Below are positions 1 through 64,000 of a stretch of DNA of 64,000 nucleotides, piece after piece (position 1 is the stretch's first letter; every line of letters starts with the position of its first letter). The notes beneath the pieces were generated by a model that was not told the origin of the DNA, did no database searches, and was given only the letters and a program-made list of their open reading frames with translations. The position numbers and the translations under genes were made by a program. Origin of the DNA: Haloquadratum walsbyi J07HQW1 (GTDB lineage: Archaea; Halobacteriota; Halobacteria; Halobacteriales; Haloferacaceae); assembly GCA_000415965.1 (NCBI GenBank), contig KE356560.1:392393-456392 (forward strand), written 5' to 3'.

Positions 1-42
1 ACTTTCACGATATATTATCCGATATGCGACCAACTGCTATAT

Positions 43-441
43 ATGTCAACCACACAGCGAGATAGTTCCGCAACGTTTTCACTTCCCACAAACAGCGTGG
101 GATATGTCGCAATCGGTGCTGCAGTTGTGACTGGTGTTTTGCATCTAGTTCTTGGAATCGCATTCCTTTCTCAGGGAGGAATCTCATCGATCACTGCCAT
201 CCTCACGCAAACACTTCCTGTGTTATTTATCCTCAATGGAATTGGGTTTCTGGGTGGGATTGGCGTGTATCTCTCTCAATACTGGCGACGTGAACTGCAT
301 CTTATTGCTGCTGGCTATGCCGGTGCGACAATCGTGGCATTCTTTATTTTCAACGGTGGATTCAGTCCTGTTGTTGCCATCTCAAAGATTGCAGAGGTCA
401 CATTCATTATCTCGGTTTTATATCTCTATACCACCGAATAG
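43..441 (+). CDS. Small four-helix membrane protein, haloarchaeal family
   Basis: A 132-residue protein with a short polar N-terminus (about 17 residues) and four hydrophobic stretches near residues 18-42, 50-75, 85-105 and 108-130, so it should span the membrane four times. The start is the ATG at 43, the first in frame. It resembles a haloarchaeal membrane family that I recall as DUF7475, but no catalytic or binding motif is visible and the function is unknown. It stands alone before the TetR gene, 150 bases away, and nothing in the sequence links it to the export module downstream. Confidence 0.7.
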   Translation: MSTTQRDSSATFSLPTNSVGYVAIGAAVVTGVLHLVLGIAFLSQGGISSITAILTQTLPVLFILNGIGFLGGIGVYLSQYWRRELHLIAAGYAGATIVAFFIFNGGFSPVVAISKIAEVTFIISVLYLYTTE

Positions 442-591
442 TGATTATACCCGATTAGACAGGGGATATATATGATCTGTCTACCAGTAAGTTCCACACT
501 CAAGAGCGAATCAAATCCTCAAATGAGCTGACGAGTCGATACGTATAACGGGACAGGTTGATGTGCACGCATCCATTTTCAGAGAGCACAG

Positions 592-1296
592 TTGAAAGAC
601 GACACAACAATTCTGCCAAACGCGCCCGATGATACACATGCTGAGATCCTTCGGGCTACCTTTCGGGTTCTTTGCGAGCGTGGGTATACTGGCGTGACAA
701 TCTCACGGATCGCTACTCGGACAGATATCGCGAAATCAGTCGTCTATTATCATTATGAGGATAAAGACGATATTGTCCAGACATTGCTTGATCAGGTACT
801 CGCCGAGTTACTTTCAGAGTACTTCCGTGATTCTGATGATAATCCTGCCCGTCGTCTTGAGAAATTCTTTGGATTTATTTTTGCCGTTGCTGATGGGAAT
901 ATCACCGACACAAAATCGAATAGTGATATGGATGAGAACGCAGACCTGAACACAGACTCGTCACATACCGCTGAGAAAGGATTCAAACATTATGTTGGTG
1001 CGCACAGTCAGGCGTATGTCGAACTGCGGTCGCAAGCTGCCCATGATCAGGTCTTTCGGGAGACAATCCAGGCAAATGAAAGAAAACTTCGAGATGAATT
1101 ATATGCGTGTCTTGACGCCGGTGTCGCCGCTGGAACGTTTGATATCGATAGCGTAAGTGATGCAACAGAACTGTTAGTAACACTCATTGAAGGGGCTATT
1201 TTTCGGGGGGCGACGACCGACGAGGTTGATACTGAGGCACTTGCAGATATTATTGAACGAAAACTTGGCATTATTATTCATGAAGCGAATTTATGA
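592..1296 (+). CDS. TetR/AcrR-family transcriptional regulator
   Basis: A 234-residue DNA-binding regulator. The N-terminal helix-turn-helix covers roughly residues 15-60 and contains the typical GYTGVTISRIA and KSVVYYHYEDKDD blocks. The rest is the ligand-binding helical domain. A polar insertion rich in Asp, Asn and Ser lies near residues 100-125. The reading frame begins with TTG at 592; no in-frame ATG lies before the HTH, so TTG is the likely start. The gene precedes a secreted CARDB-like protein and an RND exporter in the same direction. By analogy with TetR/RND pairs it may repress that operon and sense the exported compound; this role is inferred. Confidence 0.85.
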   Translation: MKDDTTILPNAPDDTHAEILRATFRVLCERGYTGVTISRIATRTDIAKSVVYYHYEDKDDIVQTLLDQVLAELLSEYFRDSDDNPARRLEKFFGFIFAVADGNITDTKSNSDMDENADLNTDSSHTAEKGFKHYVGAHSQAYVELRSQAAHDQVFRETIQANERKLRDELYACLDAGVAAGTFDIDSVSDATELLVTLIEGAIFRGATTDEVDTEALADIIERKLGIIIHEANL

Positions 1297-1373
1297 ATAT
1301 AATATTATATAACGACCGTTCGATAGGAACCTTCATACTCGAAGAGCCAATAATCATATGTACACAATAAACT

Positions 1374-1431
1374 AGTAGGCATAGACTACTGTCTACCCCG
1401 ACGTGACACCTATTATACTCATAAAGAACGA
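1374..1431 (+). promoter_or_regulatory. Candidate operator and promoter of the export operon
   Basis: An AGTAG/CTACT inverted repeat with a 7-base spacer sits at 1374-1390. It is followed by an AT-rich TATA-like stretch near 1410-1421, about 20 bases before the ATG at 1432. An operator just upstream of the TATA box could be the site of the neighbouring TetR protein. The repeat is short, so chance is possible. Confidence 0.35.
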
Positions 1432-3060
1432 ATGCGACAGAAGATACTCACATCAATTCTTGTATTGTTTATGATTACCGCTGGATTTGCTGGACCGGTT
1501 GCTGCTGCCGAAGAGATTGTTGTTGGATCTCCGAATATTACTGCCAGTGCTGCTGATGTACAGTTCCGTGCTAGTGAATCAGCGACGCTGAGCGTGACGG
1601 TAAATAATGACGGACAACTGACCGATGGCGGTCGAGACGAATATGAGAATGAAGTGCAGACCGCACAAAGTGTCCAGATTGATATTGCTGAGGATCAAAT
1701 TGATGCCCCCATCGAAGTTAATACAGGGACACAGACACTCGGCAGCCTGAGCGATGGCCAGAGCGAAACAGTTGATTTTGCATTAGAAATCGGACGCGTG
1801 ACGCCAGGGACATATCAGATTCCTATTGAGATTACATATAGTCATTCGCGATCTATTGCTTATGGGCAATTTGAGGATACCGACAGACAAAATCGAGAGC
1901 AGACAGTCACAAAGGAGATTACAATTCGTATCGAAGATCGCCCTGAATTCGATATGCGTGCAGACGAAACGAATGCTGTGACTGCCGGTGATAACGGTCG
2001 GATTGCGTTCAATCTCCAGAATATCGGAACGGAGACTGCACGCGATGCAACAGTCCGCTTACAGACACAAACGCCAGGTGTCTTCTTTGGAAAGCAAACA
2101 AGCCAATCAGTCGACACATCAGTGTTTGTCTCAGCACTTGAGCCGGATTCACGCGAGCAGGTGACCGTGCAGATGGGTGCTGGTCCTGATGTCTCTGCTG
2201 GGACATATACAGTAACTGCGATTGTTGAATATGAGGATAAAAACGGGATTACACAACAATCAGATCCATTGCAGGCTGGTGTGACAGTGCGTGAAGAGAG
2301 AACATTCAATCTTGAAAATGTTGAGTTGACTGACTTCCGTGTTGATGAACCAGAGGCTCGAATCGAAGCAACGGTCGTCAATCGCGGACCAACACCTGCA
2401 CAGAACGTTGTTGTCTCAGTGAGCGGGACAGAAACGATTGCTGTGACAAGTGGCGAATCCGCAGTTGGTGACCTCGCGGTCGGTGACAGCGCTCCTGTTT
2501 CATTCACACTGAATATTCCGGGTGAAGCCGAGCCTGGGTCGATCTCACTCCCATTCGCTGTTGAATACGAGAATGAGGATGGCGATGTCTTGCAGACGTC
2601 TACACCAATTCGACAGTCAGTAACGATTCAGCCAGAACAGGATCGATTTGAGGTTGTTGGAACTGAAACAGGTGTCACCCCAGGTGGGAGCGCAACGCTT
2701 GCTGTCACACTACGATACACAGGCAGTGAGCCGGTTTCAGATGCAAATGCAAAGTTATTCACCAGCGACCCAATATCGTCAGCCGATGATGGGGCGTTCC
2801 TTGGCACTGTCGAGCCAGGGACAACAACGACGGCGACATTCCGGGTGAGTGCATCAAGCGACGCTATTGCGAAGGAATACGCATCAAGTGTCGAAGTACG
2901 ATACGACGAAGCCGACGGTGACACACGCTTCACTGGATCACTTCCGATTGGCGTCCCAGTCTCTGCCGGTGATTCCGGTGGGCTTCCATTGATGCCAATT
3001 GGTGTCGCCGCAGTGATTGCTGTTCTCGGTGGCGGCGTCGTGCTTTATCGACGGGTGTAA
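1432..3060 (+). CDS. Secreted CARDB/COG1361-like protein, partner of RND exporter
   Basis: A 542-residue protein with an N-terminal signal peptide (hydrophobic stretch near residues 6-24 ending in AAAEE). The long extracellular part is made of repeated beta-sandwich domains of the CARDB/COG1361 (S-layer-like) type. A single C-terminal membrane helix (near 515-538) ends in a short basic tail, YRRV. The gene ends 4 bases before the exporter start at 3065, which implies co-transcription. COG1361 proteins next to MMPL exporters are common in haloarchaea and probably act as an extracellular adaptor; that role is inferred. Composition matches its neighbours. Confidence 0.8.
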   Translation: MRQKILTSILVLFMITAGFAGPVAAAEEIVVGSPNITASAADVQFRASESATLSVTVNNDGQLTDGGRDEYENEVQTAQSVQIDIAEDQIDAPIEVNTGTQTLGSLSDGQSETVDFALEIGRVTPGTYQIPIEITYSHSRSIAYGQFEDTDRQNREQTVTKEITIRIEDRPEFDMRADETNAVTAGDNGRIAFNLQNIGTETARDATVRLQTQTPGVFFGKQTSQSVDTSVFVSALEPDSREQVTVQMGAGPDVSAGTYTVTAIVEYEDKNGITQQSDPLQAGVTVREERTFNLENVELTDFRVDEPEARIEATVVNRGPTPAQNVVVSVSGTETIAVTSGESAVGDLAVGDSAPVSFTLNIPGEAEPGSISLPFAVEYENEDGDVLQTSTPIRQSVTIQPEQDRFEVVGTETGVTPGGSATLAVTLRYTGSEPVSDANAKLFTSDPISSADDGAFLGTVEPGTTTTATFRVSASSDAIAKEYASSVEVRYDEADGDTRFTGSLPIGVPVSAGDSGGLPLMPIGVAAVIAVLGGGVVLYRRV

Positions 3061-3064
3061 ATCG

Positions 3065-4336
3065 ATGAAACAATCTCGTCGATTCTTCTCTCGGATTGGA
3101 CGGTTCGTCCAGGCACATCCAGTCATAACGCTGTTACTCGCTGTTGCGCTCATCGGCGTTGCCTTCGTCGGTGCCGGTCAGATTGAAAGTGTGACCGGTG
3201 ACCGTGCATTTGTCGGGTCGAATCCAACGCTTGATACATTTGATGATGCGTTCGATTATGGCAGTATTGCGACACTTGTCCGCGGGGAGGTGACAGACCC
3301 AGCAACGATGCGGGCAATCGACCGGTATGATCAGCGGATGAGTTCGGTCGAAGATGTTCAAACGGTCAATAGCCCTGCTGATCGGGTGCGTGAAGAATAC
3401 GGACGGATTCCTGACTCACAAACAAAAATTGAGCGCGTCATTGGAAGTCCTGATACCGCTGTTATCAGCATTGTTACCGATGCCGGAATGACCCAACAGC
3501 AGTCACGACCGATCTATACAAAAGCGGTTGACCGCAAGCAATGGGTGCAGTTCCCTGCTGGCGTTTCTGTGACTGTGACTGGGTCTGCTGCATTCTCAAC
3601 GCAATTATCAGCGCTCATTCAACAGAGTACACAGCAATTGCTTGGACTCGCGGTTGGGCTGATGACGGTTGCATTGTTCTTTCTCTTCCGTGGCGTTCGA
3701 CTTCGATTACTCCCGATTGTCGCTGTCTTCGTGGGTGTCATCTATACCTTTGGGGCAATCGGATATGCGGGCGTACCGAATTCAACGCTAACGAGCGCCG
3801 TCTTCCCCATCCTCATTGGACTCGGCATTGATTATTCGGTACAGTTCCACGAGCGATATGAGGAAGAATTAGAGACCCAGCCCCCGAAGCAGGCGCTTCC
3901 ACTTGCACTTGGTGGGATTGGACCACCAGTGTCGATTGCTGCGATTGCAGCAACACTTGGATTTGGAGCGACGTGGATCTCCTCGAAAGGGACTCCTGCA
4001 TTTGTCTGGTTCGCACAGACATCGATGTTCGGAATCGGGCTGACATTCCTCTCAGGCATTATTGTCCTTCTTCCGATATTGACGTTGTACGCACGCTGGC
4101 GTGGTGATGGAGAGAAAACAGACACAGACACAGACCGATACGGATACGAACACAGACCCACGACCGGATTCACAGACAGACACAGATCCTGGCGAGATTG
4201 GGATGTTGGGGCGCACACTGGGACAGACGACTCGGTTTGTCGCCTCACATCCGATTGCAGTCCTCTTGATTGCTGTTGTGCTTCTTGGCGGTGGATTAGC
4301 CGCTGGCGACAGCCTCGAAACCCTTGCAGACTCTGA
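3065..4336 (+). CDS. RND/MMPL exporter, N-terminal half (frameshifted)
   Basis: First half of an RND-superfamily (MMPL/SSD-type) exporter. The ATG at 3065 is preferred over the upstream in-frame 3017 because 3017 lies inside the previous gene and MKQSRRFFSRIGRFVQ is a typical RND N-terminus. The protein shows TM1 near residues 17-35, a large outer loop, then TM2-TM6 with the SSD-like GLGIDYSVQFHERYEEE motif. After about residue 350 the frame runs into a meaningless tail up to 4336, because the true continuation is one base out of phase. An extra C in the CC at 4135-4136 would explain the shift; without it the gene would run 3065-5375 and give about 769 residues with 12 membrane spans, the normal size. 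Confidence 0.85.
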   Translation: MKQSRRFFSRIGRFVQAHPVITLLLAVALIGVAFVGAGQIESVTGDRAFVGSNPTLDTFDDAFDYGSIATLVRGEVTDPATMRAIDRYDQRMSSVEDVQTVNSPADRVREEYGRIPDSQTKIERVIGSPDTAVISIVTDAGMTQQQSRPIYTKAVDRKQWVQFPAGVSVTVTGSAAFSTQLSALIQQSTQQLLGLAVGLMTVALFFLFRGVRLRLLPIVAVFVGVIYTFGAIGYAGVPNSTLTSAVFPILIGLGIDYSVQFHERYEEELETQPPKQALPLALGGIGPPVSIAAIAATLGFGATWISSKGTPAFVWFAQTSMFGIGLTFLSGIIVLLPILTLYARWRGDGEKTDTDTDRYGYEHRPTTGFTDRHRSWRDWDVGAHTGTDDSVCRLTSDCSPLDCCCASWRWISRWRQPRNPCRL

Positions 4337-5375
4337 AGAATTTATTCCACAGGACTTACCGGCATATGTTGATCTACAACAATTCCGGACGGTCACCGGT
4401 GGTGGAAGTTCGGTGCAGTATGACATGCTTGTCTCTGGGAGTAATATCCGTGATCCAACAGCGTTGCGATGGATGGAACAATATCGCCAAATCGCGACAG
4501 ACAAGCCATTGATAGATGGCATGCAAACGCCGGCAACGCTGGTTAAACAACACAACGGTGGCGAAATCCCAGCAACAGAAGCCGGTGTCAAACGAGTGTT
4601 GAGTGATATTCCAGCATCCGAGCGAGCGAACTACTACAGTGATGGGTATGCTCATATCACGATTATCGGTGAACGGAATATGAACACAGATGAGTTACTT
4701 GATTTCCTTGCGATTGCAGAGTCTTCCTCAGAACTCACTCGACCACCGGCTGGACTGACTGCTGAACTCACTGGCCAAGCAGCAGTATCAACACCATCAA
4801 TTGTTACCCAGATTGAAACCAGAAATGTGACGACGGGTCTTGGTGTCCTGTTTGTCTTTGGAGCTCTGTTACTCTATTACCGGAATCTGATCCGTGCGGT
4901 TGCACCGTTGGTTCCGATGTTGTTCGTCATTGGATGGCAGAATCTCTACATGTCAGCGCTTTCGATTCCAGTGTCTCCACTTGGTGCATCACTTGGTGCA
5001 ATGAGTGTTGGTATCGGTGCGGAGTACACGATTATTGTCATGGAGCGATACTTCGAGGAACTTGGACAATCGGGTGTCTCACGGCTTGATGCCGTTGAAA
5101 CAGCGGGAGCACGAGTTGGAAAGGCAATCACAGTGTCTGGATTAACGACTGTCTTTGGCTTCTCGGCGCTCACATTGTCGCCATTCCCGATTCTTGGAGA
5201 TTTCGGCTTCCTCACTGTCGGGGTGATATTCTTGACACTTGTTGCGGCAATCCTGACGCTTCCGCCGACACTCATCATCCTTGGGCGACTCTCCGATCTT
5301 GTCGAAAGCATCCTTGCAAGCCGTCGTGATATTGCCGTGCAAGGTGACCCAGACGAGGTGAAAGCTGATGACTGA
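4101..5375 (+). CDS. RND/MMPL exporter, C-terminal half
   Basis: Second half of the exporter in the +1 frame. The open frame begins with GTG at 4101, with further possible starts at ATG 4107 and ATG 4203. The last opens MLGRTLGQTTRFVASHPIAV, which mirrors the N-terminus of the first half. It contains TM7, an outer loop, and TM8-TM12 with the second SSD-like motif MSVGIGAEYTIIVMERYFEE. The split falls in the cytoplasmic linker between the two pseudo-symmetric halves, in a Thr/Asp repeat tract. The two halves could therefore still assemble if translated separately, but a simple frameshift is the more economical reading. The 3' end overlaps the UspA gene by 8 bases. Confidence 0.85.
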   Translation: MVMERKQTQTQTDTDTNTDPRPDSQTDTDPGEIGMLGRTLGQTTRFVASHPIAVLLIAVVLLGGGLAAGDSLETLADSEEFIPQDLPAYVDLQQFRTVTGGGSSVQYDMLVSGSNIRDPTALRWMEQYRQIATDKPLIDGMQTPATLVKQHNGGEIPATEAGVKRVLSDIPASERANYYSDGYAHITIIGERNMNTDELLDFLAIAESSSELTRPPAGLTAELTGQAAVSTPSIVTQIETRNVTTGLGVLFVFGALLLYYRNLIRAVAPLVPMLFVIGWQNLYMSALSIPVSPLGASLGAMSVGIGAEYTIIVMERYFEELGQSGVSRLDAVETAGARVGKAITVSGLTTVFGFSALTLSPFPILGDFGFLTVGVIFLTLVAAILTLPPTLIILGRLSDLVESILASRRDIAVQGDPDEVKADD

Positions 5376-5865
5376 ATCGAAGACCACCACCACTCCCTCA
5401 GTTGCGCATATACTTGTTCCAGTCGATGGCTCACCGCAATCAGAAAGTGCTGTTGAGTATGTGAGAGGTATCTTTCCGACAGCCGATGTCACACTTCTCA
5501 CTGTTATTGACCCTGTGAATGGATTCGCAGCATACGACGGAACAACGGAGGGTAGTTGGAAAACACAAGCACAACAAGCAGCAGAATCACTGTTGGCTGA
5601 AAAGAAAACGATGCTGCAAACTGAGACAGACGAAGCGTCCGATATTGACGCAGATACGGACACAGAATCTGATTCACAGACAATCGAGACGATGGTTGAA
5701 TTCGGGCAACCAGTCGAGACAATCCAAGACGCTGCAGACGCACGCGGTGTTGATCAGATTGTCATCGGCAGTCACGGTCGAGCAGGTCTTCAGCGAATTA
5801 TCGTTGGAAGTGTTGCTGAAAACGTGATGCGTGGCGTTTCGATTCCAGTGACCATCGTTCGGTAG
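5368..5865 (+). CDS. UspA-family universal stress protein
   Basis: A single-domain, 165-residue universal stress protein. It starts with a beta strand, HILVPVDGSPQSESAVEY, and ends with the ATP-binding signature GSHGRAGLQRIIVGSVAENV near residues 132-151. That is the G-2X-G-9X-G(S/T) pattern of the ATP-binding Usp subgroup. An Asp/Thr/Ser-rich insertion lies near residues 90-108, a habit of this genome. The ATG overlaps the end of the exporter gene by 8 bases, so the two are probably translationally coupled. Why a Usp belongs to the export operon is not clear; sensing of energy state is one possibility. Confidence 0.9.
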   Translation: MTESKTTTTPSVAHILVPVDGSPQSESAVEYVRGIFPTADVTLLTVIDPVNGFAAYDGTTEGSWKTQAQQAAESLLAEKKTMLQTETDEASDIDADTDTESDSQTIETMVEFGQPVETIQDAADARGVDQIVIGSHGRAGLQRIIVGSVAENVMRGVSIPVTIVR

Positions 5866-6048
5866 CCACTGATCTATCTATCTATTTCGATGAGTATGGA
5901 GATAATCTGAGTTTGTCTTTGTATCTACACTTAGATTTGCACTCATGTCTCTGACTACGTCTTCCAATCACATCCGAGTGAGTGACTCGTCGGTCACACT
6001 GATGGAAATAATAATCACAGTCGCATTAGACCCCGATCTGAAAGAAAA

Positions 6049-7398
6049 TTATTGTCGAAGAAGGCTTGCGCCGTCAAATTCCGTCCGCGAGTATTCGATA
6101 TCCATTAACTCAAGAATCGTCGGGGCAATATCATAGATATCTGCATCCTGAATATTGACTGCAGGGTCATCGACAAACAGTGTTGCATTGTCGAAGCTAT
6201 GCATTCCATTCCGAGGACCGGTATCGAAGACGGATTCATGACCCGAGAATCCGGATTTGAGATCAAATCCATGATTTGGAATCACGACGAGATCAGGTGC
6301 AATATCATCATGATCACCACGGAATGCTTCTTCACGTTCAACAACGCGATCAGCAACAGGGTTGCCATCAGGTCCCTCGAGCGACTCTAACATTGTCTTC
6401 AATTCATCGCGTGTGTCCTCATATTCGGATTCCGGGACGCTGCCATGAGCCTCTCTATCTTCAAGATTGATGTAGAACCGACCAGGGATGAGTGAATACG
6501 CACGTGAGTCAGAGGAGATATCTGCAAGCTCATCGTGGTCTTCACTTGCATATGAGAGCCAGCCCTGTTCTTCAAGCCATGCATTGCAGTGAAGTTCATA
6601 CTCAAGGGTGGTAAATCCATGATCAGAGGCGACAACGAGTGTCACATCATCAGGCAACTGCTCACGAATCCGACCCACATACTCATCGACGGTGCGATAA
6701 AACTCCATGAACAGATCGCGATTCTCACGCTTTTGTTCATAATCTTTAAATAAGAAGTGATTTACTCGGTCGGTTGTCATGAAGACGCCAAAGAAGAGAT
6801 CCCAGTCGTCTTGCTGAATAATATCAGTAAATGAGTCAAACCGACGATCAATCGTTTCGTGAGCGTTCTCCATGAAAGCAGTTTTATCCTCATCGTGACC
6901 GAGTTTTGCATCAACGTCAATCCGATAATCTGCCGCAGCGAGATCATCGGCAAAGGACTCAGGATAAGTTGCTTTTTCAACACTTGGTGAAAGGAATCCA
7001 GACACCATTCGCTGGACGTTGCGCTGTGGAGGGAATGTGACAGGGACATTCATCACCGTTGCCATCCGATCAGCGTTGGTCACGCGATCCCACAGCCGGG
7101 TTGCTTGTACATCTCGCCCCATCGGCACATACGTGTCATCAGAGCCGACTTCACGATCTTGAAAGCCATAGACGCCCGTTTCACCAGGATTCACGCCAGT
7201 AGTCAATGACGGCCAACACGCTGAGGACTCTGGAGGCACAATACTATCGATTGCACCGCCTGCTCCCTCCTCAGCAAGTGCGGCAAAGGTGGGAAACTCC
7301 TCGGGATTATCAGCGAGTAGACTAAATGGCACGCCGTCGATACCGACGAACGCAACACGAGGGTGGTCTTCGCCTCGTAATCGGTCGAACAAACCCAT
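6049..7398 (-). CDS. Type I phosphodiesterase / alkaline phosphatase superfamily protein
   Basis: A 449-residue soluble metalloenzyme of the alkaline phosphatase superfamily (type I phosphodiesterase/nucleotide pyrophosphatase branch). The N-terminal metal site FVGIDGVPFSLL is followed by the nucleophile region SSACWPSLTTGVNPGETGVY (a Ser/Thr there is the likely nucleophile). Later motifs are VVASDHGF near residue 252 and FSGHESVFDTGPRNGMHSF near 390. The family hydrolyses phosphodiester, phosphonate or sulphate esters; the actual substrate cannot be read from the sequence. I take the ATG at 7398 (MGLFDRLRGED); the frame extends upstream to 7449, but that part looks non-coding. It is monocistronic. 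Confidence 0.85.
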   Translation of the reverse strand: MGLFDRLRGEDHPRVAFVGIDGVPFSLLADNPEEFPTFAALAEEGAGGAIDSIVPPESSACWPSLTTGVNPGETGVYGFQDREVGSDDTYVPMGRDVQATRLWDRVTNADRMATVMNVPVTFPPQRNVQRMVSGFLSPSVEKATYPESFADDLAAADYRIDVDAKLGHDEDKTAFMENAHETIDRRFDSFTDIIQQDDWDLFFGVFMTTDRVNHFLFKDYEQKRENRDLFMEFYRTVDEYVGRIREQLPDDVTLVVASDHGFTTLEYELHCNAWLEEQGWLSYASEDHDELADISSDSRAYSLIPGRFYINLEDREAHGSVPESEYEDTRDELKTMLESLEGPDGNPVADRVVEREEAFRGDHDDIAPDLVVIPNHGFDLKSGFSGHESVFDTGPRNGMHSFDNATLFVDDPAVNIQDADIYDIAPTILELMDIEYSRTEFDGASLLRQ

Positions 7399-7789
7399 AT
7401 GATTCGTATTTCCCGGCTGGCGCATAAGAACTTTTATTTCGGGGGTCATACCGCCGTTGTCTCAGACGAGTTTTCTTATGTTCACCTGATAGTCCACCCA
7501 ACGATTCACACCAGCAAGGATGCGACTGCGACCGCGACCGCGACACATCACTATATCCTCCACAACACATCACTCGAAAAATCCAACTTCGTCATCAAAG
7601 AATCCCATCTAATATGGATTCTCACACGCTTGTCTGACTCGACTCTCAGATAACTCAGAAATGGTACTGAGAGGCTCATCGCTATCATGTGAGTTTCGGT
7701 TATCGTACGCATGAACTCCCGGGAGTGTAGATAGACTACCTATCTGCTATATCCGAGAATTTTAGCCGTCGTCGTTGTATAATTCCTCT
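7399..7789. other. Divergent intergenic region
   Basis: About 390 bases between two divergent genes, so it must hold both promoters. A CG-rich run of GACCGCGACCGCGAC-like hexamers lies near 7527-7545. No RNA gene, repeat copy or convincing reading frame was seen. Confidence 0.5.
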
Positions 7790-8344
7790 ATGAATCAATC
7801 AGTCATCCAGCGTTTCGAATCACTGTCAGCTCAGCAAACCTTTGCCCTGACAGTCCTTGGTGGAGTCACCATCGGAGTAGTATTATTTGTCATCTCAATA
7901 TTGTTTATCGAGCCGCTGATAGGGTTACTGCGCAGTGGAGGTCCGCCTGTCAGTGCTAGTGCTGGACCACCACCGGAGGCAAACGCGCCAGCAAATGCAG
8001 GTCCACACAGAGGGACACATCATGGTGGCTCTCTCAACGGCTTATTACTCACCGTCTTTGGGCTCATTAGCACCGTTGTCGTCATTTCTCTTGTCATGAT
8101 CTATCAGACAGTGACGTTCGCCGATGATTCGAACTCAGACTCAGACTCAAATAAAGAGCAATCACAGGATGACCCCCTCATGACACTTCGCCAGCGGTAT
8201 GCATCGGGTGAAATTGATCATGACGAATTTAAACAGCGCGTGAGTCGGATAACTGAGACAGAATTTGACTCAACACAGAAAGACTCAGAGCACGTATCAG
8301 CGAACCCCGACACACAGACATTGAATCACCATACCGACCACTGA
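7790..8344 (+). CDS. Two-TM membrane protein with C-terminal SHOCT domain
   Basis: A 184-residue protein. One membrane segment lies near residues 16-45 and a second near 80-105, separated by a Gly/Pro/Ala-rich loop. The C-terminal SHOCT domain (near residues 125-155) has the form DPLMTLRQRYASGEIDHDEF. SHOCT domains are short helical modules found at the ends of membrane proteins and are thought to mediate oligomerisation. I chose the ATG at 7790 rather than the TTG five codons upstream, because ATG opens the usual polar N-terminus. No pathway link is evident from its neighbours. Confidence 0.75.
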   Translation: MNQSVIQRFESLSAQQTFALTVLGGVTIGVVLFVISILFIEPLIGLLRSGGPPVSASAGPPPEANAPANAGPHRGTHHGGSLNGLLLTVFGLISTVVVISLVMIYQTVTFADDSNSDSDSNKEQSQDDPLMTLRQRYASGEIDHDEFKQRVSRITETEFDSTQKDSEHVSANPDTQTLNHHTDH

Positions 8345-8570
8345 TGATTAATTAATCAAACACTGACTGCTTGAAGATCATCGTGGTGTGTGAACAAGGA
8401 GTTATAGATAGAGCAGGCGCAATACCACGTTCTTCAGGGCGTGGATACGCGCCGTCATTCCATATACCAATCCACCAGCTACGCCAGGGCTGGATATTCC
8501 ATGATATTCAATCTGTGAGACAAGCGAGCGAAGGAGCGAAGTAGTCGCTCAACATTATACTAACTAATAC

Positions 8571-9065
8571 GTGAGGGAGTTCGAACGAAAGCGGTTATTG
8601 GAGCGGGTCAACCGTGAGGCAGCGACCGTCGGCGTCGATATTCCTGACGTCGTCGAGGTACAAGATGAGGAGGTCGAACTCCGTGATTTCGTCTTTGAGA
8701 TCAATCGACGAGAGACAATCCCATCTGGTGAGCGTGACCGCGTCAACCGCGCAAAGAAGAATCTCCGTCGCGAGCGCCGCGAGCGATTGGATACGATTGA
8801 GGCAGGCGAAATTCCATATGAGCGGGGTGAAGAACTTGCAGATAGTATCGTCGGTATCGATCGTGCATTGAATGCACTCGAGCAACTCCGTACCGTCGAT
8901 CTCGAGTCAGAAACGGCAAAGCAGACTGCTGCTGATCGAAAACGCTGGATGAACTTTCTTCAACAGGCACTTGGACACGAGGATAGTGGTGTTGGAGCAG
9001 GTCGTGGTCGTGGCGGTGGTCGCGGACAAGGGAGTGGCAGTGGGACATACGGAGGACGATCCTAA
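8571..9065 (+). CDS. Conserved haloarchaeal protein (DUF5788-like), coupled to polX
   Basis: A 164-residue, highly charged helical protein starting at GTG 8571. The first 130 residues match what I recall as the haloarchaeal DUF5788 family (blocks ERKRLLERVNREAATVG and ELRDFVFEINRRETIP). The last 25 residues are a Gly/Arg-rich tail (GRGRGGGRGQGSGSG), which suggests nucleic acid contact. Its stop codon overlaps the polX ATG by one base (TAATG), so it is translationally coupled to a DNA repair polymerase. A repair-accessory role is an inference from this context only. Confidence 0.75.
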   Translation: MREFERKRLLERVNREAATVGVDIPDVVEVQDEEVELRDFVFEINRRETIPSGERDRVNRAKKNLRRERRERLDTIEAGEIPYERGEELADSIVGIDRALNALEQLRTVDLESETAKQTAADRKRWMNFLQQALGHEDSGVGAGRGRGGGRGQGSGSGTYGGRS

Positions 9066-10858
9066 TGCGTCGAAATGATGAGATTGCACGTCGATTTGAG
9101 GAGTTCGCAGATCGGCTTGAGGCTGATGGAGTTGAATACAAACCAAGCGCATACCGCCGCGCTGCAGAAAATATTCGTGAGTGCGCCGACCCGATTGAGG
9201 ACCTTGCGGCAGAAGGACAGGATGCAGTCAAATCGATCAATCGTGTCGGCGATGCAATTGCATCAAAAATAATCGAATATATTGAAACCGGATCGATTGA
9301 TGAACTCGATGAGCTTCGTGATCGTCTGCCAGTCGAGATTGATGCACTCACCCGTGTCGATGGGGTCGGTCCAAAGACCGTTGGAACCCTCTATGAGGAA
9401 TTAGGGATTACAACGCTTGATGAGCTTGCTGCAGCGGCTGAGGCTGAGGAAATTCGTGATGTTAGCGGATTTGGTGCGAAAACAGAGACAAATATCCGAG
9501 AAAATGTCGCGTTTGCCCGACAGGCTGGTGAGCGTGAACGACTTGGAGATGTTCGCCCACTCGCCGATGAGGTTCTGACGTTCCTTCGCCGCCGTGAAAC
9601 GGTACAGAAGAGTGAGGTTGCTGGGTCGATTCGTCGGTGGCGCGATACAATCGGTGATGTCGATGTTCTTGCTGCATCAACCGAGGCGAAGCAGGTTGTT
9701 GAAGCATTTACCGACTGGTCGGCGGCAACAGATGTGATTGAAGCCGGTGATAATAAAGCAAGTCTTCGTGCTGAGGGTGTGCGGATTGACCTTCGAGTGG
9801 TCGACCCAGGCGAGTTTGGTGCTGCGCTGCAGTACTTTACCGGAAGTAAAGACCACAATGTCGCGTTACGAAACCGAGCAATCGAACGCGATCTGAAGAT
9901 GAACGAATATGGTATCTTCGACGTGAGCGATGTTGATCTCGACACTCATGGCGATTCCGATGGTGATCCTACCACCGATGACATGAATACTCAGCGCATT
10001 GGTGACCGTATCGCCGGAGAAACAGAAACGTCGATGTATGAAGCTCTTGGATTGCCGTGGATCCCACCGGAACTAAGAGAGAATCGCGGTGAGATTGAAG
10101 CAGCAGCCGATGGAACGCTCTCAGAGCTACTGACAGTCAACGATATGTGTGGTGACCTGCATACACACACAACCCGCTCTGACGGTCGTGCGAGCCGTGA
10201 GCAGATGGTCGATGCCGCAGTCGGTCGGGGATATGAGTATTATGCCGTCACAGATCATGCAAGTGGTCCTGGAATGGTCGGTGGGATTGGGCTCAGTGAT
10301 GATGAACTTCGTGAGCAACTCGAGACGATTGAGACCGCGAGAGAGACGCGAGGGGATGAGATTGAACTTCTCGCAGGGGTTGAGACAAACATCGACGCAG
10401 AGGGTGACCTCTCGACAGGAGATGAGATTCTCACAGAACTCGATGTTGTTGTTGCCTCACCACATACCGCACTCGGGCAGGAGCGTGAAGCAGCAACTGA
10501 ACGTCTTATCCGGGCGGTGAATCACCAAAGCGTCGATGTACTTGGACACCCGACGGGTCGGCGAATCAACGAACGCCCTGGACTCGATATCGACATCGAG
10601 CGTGTTGCAAGCGCTGCTGCTGAGGCGGAGACTGCATTAGAAGTGAATGCAAATCCAACACGACTTGATCTGCATGGAACATTCATACAGGCGGCTCGTG
10701 ATGCAGGCGCAACAATTGCGATTAACACTGATGCACATGCACCGGAATCACTGGCGTATGCCCGCTACGGCGTGCACACCGCTCGGCGTGGATGGTGTAC
10801 CCCAACAGATGTCCTGAATAGCTTTGATCTCACGACTCTTCGGGCATTCTTACATTGA
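9065..10858 (+). CDS. polX: DNA polymerase X with C-terminal PHP domain
   Basis: A 597-residue family X DNA polymerase. Residues 1-150 hold the 8-kDa domain and helix-hairpin-helix motifs (VKSINRVGDAIASKI, LTRVDGVGPKTVGTLY, IRDVSGFGAKTETNI). The nucleotidyltransferase palm follows, with GSIRRW and catalytic DVDVL near residues 183-202. A C-terminal PHP phosphoesterase domain has DLHTHTTRSDG near residue 361 and further metal-binding histidines (VTDHASG, ASPHT, LGHPTG, NTDAHA). Archaeal and bacterial PolX enzymes fill short gaps in base excision repair, and the PHP domain gives 3'-5' exonuclease activity. An Asp-rich insertion lies near residues 290-310. It is coupled to the upstream gene. Confidence 0.95.
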   Translation: MRRNDEIARRFEEFADRLEADGVEYKPSAYRRAAENIRECADPIEDLAAEGQDAVKSINRVGDAIASKIIEYIETGSIDELDELRDRLPVEIDALTRVDGVGPKTVGTLYEELGITTLDELAAAAEAEEIRDVSGFGAKTETNIRENVAFARQAGERERLGDVRPLADEVLTFLRRRETVQKSEVAGSIRRWRDTIGDVDVLAASTEAKQVVEAFTDWSAATDVIEAGDNKASLRAEGVRIDLRVVDPGEFGAALQYFTGSKDHNVALRNRAIERDLKMNEYGIFDVSDVDLDTHGDSDGDPTTDDMNTQRIGDRIAGETETSMYEALGLPWIPPELRENRGEIEAAADGTLSELLTVNDMCGDLHTHTTRSDGRASREQMVDAAVGRGYEYYAVTDHASGPGMVGGIGLSDDELREQLETIETARETRGDEIELLAGVETNIDAEGDLSTGDEILTELDVVVASPHTALGQEREAATERLIRAVNHQSVDVLGHPTGRRINERPGLDIDIERVASAAAEAETALEVNANPTRLDLHGTFIQAARDAGATIAINTDAHAPESLAYARYGVHTARRGWCTPTDVLNSFDLTTLRAFLH

Positions 10859-10965
10859 CAGGATGTGAACTGTTTCCTCGGACTCACCAATTACCTATTT
10901 ATGATCTACGTGAGCGCACACGAAAGCAGCAACTGTTAGAAGCGAGAACGGCGTATTAATGCGTG

Positions 10966-11583
10966 ATGACAGACACTGAGGCGAAGTCTGAGTCTGAATC
11001 TGCGTCCTCGGTTGAGCGATTCCTTCTTGATGCAATGCTTGGCTCACTCTCGACATATCTCAGGATGTGCGGTCATGACGCTGTCTATGTTCTCGATACG
11101 AATGCAGATACGAACACAAACACGAATACGAACGCTGATTACCAAACTGAACAAGATGCAGATGCAGCTGTAAGTGTAGAGGATGCGAATGACGATTCGA
11201 ATTTCCTCTCTCGTGATTGTGAGCCAACTGATGATGAAATCCTCACATACGCACGGAATAATGAACGGACTATTCTCACACGTGATACAGAACTTGCGAA
11301 TCGAGCAGATGATGCGGTCTTATTGACTGCTCGAGACGTCGAAGATCAGCTTCGTGAACTTGCTGCTGTCGGATATGATTTAATTCTCACATCACGACCC
11401 AGCCGCTGTGGTGCATGTAATGGACGTGTTGAACGGCTCTCATCAGACGTGGTCGTCCCTGAATATGCACCTGACCCAAGCGAGAGAGACTGTTGGCAAT
11501 GTCTGATATGTGAACAGATATTCTGGAAAGGAAGCCACTGGGATGATGTTGCAGCGACGCTTGAGCGTGTGCGATCACAGTAG
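10966..11583 (+). CDS. Mut7-C RNase domain protein
   Basis: A 205-residue protein of the Mut7-C family (PIN-fold ribonuclease plus zinc ribbon). The N-terminal core FLLDAMLGSLSTYLRMCGHD and the NNERTILTRDTELANR block carry the conserved acidic residues. The C-terminal zinc ribbon uses CGACNG and CWQCLICEQIFWKGSHW. Between them is a Haloquadratum-type insertion rich in Asn, Thr and Asp (near residues 45-80), encoded by a GAATACGAACAC-like microsatellite. The starts GTG 10963 and ATG 10966 are adjacent. Copy 1 of the dispersed repeat begins within a few bases of its stop. Confidence 0.85.
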   Translation: MTDTEAKSESESASSVERFLLDAMLGSLSTYLRMCGHDAVYVLDTNADTNTNTNTNADYQTEQDADAAVSVEDANDDSNFLSRDCEPTDDEILTYARNNERTILTRDTELANRADDAVLLTARDVEDQLRELAAVGYDLILTSRPSRCGACNGRVERLSSDVVVPEYAPDPSERDCWQCLICEQIFWKGSHWDDVAATLERVRSQ

Positions 11584-11587
11584 CACA

Positions 11588-11715
11588 ACAGCTGTCGGTA
11601 CTGTGATTTCTGTATTCAAAGTTGCAGCGGAACGCGTCACCGGGTGTTCCAGGTGAACTCAGTCTGAGTGTGGGTTCGGAGAGACACAGTGGTCAAATTG
11701 CCACCGACTAATAAT
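11588..11715 (+). repeat. Dispersed intergenic repeat, copy 1
   Basis: About 125 bases that align with 29163-29285 and 52530-52655. Shared landmarks are an ACTGTGATTTCTGTAT block, a GGAACGC-N8-GTGTTCC hairpin (11630-11650), a TGAACTCAG block, TTCGGAGAGACACAGTGG, and a GCCACCGACTAA end. It has no reading frame of note. It lies just after the Mut7-C gene. Confidence 0.75.
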
Positions 11716-11780
11716 ACGATATCAATACTCATCATACTCATAAGGATACTGATACTATACTATCGACCTGAGAGAACCGG

Positions 11781-12731
11781 TCATTCCATACGAGAAGCCC
11801 ACTCCTCACACGGGACCATGTCATCCATCAGCTCATCATGTGCAGCACAGTATGGCTCGATACCAGAGTCGGTTTTGACATACTCAAAGTGTGCACAGTT
11901 CCCGCAATATTGGTCTCCGAGACTTGCATCGACATCCGCTGATTGCCATGTATTCTTCTCATTCTCTGGGTGTGCTCGTGTCGATGAGCTTCGTGGCGTC
12001 GGTGACGGGCGTCTTGATCTTTGTCCTGTCCGTGAGTTCGAATGCGGGTTTGTGTTTGTCTGTGGGGATTTCGAGGGTTCCGATGATGTGTTTGCAGTTG
12101 TCGGGTCAAACGGTGAAGTAATCGATTCAGCCTCGGTCCCTCCATCAGATGTCGGGGTTGTATCTGTCTCGTCATCAGAACGAGTAAATAATCCAAACCC
12201 CCCCGAGGCCGCATTTGGCTGCTCTCCGGTTGATGAACGCTGAGATGACTCAAATGGATCTGTCTTAGCGTCTGCCGAGCGCAGATTTGTCACCCCAATA
12301 AAAAGACATAAAAAAGTGATCAGTGTACCGAATGAAAACACAGCAACAGTAAGCAGTGTTAAATCTGGTTTGCCGGCTCCACAGACGGCACCGGACCATT
12401 GACACGGATATGCATGATCAAATAATAACACGCCCATGAGCGAAATCCCTGTTCCAACAGCAGCAGCAGCCTTCGTCAGTCGTGCGGACGGGAGCATCGT
12501 AAAAATCCCAACTAACACAGCAGGAACACCCACACCTGCAAGTACACCACCGAGTTGCCGCTTTGCTGTCAGCGCCGCTGGGTCGGTCCCATACAGAAGC
12601 TGTGTTGTCGTGACGCCAATTCCAGAGACGACGAGCATCGACCCCATGAGGAACAATGTAAGGCCAAATGTCAGTCGCCGGAGACTCGGACCCCCCTTAC
12701 CGCTGTTGTAGGTCTCCGCGAGACTGGTCAT
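11781..12731 (-). CDS. Haloarchaeal membrane protein with C-terminal Cys cluster (DUF7139-like)
   Basis: A 316-residue protein. Membrane segments lie near residues 20-45, 60-80, 85-105 and 130-155. A long disordered, charged and Ser/Thr-rich stretch follows, and it ends in a small cysteine-rich module, YCGNCAHFEYV...PYCAAHDE...PCEEW (near residues 275-315), which could bind zinc. I recall similar haloarchaeal proteins as DUF7139; the function is unknown. The ATG at 12731 is chosen over the upstream frame because it begins the typical MTSLAETY N-terminus. It is monocistronic and converges on the Mut7-C gene. Confidence 0.7.
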   Translation of the reverse strand: MTSLAETYNSGKGGPSLRRLTFGLTLFLMGSMLVVSGIGVTTTQLLYGTDPAALTAKRQLGGVLAGVGVPAVLVGIFTMLPSARLTKAAAAVGTGISLMGVLLFDHAYPCQWSGAVCGAGKPDLTLLTVAVFSFGTLITFLCLFIGVTNLRSADAKTDPFESSQRSSTGEQPNAASGGFGLFTRSDDETDTTPTSDGGTEAESITSPFDPTTANTSSEPSKSPQTNTNPHSNSRTGQRSRRPSPTPRSSSTRAHPENEKNTWQSADVDASLGDQYCGNCAHFEYVKTDSGIEPYCAAHDELMDDMVPCEEWASRME

Positions 12732-12918
12732 GCTACTGTATTCGGATAACAGACACAAAACCCTATGTCAGACGATCGTCTGACGGTTAACTGTGTTCAT
12801 CTCCGTTATCTCAGATATCGATTTGTCGTCAAATCCACACAGATTCTCTCGATATCACTCACTGTATGAGCCATGATGTGTCGAAGAGATTATTGCATCG
12901 GATAGCAAACCGGCGCGT

Positions 12919-13281
12919 ATGGCAGACGAAGCGGAAGGCGACGGTGATAATGAACCCATCGTCGAGTTGGGAGAGAAAACACCCGTCGCAGGGCAACCGC
13001 TTGCGCGTGTCGCTGCCCGACTGACCTGGCCGCATGAACTCAGTCGGATCATCGATCAAGAGGGTGAGAGTGTGATTCGAACGCCAACAGGTCCACAACA
13101 ACTTGAATTAGTCCTCACAGATGTCGATGAAACGTATATTGATTCACGACAGACATTTGTTTCTACCGTCGAGGATATTATTGGGACCGGTCCTGTTGCG
13201 ACTGAAGCTGATGATGCGAACGATAATGATGATAATAAGGATCAAAACACGAAACACAAACACAACCGATGCAGAGGCTGA
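12919..13281 (+). CDS. Small acidic haloarchaeal protein (DUF5789-like)
   Basis: A 120-residue protein. The core (residues 12-95) has conserved blocks VAGQPLARVAARLTWPHEL, IRTPTGPQQL and DVDETYIDSRQTFVSTVE, which match the haloarchaeal family I recall as DUF5789. The last 30 residues are an Asn/Asp/Lys-rich tail that looks strain-specific. No catalytic motif or membrane segment is seen. The function is unknown, and the gene stands alone between two longer gaps. Confidence 0.75.
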   Translation: MADEAEGDGDNEPIVELGEKTPVAGQPLARVAARLTWPHELSRIIDQEGESVIRTPTGPQQLELVLTDVDETYIDSRQTFVSTVEDIIGTGPVATEADDANDNDDNKDQNTKHKHNRCRG

Positions 13282-13505
13282 GGCGATTTGACGCCGTGAG
13301 CGGAGTGACCTCATAACGATAATCGATAATCGGTAATCGGTGGCTGACCGTCGGAAACAATACTCTCAGTAACTGAGAGGAGACGACATATTGAATTCGC
13401 TGTACTTCCATATGTATCAAAAAATCATATTATGATGTGTATCACTTGTACGCGAACCGGAGTCAGGATTCCATCAAGTAATGACGAAGAGACGCTGAGC
13501 GGGCT

Positions 13506-14195
13506 GTGTCGGTTCGTACTCACGTTTATGACCTCATTGATCGGATTAGTTGGCTTCAGCGAACACTTTTAATCGGCGCATTCTGTTCGGTGCTATGGAC
13601 AGTGTGGACTGTCCCATCAACAGCATTGTCACAGCGGGTCTTTCGAGACGCGATTGTGTTCATCTGTATTCCACTGACGCTTGCGATTACGCATGGGCGA
13701 AGACTCGGGTATCATATTGATCGCACTGCGATTCGTGATACCGTCGTGCTCGCAGCATTTGTCCTTCCATTCTATCTTGTTGGGTCATCACTCCCTAGCA
13801 TTCGAGCATATTACCCAATGTGGTCGACCACACTCGCACTCGGTGACTTTCTCCCACATGTGATTCAACAACTTATTATTGTCATCGCTGCAGAGACGTA
13901 TTATCGCGGATTACTTTGCGTCGGCATTAGCAACGATATTGGTCCGGTGAGTATCTTCATCAGTCCTATTATCTATGCCTTTCATCACGTTGGAAAGCCA
14001 CCAATTGAATTACTCCTGTCCGGACCAACTGACGTTCTCTTTGGAGCTGTTGATTATCATGCACAGTCACTGCTTCCCTCGATTGTTGCTCACGGGCTTG
14101 GATTGGTATTACTCGATTGGCTTGTGCTACATGAACCGGTATTTTCACCTGAGTTTGTGGTGAGACTGCTTCGGTGGATCCCTGTCCCACTTTGA
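13506..14195 (+). CDS. CPBP-family intramembrane metalloprotease
   Basis: A 229-residue, multi-pass membrane protein of the CPBP (CAAX protease and bacteriocin-processing/Abi) family. The first glutamate motif appears as AAETYYRGLL near residue 128 (the family norm is EExxxR; here one Glu is Ala). The second motif is IYAFHHVG near 157, and a final IVAHGLGLVLLDW supplies the late histidine. It should cleave or bind substrates within the membrane; the substrate is unknown. It starts with GTG at 13506; no in-frame ATG lies before the first helix. The altered first Glu pair makes catalytic competence uncertain. Confidence 0.75.
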   Translation: MSVRTHVYDLIDRISWLQRTLLIGAFCSVLWTVWTVPSTALSQRVFRDAIVFICIPLTLAITHGRRLGYHIDRTAIRDTVVLAAFVLPFYLVGSSLPSIRAYYPMWSTTLALGDFLPHVIQQLIIVIAAETYYRGLLCVGISNDIGPVSIFISPIIYAFHHVGKPPIELLLSGPTDVLFGAVDYHAQSLLPSIVAHGLGLVLLDWLVLHEPVFSPEFVVRLLRWIPVPL

Positions 14196-14710
14196 TATCC
14201 CTCGGACGCTGAAGCACGAAGGGCTCTCCTTGATCTTCTCATCACCGACATAAAGACGCAGAAACCATTGTTAGTGATACCCATATCAGTAGGGGTCGGC
14301 TTGATTCGACGGGCCTGTGCAGGAAATACAATAAAATAACACTGACACCCCGACACAGCATTGAGATATAACGTGTCGTAGATCAGGATAATTAAACCGA
14401 CTCACAGACGTGATGATCACATATGACCTCTCACATCACACGAGATTATCGATGAAGCAATGAAAGGAACTCATGAGCGTGGACGTTACTCACGCTTACG
14501 TCACTCTGTGCTACCACGAAATCGACATTGAGAATTGAGAATTGAAGATCCAGCACTCAAATAGAGATGATACGATGCATATATTCATTAGACTCATAAA
14601 TCTGAGAAGCCCTCGACGGTATTGAGTTACTCACACATCCATGGTGTGATGATCTCTCATGAGTAATTGCAGTGTTTTCTGTTATTTGTTTCATCGATTC
14701 GTGTACCAGC
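14196..14710. other. Convergent intergenic region
   Basis: About 515 bases between converging genes. A 6-bp inverted repeat AGCGTG/CACGCT with a 9-base loop lies at 14476-14496. Nothing else convincing was seen: no RNA gene and no reading frame with coding character. Confidence 0.45.
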
Positions 14711-15715
14711 TTACACAAGTCGTGTCACCGCCTCACGAATACTGCTGTCATCTTGACGGATATCGCGGCGATAATGCATATATACGGCACCAAGTGGTGG
14801 TTGGATGACATACGCCAGCGCGATTGGAAGCACAGCCTCCGCCGGCGGGAACCCGGGGGCTGCAACGACTGCAACGGCAATCGAGAGATTGCGCATACTT
14901 GTTGCATACACGAGTGACACACCGCGTGCATCGTCTAGAACCGCTTGACCGAGGAATGCCCCGACAGCAAGGATAACAGCATAGAAAATAATGAGCGGAA
15001 TGACCGTACTCATCGAAGCAAGTGGGTCTGCGAGAATACTCTGTGACCGCATTGCCATTGCAATAAACACGATAAGCATCACACCGAGTGAGCTAATCCC
15101 TCCAAAAATTGGCTTGAGACGTTTGAATCCGCTGGTGCCATACTGACGGAGAAGCCCACTGCGAGTAAGCACACCAGCGACCATCGGGACGACAACAATG
15201 AATGCGAGTTGTTGATACAGTGCCGAGGGATCAAACCCAACATTCCCTGGAATCAACGCAGAAAGATACAGCGGAAGGACCCCAACAGCCGCAAGGAGGT
15301 TTACTGACATCGCTACCAACGCTGCCTCAAGATCCCCATCAGCGAGTCCTGTCCATGCGGCTGTCATACCGGATGTTGGAATAAGCGCAATAAAGTATAG
15401 CCCAATTGTATATTCGATCTGTCCGGCGAAGAAAAGACGCGAAAGACCCACTGCAAGTATCGGAGCGATGCCAAAGTTTATCAGAAGACTCACAGCAATC
15501 ACCGTTGCATGATGACGTATATTCACAATCTCACGAAGGTCAATATTGATCATCATTGGGTATATCATGACAAACAATACCGGAATAACAGCGGCTCGCA
15601 ACACTGATTTTGTCTCAGTGCCGGCTATCTGCCCGAATGCGAGCCCAATGAACAATGACCCGAGCACAACATAGATTAAATTATCCTTCATCGCAGTGAG
15701 TAATTGCCGAATCAT
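14711..15715 (-). CDS. Bile acid:sodium symporter / ACR3-like transporter
   Basis: A 334-residue membrane protein with about ten hydrophobic segments, of the BASS superfamily. The block ALIPTSGMTAAWTGLADGDL near residues 110-130 resembles the ACR3 arsenite efflux signature, but the cysteine important in ACR3 is absent, so arsenite transport should not be assumed. A second discontinuous-helix region is MRNLSIAVAVV near 270. The start ATG at 15715 gives a normal-length protein. It is a single gene with no arsenate reductase or ArsR neighbour, which also argues against an ars operon. Confidence 0.75.
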   Translation of the reverse strand: MIRQLLTAMKDNLIYVVLGSLFIGLAFGQIAGTETKSVLRAAVIPVLFVMIYPMMINIDLREIVNIRHHATVIAVSLLINFGIAPILAVGLSRLFFAGQIEYTIGLYFIALIPTSGMTAAWTGLADGDLEAALVAMSVNLLAAVGVLPLYLSALIPGNVGFDPSALYQQLAFIVVVPMVAGVLTRSGLLRQYGTSGFKRLKPIFGGISSLGVMLIVFIAMAMRSQSILADPLASMSTVIPLIIFYAVILAVGAFLGQAVLDDARGVSLVYATSMRNLSIAVAVVAAPGFPPAEAVLPIALAYVIQPPLGAVYMHYRRDIRQDDSSIREAVTRLV

Positions 15716-16277
15716 GCGAACTCACCGTCGGTGCTCGCTCGGAAAGCCGATATTGGGTTATTCTCGCTGCGATGTCGATAACGCCGGCATATTGTATCAC
15801 TGAGAGCGAATTCAATGCCCGATTGTAAACGCCGATATAGACTGCGGGTGTAATCTGAATCCATTCTATGTATAGTATTGTACTGGACGTTCAAAACTAT
15901 TGAGATACTCACCGCTAATCGGAAGCAGAGAGTTTATTTTTCTGCTTGCTGCGGGTAAGGATTGAGAGTGTTACAGAGACTTGAATCGGGACGGATAGTT
16001 CCTTGCTCTTGGTCAGAATTTCTACTCGCTTTGGACAGTTTCGCTTTACTCGCTTGCTCCGTTCAGCGTATCTTTATTGGCAGAAACCGAAAAGAAAAGT
16101 CATAGACGGAGACATTTTTATTATTGGTTATCTCAGAGTATCACACTCACCCGCAGCATCGACTGTCTCTGTGATTTATGAATCAATTGTATCTAAACCG
16201 TTGATACGCAGACGTTCTGATTCGTGGGGTGACACTGAATGTGAGCCCGCTTCAATATAACTACGGTGTGAATCAAC
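15716..16277. other. Intergenic region without clear genes
   Basis: About 560 bases between two leftward genes. A rightward open stretch at 16003-16260 encodes 85 residues of basic, Arg/Phe-rich sequence that I cannot assign. It may be decayed transposase sequence or chance. The region presumably contains the promoter of the BASS gene near 15720-15760. Confidence 0.4.
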
Positions 16278-17547
16278 TTAACTAAATTTATCAAAAGTTG
16301 CTTGCCGTCCGGCAGCAATCGTTGAAGCGCGATGCAAGCGTGCTGATGATACCGGAAGATGCTCACAAACGCCATCGATCGCCTCATGCATTGTTTCTGC
16401 GAGTGCCGGTGTGTCATCAAACGTGTCCCGGACCGTTTCACGAACCTGCCAGACGCCAACTGGTGCCCAATAATCTGCTGAGATGTGTCGCAGAATAAGC
16501 GCCTTTGCTTGGCGACCTCGCTGAGCGAGATGCTCAAGCACACCAAGACGAGCGGCATGATATGCGCCTGCAGTCTCAGAGACATACTGCGTTCGTCCAT
16601 CCCGACCTTCCCAATCAGTCGTTATTGCAGTGCCCCCGTCTTGTTTGGGATTCCAAATACTACCGGGGGCTTTCATTTCAACGAGTTCATACTCCCACTT
16701 TCCAGGCGCAAGAATAACCCAGAATGCATTGCCAAGGAATGACTCACGATGGATTTCGACACTGTCGATAGCTCGATTCGTTCGGATTCGACCGCGCAGG
16801 TAGCGTCCGACGATATCATCAACAGCAGTGATTGACCACCGCGTCGGGACAAGTCGACGCTGATCAGCTCGCCCGAGCGCTCCCGCTGAGAGGATGGTAT
16901 TAATATCATAAATATCGAAATCTCGGCGGTAAAGATAGGTAATTGCCCCCTCTGCGTTCCAATCATCATCTGATAATGTCTTTTCAACCGCCCGCGGAAC
17001 ATGTGGATTTTCAGCAAGAGCCGCAGATTCTGCTCGCGCTCGCGGTCCAACTGGTGTTGAAACGTCTGCTGGATTCACATCAAAGTCAATATCTGGACGA
17101 TCAACCAGCCCGATTTCGACATTGACGGGATGGTCAGCGATTGCAATCTCACGTTGAGTCCCGAGAAATCCGTCTCCGTCCCATGTATCTGAGACGTTTG
17201 TGACTGGACGGGTTGTTGTTGAATTCAGCAATGAGGCTCGTCGTTCAAACACATCTGCGATTGAGATATTCTCGGCGTACCATGCTCCAGATGTAATAAA
17301 CTGACTCACATCAGTCTCGTGACCAACTGGCGAAAGAACACCTGTTGAGACATGTGGATAATTTGATGTCCCAACAAAAATAGAGGGCGATACCCCACCA
17401 TACAGCGAGTCTCCCTGCACGGTCGACTCAAATCGATTCTTGGAAATCATCGAGATATTCAACGATATCATATGACCGATCTTTCGCGAGTCGACGTCGC
17501 TCTGCTCGCTTATTCTGCTCAATATCCACATACTCGTCCAGTCGCAT
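16278..17547 (-). pseudogene. nreA: Nre-family DNA repair protein, frameshifted near N-terminus
   Basis: Archaeal Nre repair proteins act with UvrABC and bind PCNA. Here the true start is the ATG at 17547 (MRLDEYVDIEQNKRAERRRL), but that frame stops after about 39 codons. The rest, from KNRFESTVQGDSLYGG onward, is read one base out of phase and is intact to 16278. An extra T in the run complementary to 17430-17432 explains the shift (expected QESIESTVQGD). The C-terminus QATFDKFS fits a PCNA-interacting PIP box (Q-xx-F-xx-F). The downstream frame could start at ATG 17450, losing about 33 residues. It is therefore a recent pseudogene, a sequencing error, or a shortened working protein. An unfixed longer frame to 17714 also exists but has no Nre similarity. 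Confidence 0.8.
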
Positions 17548-17729
17548 CGGTACTCACGGAAAATTGGATAGCAATCATTATCAACGGTCCGGCTACCGCC
17601 TTCGAGTATGCGAGTGCGAGTGCGTGAATGTGTGAGTGACATCAACCGCAACTTCTCAGTGTATCGCGAGACTGCTCTATCGGGGGGAAGATATCGAATA
17701 AAAATAGTCGTCAAACGACGGGAACGGGA

Positions 17730-18719
17730 TCAGGTTGGAATGCCCATCGCTTCGATCTGCTCTTGATATCGATTGCGAATCGTCACCTCAGTCACCTGAG
17801 CAACGTCAGCAACCTCTCGTTGTGTCTTTTTCTCATTACAGAGTAGCGAAGCCGCATAAATAGCTGCTGCGGCGTATCCCGTCGGTGACTTGCCCGAGAG
17901 AAGACCCTGTTCGGCTGTTGTCTCGATGATTTCATCTGCTTTTGATTGGACTTCCTTTGAGAGGTCAAGCTCTGAGCAGAACCGAGGAACATATTTTTTC
18001 GGGTCAACTGGTTTCATCTCTAATCCAAGTTCTTGAGAAATGTAACGATACGTCCGTCCAATTTCCTTGCGTTCGACACGCGATACCTCTGAGATCTCCT
18101 CAAGTGACCGAGGAATCCCTTCTTTTCGACAAGCAGCGTACAACGCAGAGGTGGAAACACCCTCGATTGATCGTCCCCGGATCAAATCTTCACTAAGCGC
18201 TCGTCGATAAATGACAGATGCAACCTCACGAACTGACCGCGGAACACCAAGTGCAGATGCCATTCGATCGACCTCCGAAAGTGCGAACTGAAGATTACGC
18301 TCACCGGCATCTTTTGTCCGAATGCGCTCTTGCCACTTGCGTAATCGATGCATCTGTGAGCGCTTTTCAGATGAGAGCGACCGACCATATGCGTCTTTAT
18401 CTTTCCAATCGATTGTCGTTGTCAGCCCCTTATCATGCATCGTTTTTGTCGTTGGTGCACCGACGCGGGACTTTGATTGCCGCTCAGAGTGGTTAAACGC
18501 CCGCCACTCAGGACCCCGATCGATCTGTTCTTCTTCAACGACGATACCCGTTGGCTCGTGTATGATCTCCCCATCCCCTGTACGGACGAGGTCTTTGTCG
18601 TCGACATTGTCAAGATCAATGTCGTCAACTGCTTCGTCCGTATCAGTATCCTCCTCCCGTTCGCCCTGCCATCGCGTTCGTTCACTATCTCGTTCCCGCT
18701 GGCGGGTGGACCGTGTCAT
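17730..18719 (-). CDS. tfb: Transcription initiation factor TFB, zinc ribbon without cysteines
   Basis: A 329-residue TFIIB homologue. The B-reader/linker block [20 protein letters not shown] (near residues 65-85) is intact, and two cyclin folds follow (near 135-225 and 235-325, ending in helix-turn-helix [20 protein letters not shown]). The N-terminal region that should hold a CxxC...CxxC zinc ribbon reads [20 protein letters not shown]: the fold pattern is kept, but all four cysteines are missing. TFB recruits RNA polymerase through this ribbon, so the factor may bind it differently or act as a specialised or inhibitory TFB. Haloarchaea encode several TFBs. A TTTAAG TATA-like box lies about 30 bases upstream of the start, fitting a leaderless transcript. 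Confidence 0.92.
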
Positions 18720-18911
18720 CGCATTTTTATATTCGCTATCTTGAGTTACTTAAATCTTGGCTAAATGGTCGTATATACATATTCTGTCTCCTTACATGAA
18801 ATAATCATGTAATTTATATTGCGTACAAGCGCTTGCGTGCTCAATTAAACATTATTAATCTTTCGAATGCTCACAGCTGTGTGATGGTTATGAGCACATT
18901 GGACCGAACGG

Positions 18912-18940
18912 TTCTTTTTTACGGTCGACCTACAGTTGCT
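18912..18940 (+). promoter_or_regulatory. Leaderless promoter of rnhA
   Basis: A TTTTTTA TATA-like stretch at about 18913-18920 lies roughly 25 bases before the ATG at 18941. This is the spacing expected for a leaderless haloarchaeal transcript, and it favours 18941 over the upstream in-frame starts at 18893 and 18833. Confidence 0.45.
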
Positions 18941-19537
18941 ATGCCGAGTGTGGACTGTGACCCAGATGAAGCCCGTGAGCGACTGCTCGAAGCCGGAATT
19001 ACGGTCACAGCTGGGAATACTGAGTATGAGCGCTGGCGCGCTGAACATGGCGCAGCAACAGCTGTTGCATACGATGAAACAGTTGTCGTCCAGGGGTCGC
19101 GTCCTGATGACTTGCTCGGACTGCTTCAGGCTGACACCGGCGGTCGAGCACATGTTTACTTTGATGGGGCCTGTCGAGGGAACCCAGGACCGGCAGCAAT
19201 TGGGTGGGTTCTTGTGAGCAATGATGGGATTATCGCTGACGGTGGTGAGACGATTGGCACCACAACTAACAATCAAGCGGAGTATGCTGCACTGGAACGT
19301 GCAGTCGAAATGGCTCGCACGTACGGATTCAACGAAATTGACATTCGCGGGGATTCACAGTTAATCATTCGACAGGTAACTGGCGAATATGACACAAATG
19401 AGCCAACGCTGCGCGAGTGTCGTGTTCGTGTTCGTGAGTTGCTGCAGACGTTCGATCGCTGGAGCATCGAACACGTTCCCCGGGATGTGAACAGTCGTGC
19501 TGACAAACTTGCAAATGAGGCGTTTGACAATGAATAA
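18941..19537 (+). CDS. rnhA: Ribonuclease HI
   Basis: A 198-residue RNase HI that cuts RNA in RNA-DNA hybrids. The N-terminal 65 residues form a haloarchaeal extension (CDPDEARERLLEAGITV, NTEYERWRAEHG). The catalytic domain has YFDGACRGNPGPAAIGW with the first Asp, NNQAEYAALE with the Glu, RGDSQLII with the second Asp and NSRADKLANEA with the last Asp, so the active site is complete. The ATG at 18941 is chosen because it matches the family N-terminus and sits 25 bases after a TATA box. The end overlaps the next gene by 8 bases. Confidence 0.93.
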   Translation: MPSVDCDPDEARERLLEAGITVTAGNTEYERWRAEHGAATAVAYDETVVVQGSRPDDLLGLLQADTGGRAHVYFDGACRGNPGPAAIGWVLVSNDGIIADGGETIGTTTNNQAEYAALERAVEMARTYGFNEIDIRGDSQLIIRQVTGEYDTNEPTLRECRVRVRELLQTFDRWSIEHVPRDVNSRADKLANEAFDNE

Positions 19538-20159
19538 CCGCGAACACGGAAACGGAAACGGAAACGACCACGAGCACAGAAAAAAAGATAATTTAGCCAA
19601 TACAGATGAAATCGGGAGTGAGACAGAAAGTACATCACTTCCACAGCCCGTCATTGATGAGGCAGAACGCCTCACACGTCTTTGTATCAATGCAACAGTC
19701 GATGCCGAGGCGACTGCGTACCACGATGAGCGACAGTCACTCCTTGATGAGTATGGGTATGCCGCACGAGTCCGCGATGCAGACGACACACTCGTGTTGT
19801 ACCCACAGTCATGGCTTGTAGATGGTATTGCACAGGTTGATCAGATTGATGACACCGACCAGGCAATCGAGATATCACTGTCAGGACCAGCGACTGGGGC
19901 AGACTGGGAGGATGTAGAAACGACCAATCAAGCAATTATTGATACGGTTCGAGAAGAACACGGAAGGATACATGCAAAGAATATCAGAGCATTTGCTGAT
20001 TTTATGGGAAATCACTATCTCAAGCCTGTTACTGATGCAACTCGGGATGAGCGCCGAGAGTTTCTCGATGATTACTACACACGGAATGCATGGCCCTCCG
20101 AAGAAGAAGCAGCAGTCGTTTCTGAAAGTATTCGATTGCTCGAAACAATTGAGCGGTAG
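19530..20159 (+). CDS. Conserved haloarchaeal protein coupled to rnhA (DUF7108-like)
   Basis: A 209-residue soluble protein. The first 35 residues are a disordered Asn/His/Asp stretch. The conserved part begins near VIDEAERLTRLCINATVD and includes YGYAARVRDADDTLVLYP, NIRAFADFMGNHYLKP and TRNAWPSEEE. I recall this as the rnhA-linked haloarchaeal family DUF7108; no enzymatic motif is known to me. The ATG at 19530 lies inside the end of rnhA (ATGAATAA), so translation is probably coupled and a role with RNase HI in hybrid removal or repair is a reasonable guess. Confidence 0.75.
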   Translation: MNNREHGNGNGNDHEHRKKDNLANTDEIGSETESTSLPQPVIDEAERLTRLCINATVDAEATAYHDERQSLLDEYGYAARVRDADDTLVLYPQSWLVDGIAQVDQIDDTDQAIEISLSGPATGADWEDVETTNQAIIDTVREEHGRIHAKNIRAFADFMGNHYLKPVTDATRDERREFLDDYYTRNAWPSEEEAAVVSESIRLLETIER

Positions 20160-20211
20160 GTGCCCGAAGCCTACCACGGACTATCTTTAGCTTGCGCCCT
20201 GTCGGATGAAC

Positions 20212-20571
20212 TTATAGCTCTTCTTCGACAAGGTCAAGGAGTCTATTTGCTCGAGATTCATCCGTCACAAACTTTGAGAAGACCCATCCAAGACGGTCGA
20301 GAACAGCGTCATACCCATCATCTGTAAGCTCATACTGATTTGTTCGCTTATCAAGTTCGCTCTTTGTGACAAGACCAGACTCAACGAGATCATCAAGATT
20401 GGGATAGAGTCGTCCGTGATTCACCTCAGTTCCATAGTATGATTCGAGATCCCGCTTAATCGCAAGCCCATACATTGGTTCTTCTGAAAGAATAACCAAG
20501 ATGTTCTGTTGAAACGCTGTTAAGTCACGTACAGATGAGGAGACATCTGTAATTGATTGTGCCTCTGACAT
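20212..20571 (-). CDS. PadR-family transcriptional regulator
   Basis: A 119-residue winged-helix regulator of the PadR type. The DNA-binding domain runs from LTAFQQNILVILSEEPMYGL to the wing TNQYELTDDGYDAV (near residues 14-85). The C-terminal part (WVFSKFVTDESRANRLLDLVEEEL) is the short dimerisation helix of the small haloarchaeal PadR proteins. The ATG at 20571 is taken because the longer frame begins with a basic stretch that does not resemble the family. It is divergent from pyrophosphatase and could regulate itself through the inverted repeat just upstream. Confidence 0.85.
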   Translation of the reverse strand: MSEAQSITDVSSSVRDLTAFQQNILVILSEEPMYGLAIKRDLESYYGTEVNHGRLYPNLDDLVESGLVTKSELDKRTNQYELTDDGYDAVLDRLGWVFSKFVTDESRANRLLDLVEEEL

Positions 20572-20577
20572 ACAAGG

Positions 20578-20612
20578 ACACGAAGTAGTGTAAGCATTTA
20601 ATCTTTTATACA
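20578..20612 (-). promoter_or_regulatory. Candidate autoregulatory operator and TATA box of padR
   Basis: An ACAC/GTGT inverted repeat with a 6-base spacer (20578-20591) lies between the padR start and an AT-rich TATA-like stretch (about 20595-20612, TATAAAAGATTAAA on the minus strand). A repressor bound here would block transcription. The repeat arms are only four bases, so confidence is low. Confidence 0.3.
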
Positions 20613-20714
20613 TTCATATTATCAGAAAAGCTAAATACGAATTTCAAATAGGGAGAAAACAGTCCGCAGCGTGGATGCGAAAGGATTTTTTATCTAATCA
20701 ATAAGGTCACTAGT

Positions 20715-21248
20715 ATGTCGAATCTTTGGACAGACCTGGAGACAGGACCGGACGCCCCCGATGTTGTCTATGCTGTTATTGAGTGTTTGAAAGGTGAACG
20801 GAACAAATACGAATATGACAAAGACGTCCCAGGTGTCGTGCTCGACCGGGTATTACATTCAAACGTCCATTATCCCTCAGATTATGGATTTCTCCCACAG
20901 ACATACTACGATGATGAGGATCCATTCGACATCATGGTGCTTGTCGAAGACCAGACATTCCCCGGTTGTATTATCGAGGCACGTCCAGTCGCACTGATGC
21001 GGATGGATGATGATGGCGAGAAGGATGATAAAGTCATTGCAGTCCCCGATGAGGACCCTCGATACGACCATGTTGAAGATCTTGATGACCTGACTGATCA
21101 AACAACGGCTGAAATTGCTGAGTTCTTTGAAACGTATAAGAATCTTGAGGCAGGCAAACAAACCGAAACACTCGGCTGGGAGGGTGTTGATGCGGCGAGA
21201 GATGCAATTGAACACGCTATGGATCTGTATGAAAAACAGATTAACTGA
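20715..21248 (+). CDS. ppa: Inorganic pyrophosphatase (family I)
   Basis: A 177-residue soluble family I pyrophosphatase that hydrolyses PPi from biosynthetic reactions. The signature DDEDPFDIMVLVED (near residues 72-85) carries the metal-binding aspartates. Upstream ERNKYEYDKD and HYPSDYGFLPQTYYDD are also conserved, as is EDPRYDHVEDLDDL. Length is standard. A TTTTTTAT box at about 20687-20694 lies some 24 bases before the ATG, fitting a leaderless promoter. It is divergent from padR. Confidence 0.95.
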   Translation: MSNLWTDLETGPDAPDVVYAVIECLKGERNKYEYDKDVPGVVLDRVLHSNVHYPSDYGFLPQTYYDDEDPFDIMVLVEDQTFPGCIIEARPVALMRMDDDGEKDDKVIAVPDEDPRYDHVEDLDDLTDQTTAEIAEFFETYKNLEAGKQTETLGWEGVDAARDAIEHAMDLYEKQIN

Positions 21249-21352
21249 ATCACCATAGCCTAACGATACCTCCCTCTCGCTTGCATAAACATGTGAGTAA
21301 TATGTGGTGAAGTCGATATGCAATATGCGCATGGGTAATCTTTTGATTGTTG

Positions 21353-21502
21353 ATGAGAAATGATATGATGATGAGTGTTGAGAAACCTGCATTCGGCGTT
21401 GCACATCCTACCGTTATTCCGGGAAGCTACGAAGAGCAAGAGATGGAAACGCCACATGCTGACTCAGATGTCAGCGATGTTAGCGAAGACATAGATGAGT
21501 GA
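21353..21502 (+). CDS. Possible small acidic protein
   Basis: A 49-codon open frame with alternative start at ATG 21371 (43 residues). The first half, SVEKPAFGVAHPTVIPGSYE, looks protein-like, and the tail is rich in Asp, Glu and Ser, as usual for halophile proteins. There is no family match that I recognise. It sits alone in a 565-base gap. It could be chance; the acidic composition is the main support. Confidence 0.3.
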   Translation: MRNDMMMSVEKPAFGVAHPTVIPGSYEEQEMETPHADSDVSDVSEDIDE

Positions 21503-21814
21503 GCATCTGAGTAAGGAAGATTGACCAATACATATTTTCGGGCGTAATATCTATCATTTTGTTCCTCAGCCGAGAGTCCATTGGGTTCTATCAGCAATAG
21601 CGTTGAGACAGCGTGATGATTATCCATCATAAAGACGAGGACGTGGACGTCGGCATCGGTACCGGTATCGACATCAGCTGTCGTTCCGGGAACCACACGC
21701 GAGTTGTCTTCCTAACTCCTCTTGTAGTGAAATCATGAGCGTCCTTCGACGTCTCGTCTCTCGGTATCATATGTCTAAGGGGAACTGCTTTTACTTCCGC
21801 CCCGAGTATTATTG
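21503..21814. other. Intergenic region before the rhomboid gene
   Basis: About 310 bases. It must contain the promoter of the rhomboid gene. A leftward open stretch overlapping it (21427-21696) has no recognisable similarity. No repeat copy or RNA was seen. Confidence 0.4.
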
Positions 21815-22738
21815 ATGATGGCTACCTGCGATGAGTGCGGGAAGCATGAAAACCTCCCGTACCAGTGTCAACGATGCGGGAGCACGTTTTGTGCGGAACA
21901 TCGGCTCCCCGAAAACCATGATTGTCCAGGGCTTAACGGCTGGGATGATCCCGCTGGCGTCTTTGACAGCGGATTCGATGATTCAGTGAATAATCCTGGT
22001 GGACAATCAACTTCAAACAAGGTACTCAGCAAGCTTGATGAGATTGGTGGTCCACTTGGGTACTTCCGTAAGAACATGAGCTATGTGTTCCTTGGACTAA
22101 TGTGGATTACATTTGGACTTCAGTTCTTCATTCTTCCATTACTCGGAGCACTCCCTGGAAGCTCACTGTGGGAGGCTCTTTTTGTGTTGTCTCCAGATCA
22201 TGTTGGATACGTCTGGACATGGCTCACCTCAATCTTCGCACATGGTGGATTCGCGCACATCGCCTTCAACAGTATTGCATTGTACTTTTTCGGCCCGGTA
22301 GTCGAGCGATATCTTGATACAAAACGATTCACTGCATTATTCATTGGTGCTGGCGTTATTGCAGGACTCGCACAGATTGGGTCAACGCTTCTCACAATGG
22401 GACCAACAGGTGCAGGGGTTGTTGGTGCCTCTGGGGCGATTATGGGCGTCCTCGGGGTGCTCACAGTCTTAAATCCAAAATTAAAGGTCTATCTGTATTT
22501 CATCATTCCAATGCCACTGTGGGTTCTCACCTTCGGGTTTGCAGCGTTCAGTATTGTTGCTGGATTCGGTGCTGCAGGCGGTGGGATTGTTGGTGGAAAC
22601 GTTGCTCACCTTGCACATCTTGCTGGACTCCTGATTGGGCTGGCATATGGGGTTCGCGTCCGTGATCGCGTTGGTGTCCCGAACTCATTACAACTCGGCG
22701 GCGGCGGTCGGGGTGGCGGTCCTGGTCGGCGATTCTGA
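21815..22738 (+). CDS. Rhomboid-family intramembrane serine protease with N-terminal AN1-type zinc finger
   Basis: A 307-residue membrane protease. Residues 1-45 form an AN1-like zinc finger (CDECGKHENLPYQCQRCGST, then FCAEHRLPENHDCPG). The rhomboid core follows, with HGGFAHIAFNSIALYFFGP (conserved His and Asn), the catalytic serine in GASGAIMGVLGVL, and the catalytic histidine in VAHLAHLAGLLIGLAYG. A Gly-rich tail ends the protein. TTG 21812 and ATGs 21815 and 21818 are all possible starts. The finger probably recruits substrates or partners; that is inference. The gene continues into endonuclease V. Confidence 0.92.
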   Translation: MMATCDECGKHENLPYQCQRCGSTFCAEHRLPENHDCPGLNGWDDPAGVFDSGFDDSVNNPGGQSTSNKVLSKLDEIGGPLGYFRKNMSYVFLGLMWITFGLQFFILPLLGALPGSSLWEALFVLSPDHVGYVWTWLTSIFAHGGFAHIAFNSIALYFFGPVVERYLDTKRFTALFIGAGVIAGLAQIGSTLLTMGPTGAGVVGASGAIMGVLGVLTVLNPKLKVYLYFIIPMPLWVLTFGFAAFSIVAGFGAAGGGIVGGNVAHLAHLAGLLIGLAYGVRVRDRVGVPNSLQLGGGGRGGGPGRRF

Positions 22739-22742
22739 TTGT

Positions 22743-23591
22743 GTGATTGCTGTGCAGCCAACAGATTCAGCGTTCATACCTGACCCAGCAATGAGTCGAG
22801 ATGAGATGAAACAACTTCAGCGACAAGTCGCTGATGCTGCGTGTTGGCAGGATGCACTGACGGTGAACCCCACGATGATTCGATGGGAACCCGCGGAAAC
22901 GTCACACGATACAACACAGCAAACGACCGTTACATCAACGACTGCTGTGTCTGATCAAAACGCAGATGAGACACAACCGCTCGTCGCTGGAGTTGATCAG
23001 GCATTTCACACAGAGGAATCAGAAGCTATCAGTGCGATTGTCCTTACCCGGGGAGCGACTGTTGTCGACCGTGTTGCAGCGATAACTGATCTTTCGATTC
23101 CATATATCCCTGGATTGCTCTCCTTTCGTGAGGGAGGACCAATCCTCGCTGCATTCGAAGCAGTATCACAAAAACCCGATATTGTCATGTTTGACGGAAG
23201 CGGTCGGATGCATTACCGACAGGCAGGACTGGCAACACATCTTGGGGTCGTGCTTGATATCCCAACCATCGGCGTTGCCAAAAGCCTCCTCTGTGGGGCA
23301 CCAGAGTCAGACACAGAACAACGACCCGCAGGATGGCAGACACCAATCTATGCTGATGAGACGGTTGTCAATGCCGATACAGAGACCATCATCGGGCATG
23401 CACTCCAGACGCGACAGTATGACTCACGACAAATCATTAATCCAGTCTATGTCAGCCCTGGTCATCGTGTTTCAGCCACAACAGCAGTCGAGATCACTCA
23501 CGCACTCTGTGACGGATATAAACTCCCTGAACCAACCCGTCGAGCGGATGCATATGCCGATGAGGTCAAACGCAATCACTCCAATAACTAA
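22743..23591 (+). CDS. nfi: Endonuclease V
   Basis: A repair nuclease that cuts DNA 3' to deaminated bases such as hypoxanthine. Key motifs are VAGVDQAF (first catalytic Asp), IPYIPGLLSFREGGP (catalytic Glu), MFDGSGRMHYRQAGLATHLG (second Asp), TIGVAKS and PVYVSPGHRVS. I place the start at GTG 22743, just after the rhomboid stop; GTG 22752 and ATG 22791 are alternatives. The open frame reaches back to 22635 but lies inside the rhomboid gene. A Thr/Asp-rich insertion (near residues 55-80) precedes the catalytic core, so the protein is about 50 residues longer than usual. It is probably co-transcribed with the rhomboid. Confidence 0.9.
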   Translation: MIAVQPTDSAFIPDPAMSRDEMKQLQRQVADAACWQDALTVNPTMIRWEPAETSHDTTQQTTVTSTTAVSDQNADETQPLVAGVDQAFHTEESEAISAIVLTRGATVVDRVAAITDLSIPYIPGLLSFREGGPILAAFEAVSQKPDIVMFDGSGRMHYRQAGLATHLGVVLDIPTIGVAKSLLCGAPESDTEQRPAGWQTPIYADETVVNADTETIIGHALQTRQYDSRQIINPVYVSPGHRVSATTAVEITHALCDGYKLPEPTRRADAYADEVKRNHSNN

Positions 23592-24125
23592 TCGATCACG
23601 TGATACTAGCCAGTCATGCCATCGTGTAAAGTGACTGACTCTGCATTTTTATATACCGTAGTGATTCCTGATTCTCTATCGAATCGGACTGGATGCACAC
23701 TGGACATCACATGCGGATGCGGACATTCTGACTCGACTATTATCTGTCTGTGATCTGGCATCCGGATGTCTCACTCTCTTTGTGTCAGATGCACACCCGC
23801 ACGCAAACGAAAGTTTACGGATGACTACCGTTAGAGATCCCTCGACGTATCGCACTCTCTTCGATCATAAAGAGAGCAGGGAGCAGAACATTACAGAATA
23901 AACATCATTCGATCTCACTCATATAGATACTGACCTCGTCAGCGTCTCTGTTTGTGTTCTTGATGCTCACCAGCACTGGGTGCTCTCAATCACAGTTACA
24001 ATATCAGACACACGGTAGTTCCAATTGGAATATGTCACACCATTGTGACAAGAATAATTAATACAGTGGTCACCTCTGCGTGACGAACCGCGTACAATTA
24101 ACATCTCGAATATTTACCTCTCTGC
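23592..24125. other. Long intergenic region with palindromes before the SDR gene
   Basis: About 530 bases without a convincing gene. Its right part holds a perfect 12-base palindrome, TTCCAATTGGAA, at 24019-24030, and a GTCACA-CCAT-TGTGAC inverted repeat at 24034-24049. Both lie about 80-105 bases before the SDR start and could be regulator sites. Confidence 0.5.
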
Positions 24126-24983
24126 ATGCAACAAACAGTTCTCATTACTGGGTGTTCGTCCGGAATTGGGCGAGCAGCGGCGAATGCGTTTCTTGAGGCA
24201 GACTGGCGTGTCTACGCAACGGCTCGAAATCCTGCTGATATCGAAACGCTTGGTGAACGCGGCTGTCAGATTGCAACGCTTGATGTTACCGACAGTGATG
24301 ATATTGACCGCGTCACCGATCGGATTGCGGATGAGTCTGGGTCTGTTTCATGTCTCGTGAACAACGCTGGCTTTGGACAGTTTGGTGCGATTGAAGATAT
24401 CCCAACATCACAGGTCCATCGGCAGTTTGATGTCAATGTGTATGGGCCACATCGACTCATGAGAGCAGTACTCCCGCAGATGCGTGAAAACGAATCGGGA
24501 ACAATCATCAACGTCTCGAGTGTCGCTGGACAGATTTCATTCCCAACCGGGGGAGTTTATGCTGGGTCAAAAGCTGCTTTGGAGGCGATGAGCGATGCGC
24601 TCCGGAATGAGGTTGCGCCATACGATATCGACGTTGTAATCATCGAGCCTGGACCGGTTGAAACGGCGTTTGCTGATCGGGCTGCTCGTGAATTACAAGA
24701 TGAAACGGAGGTAAGCGGAAGAGATGATGAAGATATGAATATCAACCGTTCTGGCGCGTATGAATCTCTGTATGAATTACTCACCGATACCAAGATTGTC
24801 GGTGGTGGGGGACTCGGTGCTGTCTCAGCCGAGCGTGTTGCTGAGGACATTCTTGATGCTGCATCATCAACAAGCCCACAACCACGGTATCAACCGGGAA
24901 TCGCCGCCCGAGCTGGTGTGCTTTCGCGATTTGTGCCATCAACATGGCGAGATGCGCTGTATCAGAAGCTTCGGTCCCTATAA
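24126..24983 (+). CDS. Short-chain dehydrogenase/reductase
   Basis: A 285-residue classical SDR oxidoreductase. The NAD(P) site is TGCSSGIGRAAA near residues 8-19, followed by the NNAG motif at 79-82. The catalytic triad is a Ser in NVSSVAGQ (near 129), with Tyr and Lys in VYAGSKAAL (near 142-150). The C-terminus is longer than the 250-residue norm and includes an Asp/Glu insertion near 200. The arginine after TA in YATARNP hints at NADPH preference. The substrate is unknown. It is monocistronic, with two palindromes upstream that may control it. Confidence 0.9.
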   Translation: MQQTVLITGCSSGIGRAAANAFLEADWRVYATARNPADIETLGERGCQIATLDVTDSDDIDRVTDRIADESGSVSCLVNNAGFGQFGAIEDIPTSQVHRQFDVNVYGPHRLMRAVLPQMRENESGTIINVSSVAGQISFPTGGVYAGSKAALEAMSDALRNEVAPYDIDVVIIEPGPVETAFADRAARELQDETEVSGRDDEDMNINRSGAYESLYELLTDTKIVGGGGLGAVSAERVAEDILDAASSTSPQPRYQPGIAARAGVLSRFVPSTWRDALYQKLRSL

Positions 24984-25341
24984 ATACACCTCTCAGTAGG
25001 GGTCTCAAACGAGCGTGAGCAGACCTGAGGTCAGCTCCAATCCGATAGTTGAGTTGAATCGCACACATGACATCTCACCTCACTGTACATGGATTTTTTC
25101 TGCGACCGTTGAAGTGGACGGAGAAGGGGATATCAAACCAACCTAAGGAGACGGTCAGATTAGTCATCGACACCGTCAGTCGCATCATCCAAGATAGAAT
25201 GTGGCGGAACGCAGCAACTGATATTTCACGTTCGATACCGACGATTTCGCAGATCGACGTTGATTATACTGTCACTCATGAATCTCCGACGACAACACAG
25301 AACCTCTTCGGTCTCTGTTTTTACTCTGTATGAAACGACAG
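24984..25341. other. Convergent intergenic region
   Basis: About 360 bases between the SDR gene and the end of the ArsA gene. A rightward open stretch (25067-25333) has no recognisable similarity. Nothing structured was noticed. Confidence 0.4.
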
Positions 25342-26580
25342 TCAGTTAAGACAAGCAGCGACAACGCGAAGTGCATTCCATCCGCGGACTTCCTCAGCGA
25401 GCAATGGGACCCGTTTTACTTCTCGTCCACGGAAGAGATCAGTCGCACGCTGAATTGCTGTCTGTTGCACATCCCATCGTCGTTGACAGAACGCACAATC
25501 TGTTGGATTCGGAGACACGACCCACTCTGAGTCAACGTCCGTATCAAACTCAGTGACGTCGACGAGATCTTCCATCACTCGATTGATAATGAGCGTTTGA
25601 ACGGGGATCTCATATCCTTCTAATCGGGTGATCAGTCGCTCGGACTCAACGACACTCATTTCCTCAGGAATCATTACGACCCGAAAGTCAGTTCGCGTTG
25701 GATCCCGCAGGACTGATCGAAGTCGCTCAATTCGTTCACGAAGTTCATCTAAGTCAATCTCTGCTTGGTTATCGGTCTCATCACCGAACCCAAACATCCC
25801 TTTGACGCTTCCCATCATCCCTGAAAATTGTTGTCGAAGCGACGCGATGCGACCAAGCATTGTATCCATCAACTCCGGGAGTTCAAGCAATCGAAGGGTG
25901 TGACCGGTTGGTGCAGTGTCAACAATGACGCGGTCGAAGCGAGGGTCATCAAGATATGCAAGAAGTTGCTGCATTGCTGCTGCTTCATCAGCACCGGGCA
26001 TCGCCCCTGCCCCACTCCCTGGACCCATGAGTCCACCGAGTAGGTCATCCATTTCATCAAGATTCCCAAACGGCATTCCAGCCTCAGTACCCGAGTCGCC
26101 ACCAATACCGGCTTCAAAGCCAGATTCTGGTCCCCCGACTCCTGCGGAGACGTTCTCCTCACCACCGATATCACCAGTACCGGAGACATCAGTTCCGCCA
26201 GCGAATGGACCAGCAGCAACCGCGTCTGGATCAATCTCAGCCGCGTATAATGGTATATCATCTCGGATTCGAGCAGGCTCAGGTGGGATATCAGTGTCAA
26301 ATGTATCAGACAGTGAGTGTGCCGGGTCCGTTGAAACGACAAGAGTATCCGTCCCAGCGGTTGCAGAGGCTACTGCAGTCGCTGCTGCCATCGTCGTCTT
26401 TCCGACACCACCTTTTCCACCGTAAAGAACGTATTCGGGGGCGTCGACGCTTTCTGGAAGTGTCGTTGCATCATCAACAATCTCGACATCAACTGCGTGG
26501 TCATGAGTTGACTCACCCGCGTCAGTTTCGGTCTCATCATCTTCGACCGCATCAACTGCGTCAACGTCGATACTCGACAT
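25342..26580 (-). CDS. ArsA/Get3-family ATPase
   Basis: A 412-residue P-loop ATPase. The deviant Walker A YGGKGGVGKTTMAAATA with the signature lysine lies near residues 48-62. The A-loop/switch I region STDPAHSLSDTFD and switch II VDTAPTGHTLRLLELPE follow. A CAFC pair near residue 375 matches the CxxC of Get3-type members. This family either powers arsenite efflux or inserts tail-anchored membrane proteins. With no ArsB neighbour and with the CxxC, the Get3-like role is more likely. A Gly/Ser/Glu-rich insertion covers about residues 110-150. The ATG at 26580 is preferred over 26625. Confidence 0.88.
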   Translation of the reverse strand: MSSIDVDAVDAVEDDETETDAGESTHDHAVDVEIVDDATTLPESVDAPEYVLYGGKGGVGKTTMAAATAVASATAGTDTLVVSTDPAHSLSDTFDTDIPPEPARIRDDIPLYAAEIDPDAVAAGPFAGGTDVSGTGDIGGEENVSAGVGGPESGFEAGIGGDSGTEAGMPFGNLDEMDDLLGGLMGPGSGAGAMPGADEAAAMQQLLAYLDDPRFDRVIVDTAPTGHTLRLLELPELMDTMLGRIASLRQQFSGMMGSVKGMFGFGDETDNQAEIDLDELRERIERLRSVLRDPTRTDFRVVMIPEEMSVVESERLITRLEGYEIPVQTLIINRVMEDLVDVTEFDTDVDSEWVVSPNPTDCAFCQRRWDVQQTAIQRATDLFRGREVKRVPLLAEEVRGWNALRVVAACLN

Positions 26581-26885
26581 ATAAATGCCGATGAGACCCA
26601 TGTTTGTGTACTTCTCGGTCGACATAACGGGATGTCACATATCGAGTGTGAGTATATACGTCTCTCAACATCTTTGAGGCGGAGCCCCCTTCCTCAAGAG
26701 ACGAACGAGCAAAGCAAAGCGAGTGAGTCGGGAGGGGAGAAACCCGACAACCACCTCAAAGAGAACACTCAGTACTCATACTGTTGTGTCAATACGCAGA
26801 TCGGTTCACGTCGACACAGAGGACACTCTCATCTCGTTGATGTCTCACAAGGGGGAAGGACTGTGATAGACCATATACCACTGAT
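26581..26885. other. Gap with a 92-bp structured element
   Basis: A perfect 9-bp inverted repeat, TCTTTGAGG (26671-26679) and CCTCAAAGA (26754-26762), encloses a 74-base core. The core holds a second hairpin GTCGGG/CCCGAC (26727-26732 and 26743-26748) and the sequence GGAGCCCCCTTCCTCAAGAG. It may be a structured RNA, a terminator after the aminotransferase gene, or the end of a mobile element. The ArsA promoter must also lie in this gap. Confidence 0.55.
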
Positions 26886-28055
26886 TCAAGTATCCTGAAA
26901 GAACGTCCTCAGACGGTCACCAGCGGTTGGAATCCGATCAGTGCACAGTGAAAACCGAATCCAGTCATCATATGCATCGCCGAATGCCTCCCCAGGCATA
27001 CCTGCCACGCCCGCTTCGTCGATTAGGTACTCAACGTTCTCCAGCGTACCGGGAAAGTCCTCAAATCGTGCCATGACGTAAAATGCACCTTCGGGTTCGG
27101 TATACGCAGCCCCGATTGCTTCAAGCGCGTCGGTAAATGTATCAATACGTTCGCGGATCATATCGCGGACAGATGCATAGTACGATGGCGGCGTTTTCGC
27201 CAGTGCATCACTCACAGCCCGCTGAGCCGGACGGCTTCCAGAGACGGTAACGAGCATATGCCGGGTTTGTGCAGCCTCAATAAGCTCTGTAGGAAAGACT
27301 GCATATCCAACTCGAAAGCCTGTGATTGCCATTGATTTTGAAAACCCAGAGGTAACGATGACCCGGTCGGTGTATGATGACAATGTGAGTGCGCTCTCAA
27401 AATTACCGGTGAAATCAAAGTGATCATACACTTCATCAACAATCACAAGCGCATCGACATTAGCAGCAATCGCTGCAACGTCATTGAGGGCTGCTTGATC
27501 ATAGACGGCGCCAGTTGGGTTATTTGGCGTGTTCAACACGATTGCTGCAGTCTTAGCTGAGACCGCATCTCGGATTGCATCGATGTTGAGATGACCATCC
27601 GTCCGAACGGGAACACATGTTGCTGTCGCATCAAGCATCGTTGCCTTCCCTGGATAATACGGATACACCGGGTCTGTCAAGAGAAATTCAGGGGTAATAG
27701 CATCTGCACGCTCTACCGCTCGAGCCATCGCAAGGTAGTTTGCTTCACCAGCCCCGTGAGTGATAATGATATTATCAGGGTCAATCTCCCGGCGAGCACC
27801 GATCTGCTCTCGAAGGTCGGTAAGCCCTTCACTTGGTGCGTACTGGAACTGAGCCGCGTCTGAGTCGGCATACTCGCGAAGCCCATCACGAAGTGCATCC
27901 GGGGGTTCCCAATCAGGGTTCCCCGAGACCATATCTACGACATCTCGGGTAGCATTGCTCGCATACTGCATTACCTGGAAGAAAAGTGGTTCATCATATG
28001 CGTCCATGGTCTGCTCTGTATTACTCATATCTGCATCTATATTCGAGTTTGTCAT
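26886..28055 (-). CDS. PLP-dependent aminotransferase, class I/II
   Basis: A 389-residue fold-type I aminotransferase. It shows SGNPDWEPPDALRDGL near the N-terminus, the THGAGEANYLA loop that holds the cofactor phosphate, LNTPNNPTGAVYD, VIVDEVYDHFD (the Asp that pairs with the pyridine nitrogen), and the PLP lysine in VTSGFSKSMAITGFRVGYA. A late RFSLCTD supplies the substrate-carboxylate arginine. The amino acid used cannot be read from the sequence. ATG 28055 and ATG 28028 are both possible starts; the longer frame to 28196 is not supported. It is a single gene. Confidence 0.88.
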   Translation of the reverse strand: MTNSNIDADMSNTEQTMDAYDEPLFFQVMQYASNATRDVVDMVSGNPDWEPPDALRDGLREYADSDAAQFQYAPSEGLTDLREQIGARREIDPDNIIITHGAGEANYLAMARAVERADAITPEFLLTDPVYPYYPGKATMLDATATCVPVRTDGHLNIDAIRDAVSAKTAAIVLNTPNNPTGAVYDQAALNDVAAIAANVDALVIVDEVYDHFDFTGNFESALTLSSYTDRVIVTSGFSKSMAITGFRVGYAVFPTELIEAAQTRHMLVTVSGSRPAQRAVSDALAKTPPSYYASVRDMIRERIDTFTDALEAIGAAYTEPEGAFYVMARFEDFPGTLENVEYLIDEAGVAGMPGEAFGDAYDDWIRFSLCTDRIPTAGDRLRTFFQDT

Positions 28056-28328
28056 GGAATCTGAATTAATTGCCGTCTTATATCTATGCAGACTCGATTT
28101 TGACCGAATGATTTCTGATCGAGCATTGCTCCCTCTTGTCACCCTTTCGCAATCTAATTTCAAATTCATAAGAATTGACACCTCTAAAGACGACACTCCT
28201 TGTCGATATCACCGCAGTATCTCGAGAGCGTGTCGAGAAACTGAGAAAACCCAATAGAAGCGATGGCTTCGTCAGCTTGCGGTGATCCATCATGAGTATT
28301 TTGGGTCCCCTTTCCGTATGTGGGGACA

Positions 28329-28847
28329 ATGCGCGATTTTGCTACTGATCCACCGGTCGAAGCTCGTGTTGGTGAAGCGCTTGAAGACACAGAAGCAACG
28401 GTCGCCGTTGCGGAATCTTGCACCGGTGGATTAATTGGGTCGTTGCTCACAGACATTCCAGGCGCGTCTGCGTACTTTGATCGCTCTGTTGTCACCTACT
28501 CATATGATGCAAAACTGACTGCACTTGGTGTTTCTCGGGAAGCCCTCGATGACCATGGTGCAGTATCGGAGTCCGTTGCGAGTGAGATGGCTGCTGGGAT
28601 TCGTGATACCGCTGATGTTGATTGGGGTGTTGCAACAACCGGGGTTGCTGGACCAACCGGAGGGACGGATGCTGAACCGGTCGGTGCTGCATACATTGGC
28701 ATTGCATATCAGGGTGCATGGGGAAGTAATGAGTCATATCGGAGCGTCGAACGGACTGTCTTCGATGGTCAACGGACAGCAATCAAAGAACAAATCGCTC
28801 GACGAGCACTGACATTGCTGCTTGAGTCAATCCAAGAGCGCAGATGA
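28329..28847 (+). CDS. pncC: CinA C-terminal family nicotinamide-nucleotide amidohydrolase
   Basis: A 172-residue stand-alone CinA C-terminal (PncC) domain. Such enzymes deamidate NMN to nicotinic acid mononucleotide in NAD recycling. Motifs are VAVAESCTGGLIGSLLTDIPG with the catalytic Ser region, a DRSVVTYSYDAKLTALGV block, HGAVSESVASEMAAG and TTGVAGPTGGTDAEPVG. Length is typical for a single-domain member without the N-terminal MoaB-like domain. The ATG at 28329 is chosen; a GTG three codons upstream is possible. It is divergent from the aminotransferase gene. Confidence 0.9.
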   Translation: MRDFATDPPVEARVGEALEDTEATVAVAESCTGGLIGSLLTDIPGASAYFDRSVVTYSYDAKLTALGVSREALDDHGAVSESVASEMAAGIRDTADVDWGVATTGVAGPTGGTDAEPVGAAYIGIAYQGAWGSNESYRSVERTVFDGQRTAIKEQIARRALTLLLESIQERR

Positions 28848-29353
28848 GTTCTCACGCCGGACCGTCTGAGCATTCGAGCGTTCGAGCGTATGAGCGTATG
28901 AAACCAGCTATGAGAGTAATCCATCGAACTGCGCACTCGACACGACACGGTTTGAACATGCTCACGAAATGGAACTGATGATTTTGACTACACACGAGTG
29001 ACAGCTATATTTCCAGAAGAGACCTGACAAACATACATCAATATTTGGAATCGACAACAGAATTGCTCGTCTCAGAAATTTCATCAGTAAGAGTAAGTCT
29101 ATGATTTCTACCATAGACATACGCGAGCGGCATGAGTGTAATGATTATCGTGTAGCAGTCTTATCAGTTGTTGGGACTATGATTTCTGTATCCGAAGCGG
29201 AACGCATATTCAGGTGTTCCAGATGAACTGAGGCTGCGTGTGGATTCGGAGAGAAACAGTGGCCATATTAGTAACGACTGTTCTCACAGGAGTTCAATCG
29301 ACACGCCTCAGTATCCAGAGGACTTGTACGAGTAGCCTGTAGATAAATAATCG
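28848..29353. other. Intergenic region carrying repeat copy 2
   Basis: About 500 bases between two rightward genes. The left part is plain AT-rich sequence with a GAGCGTTCGAGCGTATGAGCGTATGA-like short repeat near 28872-28898. The right part holds copy 2 of the dispersed repeat and then the promoter of the DUF457 gene. Confidence 0.5.
29163..29285 (+). repeat. Dispersed intergenic repeat, copy 2
   Basis: Aligns with the copies at 11588 and 52530. It has the ACTATGATTTCTGTAT block, GGAACGC-N8-GTGTTCC (29199-29220), a TGAACTGAG block, ATTCGGAGAGAAACAGTGG and a final AACGACTG. The stem keeps pairing through a G-U wobble where copy 3 has G-C. Confidence 0.75.
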
Positions 29354-29971
29354 ATGAATAAAGACGGACATGTCCTCAACGCGGCGCTTCTGGCTATCGG
29401 TCTTGGTGTTATCTTGACAGTGGATACGGCAATCAGTGCCGAGCGCCTCTTTACGGCAGGCGTTACTGCTGAGACATCTTCCGGCGACGACATTCAGACA
29501 CCCATTGATATTGCCGCACAACTCGGTAACTCAGTGCTTGCGTTCTCAGTCCCCGTTGTTCTTGGCGCATTGTTTCCTGATGTCGATACGGCATTTGGTC
29601 GTCACCGAAAGACGCTACACAATCTTCCCGTTTTGTTGTTGTTTATGTTGTTTCCACCGTTATTTGCCAATCTGCAATTCGTGTGGATTGGTGTTGCAAC
29701 ACATTATCTACTCGATGTCGTCGGGTCGAAACGCGGGATTGCATTATTTTATCCACTCTCAGCGACTGAATACAACCTGCCAACAGGTGTTGCAACGAGC
29801 AGCCAGTGGGCAACAACCGTCACACTCGCTGTGACTGCCGGTGAACTTGTTGTGTTATTTATTGTGCATACATACATTATCGCTCTGGATACCGCACCGA
29901 CAATCATCAACGAGACAGTGATAACTGGAGTACTGCCCCGGGTGTTACCGATGTATCTGCATATCGCCTAA
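29354..29971 (+). CDS. DUF457/YdjM-family membrane-bound metal-dependent hydrolase
   Basis: A 205-residue membrane protein with four or five hydrophobic segments. Metal-ligand-like motifs of the YdjM/DUF457 family are present: HVLNAAL at the N-terminus, LFPDVDTAFGRHRKTLHNLP near residues 73-92, and THYLLDVVGSKRGIALFYPL near 115-135. The family is predicted to be membrane-bound metal-dependent hydrolases; some members respond to the SOS regulon in bacteria, which need not apply here. The ATG at 29354 is the first of the frame. It stands alone. Confidence 0.8.
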   Translation: MNKDGHVLNAALLAIGLGVILTVDTAISAERLFTAGVTAETSSGDDIQTPIDIAAQLGNSVLAFSVPVVLGALFPDVDTAFGRHRKTLHNLPVLLLFMLFPPLFANLQFVWIGVATHYLLDVVGSKRGIALFYPLSATEYNLPTGVATSSQWATTVTLAVTAGELVVLFIVHTYIIALDTAPTIINETVITGVLPRVLPMYLHIA

Positions 29972-30045
29972 GGAGAAAACTATACGACGCTTTCAGATTC
30001 TTTCCAGAAGAACTCGAAGTTATCCCTTATTGATACCGTATGATC

Positions 30046-30852
30046 TTAATACTCTGCGACATCATCGTATTGTCCATTATAGGCGATATGCTGCGGATGA
30101 GTAGGCTCCATACCCGATAAAAACAGTCGGTCAAGCTTTTTCCAGGAATTCTCATATATGAGATGAGCAAACTCAGCGAGTTCATGAGCAGTGTACATCA
30201 ACCCGCGTTCATGATACACACGACGGGAGACTCCTGATTTGAGCGCTTCGACAAGATCTGCTTCAGAGTTAATTGCACAATCAAAGGCTGTCCAGACGCG
30301 ACCAACGCTTCCGGGAAGGTGAGCATATGAGGATCCAAATGAGTGATGATTTGTCTCGGCGATGAGAGAGATACCACGGGTGTTCGCCCATCCTGGAGAC
30401 TTAAAATTATACACCTCGACTGCATCAATTGCGTCAGCGTGCGCTTGAATATCTGACTCGCTACAACTGACATTCATGAACTCTGGATGTGGAATCAGTG
30501 TGGCTGCGTCTTGTCGATCCAGGGCATCCAGCGCACCGGTAAGTGAAATAAAATCAGGAACGGGCTGATCAAGCCCAATTGCGAGTATGTGTCGACGAGT
30601 CTGCCAACTACCGGTGAAAATCTCTCGAGCGGGAATAACGAGAAGTTCCTCATCAGAGAACTGAGCTGCGCGCGAGCGAATCTCATCAAATCGTGTGAAA
30701 TGTGGTGCATACACAATCACATCAATGCCGCGTGCTTTTGCACAGGCGACGACCTCGTCGGATAACACCTTGACATGGAGGTCAACCCGTGTCGATGCGG
30801 TCGTCTCAGTCACGTCACTGTCTCTGTGTGGTGTGAGGTTAGCAGTTACCAT
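30046..30852 (-). CDS. PHP-domain phosphoesterase-like protein
   Basis: A 268-residue protein with the PHP metal-binding fold. It has VDLHVKVLSDEVVACAKARG (DLHVK in place of the usual DLHxHT), YAPHFTRFDE, VIPAREIFTG, LIPHPEFMNV and SFGSSYAHLPG, which carry most expected metal ligands. The closing region AEFAHLIYENSWKKLDRLF is a haloarchaeal family hallmark. The missing second histidine of the first motif suggests altered metal binding or a different substrate. The start ATG at 30852 begins MVTANLTPH, and an Asp/Thr stretch precedes the core. It is a single gene; the function is unknown. Confidence 0.8.
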   Translation of the reverse strand: MVTANLTPHRDSDVTETTASTRVDLHVKVLSDEVVACAKARGIDVIVYAPHFTRFDEIRSRAAQFSDEELLVIPAREIFTGSWQTRRHILAIGLDQPVPDFISLTGALDALDRQDAATLIPHPEFMNVSCSESDIQAHADAIDAVEVYNFKSPGWANTRGISLIAETNHHSFGSSYAHLPGSVGRVWTAFDCAINSEADLVEALKSGVSRRVYHERGLMYTAHELAEFAHLIYENSWKKLDRLFLSGMEPTHPQHIAYNGQYDDVAEY

Positions 30853-31197
30853 TTGAGACGATTCATCTCATATATCTTATACTCAGATTCGGCTGATGTG
30901 CCGTGTTGAGACACCAACATATCTGTACTCTGTTGACATATATTCCGCTCAATATCACATCCTAACCTCATCGGTGTCATGCGGACCGCATGTTCTCTGG
31001 CACACATCGGTTTCAGATTTGGTTATCGGTTGCAGCATAACGGTTTGAAAACGTATGACTAGTCTGTGAGACCTCAAGCAACATCGCTGCTTCACATACA
31101 CATTGTAGACCGTTGAAAACAAGATATCGATAGTCTCAGTGAGTATGGTTAATCAGGGAATACGGTAATCGCGGACGTCAGCTGATGACACTTGATG
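30853..31197. other. Intergenic region without clear features
   Basis: About 345 bases between the PHP gene start and the end of spt5. AT-rich, with no reading frame, repeat copy or RNA that I could support. Confidence 0.4.
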
Positions 31198-31650
31198 TCA
31201 TCGTTCGTCACTGTCAAGGACACGAATCTGATCTCCACGGACTGTGACCGGAATGGGGACAGTCGCCTCATACAATTCAACAGTTACTTGATCTTTTGTC
31301 TCATCAATTCGTTGCACTCGGGCTTTCTCACCTTTGAACGGTCCAGCAATCAACTCGACAATGTCACCTTCAGCAATCCCCTCGACATCTGGCGTTGGCG
31401 AGAGGAAGTGCTCAACTTCTGCGATTGTTGACTTCCCGGCTTGACCACCACTCTTGACTAATCCCCGTGCATGTGGGATTTCCTCAAGTACTCGTGAGAT
31501 GGCTGCATTTGAGTCCGATTCAACCATTACATAACTTGTCAGTGAGTCTGGCGCTAATACGGCGTGTATGTCCGGATCCTCCCGGGTCGCAATCATATCA
31601 GCAACGGTTCGTTCTTGACTTGCAGTCGTTTTGACAGCGAAGATTGACAT
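31198..31650 (-). CDS. spt5: Transcription elongation factor Spt5
   Basis: A 150-residue archaeal Spt5 (NusG homologue) that, with Spt4, clamps RNA polymerase for processive elongation. The NGN domain covers residues 1-85 ([46 protein letters not shown]). The KOW domain follows ([22 protein letters not shown]) at about 92-145. Length is typical. It lies 6 bases after secE, the common archaeal secE-spt5 pairing, so it shares the secE promoter. Confidence 0.95.
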
Positions 31651-31656
31651 ATTAGA

Positions 31657-31830
31657 TCAAACACCTCCAGGGAGCAGCGTCATTATGGCGAAAATGAGAA
31701 ATCCAAGAAACCCAACGAGCACAATTCCCGCACCAGCAATCAGTCCAATCTGAGAAAATTCATTCCATGATGGGGTGCTTGCGAGTTTCAACACCCGGAC
31801 ATAACTACTTAACTCAAGTTTGACATCCAT
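31657..31830 (-). CDS. secE: Protein translocase subunit SecE
   Basis: A 57-residue protein (MDVKLELSSYVRVLKLASTP at the N-terminus). An amphipathic N-terminal helix contains the conserved TPSWNEFSQIG hinge, and a single membrane helix (GLIAGAGIVLVGFLGFLIFA) follows. This is the archaeal SecE/Sec61-gamma layout: SecE clamps the SecY channel. It is identified by this pattern and by its place directly before spt5, with ftsZ1 farther upstream, an order common in haloarchaea. Confidence 0.93.
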   Translation of the reverse strand: MDVKLELSSYVRVLKLASTPSWNEFSQIGLIAGAGIVLVGFLGFLIFAIMTLLPGGV

Positions 31831-32271
31831 TGTTAATAAATACGTATCTGACCGAGGGTCTTCTATCTTTCTACAGAAAAGAGATTACGTTACACTGAGA
31901 CGTACATGTGGATCTGTGTATGACCGTGAGACCGCTCACAGCTAACTGAGTATAGCCGCTCAACGCACTGTGGTGTGTAAGCTACCTGATTTCTCTTTGA
32001 TGCACTCATCTGCACCGGCAAGACATGCTCTGTCATTTGCGAGTCCATGTTTGTGGATCCTCAGTGAAACATGCACACCGTCACGTCTCGTTCTTTGAGC
32101 ATCCTGAGTCAGTGGTTAGCCTTGGTCATAGTCCACTCGGTGTCCGTTTTATTCACAGTTGTAACCACAGCCATCGCCACCGCCACAGCAGAATCCATAG
32201 CGTATCCGATTCGTCCCGCTCATAACACTCAATACCGCCTCAGTTATGTTGAATCCTGATTCGAACGGTGG
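31831..32271. other. Gap between ftsZ1 and secE
   Basis: About 440 bases separate ftsZ1 from secE, although the two are often adjacent in haloarchaea. No gene or RNA is evident. An ATTTATTA stretch just upstream of secE is a possible TATA box, so secE-spt5 probably has its own promoter here. Confidence 0.45.
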
Positions 32272-33573
32272 TTATTCGATCAAATCAGCGTCTTCATCTG
32301 GGAACGGCACGTCAGTCCGAGCAGTCGTGTCAGTTTCATCTGCATCGGCGCTTTCAGCGGTGCTCACACCACGACGACCATCACCATCAGTATCGACGCG
32401 TACCCCCTCAGTGCTATGTTGCGCATTTGATTGTTCGGCGGTGTCAGATGTGCCGTATATTTGCGGCGACTCAACGCCAGTCACAACAATCATTGTTCGC
32501 ATTGTTCCATCAAGATCCTCATCGACCGATGTCCCCCAAATAATTCGTGCATCGGGATGAATCCGGTTGTATATTTCCTCAACAACGCCTTCAGCCTCTT
32601 CAATACTCATATCCGATCCACCAGTGACGTTTACGAGTGCTGAGTTTGCACTTGAAATATCGACATCAAGCAATGGTGACCGAAGGGCGCTTTTGACCGA
32701 GTCCTGTGCTTTCGCTTCTGAATCAGACTCACCAAGTCCGATCATCGCAACCCCACCACGCTGCATAATTGTTTTCACATCCGCAAAGTCGAGATTGACA
32801 AGCCCTGGCTTTGTAATGAGCTCTGTAATCCCTTTGACAGAACGCATAAGAACCTCATCAGAGACTTTGAACGCCTGTCTGACAGGGAGTTTCCCGACGG
32901 CATCCAAGAGCCGATCATTTGGGACGACAATCACGGTATCAGCGACATCGCGAAGTCGTTCGAGACCTGCCTCAGCGTTTGTCCGCCGTACTTCACCCTC
33001 AGCGGTAAACGGTGTTGTCACAATAGCGATTGTGAGAGCATTTGATTCACGAGCTGCTTTGGCAACGACCGGTGCTGAACCAGTACCGGTACCACCTCCA
33101 AGACCAGCAGTGACAAAGACCATATCTGATCCCTCAATCGCAGTGTAAATCTCCTCTTGTGATTCGATTGCTGCTTCTTCACCAACCTGCGGGAGTGAGC
33201 CTGCCCCACGACCCTGGGTTTTCTGCTCACCCATGAGGATTTTTGTATCCGATTCAATCTCAACAAGATGCTGAACATCAGTATTTGCAGCGACAAGTGT
33301 TGCTCCTTCAATCCCCTCCTGATGCATCCGGTCAACGGTATTTCCCCCGGCTCCACCGCAACCAACGACAGTAATGTCGGTCTGGAGATCCTCAAGAACA
33401 TCTTTGAGTTCATCATCAGTCATTGTCCCGCTCTGTGAGAGCCCGTCGTCGGTCGCACCCGTGTCGGTAGTCGATTCAGACTCGGGCTCGGCCTCGACCG
33501 CGGCTCCGTCGACGGCGTCCCCACCTCCTGTTGTTTCAGCTTCGTCTATTGCGTCGTCGACGATGGAGTCCAT
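32272..33573 (-). CDS. ftsZ1: Cell division protein FtsZ1
   Basis: A 433-residue tubulin-like GTPase that assembles the division ring. The N-terminus [13 protein letters not shown] and a 50-residue acidic spacer are typical of haloarchaeal FtsZ1. The GTP-binding core has [24 protein letters not shown] and the tubulin signature [15 protein letters not shown] near residue 160. The T7 loop region is [11 protein letters not shown]. The C-terminal tail is a long acidic disordered stretch ending in [10 protein letters not shown]. The ATG at 33573 is used rather than the upstream frame to 33597. It is followed by secE and spt5. Confidence 0.95.
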
Positions 33574-34076
33574 AATATAACCGTTCGTATCAAACACAGC
33601 TTAATTATCTTTCCCCCTAGCGTCAGACAGACGGCTGACGCAAATAACTACACAAATGACATTTCATCCGTCCCCGGATATTGAATCATCATAATTGCAT
33701 CTGTCTCCAGACGCGTAGCCGTCATGATGGGCGAATATACTATGATTCATTATCACAAACTCACAGCACTCACGCGCACTCGAACAGTCTGATAGTCTGA
33801 TTAATCAATTGTTGTGTCTGTTATATTTCTGCGCCTGACCGGCGGAGAGTATCATAAGCAGAAGATACGGTAATTGTACGGAGCGTGGTTGTTCTCTTCA
33901 CCTCGCTCGGTACATTTGACATCGTAGAGCAATCGGGTCTGTGGGATTATCTCTCATCGACTGTCCGATGATATCTGACAGTTCTATCGAAGTGCAGATG
34001 CGAATTTCCGCGGAATTCATCATTGGAGATATCGGCTATGTACCGGCTGAGGGGGCGACGTCGATAATACTGATGA
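33574..34076. other. Intergenic region upstream of ftsZ1
   Basis: About 500 bases between dtdA and ftsZ1. It must contain the ftsZ1 promoter. A short rightward open stretch (33941-34144) lies mostly here but lacks coding character. No repeats noted. Confidence 0.4.
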
Positions 34077-35591
34077 CTATGATGGAATCGAGAAAATGGG
34101 AAATGTTTCTGTCTCCGTCGTGTGGACTGCCTCTGGGTCAATAGTTCGTCCGGCGATTGTCACCGATTCACCAGCAGCAAGTCGACCGAATGCCGGACCC
34201 TCAGGAACATCCAGTGTCGTCGCCTTTTCTGGATCAAACGCCTGATGAGTCACGCGGAGCATCCCATCGGTCCGTTCAACTTGATTATATTTTGATTCAA
34301 GAATATCCATCAGCGCATGAATCATCGACTCAACCGAGAGAGGGTCAGCAACAATCATACGCCCAGTTGGTCTTGTTCCACCCTCAGTTGTCTCAAACGC
34401 GAGTGTGTGCTCAGAGAAAATCTCACTCGTCGTCTCAACATCAATTCCGGCAGTCGTCTCAATGAGTGGTGTCGGAAACGATAGGACCGCGGCATCAATA
34501 TCCGAATCAATCCACGCTGTTACGTTTTGATCATCAGTGTTGTTCTTCGACTCCATTCTTTCTGCACTGACAGTGTCATCAGTTCCAGTATTGAATGCAT
34601 CTTGCAACTGAGCCATTTCATCCGTGTCATCATCGATGCGTATCTCAGTGATAGTAAATTCATCAGATGTCGCAGGATCATATTCTGTTGCAGGAGTTCC
34701 AAGACGAAGCCCCGATGATATCGGAACGAGCGCATCCTCAAGCGCGTTGACCATCGCGCGAGAGACGCCGGTTGTCTCCCGAAGCCATGTCTCCTCGACA
34801 ACGCGAATACCGGATTCTCGAATTATCTCCGTCAGTTCTGGGCGATTATCAGCGACCAGTGCGACATCTGCATCTGATGCGGTCACTGCGCGATTGATAC
34901 TATCACGATTCGCTGCTGGTGCACCCATCGAATCCAGTGCCCAATCAGCACCGATATGACCAACAACCCAGTCTGTCTCTCGGATAATACGCTCAAATCG
35001 CGGCGCATAGTGTCCACCACCAAACCCAATCACGGTTCGGTTCGGATCGATGTCAGTCAGGTCTTGCTCATTGGAGAGTGTAAGAATAGCCTGTGCGACC
35101 GCATGTGCCCCAGCAGGGTCATTCCACTCTGTTTCACTGCTTCCAAGTTCAACAAAAAGCGATGGTGCACCGACAGTCGTTGGTCCGTGATGTGTACACT
35201 CAATGCCAACATCATATTGAGACGGAGCATATTGATCAAATGCCTCAAGCAGTGTCTGCTGTATCATCGGACAAGCCTGTGCAAATGAACCGGCTTCGCC
35301 ACCATACTCTGCCGGACCAAAATTACCAGTAAAGTGTGTGGTCAAAAGCGGTCCTGTGTCGCCACTGTGTCGTGAGAGAAATGCAATAACTTGTGGTGAT
35401 GTCGAGAATAATTCGGACGCATCCTCGATTTCGAGATGCCACTCATCAACAGTACGCATCTCAAATATATCATATTGTTCATATTTGTCGCCAGCAGCAT
35501 CACAGTGAGACTCCCACGTAACGAGTTCATGAAGCTGATCACTAATTGCAACAGAGGCAGTATCAGCACTGCTCACGACAAGACCAATCAC
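34077..35591 (-). CDS. dtdA: D-aminoacyl-tRNA deacylase, archaeal type
   Basis: A 504-residue enzyme of the DtdA (DTD2/GEK1) family that removes D-amino acids wrongly attached to tRNA. Conserved parts include FLSRHSGDTGPLLTTHFTGNFG near residue 70, IECTHHGPTTVGAPSLFVELGS near 130, GFGGGHYAPRFERI near 190 and GHIGADWALD. The C-terminal 200 residues, with the EDALVPISSGLRLGTP block and a Thr/Asp-rich middle, form the extended haloarchaeal form. The very C-terminus overlaps a weak rightward frame that I ignore. Start ATG 35591 (MIGLVVSSAD) fits the family. Confidence 0.92.
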   Translation of the reverse strand: MIGLVVSSADTASVAISDQLHELVTWESHCDAAGDKYEQYDIFEMRTVDEWHLEIEDASELFSTSPQVIAFLSRHSGDTGPLLTTHFTGNFGPAEYGGEAGSFAQACPMIQQTLLEAFDQYAPSQYDVGIECTHHGPTTVGAPSLFVELGSSETEWNDPAGAHAVAQAILTLSNEQDLTDIDPNRTVIGFGGGHYAPRFERIIRETDWVVGHIGADWALDSMGAPAANRDSINRAVTASDADVALVADNRPELTEIIRESGIRVVEETWLRETTGVSRAMVNALEDALVPISSGLRLGTPATEYDPATSDEFTITEIRIDDDTDEMAQLQDAFNTGTDDTVSAERMESKNNTDDQNVTAWIDSDIDAAVLSFPTPLIETTAGIDVETTSEIFSEHTLAFETTEGGTRPTGRMIVADPLSVESMIHALMDILESKYNQVERTDGMLRVTHQAFDPEKATTLDVPEGPAFGRLAAGESVTIAGRTIDPEAVHTTETETFPIFSIPS

Positions 35592-35786
35592 AGAGGATAT
35601 TCGATGACAGGAAAGTAAAATTCATCGAATGAACTCACATGGCATGGGTCAGCGGAGAATCAATTCAGACGAGGTTTCATTCTCATCTATGAAAGCTATC
35701 AGGGCTACTTTGTGTGCTTCGATGACGTGGGAGTGAGGAAAGAGCCACAGTGAGTGGGCGATAGCGCTGAGACAACACAGAGCATC

Positions 35787-35823
35787 CAGAGATAGAGATA
35801 GAGACAGAGACAGAGACAGAAAC
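35787..35823. repeat. GAGATA/GAGACA short tandem repeat
   Basis: About six units of the hexamer GAGATA or GAGACA, just upstream of aroE (from about 35791). It is the same type of simple repeat that underlies the Asp/Thr-rich insertions in coding regions here. Confidence 0.7.
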
Positions 35824-35856
35824 TGTATTCATGCGAGCACAGAAGACCACATAGAA

Positions 35857-36675
35857 ATGGATGTCTACGGATTACTTGGAAATCCAGTTGAGCACTCACT
35901 ATCACCACCGATGCATGAGGCGGCATATGATGCACGGGAAATCGACGCTCGATATGTGACGTTTGAGCCAACAGAAGATGCGCTTAAGACTGCGATTGAC
36001 GGTGCTGCTGCGCTTGATATTTCCGGTGTCAACGTCACGATTCCATTCAAACAGACTGCACTCGAACACACGAATCCCGATGACATTGCTCGCGAAGTTG
36101 GTGCGGTAAATACAATTGAGTTCCTCGACGGCGAGATGCCGCGCGGATACAACACTGATGTTGCAGGTGTTAAGCGGGCATTTCACCATCATAATATTAC
36201 GATAGATGGATGCGATGCTGTCGTCGTTGGAGCGGGAGGTGCTGGGCGGGCTGCTGCCTTCGCACTTGCTGATGCCGGTGCAGATGTTCATATCGCGAAT
36301 CGAACTGTCGAGCGTGCTGAGACAGTCGCTGCGGATATTGGCAAACGAGCAACTGCTGGCGGGCTTGAAACGCGTGATCTTATTTCTGATGCGGATATAT
36401 TGCTCAATGCAACGAGCGTCGGGATGGAACCAGACAGTAACAAAACTCCGGTCCCACAGTCGTATTTACACGGTGGACTAGTCGTGCTTGATGCGGTATA
36501 TACCCCCATTGAAACCCGATTGCTCCGTGAGGCTGCCGAGGTTGGCGCAACAACAATCGATGGAGCATGGATGCTTTTATATCAAGGTGTTGTTGCATTC
36601 GAGATCTGGACTGGACAGGACGCACCAATTCAGAGCATGAACACTGCGCTGAGAGCAGAGCTCGCGGAGATGTGA
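35857..36675 (+). CDS. aroE: Shikimate dehydrogenase
   Basis: A 272-residue NADPH-dependent enzyme that reduces 3-dehydroshikimate to shikimate in aromatic amino acid synthesis. It has the substrate motif [18 protein letters not shown], the catalytic lysine in [17 protein letters not shown], the NADP loop [17 protein letters not shown] followed by ANRTVERAE, and the closing [12 protein letters not shown]. All expected sites are present and length is normal. ATG 35857 is the first start after the hexamer repeat. It is not in an obvious aro operon. Confidence 0.95.
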
Positions 36676-36902
36676 CAACATATCTCCATGCTATAGCAAC
36701 ACTCTCCGACGGCTTCGTTATTGAAACCTTCTCGTGAGGACTGCTGCACATTCTTGATCGGGAGTATGATGCTTTCCAGACACAACTGCGCTCGCTATAT
36801 CCGATTACCAGAGAGCGCAGCCTGTATTCGATGTCAGAGAACTATAAGTATCTCACTCGGCTGAGGATTTGTTTAAATACATACCAGACATACCAGACAG
36901 AT

Positions 36903-37733
36903 ATGAGCATATTCAACACGGTCATGTCCGCACTCCGATCATTAACTGGGCGGGGTGATCGTGATAGACAGTCAACAGAACCGCCATCACGCGGCACAGT
37001 CTCAGTCGAGTATGATCCAGCGAATGAAGAGTCTGATACCAATTCCAAAGTGGATTCACATGACGAGGCTGTCGCAACATCTGCATCTGGTGATGATATC
37101 ATTCCAGAGCCGCGATATAAAACAGAACAAAACCCCGACCCATCAACAGAGGCAACTATCAAAGGGGCTGAAATCGACGCTGAGTCACAGACCAGCGATG
37201 ATACCGACGATGTCGGAAAAAGCCCTACTGATCGTGGCGATAAACACCCTGCAGCGACTGATACCGATGCATCAGCATCAACAGCCTCACTTGTTGAGGA
37301 AGCAACTGGCAAAGAGCCTGCTGAGGCAGTAGAGACAACTCATAGTACTGCTGATACGGAAGTAACTGACTCCGATGCAAATGCAGGCGCAGAGACACCG
37401 ACTGATGCGGTCGGAGCTGAAACTGATGCATCGGCATCAACAGCATCACTTATCAACGAGGCAACCGGGAAGGAACCCGCAGAGACAGTTGTAGCAACTG
37501 GCACAATTGAGCACGACGAAAAAGAAGGGAGCAAGAGCAATACTCCACAATCGATTCGAGATATCAATGGGATTGGCTCAGCGTATGAAGAAAGACTCTC
37601 AGCGGCTGGTGTTGACTCAGTCGCAGCCCTCGCTGATTCAGAACCGACAGTACTTGCTGACACGGTTGATATCGCTGAGACGCGTATCGAACGATGGATT
37701 GAGCAGGCACAACCGGACGGGGAAATGGAGTGA
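36903..37733 (+). CDS. Acidic disordered protein with C-terminal helix-hairpin-helix domain
   Basis: About 276 residues from ATG 36903 (ATG 36831 is an alternative). Most of the protein is an acidic, Ser/Thr/Ala-rich disordered linker. It contains an imperfect internal duplication: DASASTASLVEEATGKEPAE and DASASTASLINEATGKEPAE about 60 residues apart. The last 60 residues form a DUF4332-like or HhH domain, INGIGSAYEERLSAAGVDSV then ALADSEPTVLADTVDI, closely resembling the C-terminus of TopA in this window. This suggests DNA or RNA contact. The stop overlaps the pabC start, so the two are probably coupled. The function is unknown. Confidence 0.75.
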   Translation: MSIFNTVMSALRSLTGRGDRDRQSTEPPSRGTVSVEYDPANEESDTNSKVDSHDEAVATSASGDDIIPEPRYKTEQNPDPSTEATIKGAEIDAESQTSDDTDDVGKSPTDRGDKHPAATDTDASASTASLVEEATGKEPAEAVETTHSTADTEVTDSDANAGAETPTDAVGAETDASASTASLINEATGKEPAETVVATGTIEHDEKEGSKSNTPQSIRDINGIGSAYEERLSAAGVDSVAALADSEPTVLADTVDIAETRIERWIEQAQPDGEME

Positions 37734-38653
37734 GTCGCGATCGCTCTGTCTCTGATTCTCCACCATATGCGCACGTTGATAATGAACTTGTCCCGATGGA
37801 AGATGCAACCGTAAGTATCCGTGATCGGGGATTTATGTATGGTGATGGCGTCTTTGAGACACTTCGAGCGTATGGTGGTGAGGTCTTCCGGTGGAAAGCA
37901 CATGCTGACCGGCTTGCGGATTCTGCCGCAGCAATTAAACTTGAACATGGACTCTCACAACCGACACTCAAAAACCGGATTGATGAAACACTCGCTGCGA
38001 ACGAGCTTGAGGAGGCCTATATTAAACTCTCTATTACCCGGGGAGTACAACCAGGGAAATTAAATCCTGATCCGGCTGTTGATCCAACAGTCGTCGTCCA
38101 AACGAGTCCACTGCCTCGTGGAGGAATTAATGCCGACCCAGTATGGGATGATCCAGCAACATTACAAACGGTGAAGACACGGCGGATCCCAGACCGTGCT
38201 CTTCCCTCACATGCGAAAACACATAATTATTTAAACGGAATCCTCGCGCGGACGGAGTTGCGCGTAAGTGATGCCGATGAAGCGGTGATGCTTGATACAA
38301 ATGGACAGCTTGCAGAGGGTGCGACTGGTAATATCTTCTTTGTCGATGGGGATGCACTTTGCACGCCAACTCTTGATGGACCGGTGCTGCCGGGGATAAC
38401 CCGATCAACTGTTCTAGATATTGCTGCTGATGAGGGTATCCCAGTCCGTGAGGACAGCTTCGATGTCAACGCTTTACGCGAGGCTGAGGAAGCATTTGTA
38501 ACAAACACAACATGGGAGATTCGACCAGTCAACACAGTTGATGGGATTCATATCGGTCGTGGACCACTCACTACATTGCTTCAGCAAGCATTTCGAAACC
38601 GGATTGAACAACAATATTATGAGACAACCGGCGAGACGTCACACGAAAATTAA
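37730..38653 (+). CDS. pabC: Aminodeoxychorismate lyase-like class IV aminotransferase
   Basis: A 307-residue fold-type IV PLP enzyme. It shows DRGFMYGDGVFETLRAYGG, the PLP lysine in SHAKTHNYLNGILAR, and EAVMLDTNGQLAEGATGNIFF with the conserved Glu and the phosphate-binding loop, and LPGITRSTVLDIA. PabC releases pyruvate from aminodeoxychorismate to give p-aminobenzoate; branched-chain and D-amino acid aminotransferases are close relatives. The pabAB genes that usually precede it are not seen here, so the assignment is moderate. The GTG start at 37730 overlaps the previous stop (GTGA). Confidence 0.8.
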   Translation: MSRDRSVSDSPPYAHVDNELVPMEDATVSIRDRGFMYGDGVFETLRAYGGEVFRWKAHADRLADSAAAIKLEHGLSQPTLKNRIDETLAANELEEAYIKLSITRGVQPGKLNPDPAVDPTVVVQTSPLPRGGINADPVWDDPATLQTVKTRRIPDRALPSHAKTHNYLNGILARTELRVSDADEAVMLDTNGQLAEGATGNIFFVDGDALCTPTLDGPVLPGITRSTVLDIAADEGIPVREDSFDVNALREAEEAFVTNTTWEIRPVNTVDGIHIGRGPLTTLLQQAFRNRIEQQYYETTGETSHEN

Positions 38654-38992
38654 TTACTCCTGACAACACGGATCATCCGGATTTTCTCTCAAATCGAGGG
38701 CAGGTTACTTTCACAGGGGTGACTCCGAGGAGATAGAGAAAACAGAGATAAATGGGTTATAGACATCTGACAGTGCTTGAGGATGTTGATCACTGATCTT
38801 CCCGTGTCTGAGGACACAGGGGTATGCCTCTCAGTCGTCATAAGCCTCAATAAACATAGCTTGTCATCCAGCAAGGACTCACCTGAATCCTCGCTGAGGA
38901 TTTCTCCTCGATGGGACCGTCGCGACCGACTGAGAACAGAGTATGGTCGTTCACCGTCAGGCTTGAATCCAATCGTCCCCTCTATACAATAT
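38654..38992. other. Intergenic region before the Rieske gene
   Basis: About 340 bases. An open frame continues upstream of the Rieske start to 38777 but has no family similarity. Nothing else supported. Confidence 0.4.
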
Positions 38993-39403
38993 ATGGATGA
39001 TTCATGCCGGATTGCTGCGAGTGAGGATGTATCAAAGGATGAAACACTTGTCTTTACTGCCTCAGCGGGATTTGACACGACGGAAGGAATTCTCACCCGT
39101 CTGTCTGATGATACGATTGTTGCATACACGAACTACTGCCCACACTGGCGTGATGTCCGTCTTGATTCGGGATCAGGAGCCCTTGTCCGTGATGAGACGG
39201 TTGTCTGTCAGAAACATGGGGCAACATTTGAGAAGTCGACTGGGCACTGCGATTTCGGACCATGTGAAGGAGCTGTCTTAGATACCTTTGATATCACGGT
39301 CACAGATGATGCAGTGTATCTTACTGACGATGCATGGGAAGAAGCCGAGCAGGGGATCTCCGAAGAGCGTGATCTTTCTTCAGGAACTCAAATTGGATTC
39401 TGA
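38993..39403 (+). CDS. Rieske-type [2Fe-2S] protein
   Basis: A 136-residue soluble protein with one Rieske domain. The cluster motifs are NYCPHWRDV (C-x-H) and VVCQKHGATFEKSTG (C-x-x-H), near residues 48-85. The second box HCDFGPCEGAVLDTF follows the usual C-x-GP pattern. It lacks a membrane anchor, so it resembles ferredoxin subunits of Rieske non-heme systems rather than a cytochrome bc subunit. ATG 38993 gives the expected N-terminus. No oxygenase partner is adjacent; the electron partner is unknown. Confidence 0.85.
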   Translation: MDDSCRIAASEDVSKDETLVFTASAGFDTTEGILTRLSDDTIVAYTNYCPHWRDVRLDSGSGALVRDETVVCQKHGATFEKSTGHCDFGPCEGAVLDTFDITVTDDAVYLTDDAWEEAEQGISEERDLSSGTQIGF

Positions 39404-39409
39404 CTCAGA

Positions 39410-39480
39410 AATATTTACAGGCGGTATGGCGAGTGCCTCGGGGCGTGAACGTAAACACTGAGGGACGACGAAATTGAGGT
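39410..39480 (+). mobile_element. Solo left end of an IS200/IS605-type element
   Basis: The segment TACAGGCGGTATGGCGAGTG followed by CCTCGGGGCGTGAACG and CACTGAGGG is closely similar to 47453-47500, the left flank of the decayed TnpB element. No transposase gene follows. It is a solitary end left by excision or decay. Confidence 0.6.
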
Positions 39481-39543
39481 ATCTAACAATTCTCTCTATC
39501 CATCTATGAATATAAGTGATATGTTCGCGATTTGAAAAAGTAA

Positions 39544-39618
39544 TAGCGGGAGGTAGATTTGAACTACCGATCTCCGGGTTATGAGCCCGGCGGAATCTCC
39601 TGGCTATCCCATCCCGCT
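39544..39618 (-). tRNA. Initiator tRNA-Met (CAU)
   Basis: A 75-base tRNA on the minus strand. The acceptor stem AGCGGGA pairs with TCCCGCT, with A discriminator and no encoded CCA. The anticodon arm GGGCTCATAACCC has three G-C pairs, and the T arm contains GGTAGTTCAAATCTACC. The A1:U72 pair and the G-C-rich anticodon stem are the marks of archaeal initiator tRNA. No intron is present. Confidence 0.93.
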
Positions 39619-39686
39619 AACTGAGGATTAATGAGCTGTCCTGTTAAGGATTGTGTTTCGACTGCTGTATGGTAATTCATTCTCAT

Positions 39687-40178
39687 TCATGACTGCGTTA
39701 CACGCCATGTAAGTAGACTCTCCGCAATGTAATTCAGTCCGAGTGAGCCTGCAATCGCGATTGGAATTGGAATAAGCTGCCAGATATCAAATCCAGCGAT
39801 AATTATTGTTATTTCGAGTTGACGAAGTGTACGAACAATCAAAAACTGGACGGCTAATCCACCGCTTCTGACGAGATTTGAGCGAAGAAACCGACTTATT
39901 GTTGGAATAATTCCTGGGGCACCTATGTCTGCGAAGGTCCATCGCTCATTTACTGCAAACATGACGATGATTGCAATTTCCGCTCCAAAGAGCTTGGCGT
40001 ACTCATCGAGCAGATCAAACATAATAATGAGCACTGATGTTGTCGTGATATCAAAGACAGCCCCAAGAGCGCCAACAGATACAAATTTCCCGAATCGAAT
40101 CCGAGAACAAAGCGCATTGACAATACCACGGTTGCGATCACGCCCACCCTCACAACCTTGACCTCGACCCATGTTCAC
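39687..40178 (-). CDS. GtrA-family membrane protein
   Basis: A 163-residue protein with four membrane segments (near residues 30-50, 60-80, 95-115 and 130-155), matching the GtrA fold. FGKFVSVGALGAVFDI and NERWTFAD are typical of the family. GtrA proteins are thought to flip lipid-linked sugars or to support glycosyltransferases. The frame opens with GTG 40178, which overlaps the stop of the upstream glycosyltransferase (GTGA); ATG 40172 follows. The tight coupling to a GT2 gene supports a role in surface glycan assembly. Confidence 0.85.
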   Translation of the reverse strand: MNMGRGQGCEGGRDRNRGIVNALCSRIRFGKFVSVGALGAVFDITTTSVLIIMFDLLDEYAKLFGAEIAIIVMFAVNERWTFADIGAPGIIPTISRFLRSNLVRSGGLAVQFLIVRTLRQLEITIIIAGFDIWQLIPIPIAIAGSLGLNYIAESLLTWRVTQS

Positions 40179-41227
40179 CCTGCCTCAATCGAGCTTTGAT
40201 CAGTCGTGTCAATCTGAAGATTCACATCCGTATCAGCGTCCAACTCAATCTCAGTTGCTCTCTCACTCAGTGTCGGTGACTTCGATGTGGCAACTGAGTC
40301 AATAACGGGTCGTGATGATCCTCCAATTGATGCAAAAAGCCGGTGAACTGGGTCGTGGGCAAGGGCGCGTGCGCGATGACGTGCTGTCATAAGCACATGT
40401 CCAAGTCTGAGTGCTGTCCGGAAAGGCGAGACAGTTGATCCGGGCTGGTCTTTCCAGCGGACGGGTACCTCAGCGATTTGATATTCAAGTCCGCCACTGA
40501 TGGCAAGTAGTTCAATATCCCAGGCAAACCCAGAAGCGTAAATATGTGATCGAACTGCCTGCCATGCATCCGTTGTAATCGCTTTTGCACCACATTGATA
40601 ATCATATAATTGTTCATCAAGAAACCGACGGGCGAGCCATGCGAACCCATCGCCAAGGTATCTTCGTCCGAGTGTCTGATGTGCAGCAACGTCAGCCGAT
40701 GGATGCCGTCGCGAACCTGCTGCGACATCGGCGTCATCATCAATCACAGCCCTGAGAACAGCCTCGAAAGATGATGCTGGCGTGCTACCATCTGCATCCA
40801 CAAATGCAAGTATATCAATCGTTGATGCAGGTGGTGACGTTGTGAGATTGACAGTGACATTCGTCTGCTTGGTATGCTCTGAGTCAGCACTTGTCCTCTC
40901 AGTCATATCCGTATTGTTGGTGACTGTCGTTGTCGTTGAATTCGCGGTTGTGTCCGTGCATCCGCATAATCTCTCAAATCCAGCGGTAATGGCTGCCCCC
41001 TTTCCACGACGGCTATCAGCGATTGCGATTTCGATAGAGGCAGTAAATGTCATATCAGAGAGACGTGAGTACAGTTGATTAAGCAATGATGAAGAAGGGG
41101 CATCGAGCTCAATTCGAAGAACAGCCGGTGATGGTGTCACCTGCGAATCGAGTTGTCGAAGATATGAGGTGAGACGTTCGGGATCGGGCTGATAAGCCGG
41201 GATGACAACCCCGATAGAGCGAGTCAT
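40175..41227 (-). CDS. Family 2 glycosyltransferase (dolichyl-phosphate sugar synthase-like)
   Basis: A 350-residue GT-A fold enzyme. It has SIGVVIPAYQPDPERL at the start, DSRRGKGAAITAGFERL, the metal-binding FVDADGSTPASSF (DxD), and late motifs LYDYQCGAKAIT and AWDIELLAISGG with the WKDQPGSTV acceptor region. This pattern fits enzymes that load a sugar onto dolichyl phosphate at the inner membrane face. A Thr/Asn-rich insertion of about 50 residues sits between the GKGAA and DADG motifs, inside the catalytic domain. ATGs at 41230 and 41227 are the candidate starts. It is coupled to gtrA. Confidence 0.88.
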   Translation of the reverse strand: MTRSIGVVIPAYQPDPERLTSYLRQLDSQVTPSPAVLRIELDAPSSSLLNQLYSRLSDMTFTASIEIAIADSRRGKGAAITAGFERLCGCTDTTANSTTTTVTNNTDMTERTSADSEHTKQTNVTVNLTTSPPASTIDILAFVDADGSTPASSFEAVLRAVIDDDADVAAGSRRHPSADVAAHQTLGRRYLGDGFAWLARRFLDEQLYDYQCGAKAITTDAWQAVRSHIYASGFAWDIELLAISGGLEYQIAEVPVRWKDQPGSTVSPFRTALRLGHVLMTARHRARALAHDPVHRLFASIGGSSRPVIDSVATSKSPTLSERATEIELDADTDVNLQIDTTDQSSIEAG

Positions 41228-41600
41228 CATATGTAATATCCCCGGTGGTGTAAAAAAGAATCCGCTCTTTGCGTGATACGAAAACACAATACTGATACCG
41301 ATACTGATACTGACTCAGATTAATCACTGAAAATCAAATTGTAAAGACGCTCGTTGATGAATGAGACTGTCTTGCTCGTATCCAGATCAAACAGAACCGA
41401 ACAAAATAGAATAGAATAGCTAGATAGCATAGAAGTATGAATCCGGTGAAGAGATACAGATAGAACCGAGATACTGGTTGATATCTACTGGCTAATTAAA
41501 CAGGGCGTTTGTGACTATGTTGGTCAAGATACCCACCCTCACACATGCTATCACCGACTGAAATAATCAATATGCGACCACAGCATTCCTTTCACAACTG
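41228..41600. other. Divergent intergenic region
   Basis: About 370 AT-rich bases between divergent genes. It contains a CTGATAC/CGATAC-type short repeat near 41290-41318 and an AATAGAATAGAATAG stretch near 41405-41420. Promoters of both flanking genes must lie here. Confidence 0.45.
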
Positions 41601-44093
41601 ATGGAGTACTTCATCATCGCGCGATGGCTGGTCATGTACGCGGCGTTGTTCCTATTTGGGCTCCCGATTGCCGCTCGATTGCTCCCAACGACAGACAGCC
41701 GCGGTGCTGGACTCGCCATTCCGATTGCATTGTTACTCATCAGCTTCCCAGCCTACTGGATTGGTCAACTCCCTGGTGGATGGGGACTCCCAGCATTACT
41801 CACCGGCATTGTGGTGCTTGTTGGGGGCGGTGGGCTTGCTGCAGTTGACTTTCGGAAACTCCGTCAGAAACACAACCAGATACAGCTTCAGCTTACCCAA
41901 ACAGTCTATCCAAGCCGACAGGCTCTCTTCGATACGGTCATCGTTTTTATTATATCATTCGCGTTTATTATCGTTGTTCGGGCGTTTGACCCGGCTGTTA
42001 TCCCTATTGGTGGGGAAAAATTCCTTGACTTTGGATTGTTAAAGACATTGTCGCGATCATCGTCACTGCCACCAACTGATTTTTGGTTTGCTGGAGAGCC
42101 GGTCAAATATTATTATGGTGGTCATCTCACAACAACACTTCTTGCATGGGTAACGGAGACACCACCCCGGTTCGCATACAATGTCGCACTTGCAGGCTAC
42201 TACGCGACGCTTGTAACAGCCGCATTCGAAATTAGTGGTGCAATTGCAGAAACAAACGGACACGCGCGACGAGTCGGCGGAGCAGCAGGTGCTTTCTTCA
42301 TTGGAGTCGCCGGAAACTTACTGACGACCGCCCGACTCGTCGTCGCTGCACTTCCAGCATCACTGGAGAATCGGGCTGCAGCGATTATCGCACAGCAAAC
42401 AGATAACTCAGCACAAAATATCGATACTGCATTACATTCGTTTAGCTATTGGGACGCTTCTCGCGTCATCGATGGGACAATCAATGAATTTCCGCTGTTT
42501 GCGTGGTTAAACGGTGATTTACATGCCCACATGCTGAGTACACAGACGCTATTACTTGCGGTCGGGATTGGATACGCATATTATCTGACACCAGGATCCC
42601 AGCAACGACGGAGACAAGCACTCATGTTTGGAGCCTTGCCGCTGACTGCCGGGTGGCAGGCAATCCAGAATACATGGAGCTTTCCAAGTGTCATTGCACT
42701 TGGTGGTCTTGCTATCCTTGTTGCACCCACTCGACCGGTAACGCTGCTCCCATGGTTTCAGCACGCATCCAAAAGGACGACTGCACCGACAGCCACGACC
42801 GCTGATTCGTACGCAGACCGTGTCTATCAGGAGATGACTCGAATCGGATGGACTGTCGGCATTACAATTATCAGTGGCGTTATTGCAGTGGGATTTGCAG
42901 CCCCATTCCTTTTCGAGACAGCAACCGGAAGCGGACAGCGCACGATTGAATTTCTCGATCCAACGATGCGAAGCAGCACCGCGGGACTGTTTCTCGTCCA
43001 TGGTGCATTTTTGATTGGGATTGGTGGCTACCTTTACACACAGTTGCGCAATCGATTACACACTCAGTTTCAGCGTCGAATATACATCGTAGCTGGTTCG
43101 ATGCTGGCGATTGGAACACTTATTGGGCTTGCTTGGTGGGTGGATCTTCCTGTGATAGTTATGACGCTCCCAGTGCTCGTTGCGGCATGGATAGGCGCGC
43201 GGATAACGCAGACAGTTGGATATGAAGCAGTCCTGATAATCGGCGGCGCTGGGTTGATTACACTGGTCGAACTCATCTATCTCAACGAACAAGCCGGTCC
43301 AGGTCGTATGAACACGGTATTTAAAACATATGCACAGGTGTGGGTACTGTGGGCAACGGCGATGGGCGTTGCAATCTCAGGATTCTATCAGACACGGACG
43401 TCTTCGCACTCATCACCGTCAGCGACAGAACAATCATCGACAGCAGACACTACAACTCAGACAGATTCAGTCATACCAGTCGTGAGAATATCATACGCGA
43501 GCGGGCTCTTGGGGTCAATAAAACAGATTGGTATGACAGTTGTGATTGTCTGTCTCATCATCAGCACAAGTATGTATGGCGTGCTTGCGATTGGGGGACA
43601 CCTCGCTGCAGGTCCACCGCCGGGTGGACCAACGCTTGATGCGACAGAATTCGTTGATCGGGCACACCCAGATGAGGCAGTTGCACTCGATTGGATTGAT
43701 GACCGTCAGGGGCAACCAACGCTATTGGAATCGCCTGGAACAACGCGATATCATGATGACTCACGATCACGAGCAACCTATAGTTGGTATGGCAACCCAG
43801 CCGCAAGTCTCAGTGGTGTGCCAACTGTCGCTGGGTGGAATCATGAAGTTGGATACCGTGGACGGGCTGTCTACCGTGCTCGTGTTACTGACGTCGATTT
43901 GATGTATACGGCGAATACATCCACCCGTGCTGAATTGTTTGACAGATACAATATTACGTATATTTGGGTGGGACCGAGCGAACACGCTCGATATGACAAT
44001 ATTTCGTTCTCAATGAACGGCGTGTCTGTTGCACATCACTCGGGAAATGTCACTATTTATGCCGTTGACCAATCGGATATCCCCTCATCATAA
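41601..44093 (+). CDS. DUF2298 (Chlor_Arch_YYY) multi-spanning membrane protein
   Basis: An 830-residue membrane protein with many hydrophobic segments. It has the family landmarks GGEKFLDFGLLKTLSRS, WFAGEPVKYYYGGHL, INEFPLFAWLNGDLHAHMLS and GWQAIQNTWSFPS, and the late RMNTVFKTYAQVWVLWATA and TVAGWNHEVGYRGR. These are shared with Chloroflexi and archaeal members (hence the family name) and resemble GT-C fold mannosyltransferases of the PMT type. A role in transferring lipid-linked sugars to surface proteins or glycans is inferred from this resemblance and from the adjacent GT2/GtrA pair. The C-terminal 130 residues form an extracytoplasmic domain. Confidence 0.88.
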   Translation: MEYFIIARWLVMYAALFLFGLPIAARLLPTTDSRGAGLAIPIALLLISFPAYWIGQLPGGWGLPALLTGIVVLVGGGGLAAVDFRKLRQKHNQIQLQLTQTVYPSRQALFDTVIVFIISFAFIIVVRAFDPAVIPIGGEKFLDFGLLKTLSRSSSLPPTDFWFAGEPVKYYYGGHLTTTLLAWVTETPPRFAYNVALAGYYATLVTAAFEISGAIAETNGHARRVGGAAGAFFIGVAGNLLTTARLVVAALPASLENRAAAIIAQQTDNSAQNIDTALHSFSYWDASRVIDGTINEFPLFAWLNGDLHAHMLSTQTLLLAVGIGYAYYLTPGSQQRRRQALMFGALPLTAGWQAIQNTWSFPSVIALGGLAILVAPTRPVTLLPWFQHASKRTTAPTATTADSYADRVYQEMTRIGWTVGITIISGVIAVGFAAPFLFETATGSGQRTIEFLDPTMRSSTAGLFLVHGAFLIGIGGYLYTQLRNRLHTQFQRRIYIVAGSMLAIGTLIGLAWWVDLPVIVMTLPVLVAAWIGARITQTVGYEAVLIIGGAGLITLVELIYLNEQAGPGRMNTVFKTYAQVWVLWATAMGVAISGFYQTRTSSHSSPSATEQSSTADTTTQTDSVIPVVRISYASGLLGSIKQIGMTVVIVCLIISTSMYGVLAIGGHLAAGPPPGGPTLDATEFVDRAHPDEAVALDWIDDRQGQPTLLESPGTTRYHDDSRSRATYSWYGNPAASLSGVPTVAGWNHEVGYRGRAVYRARVTDVDLMYTANTSTRAELFDRYNITYIWVGPSEHARYDNISFSMNGVSVAHHSGNVTIYAVDQSDIPSS

Positions 44094-44094
44094 C

Positions 44095-44352
44095 CTATGT
44101 GCCCTGTTCAGAAACCACAGTAATCGCTTCTGCATCAACAGCAATCACATCGAGAAAGTGTGGGACATATTGTCGTTTCTCAAATGTTTCGCGTTCATCT
44201 TCGGTGCCGACAGTACACCATAACTGTGATCTACTGGGTCCATGATAATCTCCCTGTTTATCAATCGAGAAACAGATAACCTCCTCACCGTCAACTTTGA
44301 GTTTCGCCCCGCGGTGAATGCCCAGATTCCCCCGAATAATGAGTTTCTTCAT
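44095..44352 (-). CDS. Small haloarchaeal protein (HAH_0734-like)
   Basis: An 85-residue protein (MKKLIIRGNLGIHRGAKL, then DGEEVICFSIDKQGDYHGPS and WCTVGTEDERETFEKR). It matches the haloarchaeal family I recall as HAH_0734. It is mostly beta-strand with no membrane helix or known catalytic motif. It is divergent from the L44e gene, a conserved neighbourhood in haloarchaea, so a role linked to translation is possible but unproven. It converges on the DUF2298 gene with one base between stops. Confidence 0.75.
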   Translation of the reverse strand: MKKLIIRGNLGIHRGAKLKVDGEEVICFSIDKQGDYHGPSRSQLWCTVGTEDERETFEKRQYVPHFLDVIAVDAEAITVVSEQGT

Positions 44353-44472
44353 ATTCTCTCGTTAGCAAACTCAGGGCTTAATCGCTTCGGAGATAGTCTA
44401 ACCCACATCGACGCAGAGCGAACCAAACGGGTTTTAACCGATGATGGCAAATCTCAGGTAAGGTAGATATTT

Positions 44473-44754
44473 ATGGAGATGCCACGCCGATTCAATACAT
44501 ACTGTCCACATTGTGATACACATCATGAACATGAAGTTGAAAAGGTTCGAACAGGTCGTTCAACCGGAATGAAATGGAATGCACGACAGACGCGTCGTGG
44601 AAAATCAACAATTGGAAATGCCGGAAAGTTCTCAAAAGTGCCTGGTGGCGATAAGCCGACGAAAAAGACACACTTGAAATATATCTGTTCAGACTGTGGC
44701 AAGGCTCACATGAGAGAAGGATGGCGTGCTGGTCGTCTTCGATTTCAGGAGTAA
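44473..44754 (+). CDS. rpl44e: 50S ribosomal protein L44e
   Basis: A 93-residue zinc-ribbon ribosomal protein. The two Cys pairs are [15 protein letters not shown] and [15 protein letters not shown], with the basic central stretch between. Archaeal L44e contacts the E-site region of the large subunit. ATG 44473 and ATG 44479 (MPRRF) are both possible. It heads the conserved cluster L44e-S27e-aIF2-alpha-Nop10. Confidence 0.95.
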
Positions 44755-44756
44755 TT

Positions 44757-44984
44757 ATGCCAGGAAATTTCTATCAACTGCAGTGTCCAGATTGCAACAA
44801 TGAACAAGTTATCTTTGGAAAAGCATCAACCGTGGTCAACTGTGCTGTGTGTGGAACGACACTTGCAACACCGACAGGTGGCGACGCCGAATTCAACGGT
44901 GAAGTGATCGAAACTGTCGAGCGACGCTCGGCTGAAAACGCAATTGCACGCGTGGATGAGAGCTCCACTGACGCAGATTCATAA
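44757..44984 (+). CDS. rps27e: 30S ribosomal protein S27e
   Basis: A 75-residue zinc-ribbon protein of the small subunit: FYQLQCPDCNNEQVIFGKAS then VNCAVCGTTLATPTGG hold the four cysteines. The C-terminal tail is acidic. ATG 44757 lies 3 bases after the L44e stop; the frame extends upstream into L44e but that part is not used. Confidence 0.95.
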   Translation: MPGNFYQLQCPDCNNEQVIFGKASTVVNCAVCGTTLATPTGGDAEFNGEVIETVERRSAENAIARVDESSTDADS

Positions 44985-45076
44985 TTTTCTTCTAAGAATA
45001 TACCCTCTCATATTGGGGCATACACAGAGAGACGCGAAGACAAATACAAATAAACGCGTAGACCTAACAGATATAT

Positions 45077-45877
45077 ATGAAATATACTGGATGGCCTGAG
45101 CCAGGAGAACCCGTTGTTGGAGAAGTCGACGAAATTGCGGATTTTGGTGTGTTTGTTGATCTTGAGGAGTATGCAGACAAACGTGGACTTTGTCATATCA
45201 GCGAGGTCGCAAGTGGATGGATTAAGAATGTTCGCGACCACGTACGCGAGGGGCAGACAGTCGTTGCAAAGGTGCTTGATGTTGATGAGAGTGCACAGCA
45301 AATTGATCTCTCGATAAAAGACGTAAACGAACACCAACGAAAGGAAACAATCCAGGAGTGGAAAAACGAGCAAAAAGCCGACAACTGGATGGAAATTGCA
45401 TTTGGTGAAGACATTGATGATGAACGTTACACGGCTGTTGCAAATGCACTACTTGCCGAGTTTGAAAGCTTATACACGAGCTTCGAGCAAGCGGCGATCC
45501 ACGGCACTGAAGCATTAGACACCGTCGATCTTGACGATGAAGAGATTGCTGCGATTGTCGAGACTGCACGTCGAAATGTCTCCGTTCCATACGTGACGGT
45601 GACCGGCTACGTTGATATTGAGTGTCCGGTCGGCAATGGCGTTGATGAGGTACAATCAGCACTCCAGGCTGCAGAGGGTGATTCACAAACCGTCGGTGAT
45701 GAGATTGACCTCGATGTTACCTACGTTGGTGCGCCAGAATACCGAATCCGCGTTGAAGCTCCGGATTATAAAACAGCGGAGGGTGCACTTGAGGCGGCTG
45801 CTGATCGTGCACAAACCGCACTCACCGATGGTGGAACCGCAGAGTATCACCGTGATCGACGCTCTGATGAGGAATAA
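45077..45877 (+). CDS. eif2a: Translation initiation factor aIF2 subunit alpha
   Basis: A 266-residue subunit of the factor that carries initiator tRNA to the ribosome. The N-terminal S1/OB domain ([19 protein letters not shown] through [15 protein letters not shown], residues 5-85) is followed by a helical domain and a C-terminal alpha-beta domain ([17 protein letters not shown] near 230). The serine that eukaryotes phosphorylate lies in the S1 domain, but the SELS motif is not present. The factor acts with the initiator tRNA, also encoded in this window. It is part of the conserved ribosomal cluster. Confidence 0.95.
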
Positions 45878-46020
45878 CAGATACCGGTGACATGTGTCCG
45901 AGTAACCAATTCACATGACCGTGGGTATCCTTTCGGATTGCACCGGACCGTCCCATCTCATGCAATCGCGAATAACAGATACACTGCAGGTCTTACAATA
46001 CCGAAAAGAGCAGATAAGTT

Positions 46021-46203
46021 ATGAAATCTGATATTAAAATCTGTGTGCGTTGGCAGGAGAATCACGAACAACCGGTATATACACTTGCTGATACCTGCCC
46101 AAAATGTCATGCAGAAACGGAAAATACTGCGCCAGCGCCGTTCGATCCGACAGACACCTATGGTGAGTACCGACGCGCTCTTAAACAGCGCGTCCGCGAG
46201 TGA
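46021..46203 (+). CDS. nop10: H/ACA RNP subunit Nop10
   Basis: A 60-residue archaeal Nop10, a structural subunit of the RNP that makes pseudouridine in rRNA. It has the short N-terminal zinc site region (TCPKCHAETENTAPAPFDP) and the tail DTYGEYRRALKQRVRE typical of the family. Only two cysteines of the usual four are evident in the zinc site (CxxC); others are replaced, as happens in haloarchaeal members. It lies in the usual place between aIF2-alpha and PAC2, 4 bases before the latter. Confidence 0.92.
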   Translation: MKSDIKICVRWQENHEQPVYTLADTCPKCHAETENTAPAPFDPTDTYGEYRRALKQRVRE

Positions 46204-46207
46204 GGAC

Positions 46208-46966
46208 ATGGAGGATATTGAGATTGAGACGGTCGGAGAGGCAATGCTTCGCGACCCAGTGCTTGTTGAGGGCTTACCAGGCGTGGGTCATGTCGGGAAG
46301 CTTGCTGTTGAGCATCTGATTGAAGAATTTGACTCAGAGGAACTCACCCGAGTGTATGCTGATGAATTTCCGCCGCAGGTGACCGTTGATGATGATGGCG
46401 TCACAGAATTGGCTCACGCATCATTTCATGCTGTCTCTGCTGATGGACAGGATCTTCTTGTCTTGACGGGGGATCACCAAGCGCAGTCACATGCTGGTCA
46501 CTATCATCTTACTGATACTTTCTTGGACATTGCGGAGGACATGGGCGTTCAGTCGGTGTATGCACTTGGAGGTGTTCCGACAGGTGAACTCGTTGAAGAA
46601 CCGGATGTGCTCGGAGCAGTCGCTACTGATAATGGGATTGACCCACTGACCGATGCTGGTGTCGAATTTCGCGAGGGTGAACCAGCAGGTGGCATCGTCG
46701 GCGTCAGTGGCCTGTTGCTCGGTTTGGGTGACCGACGTGGTCTTTCAGCAGCATGTCTGATGGGTGAAACAAGCGGATACTTAGTTGACCCGACAAGTGC
46801 ACAAGCTGTCTTAGAAGTGCTCGAAACGGTCGTTGGGTTTGAGGTTGGATATGAATCCCTCGAAGAGCGTGCGGAAGAGATGAAGGAGGTTGTCGAAAAA
46901 ATCCAACAGATGCAGGGACAACAACAAGGGATGCCGACTGACGATGATCTTCGCTATATCGGATGA
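46208..46966 (+). CDS. Proteasome assembly chaperone-like PAC2-family protein
   Basis: A 252-residue PAC2-family protein. It starts MEDIEIETVGEAMLRDPVLV and contains EGLPGVGHVGKLAVEHLIEEF, VLTGDHQAQSHAGHYHL, YALGGVPTGEL and GISGLLLG-type sequence (GVSGLLLGLGDRRG). A C-terminal coiled stretch ends QQQGMPTDDDLRYIG. Archaeal PAC2 proteins resemble the PbaB/Pac1-Pac2 chaperones that help assemble the 20S core, but a role here is not proven. ATG 46208 follows the Nop10 stop by 4 bases; the frame extends back to 46043 but overlaps Nop10. Confidence 0.88.
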   Translation: MEDIEIETVGEAMLRDPVLVEGLPGVGHVGKLAVEHLIEEFDSEELTRVYADEFPPQVTVDDDGVTELAHASFHAVSADGQDLLVLTGDHQAQSHAGHYHLTDTFLDIAEDMGVQSVYALGGVPTGELVEEPDVLGAVATDNGIDPLTDAGVEFREGEPAGGIVGVSGLLLGLGDRRGLSAACLMGETSGYLVDPTSAQAVLEVLETVVGFEVGYESLEERAEEMKEVVEKIQQMQGQQQGMPTDDDLRYIG

Positions 46967-47440
46967 CTAACTCCGTTGTCTGGTGATCACATATCTTAAC
47001 AATCAGGTGATTAGTTATGATACGTTTCGGGAGAAGCGGGTCCTGTCGTTTCACGAATTATAGAACACGCGAGGCGCAAATCCACACCCCTCAGACGTTG
47101 GGTCAAGCCCCGAGGTATCCGCCTTGTTCAGCCGATGAAGCCAACACCTCGTGCTACCATTAGTATCAGTCTCACGAATTGACCTTCCAACGATTTAATC
47201 TAGGCTCATCCAGGTATGCATATGATTCCACGTGAACCACACTGGATAATATGGATGGGTATAGCCGCCGAAAATAGCGGGGACATTTGAGCATGAAACG
47301 TGATAGAGTAATCGAAGGGACATTCTGAGCCAATGTTTTGACGCTGGATACAGTACAGTTGGTGCCGGTCACAATACATGATGTGAGAAATCCCCTGCTC
47401 ACTCCCTGCAGTGCTTCACTGGGAGTCCCACGCTGAAGCC
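46967..47440. other. Intergenic region with an inverted element remnant
   Basis: Apart from the remnant at 47080-47160 (listed separately), about 470 bases hold no convincing gene. A short leftward open stretch (47172-47402) has no recognisable similarity. Confidence 0.4.
47080..47160 (-). mobile_element. Inverted remnant of an IS605-type right end
   Basis: On the minus strand the segment reads GGCTTCATCGGCTGAACAAG, GCGGATACCTCGGGGCTTGA, then CCCAACGTCTGAGGGGTGTGG. This resembles the right end after the TnpB pseudogene (GCCCCGAGGCTTGACATCGG) in the opposite orientation. It may be a solitary end or guide-RNA scaffold remnant. Confidence 0.45.
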
Positions 47441-47556
47441 CGTCCGTTTATCTGTACAGGCGGTTTGAGGCGACTGCCTCGGGGCTTTGATGTGACCCTG
47501 AGGGTGAAGCCGACAGCATCATCCTGATTGATATTGTATGATACAGTATAATTCAG

Positions 47557-47676
47557 ATGGAGTGGTACCCGAAAGTGAGACAACGTGGAGTTGTCACGAT
47601 ACCAGAAGAAGTCAGAGAGGGGCTTAATCTCGAAGAAGGCGACCAGTTGAAACTCACCGTCGAAAAACTCGACTAA
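47557..47676 (+). CDS. AbrB/SpoVT-type DNA-binding protein of the IS element
   Basis: A 39-residue protein: MEWYPKVRQRGVVTIPEEVR then EGLNLEEGDQLKLTVEKLD. It is a single swapped-hairpin AbrB domain, as in MazE-type antitoxins and in the small gene that often precedes tnpB in haloarchaeal IS1341 elements. It ends 5 bases before the tnpB ATG. It may regulate tnpB expression; this is inference. It is intact although tnpB is broken. Confidence 0.7.
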   Translation: MEWYPKVRQRGVVTIPEEVREGLNLEEGDQLKLTVEKLD

Positions 47677-47681
47677 CACTG

Positions 47682-48981
47682 ATGAAACACACGCTTCGTT
47701 TTCGTGCGTACCTGCCCGATGACGTGGCGGGCGAAGCGTGGGAACATATCGACATTCTCAGACAGATTCGTAATCACGCTGTCCGAGACTACTACAACGC
47801 AGACTACAACGACAAGCCATCTGACTCCGACCAACATAACAAACTCAAACAAGACCAGTGGTCGCCGTTTGCTGAACCCTCTCGACGAGCCGCACAACAA
47901 GCCATCAGCCAGATTCACGACGATCAAGAGACGCTGAAAGAGCGTCGGGACGAAGGCTCCGATGTTGGGCGGTTGCAATGGCAAGCCCGCGGTGAATGTC
48001 GGTCGGTGTCGGACAATCAGTCCAGTCGCTTCAACGTGGATCACAACACGGGTGACGACCGGTTCGTGCGACTCCGAGTTGAAAGATTGGCTGGTTCGAG
48101 ATTCGAGCTGACCGCAACGTGCCACCAGCAGACGAGATTGATGAGGTTATCCTGAAACAAGAGACAACCGGCGAGTGGTACGTCTCGCTCGTCAGCACTG
48201 TCGAAGACACACCCGAGAAACCGCCACTCAGTGAGACTGACCCCGAAGACTGCGTTGGTGTTGACCTCAGCATCACGAGCTACATCCACACCTCGGAGAA
48301 TCTGTCTGTGGATACGCTTGAGTCGTCCGATGAGTACGACCGCTGTGCACGCGAACAGCGAAAGCTCGACCGGAAAGAACACGCTTCAAGCAGTGGGAGA
48401 ACCAACGCCGAAAGGTCGCCCAAGCGAAACGAACAATCAAGCACAAGCTGCGAGACTACTAACATAAATTGACGACGTGGCTAGTCACAAAGTATGATGT
48501 TGTGGCTGTTGAAGACTTAGATGTGAAGCCGATGTTAGAGGGCAGCCAAAACGCCAAGAACAACCAGTATACTGCGTGGTAACGATTTATCGAGTTGCTA
48601 GAGTACAAGGCTGAGTTGCACGGCACACACGTCGAAACAGTGAAACCGGAAGGAACGACCAAAGAGTGTGCTATGTGTGGCGTCAAAACAGCCAAGTCAC
48701 TCTGGGTGTGTGAACACCCGTGTCCGGCGTGCGACCACTCAGAAGACCGTGACCTCAATGCGGCGAAGAATATTCTCTTTCGTGGGTTGAAGCAGTTAGA
48801 GGTGGGACGCTCTGAATCAACGTCCTCAGAACCGCACGGCGATTCTGATGTGCGAACGAGAGCTTTGCTCTCATTACCGCCTGTGGAGACTGCGATCCCT
48901 ACGTTCACACCTCAGCGAGAGCGTATGGATGCAAAGCGCGTTCACCAGACTCCGTCTGGTGGGCTGTCAGACGCAGTCTGA
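47682..48981 (+). pseudogene. tnpB: Broken TnpB (RNA-guided transposon nuclease)
   Basis: The N-terminal part (47682-48118) is intact (MKHTLRFRAYLPDDVAGEAW). A frameshift near 48118-48121 leads to VGVDLSITSYIHTSENL, the RuvC I region with Asp. A second shift near 48385 leads to FKQWENQRRKVAQAKRTIKH. In-frame stops TAA lie at 48460-48462 and 48580-48582. The C-terminal part still shows VVAVEDLDVKPM (RuvC II Glu), the zinc finger CAMCGVKTAK and CPACDHSEDRDLNAAKNI with the RuvC III Asp. All four lesions prevent a working protein. Confidence 0.85.
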
Positions 48982-49116
48982 CAACGTCGTGGAAGCAGGA
49001 AGCCCCGAGGCTTGACATCGGGGTGAGTTCACAGCTGGCACATAGCGCTATTTAGCTGTGAGGGCAGGAGATTAACGGACAGTATATGTGTTCTGATATC
49101 ATGTAATCGTGTGAGG

Positions 49117-49593
49117 ATGGAGTCAAATCAGCTTCGCGAGGCGTTTATCCGGTCGGATACGTCACCGTCAGGTAAGTGGTGGATTGATATCCCAGTAGGA
49201 CTCTCAATCGGCGACGATGATGAGTATGCAACTGCTGATGCTGTCTGTCTCACTTCACGACCGCAGGAGTTACCCGAGGTGTATCCAGATCACACTGGGA
49301 CAGCATACGTGTTTAATCGTGATGATGAGCGCGTTGGTGTCGACAAGTCCGATATGTTCGATGGACTCCGTCAGCGCGATCATTTTACTGAGGAAACAGT
49401 CGTGCTTGTTGGCTTTGAATCAGGATCATCATCGGTTGGGAGTGTTGGCGAGTTGCTTGCTTGTCGTGAGTTACTCTCCGCGGATTGGGAGTGGACAATC
49501 GATGAAGTACTGCTGGTGAGCGACACGGATAGTGATCACGTGAGCTATGTGTGCGATGAACTGTCGATTCGAGCAATGCGAGTAGCTGAGTGA
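49117..49593 (+). CDS. Haloarchaeal protein of unknown function
   Basis: A 158-residue soluble, acidic protein from ATG 49117 (GTG 49111 is an alternative). Recognisable blocks are GKWWIDIPVGLSIGDDD, DAVCLTSRPQELPEVYP and DGLRQRDHFTEETVVLVGFE, the last like an alpha-beta fold. I do not recognise a catalytic motif. The compact fold without low-complexity stretch suggests a real conserved gene. Its stop and that of the convergent PhzF gene are adjacent (49593 and 49594). Confidence 0.7.
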   Translation: MESNQLREAFIRSDTSPSGKWWIDIPVGLSIGDDDEYATADAVCLTSRPQELPEVYPDHTGTAYVFNRDDERVGVDKSDMFDGLRQRDHFTEETVVLVGFESGSSSVGSVGELLACRELLSADWEWTIDEVLLVSDTDSDHVSYVCDELSIRAMRVAE

Positions 49594-50538
49594 TTATGGC
49601 TCGATAATCTCATCATCCTCAGTGCTCGGGAGTGCAATTGTCCCATCAAGCGTGATGACGGCGTGACCACCAACGCGGACACGACGATTCGTATGTGAGT
49701 TATCTGATTCATGATCTTGTTCTTCGGGCTGGATTAACTGCGTGCGAATATATCCTGGACGGTCACAGAAATGTCCCTGCTCATACCGCACGGTCGAGGG
49801 AAATACATCAAAGGCATCGAATGTATCAAGATATGCTGTACATGCCCCAGCAGCGGTTCCAGTCACAGGATCTTCAGGAATCCCAAGGCTCGGAACGAAC
49901 GCACGAGCATGAAGCGTTGATGCTGACTCAAGCGTGTCGAAACTGAATATATACATTCCTGCAGCATCATACGATGTTACGAGCGTATCAATCGCTGCAA
50001 CATTCGGATCCACATCACCAATATGCTCGAGAAAATTGACTGGGACGATAATAAATGGGAGACCAGTTGAAGCAACAGCGAGTGGAAGGTCATCTCCGAT
50101 ATCACGGAGCGCGGCATCATCAATTCCAACTGCAGCAGCAACATCATCATATGCAAGGTCAATCGAGCTAACTGTCGGCGATTGCTGTCTCATCCAGACA
50201 GTCCCGTCATCGTTGAGTGTCAGTTCAATCACCCCAGTATTTGTCTCAACGGTATGTGTCCCCGGATCAATCTCCCCAGACATATCAAGATATGCGTGCG
50301 CAGCAATTGTTGCGTGACCACAGAGATCCACCTCTGTTGTCGGTGAGAAATATCGAAATCGTCTATCAGCAACCGCTGAGTCGGTGATAAACACAGTCTC
50401 ACTCGCACCGAGTTCGGCCGCAATCGCTCGTTGTTGCTCATCCGTCAATGCCTCAGCATCTGGAATGATCCCAGCAGGATTCCCGGCGAGTGGATCGGTA
50501 CTAAACGCATCGACAAGCAGCGCGCGACATGAATCCAT
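49594..50538 (-). CDS. PhzF-family isomerase/epimerase
   Basis: A 314-residue protein of the PhzF fold. It starts with LLVDAFSTDPLAGNPAGII and has the catalytic-Glu region LGASETVFI, then RYFSPTTEVDLCGHATIAAHAYL, then PVTGTAAGACTAYL near residue 225. The fold is shared with diaminopimelate epimerase, and PhzF enzymes isomerise or epimerise small acids. No phenazine cluster is present, so the substrate is unknown. Length is slightly above the family norm because of an Asp/Glu/Ser insertion near residue 278. ATG 50538 is the start. It is divergent from the phosphoribosyltransferase gene. Confidence 0.88.
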   Translation of the reverse strand: MDSCRALLVDAFSTDPLAGNPAGIIPDAEALTDEQQRAIAAELGASETVFITDSAVADRRFRYFSPTTEVDLCGHATIAAHAYLDMSGEIDPGTHTVETNTGVIELTLNDDGTVWMRQQSPTVSSIDLAYDDVAAAVGIDDAALRDIGDDLPLAVASTGLPFIIVPVNFLEHIGDVDPNVAAIDTLVTSYDAAGMYIFSFDTLESASTLHARAFVPSLGIPEDPVTGTAAGACTAYLDTFDAFDVFPSTVRYEQGHFCDRPGYIRTQLIQPEEQDHESDNSHTNRRVRVGGHAVITLDGTIALPSTEDDEIIEP

Positions 50539-50652
50539 TCTATTTAGTAGTGAAATCGAACGGACAAAAAATTCAGTGTTCGAGACGAATCACTGTCTCG
50601 ATGAGGCTCACAAATCCGTTATCAATATACACGAGACCGTCCACGTGCTGGT

Positions 50653-51420
50653 ATGAGCGACCTGCCAGATCAATTTAATTGCACAATCACAAACTGGGAG
50701 TACATTTATGATCTGTGCCGTGAGGTGAGTACTCAAATCAGGGCTGACACCTTTGATCCTGATGTCGTTGTTGCACTTGCTCGTGGAGGCTGGTTTGCTG
50801 GTCGATGTATCTGTGATTTTGTTGGGCTTGATGATTTGACAAGTCTGAAAATGGAACACTACGTTGGAACAGCACAGACATCAGCTGAGCCACAGATTCG
50901 ATATCCAATGCCCGAAGGGAGTGTTGCGGAAAAAGATGTACTCATTATCGATGACATAGCTGATACTGGTGGGTCGATTGAACGAGCATATGAGTATGTT
51001 ACTGACCGAGACCCTAACAACGTCCGAACAGCAACGTTACAATTGCTTCAGACGAGTGCATTCGAGCCGGATTTTGTCGGCGAGCGACTTGATACATGGG
51101 CGTGGGTTGTATATCCGTGGAACTTTATCGAGGATATGACTGATCTTCTCGCTGGCATCATGCGGAAAGCCGACGCAGAGACATTTACGATTCCGGACCT
51201 TCGAGAGGGGCTCAAAGAGTATCACTCAGTCGAGCGAATCGAAATGGAGATTGCACAACCTGACCGAATGGAAGAAGTGCTTGATGAGATGCACCGTCGT
51301 GGGTACGTTGAACCGGTCGCGACGGATCACACCGGGACCGAAAAACCGATTGAGACGGAAACTGATATATCACAGTCGGCTTGGCGAATCCTTGAGACCG
51401 ATGATGAGGTCGGAGTGTAA
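50653..51420 (+). CDS. Phosphoribosyltransferase (purine PRT-like)
   Basis: A 255-residue type I PRTase. PDVVVALARGGWFAGR is the loop with the conserved GGW, and VLIIDDIADTGGSIERA is the PRPP-binding signature (near residues 97-113). The first 160 residues hold the transferase fold, in the order of Gpt/Hpt enzymes that salvage xanthine or guanine. The C-terminal 90 residues (YHSVERIEMEIAQPDRMEEV) form a helical region of unknown role that could be a regulatory domain. The substrate base cannot be fixed from the sequence. It ends 12 bases before the AEC transporter, suggesting one operon. Confidence 0.85.
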   Translation: MSDLPDQFNCTITNWEYIYDLCREVSTQIRADTFDPDVVVALARGGWFAGRCICDFVGLDDLTSLKMEHYVGTAQTSAEPQIRYPMPEGSVAEKDVLIIDDIADTGGSIERAYEYVTDRDPNNVRTATLQLLQTSAFEPDFVGERLDTWAWVVYPWNFIEDMTDLLAGIMRKADAETFTIPDLREGLKEYHSVERIEMEIAQPDRMEEVLDEMHRRGYVEPVATDHTGTEKPIETETDISQSAWRILETDDEVGV

Positions 51421-51432
51421 CGACTCACTCAC

Positions 51433-52389
51433 GTGGTTTCACTTCTCTCTGTCTTTGCGACAGCCATTTTACCGATTGTTGGCGTTGGCGGTGTCGGATA
51501 TGTGCTTGGGCGATGGCGATCAATTGATACAGCCGCACTGAATACTGTTATCGTCTATGTTCTTGCCCCCGCGCTTGTGTTTTATAGCCTTGCAACAACG
51601 ACGTTAGCGCAATCAACACTGCTTCGGGCAAGCGTTGCAGTCATTATTTATCATCTGCTTGCGATTGGCGTTGCTGCCGGGGTTGGACGCGTATTGAAAC
51701 GGAGTCAGACAGCAGTCGCAGCACTGATGTTAGTGACTGCATTTCCAAACTCTGGGAATTACGGCATTCCAGTCTCAAATTTCGCGTTTGGTTCGACAGG
51801 ACGAGCAACAGCGGTGATATATCTCTCTGTCCAAGGCGTCATCTTGTATACGCTTGGGATATATATCGCATCACGCGGAGGGACGAACAGTCGTCTTGCA
51901 GGGATTAAACGCGTGTTCACCGTTCCACTCGTGTATGCTGTTATTGCTGCGGTTATTGCACGAGTATTACAGATTGTGCCGTCAACAGATACGACTGCAA
52001 TGGCAACGATAAAATTGGTTGGTGATGCGGCAATTCCGCTGATGTTGTTAGTCGTTGGAATTCGACTGGCACGGACAGATATCGGATCAACGTTGTCAGC
52101 CGTTGGACTTGGTGTTGGATTAAAAATGGTCGTTGCCCCACTTATCGGATTAGCTATTGCAGTGATGATTGGCTTTGATGACCCGACTGTGGCGCGGACA
52201 TTCGTGCTTGAATCTGCGATGCCATCAGCGATTACACCAATGATTCTTGTTGCTGAATTTGGCTCCGGTGATGTCGCCGGGGTTCCGATAGCAGAGTTTG
52301 TCTCAGCGGCGGTATTCGTCTCAACAATTATTTCTATACCGGTGTTGACACTTGTTATTGCAATCTTGAAATCTGGTGTCGTTCTTTGA
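51433..52389 (+). CDS. AEC-family (auxin efflux carrier-like) transporter
   Basis: A 318-residue membrane protein with ten predicted helices. The helix-breaking motifs TAFPNSGNYGIPVSNFAFG near residue 100 and ESAMPSAITPMILVAEFG near 260 are typical of the AEC (membrane transport protein) family. Members move organic acids, amino acids or auxin in other organisms; the substrate here is unknown. The start is GTG 51433. It follows the phosphoribosyltransferase by 12 bases, so a purine or nucleobase substrate is a possible but untested guess. Confidence 0.85.
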   Translation: MVSLLSVFATAILPIVGVGGVGYVLGRWRSIDTAALNTVIVYVLAPALVFYSLATTTLAQSTLLRASVAVIIYHLLAIGVAAGVGRVLKRSQTAVAALMLVTAFPNSGNYGIPVSNFAFGSTGRATAVIYLSVQGVILYTLGIYIASRGGTNSRLAGIKRVFTVPLVYAVIAAVIARVLQIVPSTDTTAMATIKLVGDAAIPLMLLVVGIRLARTDIGSTLSAVGLGVGLKMVVAPLIGLAIAVMIGFDDPTVARTFVLESAMPSAITPMILVAEFGSGDVAGVPIAEFVSAAVFVSTIISIPVLTLVIAILKSGVVL

Positions 52390-53120
52390 TAATCGGTGGC
52401 ACTCTGAGTACTATTTTCTTCTACAGCCGCTCAGCAGACGTGAAACGCCAGTCTCTGTGCTTCCCTCAGCTCTGTTCTGTCTCGAATTCAAAAGTTTACA
52501 CCGTCAATGACTGCTACACAGCAGCTTCACAGTTGTTGTGACTGTGCGTTCAGTTATTTATTTGAATGGGAACGGAACGCGCACACAGGCGTTCCAAATA
52601 AAATGGGTGTGGTCTCAGAGAGAAACCTGCTTAAAGTGCCACCGATTGTTACATAATCCAATCTATCAGTACTCTGCTCGTTGAGTTCATATTCGTTGGC
52701 TCACTCGGTACTTTGATCATGTGTCATAATCGAGCGAAATAAATTTGGCTGAAATAGACGGTGGAGGCGGTATTCACACAGATATGCGGGTTCCAGCCGC
52801 AGGTCTCGTATCCTCCGCTAGAGGGACAAACAGGGTGAATCCCGCGGTCACCACTCTCATGATTCTTCAATCCTGTTCATGTGGTTTCGTCAATCCGTCG
52901 AGAGAGTACGTCTTGTGCTGCTTTCCTGTCTTCGTCTTCACATGTCAGCGCCACAATGTGTAAAGCTGAGTATCGTCGTTGCTTCAATCTGATTCGATTC
53001 AAATTTGCGTTGAGCTGATCGAATCATGCTGGTTTCTGAGATTCCATGACAGTCATAGTCTCATTGATATCACTGACTGATACCAATAATGGCTTGCTGT
53101 TAGCGGAGTGAATTGTATAT
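52390..53120. other. Long intergenic region with repeat copy 3
   Basis: About 730 bases. Copy 3 of the dispersed repeat occupies 52530-52655. An open stretch at 52745-52963 (72 codons) has odd Cys/Val-rich composition and no family match. The mtnP promoter must lie near 53080-53115. Confidence 0.5.
52530..52655 (+). repeat. Dispersed intergenic repeat, copy 3
   Basis: Aligns with copies 1 and 2. It has a CACAGT-TGTTGTG-ACTGTG hairpin at 52529-52547, then GGAACGC-N8-GCGTTCC as a perfect 7-bp stem (52574-52595), then TCAGAGAGAAAC and GCCACCGATTGTTAC. The central part is more diverged than in copies 1 and 2. Confidence 0.65.
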
Positions 53121-54020
53121 ATGACCACAATTGGATTTATTGGTGGCAGCGGAATTTATGAAGCGCTTGGACTGCAGAATACACAGACAGTCACGATTGA
53201 AACACCATTTGGCGACCCAGCAGCACCGTTGACTATTGGTGAAGTCGGTGAAACAGGTCGTGAGGTTGTGTTTCTCCCACGACATGGCACATCACATGAA
53301 TACTCCCCAACGACAGTTCCATATCGTGCCAATATATTCGCACTGAAACAGGCGGGCGTTACTCACGTGATTGCTTCAAACGCTGTTGGGAGCCTTCGAG
53401 AAGAAATCTCGCCGCGGATGCTCGTCATCCCTGATCAAATCTATGATCGAACAAAACATCGGACGGCAACATTCTTTACTGATGGGATTGTCGCACATCA
53501 ACAATTCGCCACTCCATACTGCAGCGAGCTTCGCTCGATTATCACCGACGTGGCGATGGAGAGTACTGCAGAACAGATCGATATTGTTCAAGATGGAACG
53601 TATGTATGTATTGAGGGACCACAGTTTTCGACACGTGCAGAAAGTGAGTTTTATCGATCACAAGGATGGGATATTATCGGTATGACAACTATCCCAGAGG
53701 CAAAACTCGCTCGTGAAGCCGAACTTCCATATGTGACAATCGCCGGTGTCACCGACTATGACGTCTGGAAGAAAGAAAGTGAAGTCACACTCGAGGAGGT
53801 GTTATCGAACGCTGAGCGAAATCAAACAGCGATTAAATCAGTGCTCACAGCAGCTATCGATGCTATTCCTGCTGAACACACATGCGCCTGTCATAGCTCG
53901 CTTGCAGGAACGATCAATACACCACAAGCAGCCATCCCTGACTCAACGCTTGAGGAGCTTGACCCGCTGATTGGTGAATATATGAGCAAAGACACCACAA
54001 ACGACGAAGAAGCAGGTTAA
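53121..54020 (+). CDS. mtnP: S-methyl-5'-thioadenosine phosphorylase
   Basis: A 299-residue trimer-type (PNP/MTAP family) phosphorylase that splits methylthioadenosine from polyamine and other reactions. Motifs are GFIGGSGIYEALGL at the N-terminus, FLPRHGTSHEYSP (phosphate site), ASNAVGSLREEISP, YVCIEGPQFSTRAE, IGMTTIPEAKLAREAELPYV and GVTDYDVWKK. The residues that mark adenine-nucleoside MTAP rather than guanosine PNP (Asp pair in VTDYD) are present. ATG 53121 is the family start. The C-terminal tail is acidic. Confidence 0.93.
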   Translation: MTTIGFIGGSGIYEALGLQNTQTVTIETPFGDPAAPLTIGEVGETGREVVFLPRHGTSHEYSPTTVPYRANIFALKQAGVTHVIASNAVGSLREEISPRMLVIPDQIYDRTKHRTATFFTDGIVAHQQFATPYCSELRSIITDVAMESTAEQIDIVQDGTYVCIEGPQFSTRAESEFYRSQGWDIIGMTTIPEAKLAREAELPYVTIAGVTDYDVWKKESEVTLEEVLSNAERNQTAIKSVLTAAIDAIPAEHTCACHSSLAGTINTPQAAIPDSTLEELDPLIGEYMSKDTTNDEEAG

Positions 54021-54066
54021 TCTATCACTGATTAAATCGCATACACATGAGTGAAGTCGTTTATAC

Positions 54067-54720
54067 TCAATCATCGTCTGCGACGGCTTTTGGAGATGAG
54101 TCAGTGTTTGTTTCTGGCGTTTGTATCCAGAGGTCATCGAAGAGGTCAGTCTGCTCAAGTACGACCTTGTCCCGATGTGAAAGAAACAGCACCGCAAGAT
54201 ATGTTATCACGGGCGTTGACGCAACGTCAGCAACCTCAGTGAATAATACCTCAATCCGACCGTTCTCGTAGTGATCTGTCAGTGCTGCATACACTGTTTT
54301 GATTTCTGTTTCGATATCTTCACCATGAGCAGTGTCAGTGACATCAGCAGCTGTGGGTTCTGCTGCGGCGCGAAAGTCATCTGCTGTGTGATAATCGAGT
54401 GTTTGTGTTCCACGTTGATATCCTGATGGAGAGTCTGCGGTGTCATACTCTCGGCATTGTTTCCACCACGATTCTCGCTCAGCCTCACGGAGTTCCCGGA
54501 CAAGTTCATCAAGTGTTTCTGGCGATCCACGAGCATGTTTCCGTTCTAGTCGCCGATCCATCTCAGCTTCAAGCGCGTCCACGGGATTGACATCAGAATC
54601 CGGATTCGAATGTGATCCATCTGTTGCGATGGGGATATTTGCATCTTCAAGTTCATCGATTGGTCTTGTTCCTGCCTCACGGGCAATGTCCCATGGTTCA
54701 CGCTCACGCTCATCGCTCAT
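54067..54720 (-). CDS. scpA: ScpA, C-terminal half (split gene)
   Basis: A 217-residue frame matching the C-terminal part of ScpA, the kleisin that closes the SMC ring. It starts at ATG 54720 (MSDEREREPWDIAREAG) and has the helical block LVRELREAERESWWKQCREY and the winged-helix end VLFTEVADVASTPVITYLAVLFLSHRDKV. An intact gene would continue from the N-terminal frame through the ERERE stretch, one base out of phase. An extra T complementary to 54712 explains the break. Alternatively the two halves are translated separately through the ATGAGCGATGA overlap. Confidence 0.8.
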   Translation of the reverse strand: MSDEREREPWDIAREAGTRPIDELEDANIPIATDGSHSNPDSDVNPVDALEAEMDRRLERKHARGSPETLDELVRELREAERESWWKQCREYDTADSPSGYQRGTQTLDYHTADDFRAAAEPTAADVTDTAHGEDIETEIKTVYAALTDHYENGRIEVLFTEVADVASTPVITYLAVLFLSHRDKVVLEQTDLFDDLWIQTPETNTDSSPKAVADDD

Positions 54721-55045
54721 GCTCAGAATCCGCTGTCGACTCATCACCATCAGAGTCAATGAGCGCTTCACTCTTCATGCGGAGGAGAACCGCGGCATAA
54801 AATAACGCTCGTCCAGATGTCCGAAGATCTGTTCTCTCAAGTCGATTGAGAAACGCGTCGGTTGCATCAACGATGTCAATTTCCCAGGGGTCGATTTTGC
54901 CCTCCTCAGCTAACTGGACGAGGACTTCAACAGGCTCAGTTACGTCTGAGTTAGTACCAGTCTTTTGATCAGAACAGTCATATGTGTCATCCGTGTCCAT
55001 GTGTTCTGATTGCTCAGGATGTGGATTCGATCCCATTTCAGTCAT
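54710..55045 (-). CDS. scpA: ScpA, N-terminal half (split gene)
   Basis: A 111-residue frame with the N-terminal kleisin domain: EPVEVLVQLAEEGKIDPWEI then DIVDATDAFLNRLER and SGRALFYAAVLLRMKSEALI. It starts at ATG 55045, overlapping the SMC stop by 8 bases (ATGACTGA), with ATG 55036 as an alternative. It ends with TGA at 54710-54712 after EHER. In haloarchaea scpA normally follows smc as one uninterrupted gene of about 300 residues, so this is a broken or split scpA. It lies in the smc operon and should bind the SMC head. Confidence 0.8.
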   Translation of the reverse strand: MTEMGSNPHPEQSEHMDTDDTYDCSDQKTGTNSDVTEPVEVLVQLAEEGKIDPWEIDIVDATDAFLNRLERTDLRTSGRALFYAAVLLRMKSEALIDSDGDESTADSEHER

Positions 55046-58000
55046 CCGCAGGCGCCTCCGGTGACTCATCATCACCCTGTAATTGAATCCCGGTGACAGC
55101 ACTGATATTATTCCCCTGCATCGTGACGCCAATAGCGCGCTCAGAGCGCTCAAGCAAGGCTGAGCGATGCGAGACAACGACAAACTGTGCGTCTGCCGCA
55201 AGGTCATCGACCATTTCCCCAACACGTTCAGCGTTTGCAGCATCGAGGAAAGCATCGATCTCATCAAGTGCATAAAACGGTGCTGGATTATGTCGTTGAA
55301 TAGCGAAAATAAATGCGAGTGCCGTTAGTGACTTTTCACCGCCGGACATCGCATTGAGTCGTTGGATTGGCTTATCACCTGGTTGAGCTCTCATCGTTAA
55401 TCCACCCTCAAAGGGGTCATCTTGATTCTCAAGATGTAATTCGCCGGTCCCGTCAGAAAGTCGCTCAAAGATATCAGTAAAGTTCGCATTAATCGCAGTA
55501 AATGAATTCATGAATGTTTCTTGCTTTTGTGACTCGAATCGAGTAATACGCTCCTCAATTGCTTCGCGTTCCTCAACAAGGATATCACGTCGTGAGCTTA
55601 ATTCATCAAGCTGTGATTCAACATCATCGTATTCATCAATTGCGAGCATATTCACCGGCTCGAGTGAATCCATTCTCTCGGTGAGACGATCGATATTAGC
55701 CTCAACCGTCTCGTAATCAGGAATATCTGTGGCATCGTATGATCCGACTTCACTCTCAAGTTCGTCAATCTCCCACTCAAGCCGGTCGATTGTCTCACGA
55801 AGTGACGACAGCTTTGATTCTAGTTTATCAACAGTATCACGTGCTGACTCACGCCGGCTTTTTGCTGCATCTAACGCTGTCTGGAGATTGGAACGATCGG
55901 TCTTCAAGGAGACAAGTTCATCTTCGAGCTCATCAACGGCAGCACGCTTTGCTTCAAGCGCTGTCTTGTGCGTCTCGATATCCTCTTGAGCAGCCGTAAT
56001 CGTCTGTTGTGCATCAGCCTTCTTTGTCTGTGCTGTCTCAATTTGCTCGTTGAGTTCATCGATTGCCTCGCTTGCGTACTGTCGTTCTAATTCAAGTTCG
56101 TTCTGACGGGCATCAAGATCATCAATCTGTGACTCTGTGTCATTGATAGCCGTGCGTAGCTCATCTGCCTCGGCGGTAAGTTCAGGAACTGGTGACTCCT
56201 CAAGTGCCTTCTCAATCGTTTCTATTTCTTGTTCTGTTGTTGTGATCTTATCACTAAGCGTCTCTATTTTCTCATCAACAGATTGCATCGTCTCATCAGC
56301 TTCCGCGCGTTCCTCGCGAAGATCGGCAATGTGAGTTTCCGTCTGCTCAATCGCTGTTTCTGCCTCCTCAATCTCTGTTTCAGTCGTGTCAATCTTGGAT
56401 TCAAGTTCACGCACACGCTCACGGGCGTCCGCTGCTCGATCACGAGCGTCTGATATATCAGCATCGATAGTCCGAATATCTGATTGATACTCCTGACGAC
56501 GGTCTTCGAGCGATTCGATCTTCTCTGCTAACCGCTCTAATCGACCACCACCAGACGTTGAAAATGAGTATCGTGACCCACTACCGGACCCACCCGTCAT
56601 CGCCCCAGAACGCTCGATAAGATCGCCGTCGAGTGTCACCATTCGGTACTCACCCATGAGATCGCGGGCTGTCTCCATTGTTTCGACAATAACTGTCGTT
56701 CCAAGAACATATGAGAAAATAGGCTGATACATATCATCATAGCTGACCAGGTTTTGTGCAAAATCAATCACACCAGGACGGTCTGGTTGTCGTGGAAGTC
56801 CGCGGTCATCCATTTTTGAGATTGGGAGAAACGTCGCACGACCAGCATTCCGGGATTTTAGATATTCGATACAATCAGAGCCGGTCGTATCGGTATCAAC
56901 AACAACATGTGCGAGTCGCCCACCTGCGGCTGTTTCACATGCGGTTGCATACTTTTCTGTGACGGATCCAAGTTGTCCAACGGTGCCGTAAACACCGGTT
57001 TGATCAGCATTTAGAATCGTCGTCACAGCACGGGGCCATGACGTATCAGTATCATTGTCTGCGCGCCCCTCAAGCGTTGCATACTCAGATTGTTTTGATT
57101 GGATTGTTGATCGAACTGTCTCAAGATCATCTTTCAGTTCTGATCTTTCCTCCTGTAGCTCCGCGAGAGCATCCTCAATTGTTGCTTCGTTTTTCTCAGC
57201 AATATCGAGTTCTGCATGAAGATCTGATTGCGTTGCCCGTAATGTCGAAAGCTCTTCACGGAGTGTCGTCAACTGCTCTTTTGCATCAGCGATGTCACTC
57301 GCTCGCCGTCGTGTCTTATCGAGCAGTCGATCCTTTTCACGCTGGGCATCATTGCGCTTTGTTTTGAGCTCATCGAGTCGCTCGGTTGTTGTTTTTAATT
57401 TATTCTTTCGCTCATCGTATGCCGCATCAACATCCTCGATTTCGGCTTCAACATCAGCAAGATCACTCTCAAGCGATTCAATGTCTGTGGTGAGTGATGC
57501 CTTTTCAACCTTGATGGAGCGTATCTCTGCATCCAACTCCTCAATCTGTTCTTGTTTGCGATCAAGCTGAACAAAAGCCTCCCGACGGGTGTTTTCTGCC
57601 TCTGTAATCCGCTCTTCTGCTGTTTCAATATCATTCTCGCGCCGTCTGATTGCACCTTTTATTTCTTCGATCTCAGATTTGAGTGCAAGTTGCTCATCTT
57701 CACCCTTACGTTCAATTTCTGTTTTTACTGCATCAACTTCAGCAGTGAGTCGAGAAACGTGTTGATTCCGTTGAGAGAGCGTCCTCTGTGCCTCTGTCAG
57801 ATCAGCATCGACTGCTGTCGCTTCTTCAAGCTTTTCGGTTCGGTCTGCTCGTTTTGACTCAAGTTCTGCTGCTTTGAGATACTGCTTATACTGATCTCGC
57901 TCATCACGAAGAGACTGGTATTTGAGTGCGGTCTCACGTTCGTCTTTGAGCTGTGTGAGTCGTGTCTCTTTTTGCTCAATCCGGAGATCTGCTTCCTCGA

Positions 58001-58643
58001 TTCGATTTTCGACAGCATCAAGTTCCTCAAATGCATCGTCGCGTTTTGCATCAAATTCAGCAACCCCAGCGATCTCATCGATAATACTCCGACGTTGTTG
58101 TGGTGTCATATTGATGATTTCAGTCACGTCACCTTGCATGACCACGTTATACCCCTCGGGGGTGATACCAGCCTGTGCGAGAAGATCCTGGATATCCGAA
58201 AGGTTACAGGAGCGACCGTTGAGATAATAATATGAATAATAATTTGTTTCTGTTTGTTTGACACGGCGCTTGACGCGGATTTCATTAACGTCTCCAATTG
58301 ACTCGTTGCCAGCCGCATTGACAACCTGTGTACGATTGATTGTTCCCGCGCTGTTATCAAGAACAACGGTGACCGTTGCCTCATTCGGATTCTGACTCTT
58401 CGATGAATCAGGACCGTCTGTTTCCGCTTTGGTGTGTCCAGGATTATAAATAAGATCGGTTAGCTTCTCCGCGCGGATGCCGCGCGTACGAGCGAGTCCA
58501 AGTGCGAAGAGGACGCCGTCAATGATATTTGATTTTCCAGACCCATTTGGTCCAGTCACAACGGTGAAATCCTCATAAAACGGAATCTCTGTTCTCCGAC
58601 CAAAGCTCTTGAAACCATCAAGAATGAGTGTTTTAATATGCAT
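55038..58643 (-). CDS. smc: Chromosome segregation protein SMC
   Basis: A 1201-residue SMC ATPase that organises and separates chromosomes. Walker A VVTGPNGSGKSNIIDG lies near residues 28-43. Two long coiled coils flank a hinge domain near residues 510-645 (GVYGTVGQLGSVTEKYATAC and SGAMTGGSGSG). The C-terminal head has the signature LNAMSGGEKSLTALAFIFAI and Walker B FYALDEIDAFLDAAN. ATG 58643 (MHIKTLILDGFKSFGRR) is the real start; the frame extends to 58667. scpA follows with an overlap, and a coiled-coil protein gene lies upstream. Confidence 0.95.
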   Translation of the reverse strand: MHIKTLILDGFKSFGRRTEIPFYEDFTVVTGPNGSGKSNIIDGVLFALGLARTRGIRAEKLTDLIYNPGHTKAETDGPDSSKSQNPNEATVTVVLDNSAGTINRTQVVNAAGNESIGDVNEIRVKRRVKQTETNYYSYYYLNGRSCNLSDIQDLLAQAGITPEGYNVVMQGDVTEIINMTPQQRRSIIDEIAGVAEFDAKRDDAFEELDAVENRIEEADLRIEQKETRLTQLKDERETALKYQSLRDERDQYKQYLKAAELESKRADRTEKLEEATAVDADLTEAQRTLSQRNQHVSRLTAEVDAVKTEIERKGEDEQLALKSEIEEIKGAIRRRENDIETAEERITEAENTRREAFVQLDRKQEQIEELDAEIRSIKVEKASLTTDIESLESDLADVEAEIEDVDAAYDERKNKLKTTTERLDELKTKRNDAQREKDRLLDKTRRRASDIADAKEQLTTLREELSTLRATQSDLHAELDIAEKNEATIEDALAELQEERSELKDDLETVRSTIQSKQSEYATLEGRADNDTDTSWPRAVTTILNADQTGVYGTVGQLGSVTEKYATACETAAGGRLAHVVVDTDTTGSDCIEYLKSRNAGRATFLPISKMDDRGLPRQPDRPGVIDFAQNLVSYDDMYQPIFSYVLGTTVIVETMETARDLMGEYRMVTLDGDLIERSGAMTGGSGSGSRYSFSTSGGGRLERLAEKIESLEDRRQEYQSDIRTIDADISDARDRAADARERVRELESKIDTTETEIEEAETAIEQTETHIADLREERAEADETMQSVDEKIETLSDKITTTEQEIETIEKALEESPVPELTAEADELRTAINDTESQIDDLDARQNELELERQYASEAIDELNEQIETAQTKKADAQQTITAAQEDIETHKTALEAKRAAVDELEDELVSLKTDRSNLQTALDAAKSRRESARDTVDKLESKLSSLRETIDRLEWEIDELESEVGSYDATDIPDYETVEANIDRLTERMDSLEPVNMLAIDEYDDVESQLDELSSRRDILVEEREAIEERITRFESQKQETFMNSFTAINANFTDIFERLSDGTGELHLENQDDPFEGGLTMRAQPGDKPIQRLNAMSGGEKSLTALAFIFAIQRHNPAPFYALDEIDAFLDAANAERVGEMVDDLAADAQFVVVSHRSALLERSERAIGVTMQGNNISAVTGIQLQGDDESPEAPADD

Positions 58644-58771
58644 ATAGTAAGAAGCCCCCGTATCCAATCATGGAAGAGATGACAGCGATGCGTATCTCAT
58701 AGCCGTCTGTCACTCGACACCAAGCATACCTATACAATACGGTGTGTCTCGTGCTGACTCTTGCAGCGTCG

Positions 58772-59149
58772 TTATGCAATAATAATGTCTGAATCGTCCG
58801 AGGACTCATCATCGCTTCCGTCGCTATTGGATGCTGCGTTGGCCTCAGTTTTATTCTGAGACGTCTCTGCTGTTGACGCTGAGGTCATCTCCTGAGATGT
58901 TTCGTCTTCTACAGTCGCAGTGTCGGTGTGAGTCTTTCCGGAGTCCTGTGGCTGTGCGGACTCATTCGGTTGATTATCAGTGTCTGATTCATGACCAACT
59001 GAACGGCTTCCAGCCGAGAGATCGATCTCAATATTATTTTCAATCAGACGCAGTCGTTCTTTTGTCTCAACGAGTTCCTCGGTTAACCCGTTGACAGCCG
59101 CTTGTAGCTCTGTGACCTGTGACTCGAGCTCTTCCAGACGATTACTCAT
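58772..59149 (-). CDS. Small coiled-coil acidic protein upstream of smc
   Basis: A 125-residue protein. Residues 1-45 form a heptad coiled coil (MSNRLEELESQVTELQAAVN then GLTEELVETKERLRLIEN). The rest is Ser/Thr/Asp/Glu-rich and disordered, ending DSDIIIA. I recall a haloarchaeal family (DUF7518-like) in the same place before smc. It probably oligomerises and may be part of the condensin set; this is based on position only. There is a 128-base gap to smc, so the two may not be co-transcribed. Confidence 0.75.
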   Translation of the reverse strand: MSNRLEELESQVTELQAAVNGLTEELVETKERLRLIENNIEIDLSAGSRSVGHESDTDNQPNESAQPQDSGKTHTDTATVEDETSQEMTSASTAETSQNKTEANAASNSDGSDDESSDDSDIIIA

Positions 59150-59386
59150 GATATTATCACTTGTATCAGGATATATAAACGTGTGTCAGACATTTCAATA
59201 TTCTTTGATACATTCATAAATCATACAACTGCAAGAGGTGCAATCGATGTCGGTTCCTGAGGTTCATCCGCGCCGATAAAGCGAAAGAGACCAAATGCGA
59301 GCATCATCCTGTCGATTCTTGATCCGACCGTGGTGTGAACAATCAGTCCCGTCAGTCTTTAGCCATACTGTATCGAATGAGAGATA

Positions 59387-60871
59387 ATGACTGCGACAGC
59401 GCTCGCTCAGCGCGATTTCACTGCCGTTATTGGATTAGAGGTTCACGTACAACTTGAGACTGAGACGAAAATTTTCTGTGGCTGTTCAACCCGCGGGAAT
59501 GATGCTGAACCGAACACACGAACATGCCCTGTCTGTCTTGGATTACCAGGAGCATTACCGGTATTGAATAAGGCTGCTGTTGAGGCAGCAGTCAAGGTTG
59601 GCAAGGCTCTCAATGCGGATATTGCAGAGGAGACGCAGTTCCATCGAAAAAATTATTATTACCCTGATCTTCCAAAAAATTTCCAGATCTCACAATATGA
59701 TGCCCCAATCTGCGCTGATGGACAGCTTTCAATCACGGTTGAGGATGACCGTCGGGAGGTTGCTATCCGACGGGCACATCTCGAAGAAGACCCGGGGAGC
59801 CTCACTCATCAAGGCGGGAGTATTGATACTGCTGAATATACGCTGATTGATTACAACCGAGCAGGAACACCTCTCATGGAAATTGTCACCGAGCCGGACT
59901 TTCGAAGTCCGGCAGAAACACGGGCATTTCTTAGTAAACTTGAGGAAGTCTTGGAGTATCTCGGCGTGTTTGATCCAACAGAGGATGGGTCCCTTCGTGT
60001 CGATGCAAATATCTCATTGATCCCTACCGAGGAAATTGACGATGGGTCAATTACTACCTCAGCACTTGAGTCAGCAAATCGAACCGAGGTAAAGAATATT
60101 TCAAGTCATAAAGGCGCTGAAAAGGCACTCGCATATGAAGTCACGCGACAACGAAATGCTGTCGAGCGAGGGCGAGCAGTTGAGCAGGAGACACGACACT
60201 GGGACGAGAGTCGTGGAATCACTGTCTCCATGCGCTCGAAAGAGGCAGAAAAGGACTATCGATACTTCCCAGAGGCTGATCTCCCGCCGCTAGCGGTTGC
60301 TGATTGGAAAGAAGAGATTTCAATTCCTGAACTCCCAGACGCTCGTCGTGAGCGGTTCCGTGATGAATACGGATTAGACTCTGAATCCGCTGCGAAGCTC
60401 ACATCAACTAAGGCCGTTGCAGACTTCTTCGAGAATGTCGCTGAACAGTTTGATCCTGCCCTCGCAGCGACGTGGGTTGCTGATAACCTCCTTGGTGAAC
60501 TCAATTATCGTGATATGACGATTGCAGATGTCACTGACCGGTTTGGAGAGTTTACACATCTTATCGAATTAGTCGATGCTGGAGATATTACGACAAAGAA
60601 CGCAGAAGAGGTTGTTCTCCGACGAATGCTTGATGAGGAACTCACGCCTGAGGCGGTGATTGACTCGGAGGGGCTTGGCCGGGTGGATGAAGATGCGGTT
60701 GTCACTGCAGTCACTGATACGCTTGATGAAAACCCTGATGCGATTGCGGACTACCACGCTGGTGAGGATGGTGCAGTTAATTTCCTCGTTGGGCAAGTAA
60801 TGCAGAAAACAGGCGGCAGTGCTGACCCAGGTGAGGTGAACACATTGCTTCGTGAACGACTTGAGGACTGA
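59387..60871 (+). CDS. gatB: Asp-tRNA(Asn)/Glu-tRNA(Gln) amidotransferase subunit B
   Basis: A 494-residue GatB, the subunit that binds misacylated tRNA and performs the kinase/transamidase step with GatA and GatC. Motifs are GLEVHVQLETETKIFCGCST, VCLGLPGALPVLNK, NYYYPDLPKNFQISQYDAPI, the cysteine pair in CGCSTRG with CPVC (zinc site), LEEDPGSLTHQGGS and DYNRAGTPLMEIVTEPD. The C-terminal YqeY-like tail domain is present. ATG 59387 is the start, and the gene is monocistronic here. Haloarchaea need it because they lack a glutaminyl-tRNA synthetase. Confidence 0.95.
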   Translation: MTATALAQRDFTAVIGLEVHVQLETETKIFCGCSTRGNDAEPNTRTCPVCLGLPGALPVLNKAAVEAAVKVGKALNADIAEETQFHRKNYYYPDLPKNFQISQYDAPICADGQLSITVEDDRREVAIRRAHLEEDPGSLTHQGGSIDTAEYTLIDYNRAGTPLMEIVTEPDFRSPAETRAFLSKLEEVLEYLGVFDPTEDGSLRVDANISLIPTEEIDDGSITTSALESANRTEVKNISSHKGAEKALAYEVTRQRNAVERGRAVEQETRHWDESRGITVSMRSKEAEKDYRYFPEADLPPLAVADWKEEISIPELPDARRERFRDEYGLDSESAAKLTSTKAVADFFENVAEQFDPALAATWVADNLLGELNYRDMTIADVTDRFGEFTHLIELVDAGDITTKNAEEVVLRRMLDEELTPEAVIDSEGLGRVDEDAVVTAVTDTLDENPDAIADYHAGEDGAVNFLVGQVMQKTGGSADPGEVNTLLRERLED

Positions 60872-61000
60872 GGGCATCAGCAGTCGGTTGAGATTACCTC
60901 TTTTTCCTGATGTGGGCAATGATGGTGCAGTCTCCCGATTTATCCAATCGTTCTGTAGGAAACTTTTAGGCTCTGCTTCGGCCTATCCTTTTGTATTAGA

Positions 61001-63577
61001 ATGAGCCAGGGACCAGAACTCATTATCACCGAGAAGGATAACGCCGCACGGCGGATTGCCGATATTCTGAGTGGTGGGTCGGCGACGGCAGACCGCGAGC
61101 AGGGCGTTAATGTTTATCAATGGGGTGGGAAACGCTGCATCGGTCTTTCTGGACATGTCGTTGCTGTTGATTTCCCAGAAGAATACAGCGACTGGCGCGA
61201 TGTTGAACCAATTGAACTTGTTGATGCACCAATTGAAAAAAATCCAACAAAGCAAAATATTGTGACAACGCTCAAAAAGCTCGCTCGACGGGCACGTCGC
61301 GTTATTATTGCCACCGACTACGACCGAGAGGGTGAATTAATCGGAAAAGAAGCATATGAGCTTGTTCGTGGAGTGAATGAGTCGACTCCGATAGATCGTG
61401 TCCGGTTTTCATCGATTACCGAAGAATCAGTAAAGACAGCCTTTGCGGATCCGGACGAATTGGATTTCAATCTTGCAGCAGCAGGCGAGGCTCGACAGGT
61501 GATAGACCTCGTGTGGGGAGCTGCATTGACACGATATCTCTCTTTATCAGCGGGACAACTCGGCAATGATTTCATTTCTGTCGGTCGGGTCCAAGGACCA
61601 ACACTGAAGTTGATTGTCGATCGTGAACGTGACATTGAGGCGTTTGATCCTGAGGACTACTGGGAATTGTTTGTCGATCTCACACCGACAGACGAACCCA
61701 TTGAGGATGATACGGACGAGACGACACCAACGTTTGAGGCGCAGTATTTCTATCATGCGGATGACGGAACGGAGGCTGAACGAGTTACTGAAGAATCAAC
61801 CGCAACGGCAGTATTTGACACACTCAATTCAGCGTCTGTTGCTCACGTTGACTCGGTGAAACGGCGGACACGAACTGATGAGCCGCCCGCACCGTTCAAT
61901 ACGACACAGTTCATCAGTGCAGCAGGATCAATTGGGTACGCTGCACAGCGGGCAATGGATATCGCAGAGGATCTTTACACGGCAGGGTACATCACATATC
62001 CGCGAACAGACAACACCGTTTATCCAGATGATCTTGACCCCCGGGAACTTGTCGAGGCACTCACACATGGAGCACAATTCGGATCGGACGCACGTGATGT
62101 TCTTGATCAAGAAACACTATCGCCGACCACCGGTGATGAGGAGACGACTGACCACCCACCAATCCATCCAACCGATGAATTGCCGACCGCTTCAGAGTTA
62201 GATGATGACAAATGGGAAGTCTATGAACTCATTGTCAGACATTTCCTGGCGACTGTTTCTCAGCCAGCAACATGGGAACACTTGCGTGTCGTTGCTACCG
62301 TGGATGATACCTGCTTAGTAAAATCCAATGGACGACGACTGCTGAACCCTGGATATCATGCGGTGTATCCATATTCGAATGCAACTGAATCAGTTGTTCC
62401 CGATGTTGAACAAGGAGAAACGCTCGCATTAATCGACGCGAGCATGGAGGCAAAACAAACCCAGCCACCGCGACGGTATGGGCAGTCTCGACTTATCGAA
62501 ACAATGGAATCGATGGGGATTGGGACAAAATCGAGTCGACACAACGTCGTTCAGAAACTATACAACCGGGGATACATCGAAAGTAATCCACCACGACCAA
62601 CACAATTAGCACGTGCGGTTGTTGAGGCTGCTGAGGAGTTTGCAGAGCTGATCGTGAGCGAGGAGATGACGGCGCAATTAGAGTCAGATATGCAGGCAAT
62701 CGCAGAGGGCGAAGAAACACTTGAATCAGTCACCTCTGAGTCGCGTGCGATGCTCACGGCTGTCTTTGAAGAATTACTGAATACGGACGCCGACATTGGT
62801 GATCATCTCCGGCGGTCGATGAAAGCGGACAAAACAGTTGGACCGTGTCCTGAGTGTGGAGGCAATCTTGTTACCCGAAAGAGTCAGGCTGGATCACATT
62901 TCATTGGATGTGATAGTTACCCTGATTGTGAGTATACACTCCCGTTACCCTCCACGGGAAAGCCACACATCCTTGAGACGACATGCGAAGATCATGAACT
63001 CCAGCAGATAAAAATGCTCGCTGGAAAGCGGAGTTTTGTTCATGGCTGTCCGTTATGTGAGGCTGAAGCAGCGGATGAGCAAGCTGATCGTGTGATTGGT
63101 GCATGCCCAGAATGCCATGCACACGCTGATGGCGAACTTGCAATCAAACGTCTGCGGTCTGGCTCACGACTCGTTGGGTGTACCCGATATCCAGACTGTG
63201 AGTATTCATTACCTCTTCCACGACAAGGCGATATCGAGGTTGCAGATGAAATATGCGACGAACATACGTTACCAACACTCCGGATAATTGAAAGAAACGA
63301 GGAGACAGCAAAGCGCAATACAGAACAAGAGAATGATGATGATGTCTGGGAACTTGGCTGTCCAATCTGTAATTATCGGGAGTATCAATCCGAGCAGACC
63401 GATGGGTCAACACTCGAAAGCGTCCATGGGATTGGTGAGAAAACGGCTGAAAAATTGAAGAATGCTGGGGTTGATACCGTTGCGGCGCTGAAATCAGCGG
63501 AAGCAAATACCCTCGCTGACCGCGTTGACGGTGTCAGTGTCGACCGACTCCGAAAATGGCAATCAAGTGCAGACTGA
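61001..63577 (+). CDS. topA: DNA topoisomerase I (type IA)
   Basis: An 858-residue type IA topoisomerase that relaxes negative supercoils. The Toprim domain holds LIITEKDNAARRIADIL and IIATDYDREGELIGKEAYEL. The catalytic tyrosine lies in AGYITYPRTDNTVYP near residue 333. Residues 600-790 hold zinc ribbons (CPECGGNLVTRKSQAGSHFIGC, CPLCEAEAADEQAD, CPECHAHADGELAIKRL, CPIC). The last 50 residues form a helix-hairpin-helix (ESVHGIGEKTAEKLKNAGVD). ATG 61001 is the first start. It is not in an operon. The C-terminal HhH resembles the one at the end of the protein at 36903. Confidence 0.95.
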   Translation: MSQGPELIITEKDNAARRIADILSGGSATADREQGVNVYQWGGKRCIGLSGHVVAVDFPEEYSDWRDVEPIELVDAPIEKNPTKQNIVTTLKKLARRARRVIIATDYDREGELIGKEAYELVRGVNESTPIDRVRFSSITEESVKTAFADPDELDFNLAAAGEARQVIDLVWGAALTRYLSLSAGQLGNDFISVGRVQGPTLKLIVDRERDIEAFDPEDYWELFVDLTPTDEPIEDDTDETTPTFEAQYFYHADDGTEAERVTEESTATAVFDTLNSASVAHVDSVKRRTRTDEPPAPFNTTQFISAAGSIGYAAQRAMDIAEDLYTAGYITYPRTDNTVYPDDLDPRELVEALTHGAQFGSDARDVLDQETLSPTTGDEETTDHPPIHPTDELPTASELDDDKWEVYELIVRHFLATVSQPATWEHLRVVATVDDTCLVKSNGRRLLNPGYHAVYPYSNATESVVPDVEQGETLALIDASMEAKQTQPPRRYGQSRLIETMESMGIGTKSSRHNVVQKLYNRGYIESNPPRPTQLARAVVEAAEEFAELIVSEEMTAQLESDMQAIAEGEETLESVTSESRAMLTAVFEELLNTDADIGDHLRRSMKADKTVGPCPECGGNLVTRKSQAGSHFIGCDSYPDCEYTLPLPSTGKPHILETTCEDHELQQIKMLAGKRSFVHGCPLCEAEAADEQADRVIGACPECHAHADGELAIKRLRSGSRLVGCTRYPDCEYSLPLPRQGDIEVADEICDEHTLPTLRIIERNEETAKRNTEQENDDDVWELGCPICNYREYQSEQTDGSTLESVHGIGEKTAEKLKNAGVDTVAALKSAEANTLADRVDGVSVDRLRKWQSSAD

Positions 63578-63935
63578 TCAGGTTTGATGGTTCGTCGATT
63601 ATCTCAACTCCCAGATAGGACTCTTTTCACACAGAACGAACGCGAGTGAGCAACCAGGGGTCGCTCACTCTCACTACGCATATTTACTGACTTACTGGAC
63701 CCACCGAGAGTGAAATCTAAAGGCGATATGATCAATGGATTTAGCAGTCCATCGGCGTTGAGCCCCCGTCCCCAGGAGCGACCGTAGTGAGCGAGTAGGG
63801 TAGGCTAGTTCACTGCGCACTGCTATCAGTGAATGATAAAAAAGACACACTAATACTACTGTATCAGTGTATTACAACAATTATAGATGAAGTCATCTAT
63901 ACTGAGTTATTCTGAGTTCGGTCGCTGGTGACCGA
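63578..63935. other. Convergent intergenic region
   Basis: About 360 bases between topA and cspA, which face each other. It contains GGCGTTGAGCCCCCGTCCCC followed by AGGAGCGACC (63752-63783), similar to the element at 26680, and a TTCACTG/CAGTGAA inverted repeat with an 11-base loop (63809-63833) that could act as a bidirectional terminator. Confidence 0.5.
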
Positions 63936-64000
63936 TTAGTTGCGAATGAGATTCGCTGCGCGCGGTCCCTTTGGAGACTGTTCGATCTCAAATTCAACTT
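63936..64000 (-). CDS. cspA: Cold-shock protein CspA, 3' end (partial)
   Basis: The last 20 codons of a cold-shock protein, ending VEFEIEQSPKGPRAANLIRN and then TAA. This is the closing strand of the CspA OB fold, with the KGPRAANL motif typical of haloarchaeal CspA. The start and most of the gene lie beyond the window, so only the tail is annotated. Confidence 0.8.
   Translation of the reverse strand, partial: VEFEIEQSPKGPRAANLIRN

Follow-up and report, generated by a model that had tools for sequence, protein, structure and literature searches.

The window, the whole 64,000-nucleotide stretch of Haloquadratum walsbyi J07HQW1 DNA that was analysed, holds three copies of a short repeat, all on the + strand. 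Copy 1 spans 11589..11710 (122 bp), copy 2 spans 29165..29280 (116 bp) and copy 3, which is the most diverged, spans 52530..52648 (119 bp). They start 5, 317 and 140 bp after the ORF stops at 11583, 28847 and 52389, respectively, so that the positions, common orientation and distance of 5 to 320 bases past a gene stop given in the original prediction all hold. Each copy has a central palindrome on the + strand, reading GGAACGC .. GTGTTCC in copy 1 (11629..11650) and copy 2 (29199..29220), and GGAACGC .. GCGTTCC in copy 3 (52574..52595); as had been noticed, the stem is perfect only in the last of these. A second hairpin proposed for copy 3 (CACAGT/ACTGTG) is formed by the left terminus together with two bases of the flank, and is not a feature of the family. 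The left and right flanks are ACAA and ATAA for copy 1, TTAT and TTCT for copy 2 (3/4 matching in each case), and TTCA and TTAC for copy 3 (2/4).

A sequence model (R1), built from 19 sequences including the three window copies, scores these copies at 117.7, 92.2 and 64.4 bits, values that are high by construction (building R1 left out 3 of 22 copies, and A2 left out 2 of 22). The next match in the window reaches 10.6 bits (E 0.03, model positions 45-121) and lies directly before copy 3 in the opposite orientation (52391..52459, - strand). A terminus-like site is present there, and this weak match is possibly a decayed half-copy of the family. The original prediction did not include the inverted termini, the 4-bp duplication in the flanks or the number of copies across the genome.

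At least 150 copies of the family are present in the source genome, where the original prediction had staked itself on there being further copies. This figure represents the best 150 of 1616 first-look candidates, all 150 of which matched when scored, and additional copies surfaced in a later alignment search. A BLAST search of this genome with copy 1 alone, in which 40 of 155 candidates were scored, finds at least 44 places at E<=10, and 41 of these reach E 2e-12 or better. The repeat is non-coding and carries no transposase. Full-length copies are 109-158 bp long and run from CAGTTGTTGG to CCACCGACTG (130 copies), with imperfect inverted termini (CAGTTGTTGGNAMTNTGA / CAGTCGGTGGCAATNTGA).

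For the target duplication, 132 of the 150 copies were full length, the other 18 being left out, and two with near-identical flanks were removed, giving n=130. A perfect 4-bp NTAN duplication flanks 51 of these 130, compared with a mean of 7.7 and a maximum of 16 in 2000 shuffles. When 4-bp flanks are compared, 73% of copies agree at the first base (30% expected; z 12.2) and 77% at the fourth (37% expected; z 10.1); the other lengths (2, 3 and 5-10 bp) give z 3.0 at most in the same copies. The duplication that the original prediction proposed to look for is thus clear across the family, although imperfect in all three window copies.

Genes are avoided, as 6 of 129 copies lie within them compared with 490 of 1000 random positions (one of the 130 copies was dropped for having too little flank). 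The element is missing from the site matching copy 1 in two relatives (L226 and L227), an empty site which is not base-exact, the relatives' spacers carrying other gaps too. No copy is found beside the matching right flank of copy 2 in two further relatives (L241 and L242), the right flank alone being matched there. The search for empty sites suggested with the original prediction has therefore succeeded for copy 1, and by the right flank only for copy 2. Presence among genomes is patchy (5/17 in the genus, 10/170 in the family).

Termini matching those of the repeat, and the same 4-bp NTAN duplication, are found on ISH3-like transposons of 6-10 kb. Three intact elements of 7292, 6341 and 6569 bp have GTAA, ATAA and GTAT duplications, respectively. 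The copies agree with the transposon end at 25 of 32 bases (maximum 21 in 2000 shuffles), and consensus termini at 18-22 of 32, making the two similar, not identical. Searching by an end pattern gives two ends with a 4/4 duplication at 3 of 34 named loci, two of which are already-known Haloferax sulfurifontis elements. Both ends are also present at L223, with flanks TTAA and ATAG; the flanks of L276 match at 3/4 and those of L120 are TTAT and TTCT, and no second end was found for L220, L221 or L224. The transposase has a DDE_Tnp_1 domain and, as in the ISH3 family, its best model is NCBIfam NF033541 (E 1.3e-25 and 4.4e-38), with scores of 90.2 and 131.1 bits that fall below the curated cut-off of 225. 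It differs from that family in its length (618 aa, as in Haloferax sulfurifontis, where the model has 298 positions) and in belonging to 6-10 kb elements with extra genes.

In the source genome itself, a decayed 2670-bp element is flanked by ATAA at either end. Its transposase is frameshifted and, for most of the protein, shares ~78-81% identity with an intact one of 618 aa. The repeat represents a transposable element rather than a gene for an RNA. Of the two readings first offered for it, that of a small non-autonomous element stands: it is short and non-coding, with imperfect inverted termini, a fixed-length duplication, a high copy number, an empty site at copy 1, a patchy distribution, and ends in common with a candidate autonomous partner whose source-genome copy is decayed. 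We conclude, with a probability of roughly 0.86, that it is a high-copy MITE moved most likely by the ISH3-like transposase of the larger transposons. By this mechanism the MITE would have multiplied across the chromosome, inserting in cut-and-paste fashion at NTAN sites and duplicating 4 bp each time. The DDE transposase was presumably supplied in trans by larger transposons with matching termini, one of which, the decayed 2670-bp element, is still present in this genome. That this particular transposase moved the MITE is the most likely explanation of the sequence evidence.

A different transposase could instead have moved the MITE, its likeness at the ends to the ISH3-like transposons then reflecting convergence or old common descent. 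In the source genome (89.6% complete) no intact transposase of this type was found, only three decayed places, and 4 of the 10 MITE-bearing genomes, including G015, have no transposase at E<=1e-10. However, the common 5' sequence extends past the outermost bases, as the 25/32 agreement indicates, and the duplication length and NTAN preference are the same in MITE and transposons. Across genomes the two are also associated, with the transposase in 6 of 10 MITE-bearing genomes and in 15 of the remaining 160 (Fisher p 2.7e-4, uncorrected for relatedness). A different transposase is thus unlikely.

Several families of short elements have been described in H. walsbyi, among them the MITEs HqIRS32-39 and the SMR-A elements HqIRS42, 43 and 55 (PMC3119063). 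The present family resembles both in being short and non-coding with inverted termini, in its dozens of copies and in its genus, and the HqIRS39/HqIRS12 pair, as described there, likewise consists of a MITE sharing its ends with a possibly disrupted transposon (PMC3119063). An SMR, which is about 110 bp long with inverted ends and aimed at PATE and IS605 elements, is close to our repeat in length and copy number (PMC3119063). SMRs are, however, defined in that account by the absence of a target duplication and by termini with no relation to those of known transposons (PMC3119063), whereas here, comparing by description, the 4-bp duplication is clear and a transposon with matching ends has been found. 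We consider it very improbable that the repeat is an SMR. The MITE probably adds a further family to a type of element already on record, its relation to the HqIRS sequences being judged by description. By the same comparison the single family here, with at least 150 copies, is larger than the 55 MITEs reported per H. walsbyi genome, and SMR-A families are given up to 54 copies per genome (PMC3119063).

The other reading first offered was a family of structured non-coding RNAs, that is, a transcribed repeat whose central hairpin is under selection for base pairing. Over 150 copies, conservation of the palindrome bases is 77-97%, comparable to that of the termini. Covariation was tested on a sequence-only alignment of the best 150 of 155 matches, from 100 sources. 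Standard pairs make up 87.5% of stem cells and the covariation score is slightly high (34/500 shuffles reach it), but the paired percentage is also reached by 61 of 500 shuffles. Cells changed on both sides number 12, compared with 8.8 +/- 2.6 in shuffles (75/500), and pairs with two-sided changes 4, compared with 4.3 (376/500), so pairing changes are not more frequent than chance in the larger alignment and there is no clear covariation beyond shuffles. The G-U wobble noted earlier does occur in window copies 1 and 2, but is not general across the 150 copies: an RNA stem should tolerate G.U and not A.C, yet G.U fills 67 cells and A.C 89. Stem substitutions are strand-symmetric, no Rfam family reaches the gathering threshold at the three window sites, and target duplications require a DNA insertion mechanism. 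With no clear covariation, and A.C at least as common as G.U, the RNA reading is unsupported and very improbable. The palindrome is probably kept because some protein binds there.

The intact transposons carry Csm3-like (PADLOC group G7) and Cmr3-like (group G5) RAMP genes at one end. PADLOC assigns Cmr3 to 19/19 members of A7 and Csm3 to 18/20 of A6, all with weak single-protein scores. In 19 of 28 loci, drawn from many haloarchaeal genera, the cassette stops 96-138 bp short of the terminus, with a control pattern giving 1/28 (the 28 are 34 loci minus four without a cmr3-like match and two cut short). No array-like direct repeats indicating a CRISPR array occur in any of three elements, and no HNH or PD-(D/E)xK nuclease was recognised among the transposon ORFs scanned with Pfam. 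AlphaFold2 models of the RAMP proteins have mean pLDDT values of 51.8 and 44.1, too low for more than a hint, and with them Foldseek returns nothing at E<=0.001; the Csm3-like model has a best E of 0.66, with 28 of 31 weak matches being CRISPR chains, and the Cmr3-like model a best E of 0.0048 to Cas6, with the top 13 being CRISPR proteins. Sequence searches of the PDB match neither the 311-aa protein nor A6; A7 has three matches, among them only Csm4 (E 0.25).

As described, HRAMP comprises array-less, diverged Cas5 and Cas7 homologues of haloarchaea that are nearest to type III (PMC8730458). The parent transposons resemble it in carrying Cas5-like (Cmr3-like) and Cas7-like (Csm3-like) genes and no CRISPR array; comparing by description, they may differ in that HRAMP is reported with additional nucleases and none was recognised in the ORFs scanned. 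The literature covered, which did not include the paper defining HRAMP, held no description of this RAMP cargo. One speculative idea, which we think improbable, is that an array-less RAMP complex takes an active part in the workings of an archaeal transposon family, for example in choosing or silencing sites, with the MITE as its non-autonomous satellite and the palindrome as a binding or guide site for the complex. Such a transposon would be an ISH3-based counterpart of the CRISPR-associated transposons. What is observed is the position of the cassette near the terminus.

At its copy number the MITE contributes heavily to the intergenic DNA of an archaeon that dominates salt-saturated water. 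It should be masked before non-coding RNAs are called in these genomes. Insertions can be dated from orthologous sites with and without the element. The MITE has also led to a widespread haloarchaeal transposon with type III-like RAMP genes beside one end; if this cargo is HRAMP, the function of HRAMP becomes a testable question about a transposon.

Copy lengths peak at 110, 116, 122, 128 and 134 bp, and adding 4 bp to the element often gives a multiple of three. In-frame insertion as a design was considered and dropped, since most copies in other genomes measure 105-112 bp and genes are avoided. A simpler guess for the length peaks is slippage by hexamers close to the 3' arm.

The repeat is a high-copy MITE. 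Three copies in one orientation, 5 to 320 bases past gene stops, were described in the original prediction, and both points hold. The copies lie at 11589-11710, 29165-29280 and 52530-52648, all on the + strand, and start 5, 317 and 140 bp after open reading frame stops, respectively. The surrounding genes are ordinary, those preceding the copies encoding a Mut7-C protein, CinA and a membrane transport protein. Scanning the window with a sequence-only family model built from 19 copies, these three among them, recovered the three and one weak half-copy. To the right of copy 3, the segment 52739-52971 shares 92% identity with G000:C1:1365557-1365783, which lies on the opposite strand (G000 being the window's own genome); this is a further repeat or duplication and has no relation to the MITE.

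As a BLAST query, copy 1 matched at least 44 places in G000 (40 of 155 candidates scored). The family model matched all 150 candidates scored with it (44-119 bits; 1616 first-look candidates), and these 150 copies are a lower bound, because further copies turned up near known ones. The terminus pattern, with up to three mismatches, occurs at 914 sites, compared with 275 for its reversed form. Full-length copies in G000 span 109-158 bp, and their lengths fall into groups spaced 6 bp apart (peaks at 110, 116, 122, 128 and 134 bp). The left end reads CAGTTGTTGGNAMTNTGA and the right end, reversed, CAGTCGGTGGCAATNTGA. The central palindrome between the termini, GGAACGC .. GCGTTCC, shows 77-97% conservation at its bases, roughly on a par with the termini, and is also legible by eye in copies from other genera.

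To assess target-site duplication, each of the 150 matches was lengthened to cover the whole model; 132 were full-length copies, or 130 once two with near-identical flanks were dropped. The target is N-T-A-N, with T in 115/130 and A in 98/130 left flanks. With a 4-bp duplication, agreement at the two variable positions is 73% and 77%, where 30% and 37% would be expected (z 12.2 and 10.1), and among the same 130 copies no other length (2, 3 and 5-10 bp) exceeded z 3.0. All four flanking bases match in 51 of the 130 copies (mean 7.7, maximum 16 in 2000 shuffles), and at least three match in 91 (mean 43.2, maximum 58). The window copies 1, 2 and 3 match at 3, 3 and 2 of the four bases, and at least nine of the MITE loci from relatives (L051-L078) have perfect pairs by eye. 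The prediction's suggestion of a small non-autonomous element is thus upheld, in the form of a MITE with at least 150 copies, inverted termini and a 4-bp NTAN duplication.

The alternative, a family of non-coding RNAs, is unsupported on present evidence and a structured RNA was set aside. In an alignment of 150 copies, 148 of them distinct, pairing at the seven positions of the central stem is 87.5%, against 87.2% in 500 shuffles (61/500 reach it), and cells changed on both sides number 12 against 8.8 +/- 2.6 (75/500). The covariation score, 0.131 against 0.122 (34/500), leans slightly towards pairing, a lean which related sequences give without structure, as the tool itself remarks. A.C cells (89) outnumber G.U cells (67), the opposite of what is expected of an RNA stem. 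The terminal stem likewise has no covariation support, and at the Rfam gathering threshold tRNA was the sole match in the whole window, with no family at the copies.

The MITE avoids genes: once the elements are taken out, long open frames cover 6 of 129 insertion sites, compared with 490 of 1000 positions drawn at random from these segments. At copy 1 the joined flanks align across the junction in two related genomes, G015 and, as H. walsbyi J07HQW2, G016, with alignment scores of 451 and 372 without the element against 337 and 254 with it, the spacers there carrying other, differing gaps. For copy 2 the right flank alone was matched in relatives, in loci with no MITE copy. Ten MITE loci of G015 and G016 were also compared with G000: L051 and L055 sit in sequence 97% identical to the G000 copies at 1693854 and 1690293, L052 shares its right flank with the copy at 1759813, and L059 corresponds to the place of a truncated copy. 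Together with the empty site at copy 1, these shared insertions indicate that older shared and younger private insertions coexist. Distribution is patchy: among the 17 genomes of the genus 5 carry the MITE and, under stricter filters, 10 of the family's 170 do; G021 has seven 111-bp copies, five with an identical score.

An ISH3-like transposase encoded in larger transposons very probably mobilises the MITE. These were sought with the terminus pattern in six MITE-bearing genomes, and then in stretches around unpaired ends. In G021 a 9603-bp element (L079:1996-11598) has ATAA on both sides and the same inverted ends, with the transposase 60 bp inside one of them; it also encloses a CPBP-like ORF, a beta-lactamase-like ORF (by eye) and an IS605-type OrfB (Cas12f1-like TNB domain). 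Two intact transposons lie on one contig of Haloferax sulfurifontis, of 7292 bp (L217:3334-10625; GTAA duplication), whose flanks joined without the element restore an open frame through the site, and of 6341 bp (L218:2033-8373; ATAA). A third intact one, of 6569 bp, lies on the Natrinema pellirubrum plasmid pNATPE01 (L222:2031-8599; GTAT). G000 retains the transposase at three places, all decayed, including a 2670-bp element (G000:C1:973787-976456; ATAA on both sides) in which it is broken over several frames; along most of its length this transposase shares ~78-81% identity with an intact 618-aa one. The first 32 bases of the MITE match the G000 transposon end at up to 25 positions (maximum 21 in 2000 shuffles). 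The transposases contain a DDE_Tnp_1 domain and score 90 and 131 bits against the ISH3 model, under its cut-off of 225. Of the family's 170 genomes, 21 have relatives of the G021 transposase, 6/10 with the MITE against 15/160 others (Fisher p 2.7e-4). An 800-bp element in G020 (L083:1810-2609) has the same kind of ends (34-bp inverted, 88% alike; CTAA on both sides) and encloses an apparent PIN/VapC-type ORF (by eye).

MITEs, PATEs and SMRs are known from H. walsbyi, according to the portions available of PMC3119063; in those of PMC4330952, which describes Lake Tyrrell H. walsbyi genomes, the words MITE and repeat are absent. More surprising than the MITE itself is its probable parent transposon, which carries RAMP genes. 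At the end opposite the transposase the parent transposons carry three genes. In PADLOC the most widely matched models were Csm3 for one (18/20 homologues; weak E-values down to 5.5e-5) and Cmr3 for another (19/19; weak E-values down to 2.1e-8); the middle gene had no match, and Pfam RAMPs fell below its cut-off on the cargo proteins. No array-like repeats, and no CRISPR-like array, were seen in the three elements examined. HRAMP modules of haloarchaea are described as array-less, combining divergent homologues of Cas5 and Cas7 with nucleases (PMC8730458; PMC12669027, as excerpted), and a HRAMP-carrying transposon is not mentioned in the excerpts retrieved on HRAMP and transposons, a search outside which the defining HRAMP paper lay.

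Among plasmid records, 21 contain the Csm3-like gene, in most cases annotated as just hypothetical, with the transposase within ~4 kb in 12, eight of these being Halobacterium plasmids of largely the same sequence. Across GTDB genomes, 34 loci carry the cassette, 14 with a piece of transposase within 9 kb (many of the contigs stop close by). Of the 28 loci with enough sequence, two or three of which helped define the pattern, 19 have a terminus with up to two mismatches 96-138 bp past the Cmr3-like match, against 1/28 for the reversed-pattern control; 12 of the 19 have no mismatch and 18 have NTAN outside. Other genes lie inside two RAMP transposons, namely a TnpB-like piece (OrfB_IS605, Cas12f1-like TNB) on a Halomicrobium urmianum plasmid (L223:5346-6008) and a ParE-like and ribbon-helix-helix gene pair (L222:3972-4554). 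One cassette lies on a 3-kb contig labelled as an Elusimicrobia MAG (L273), probably a binning error.
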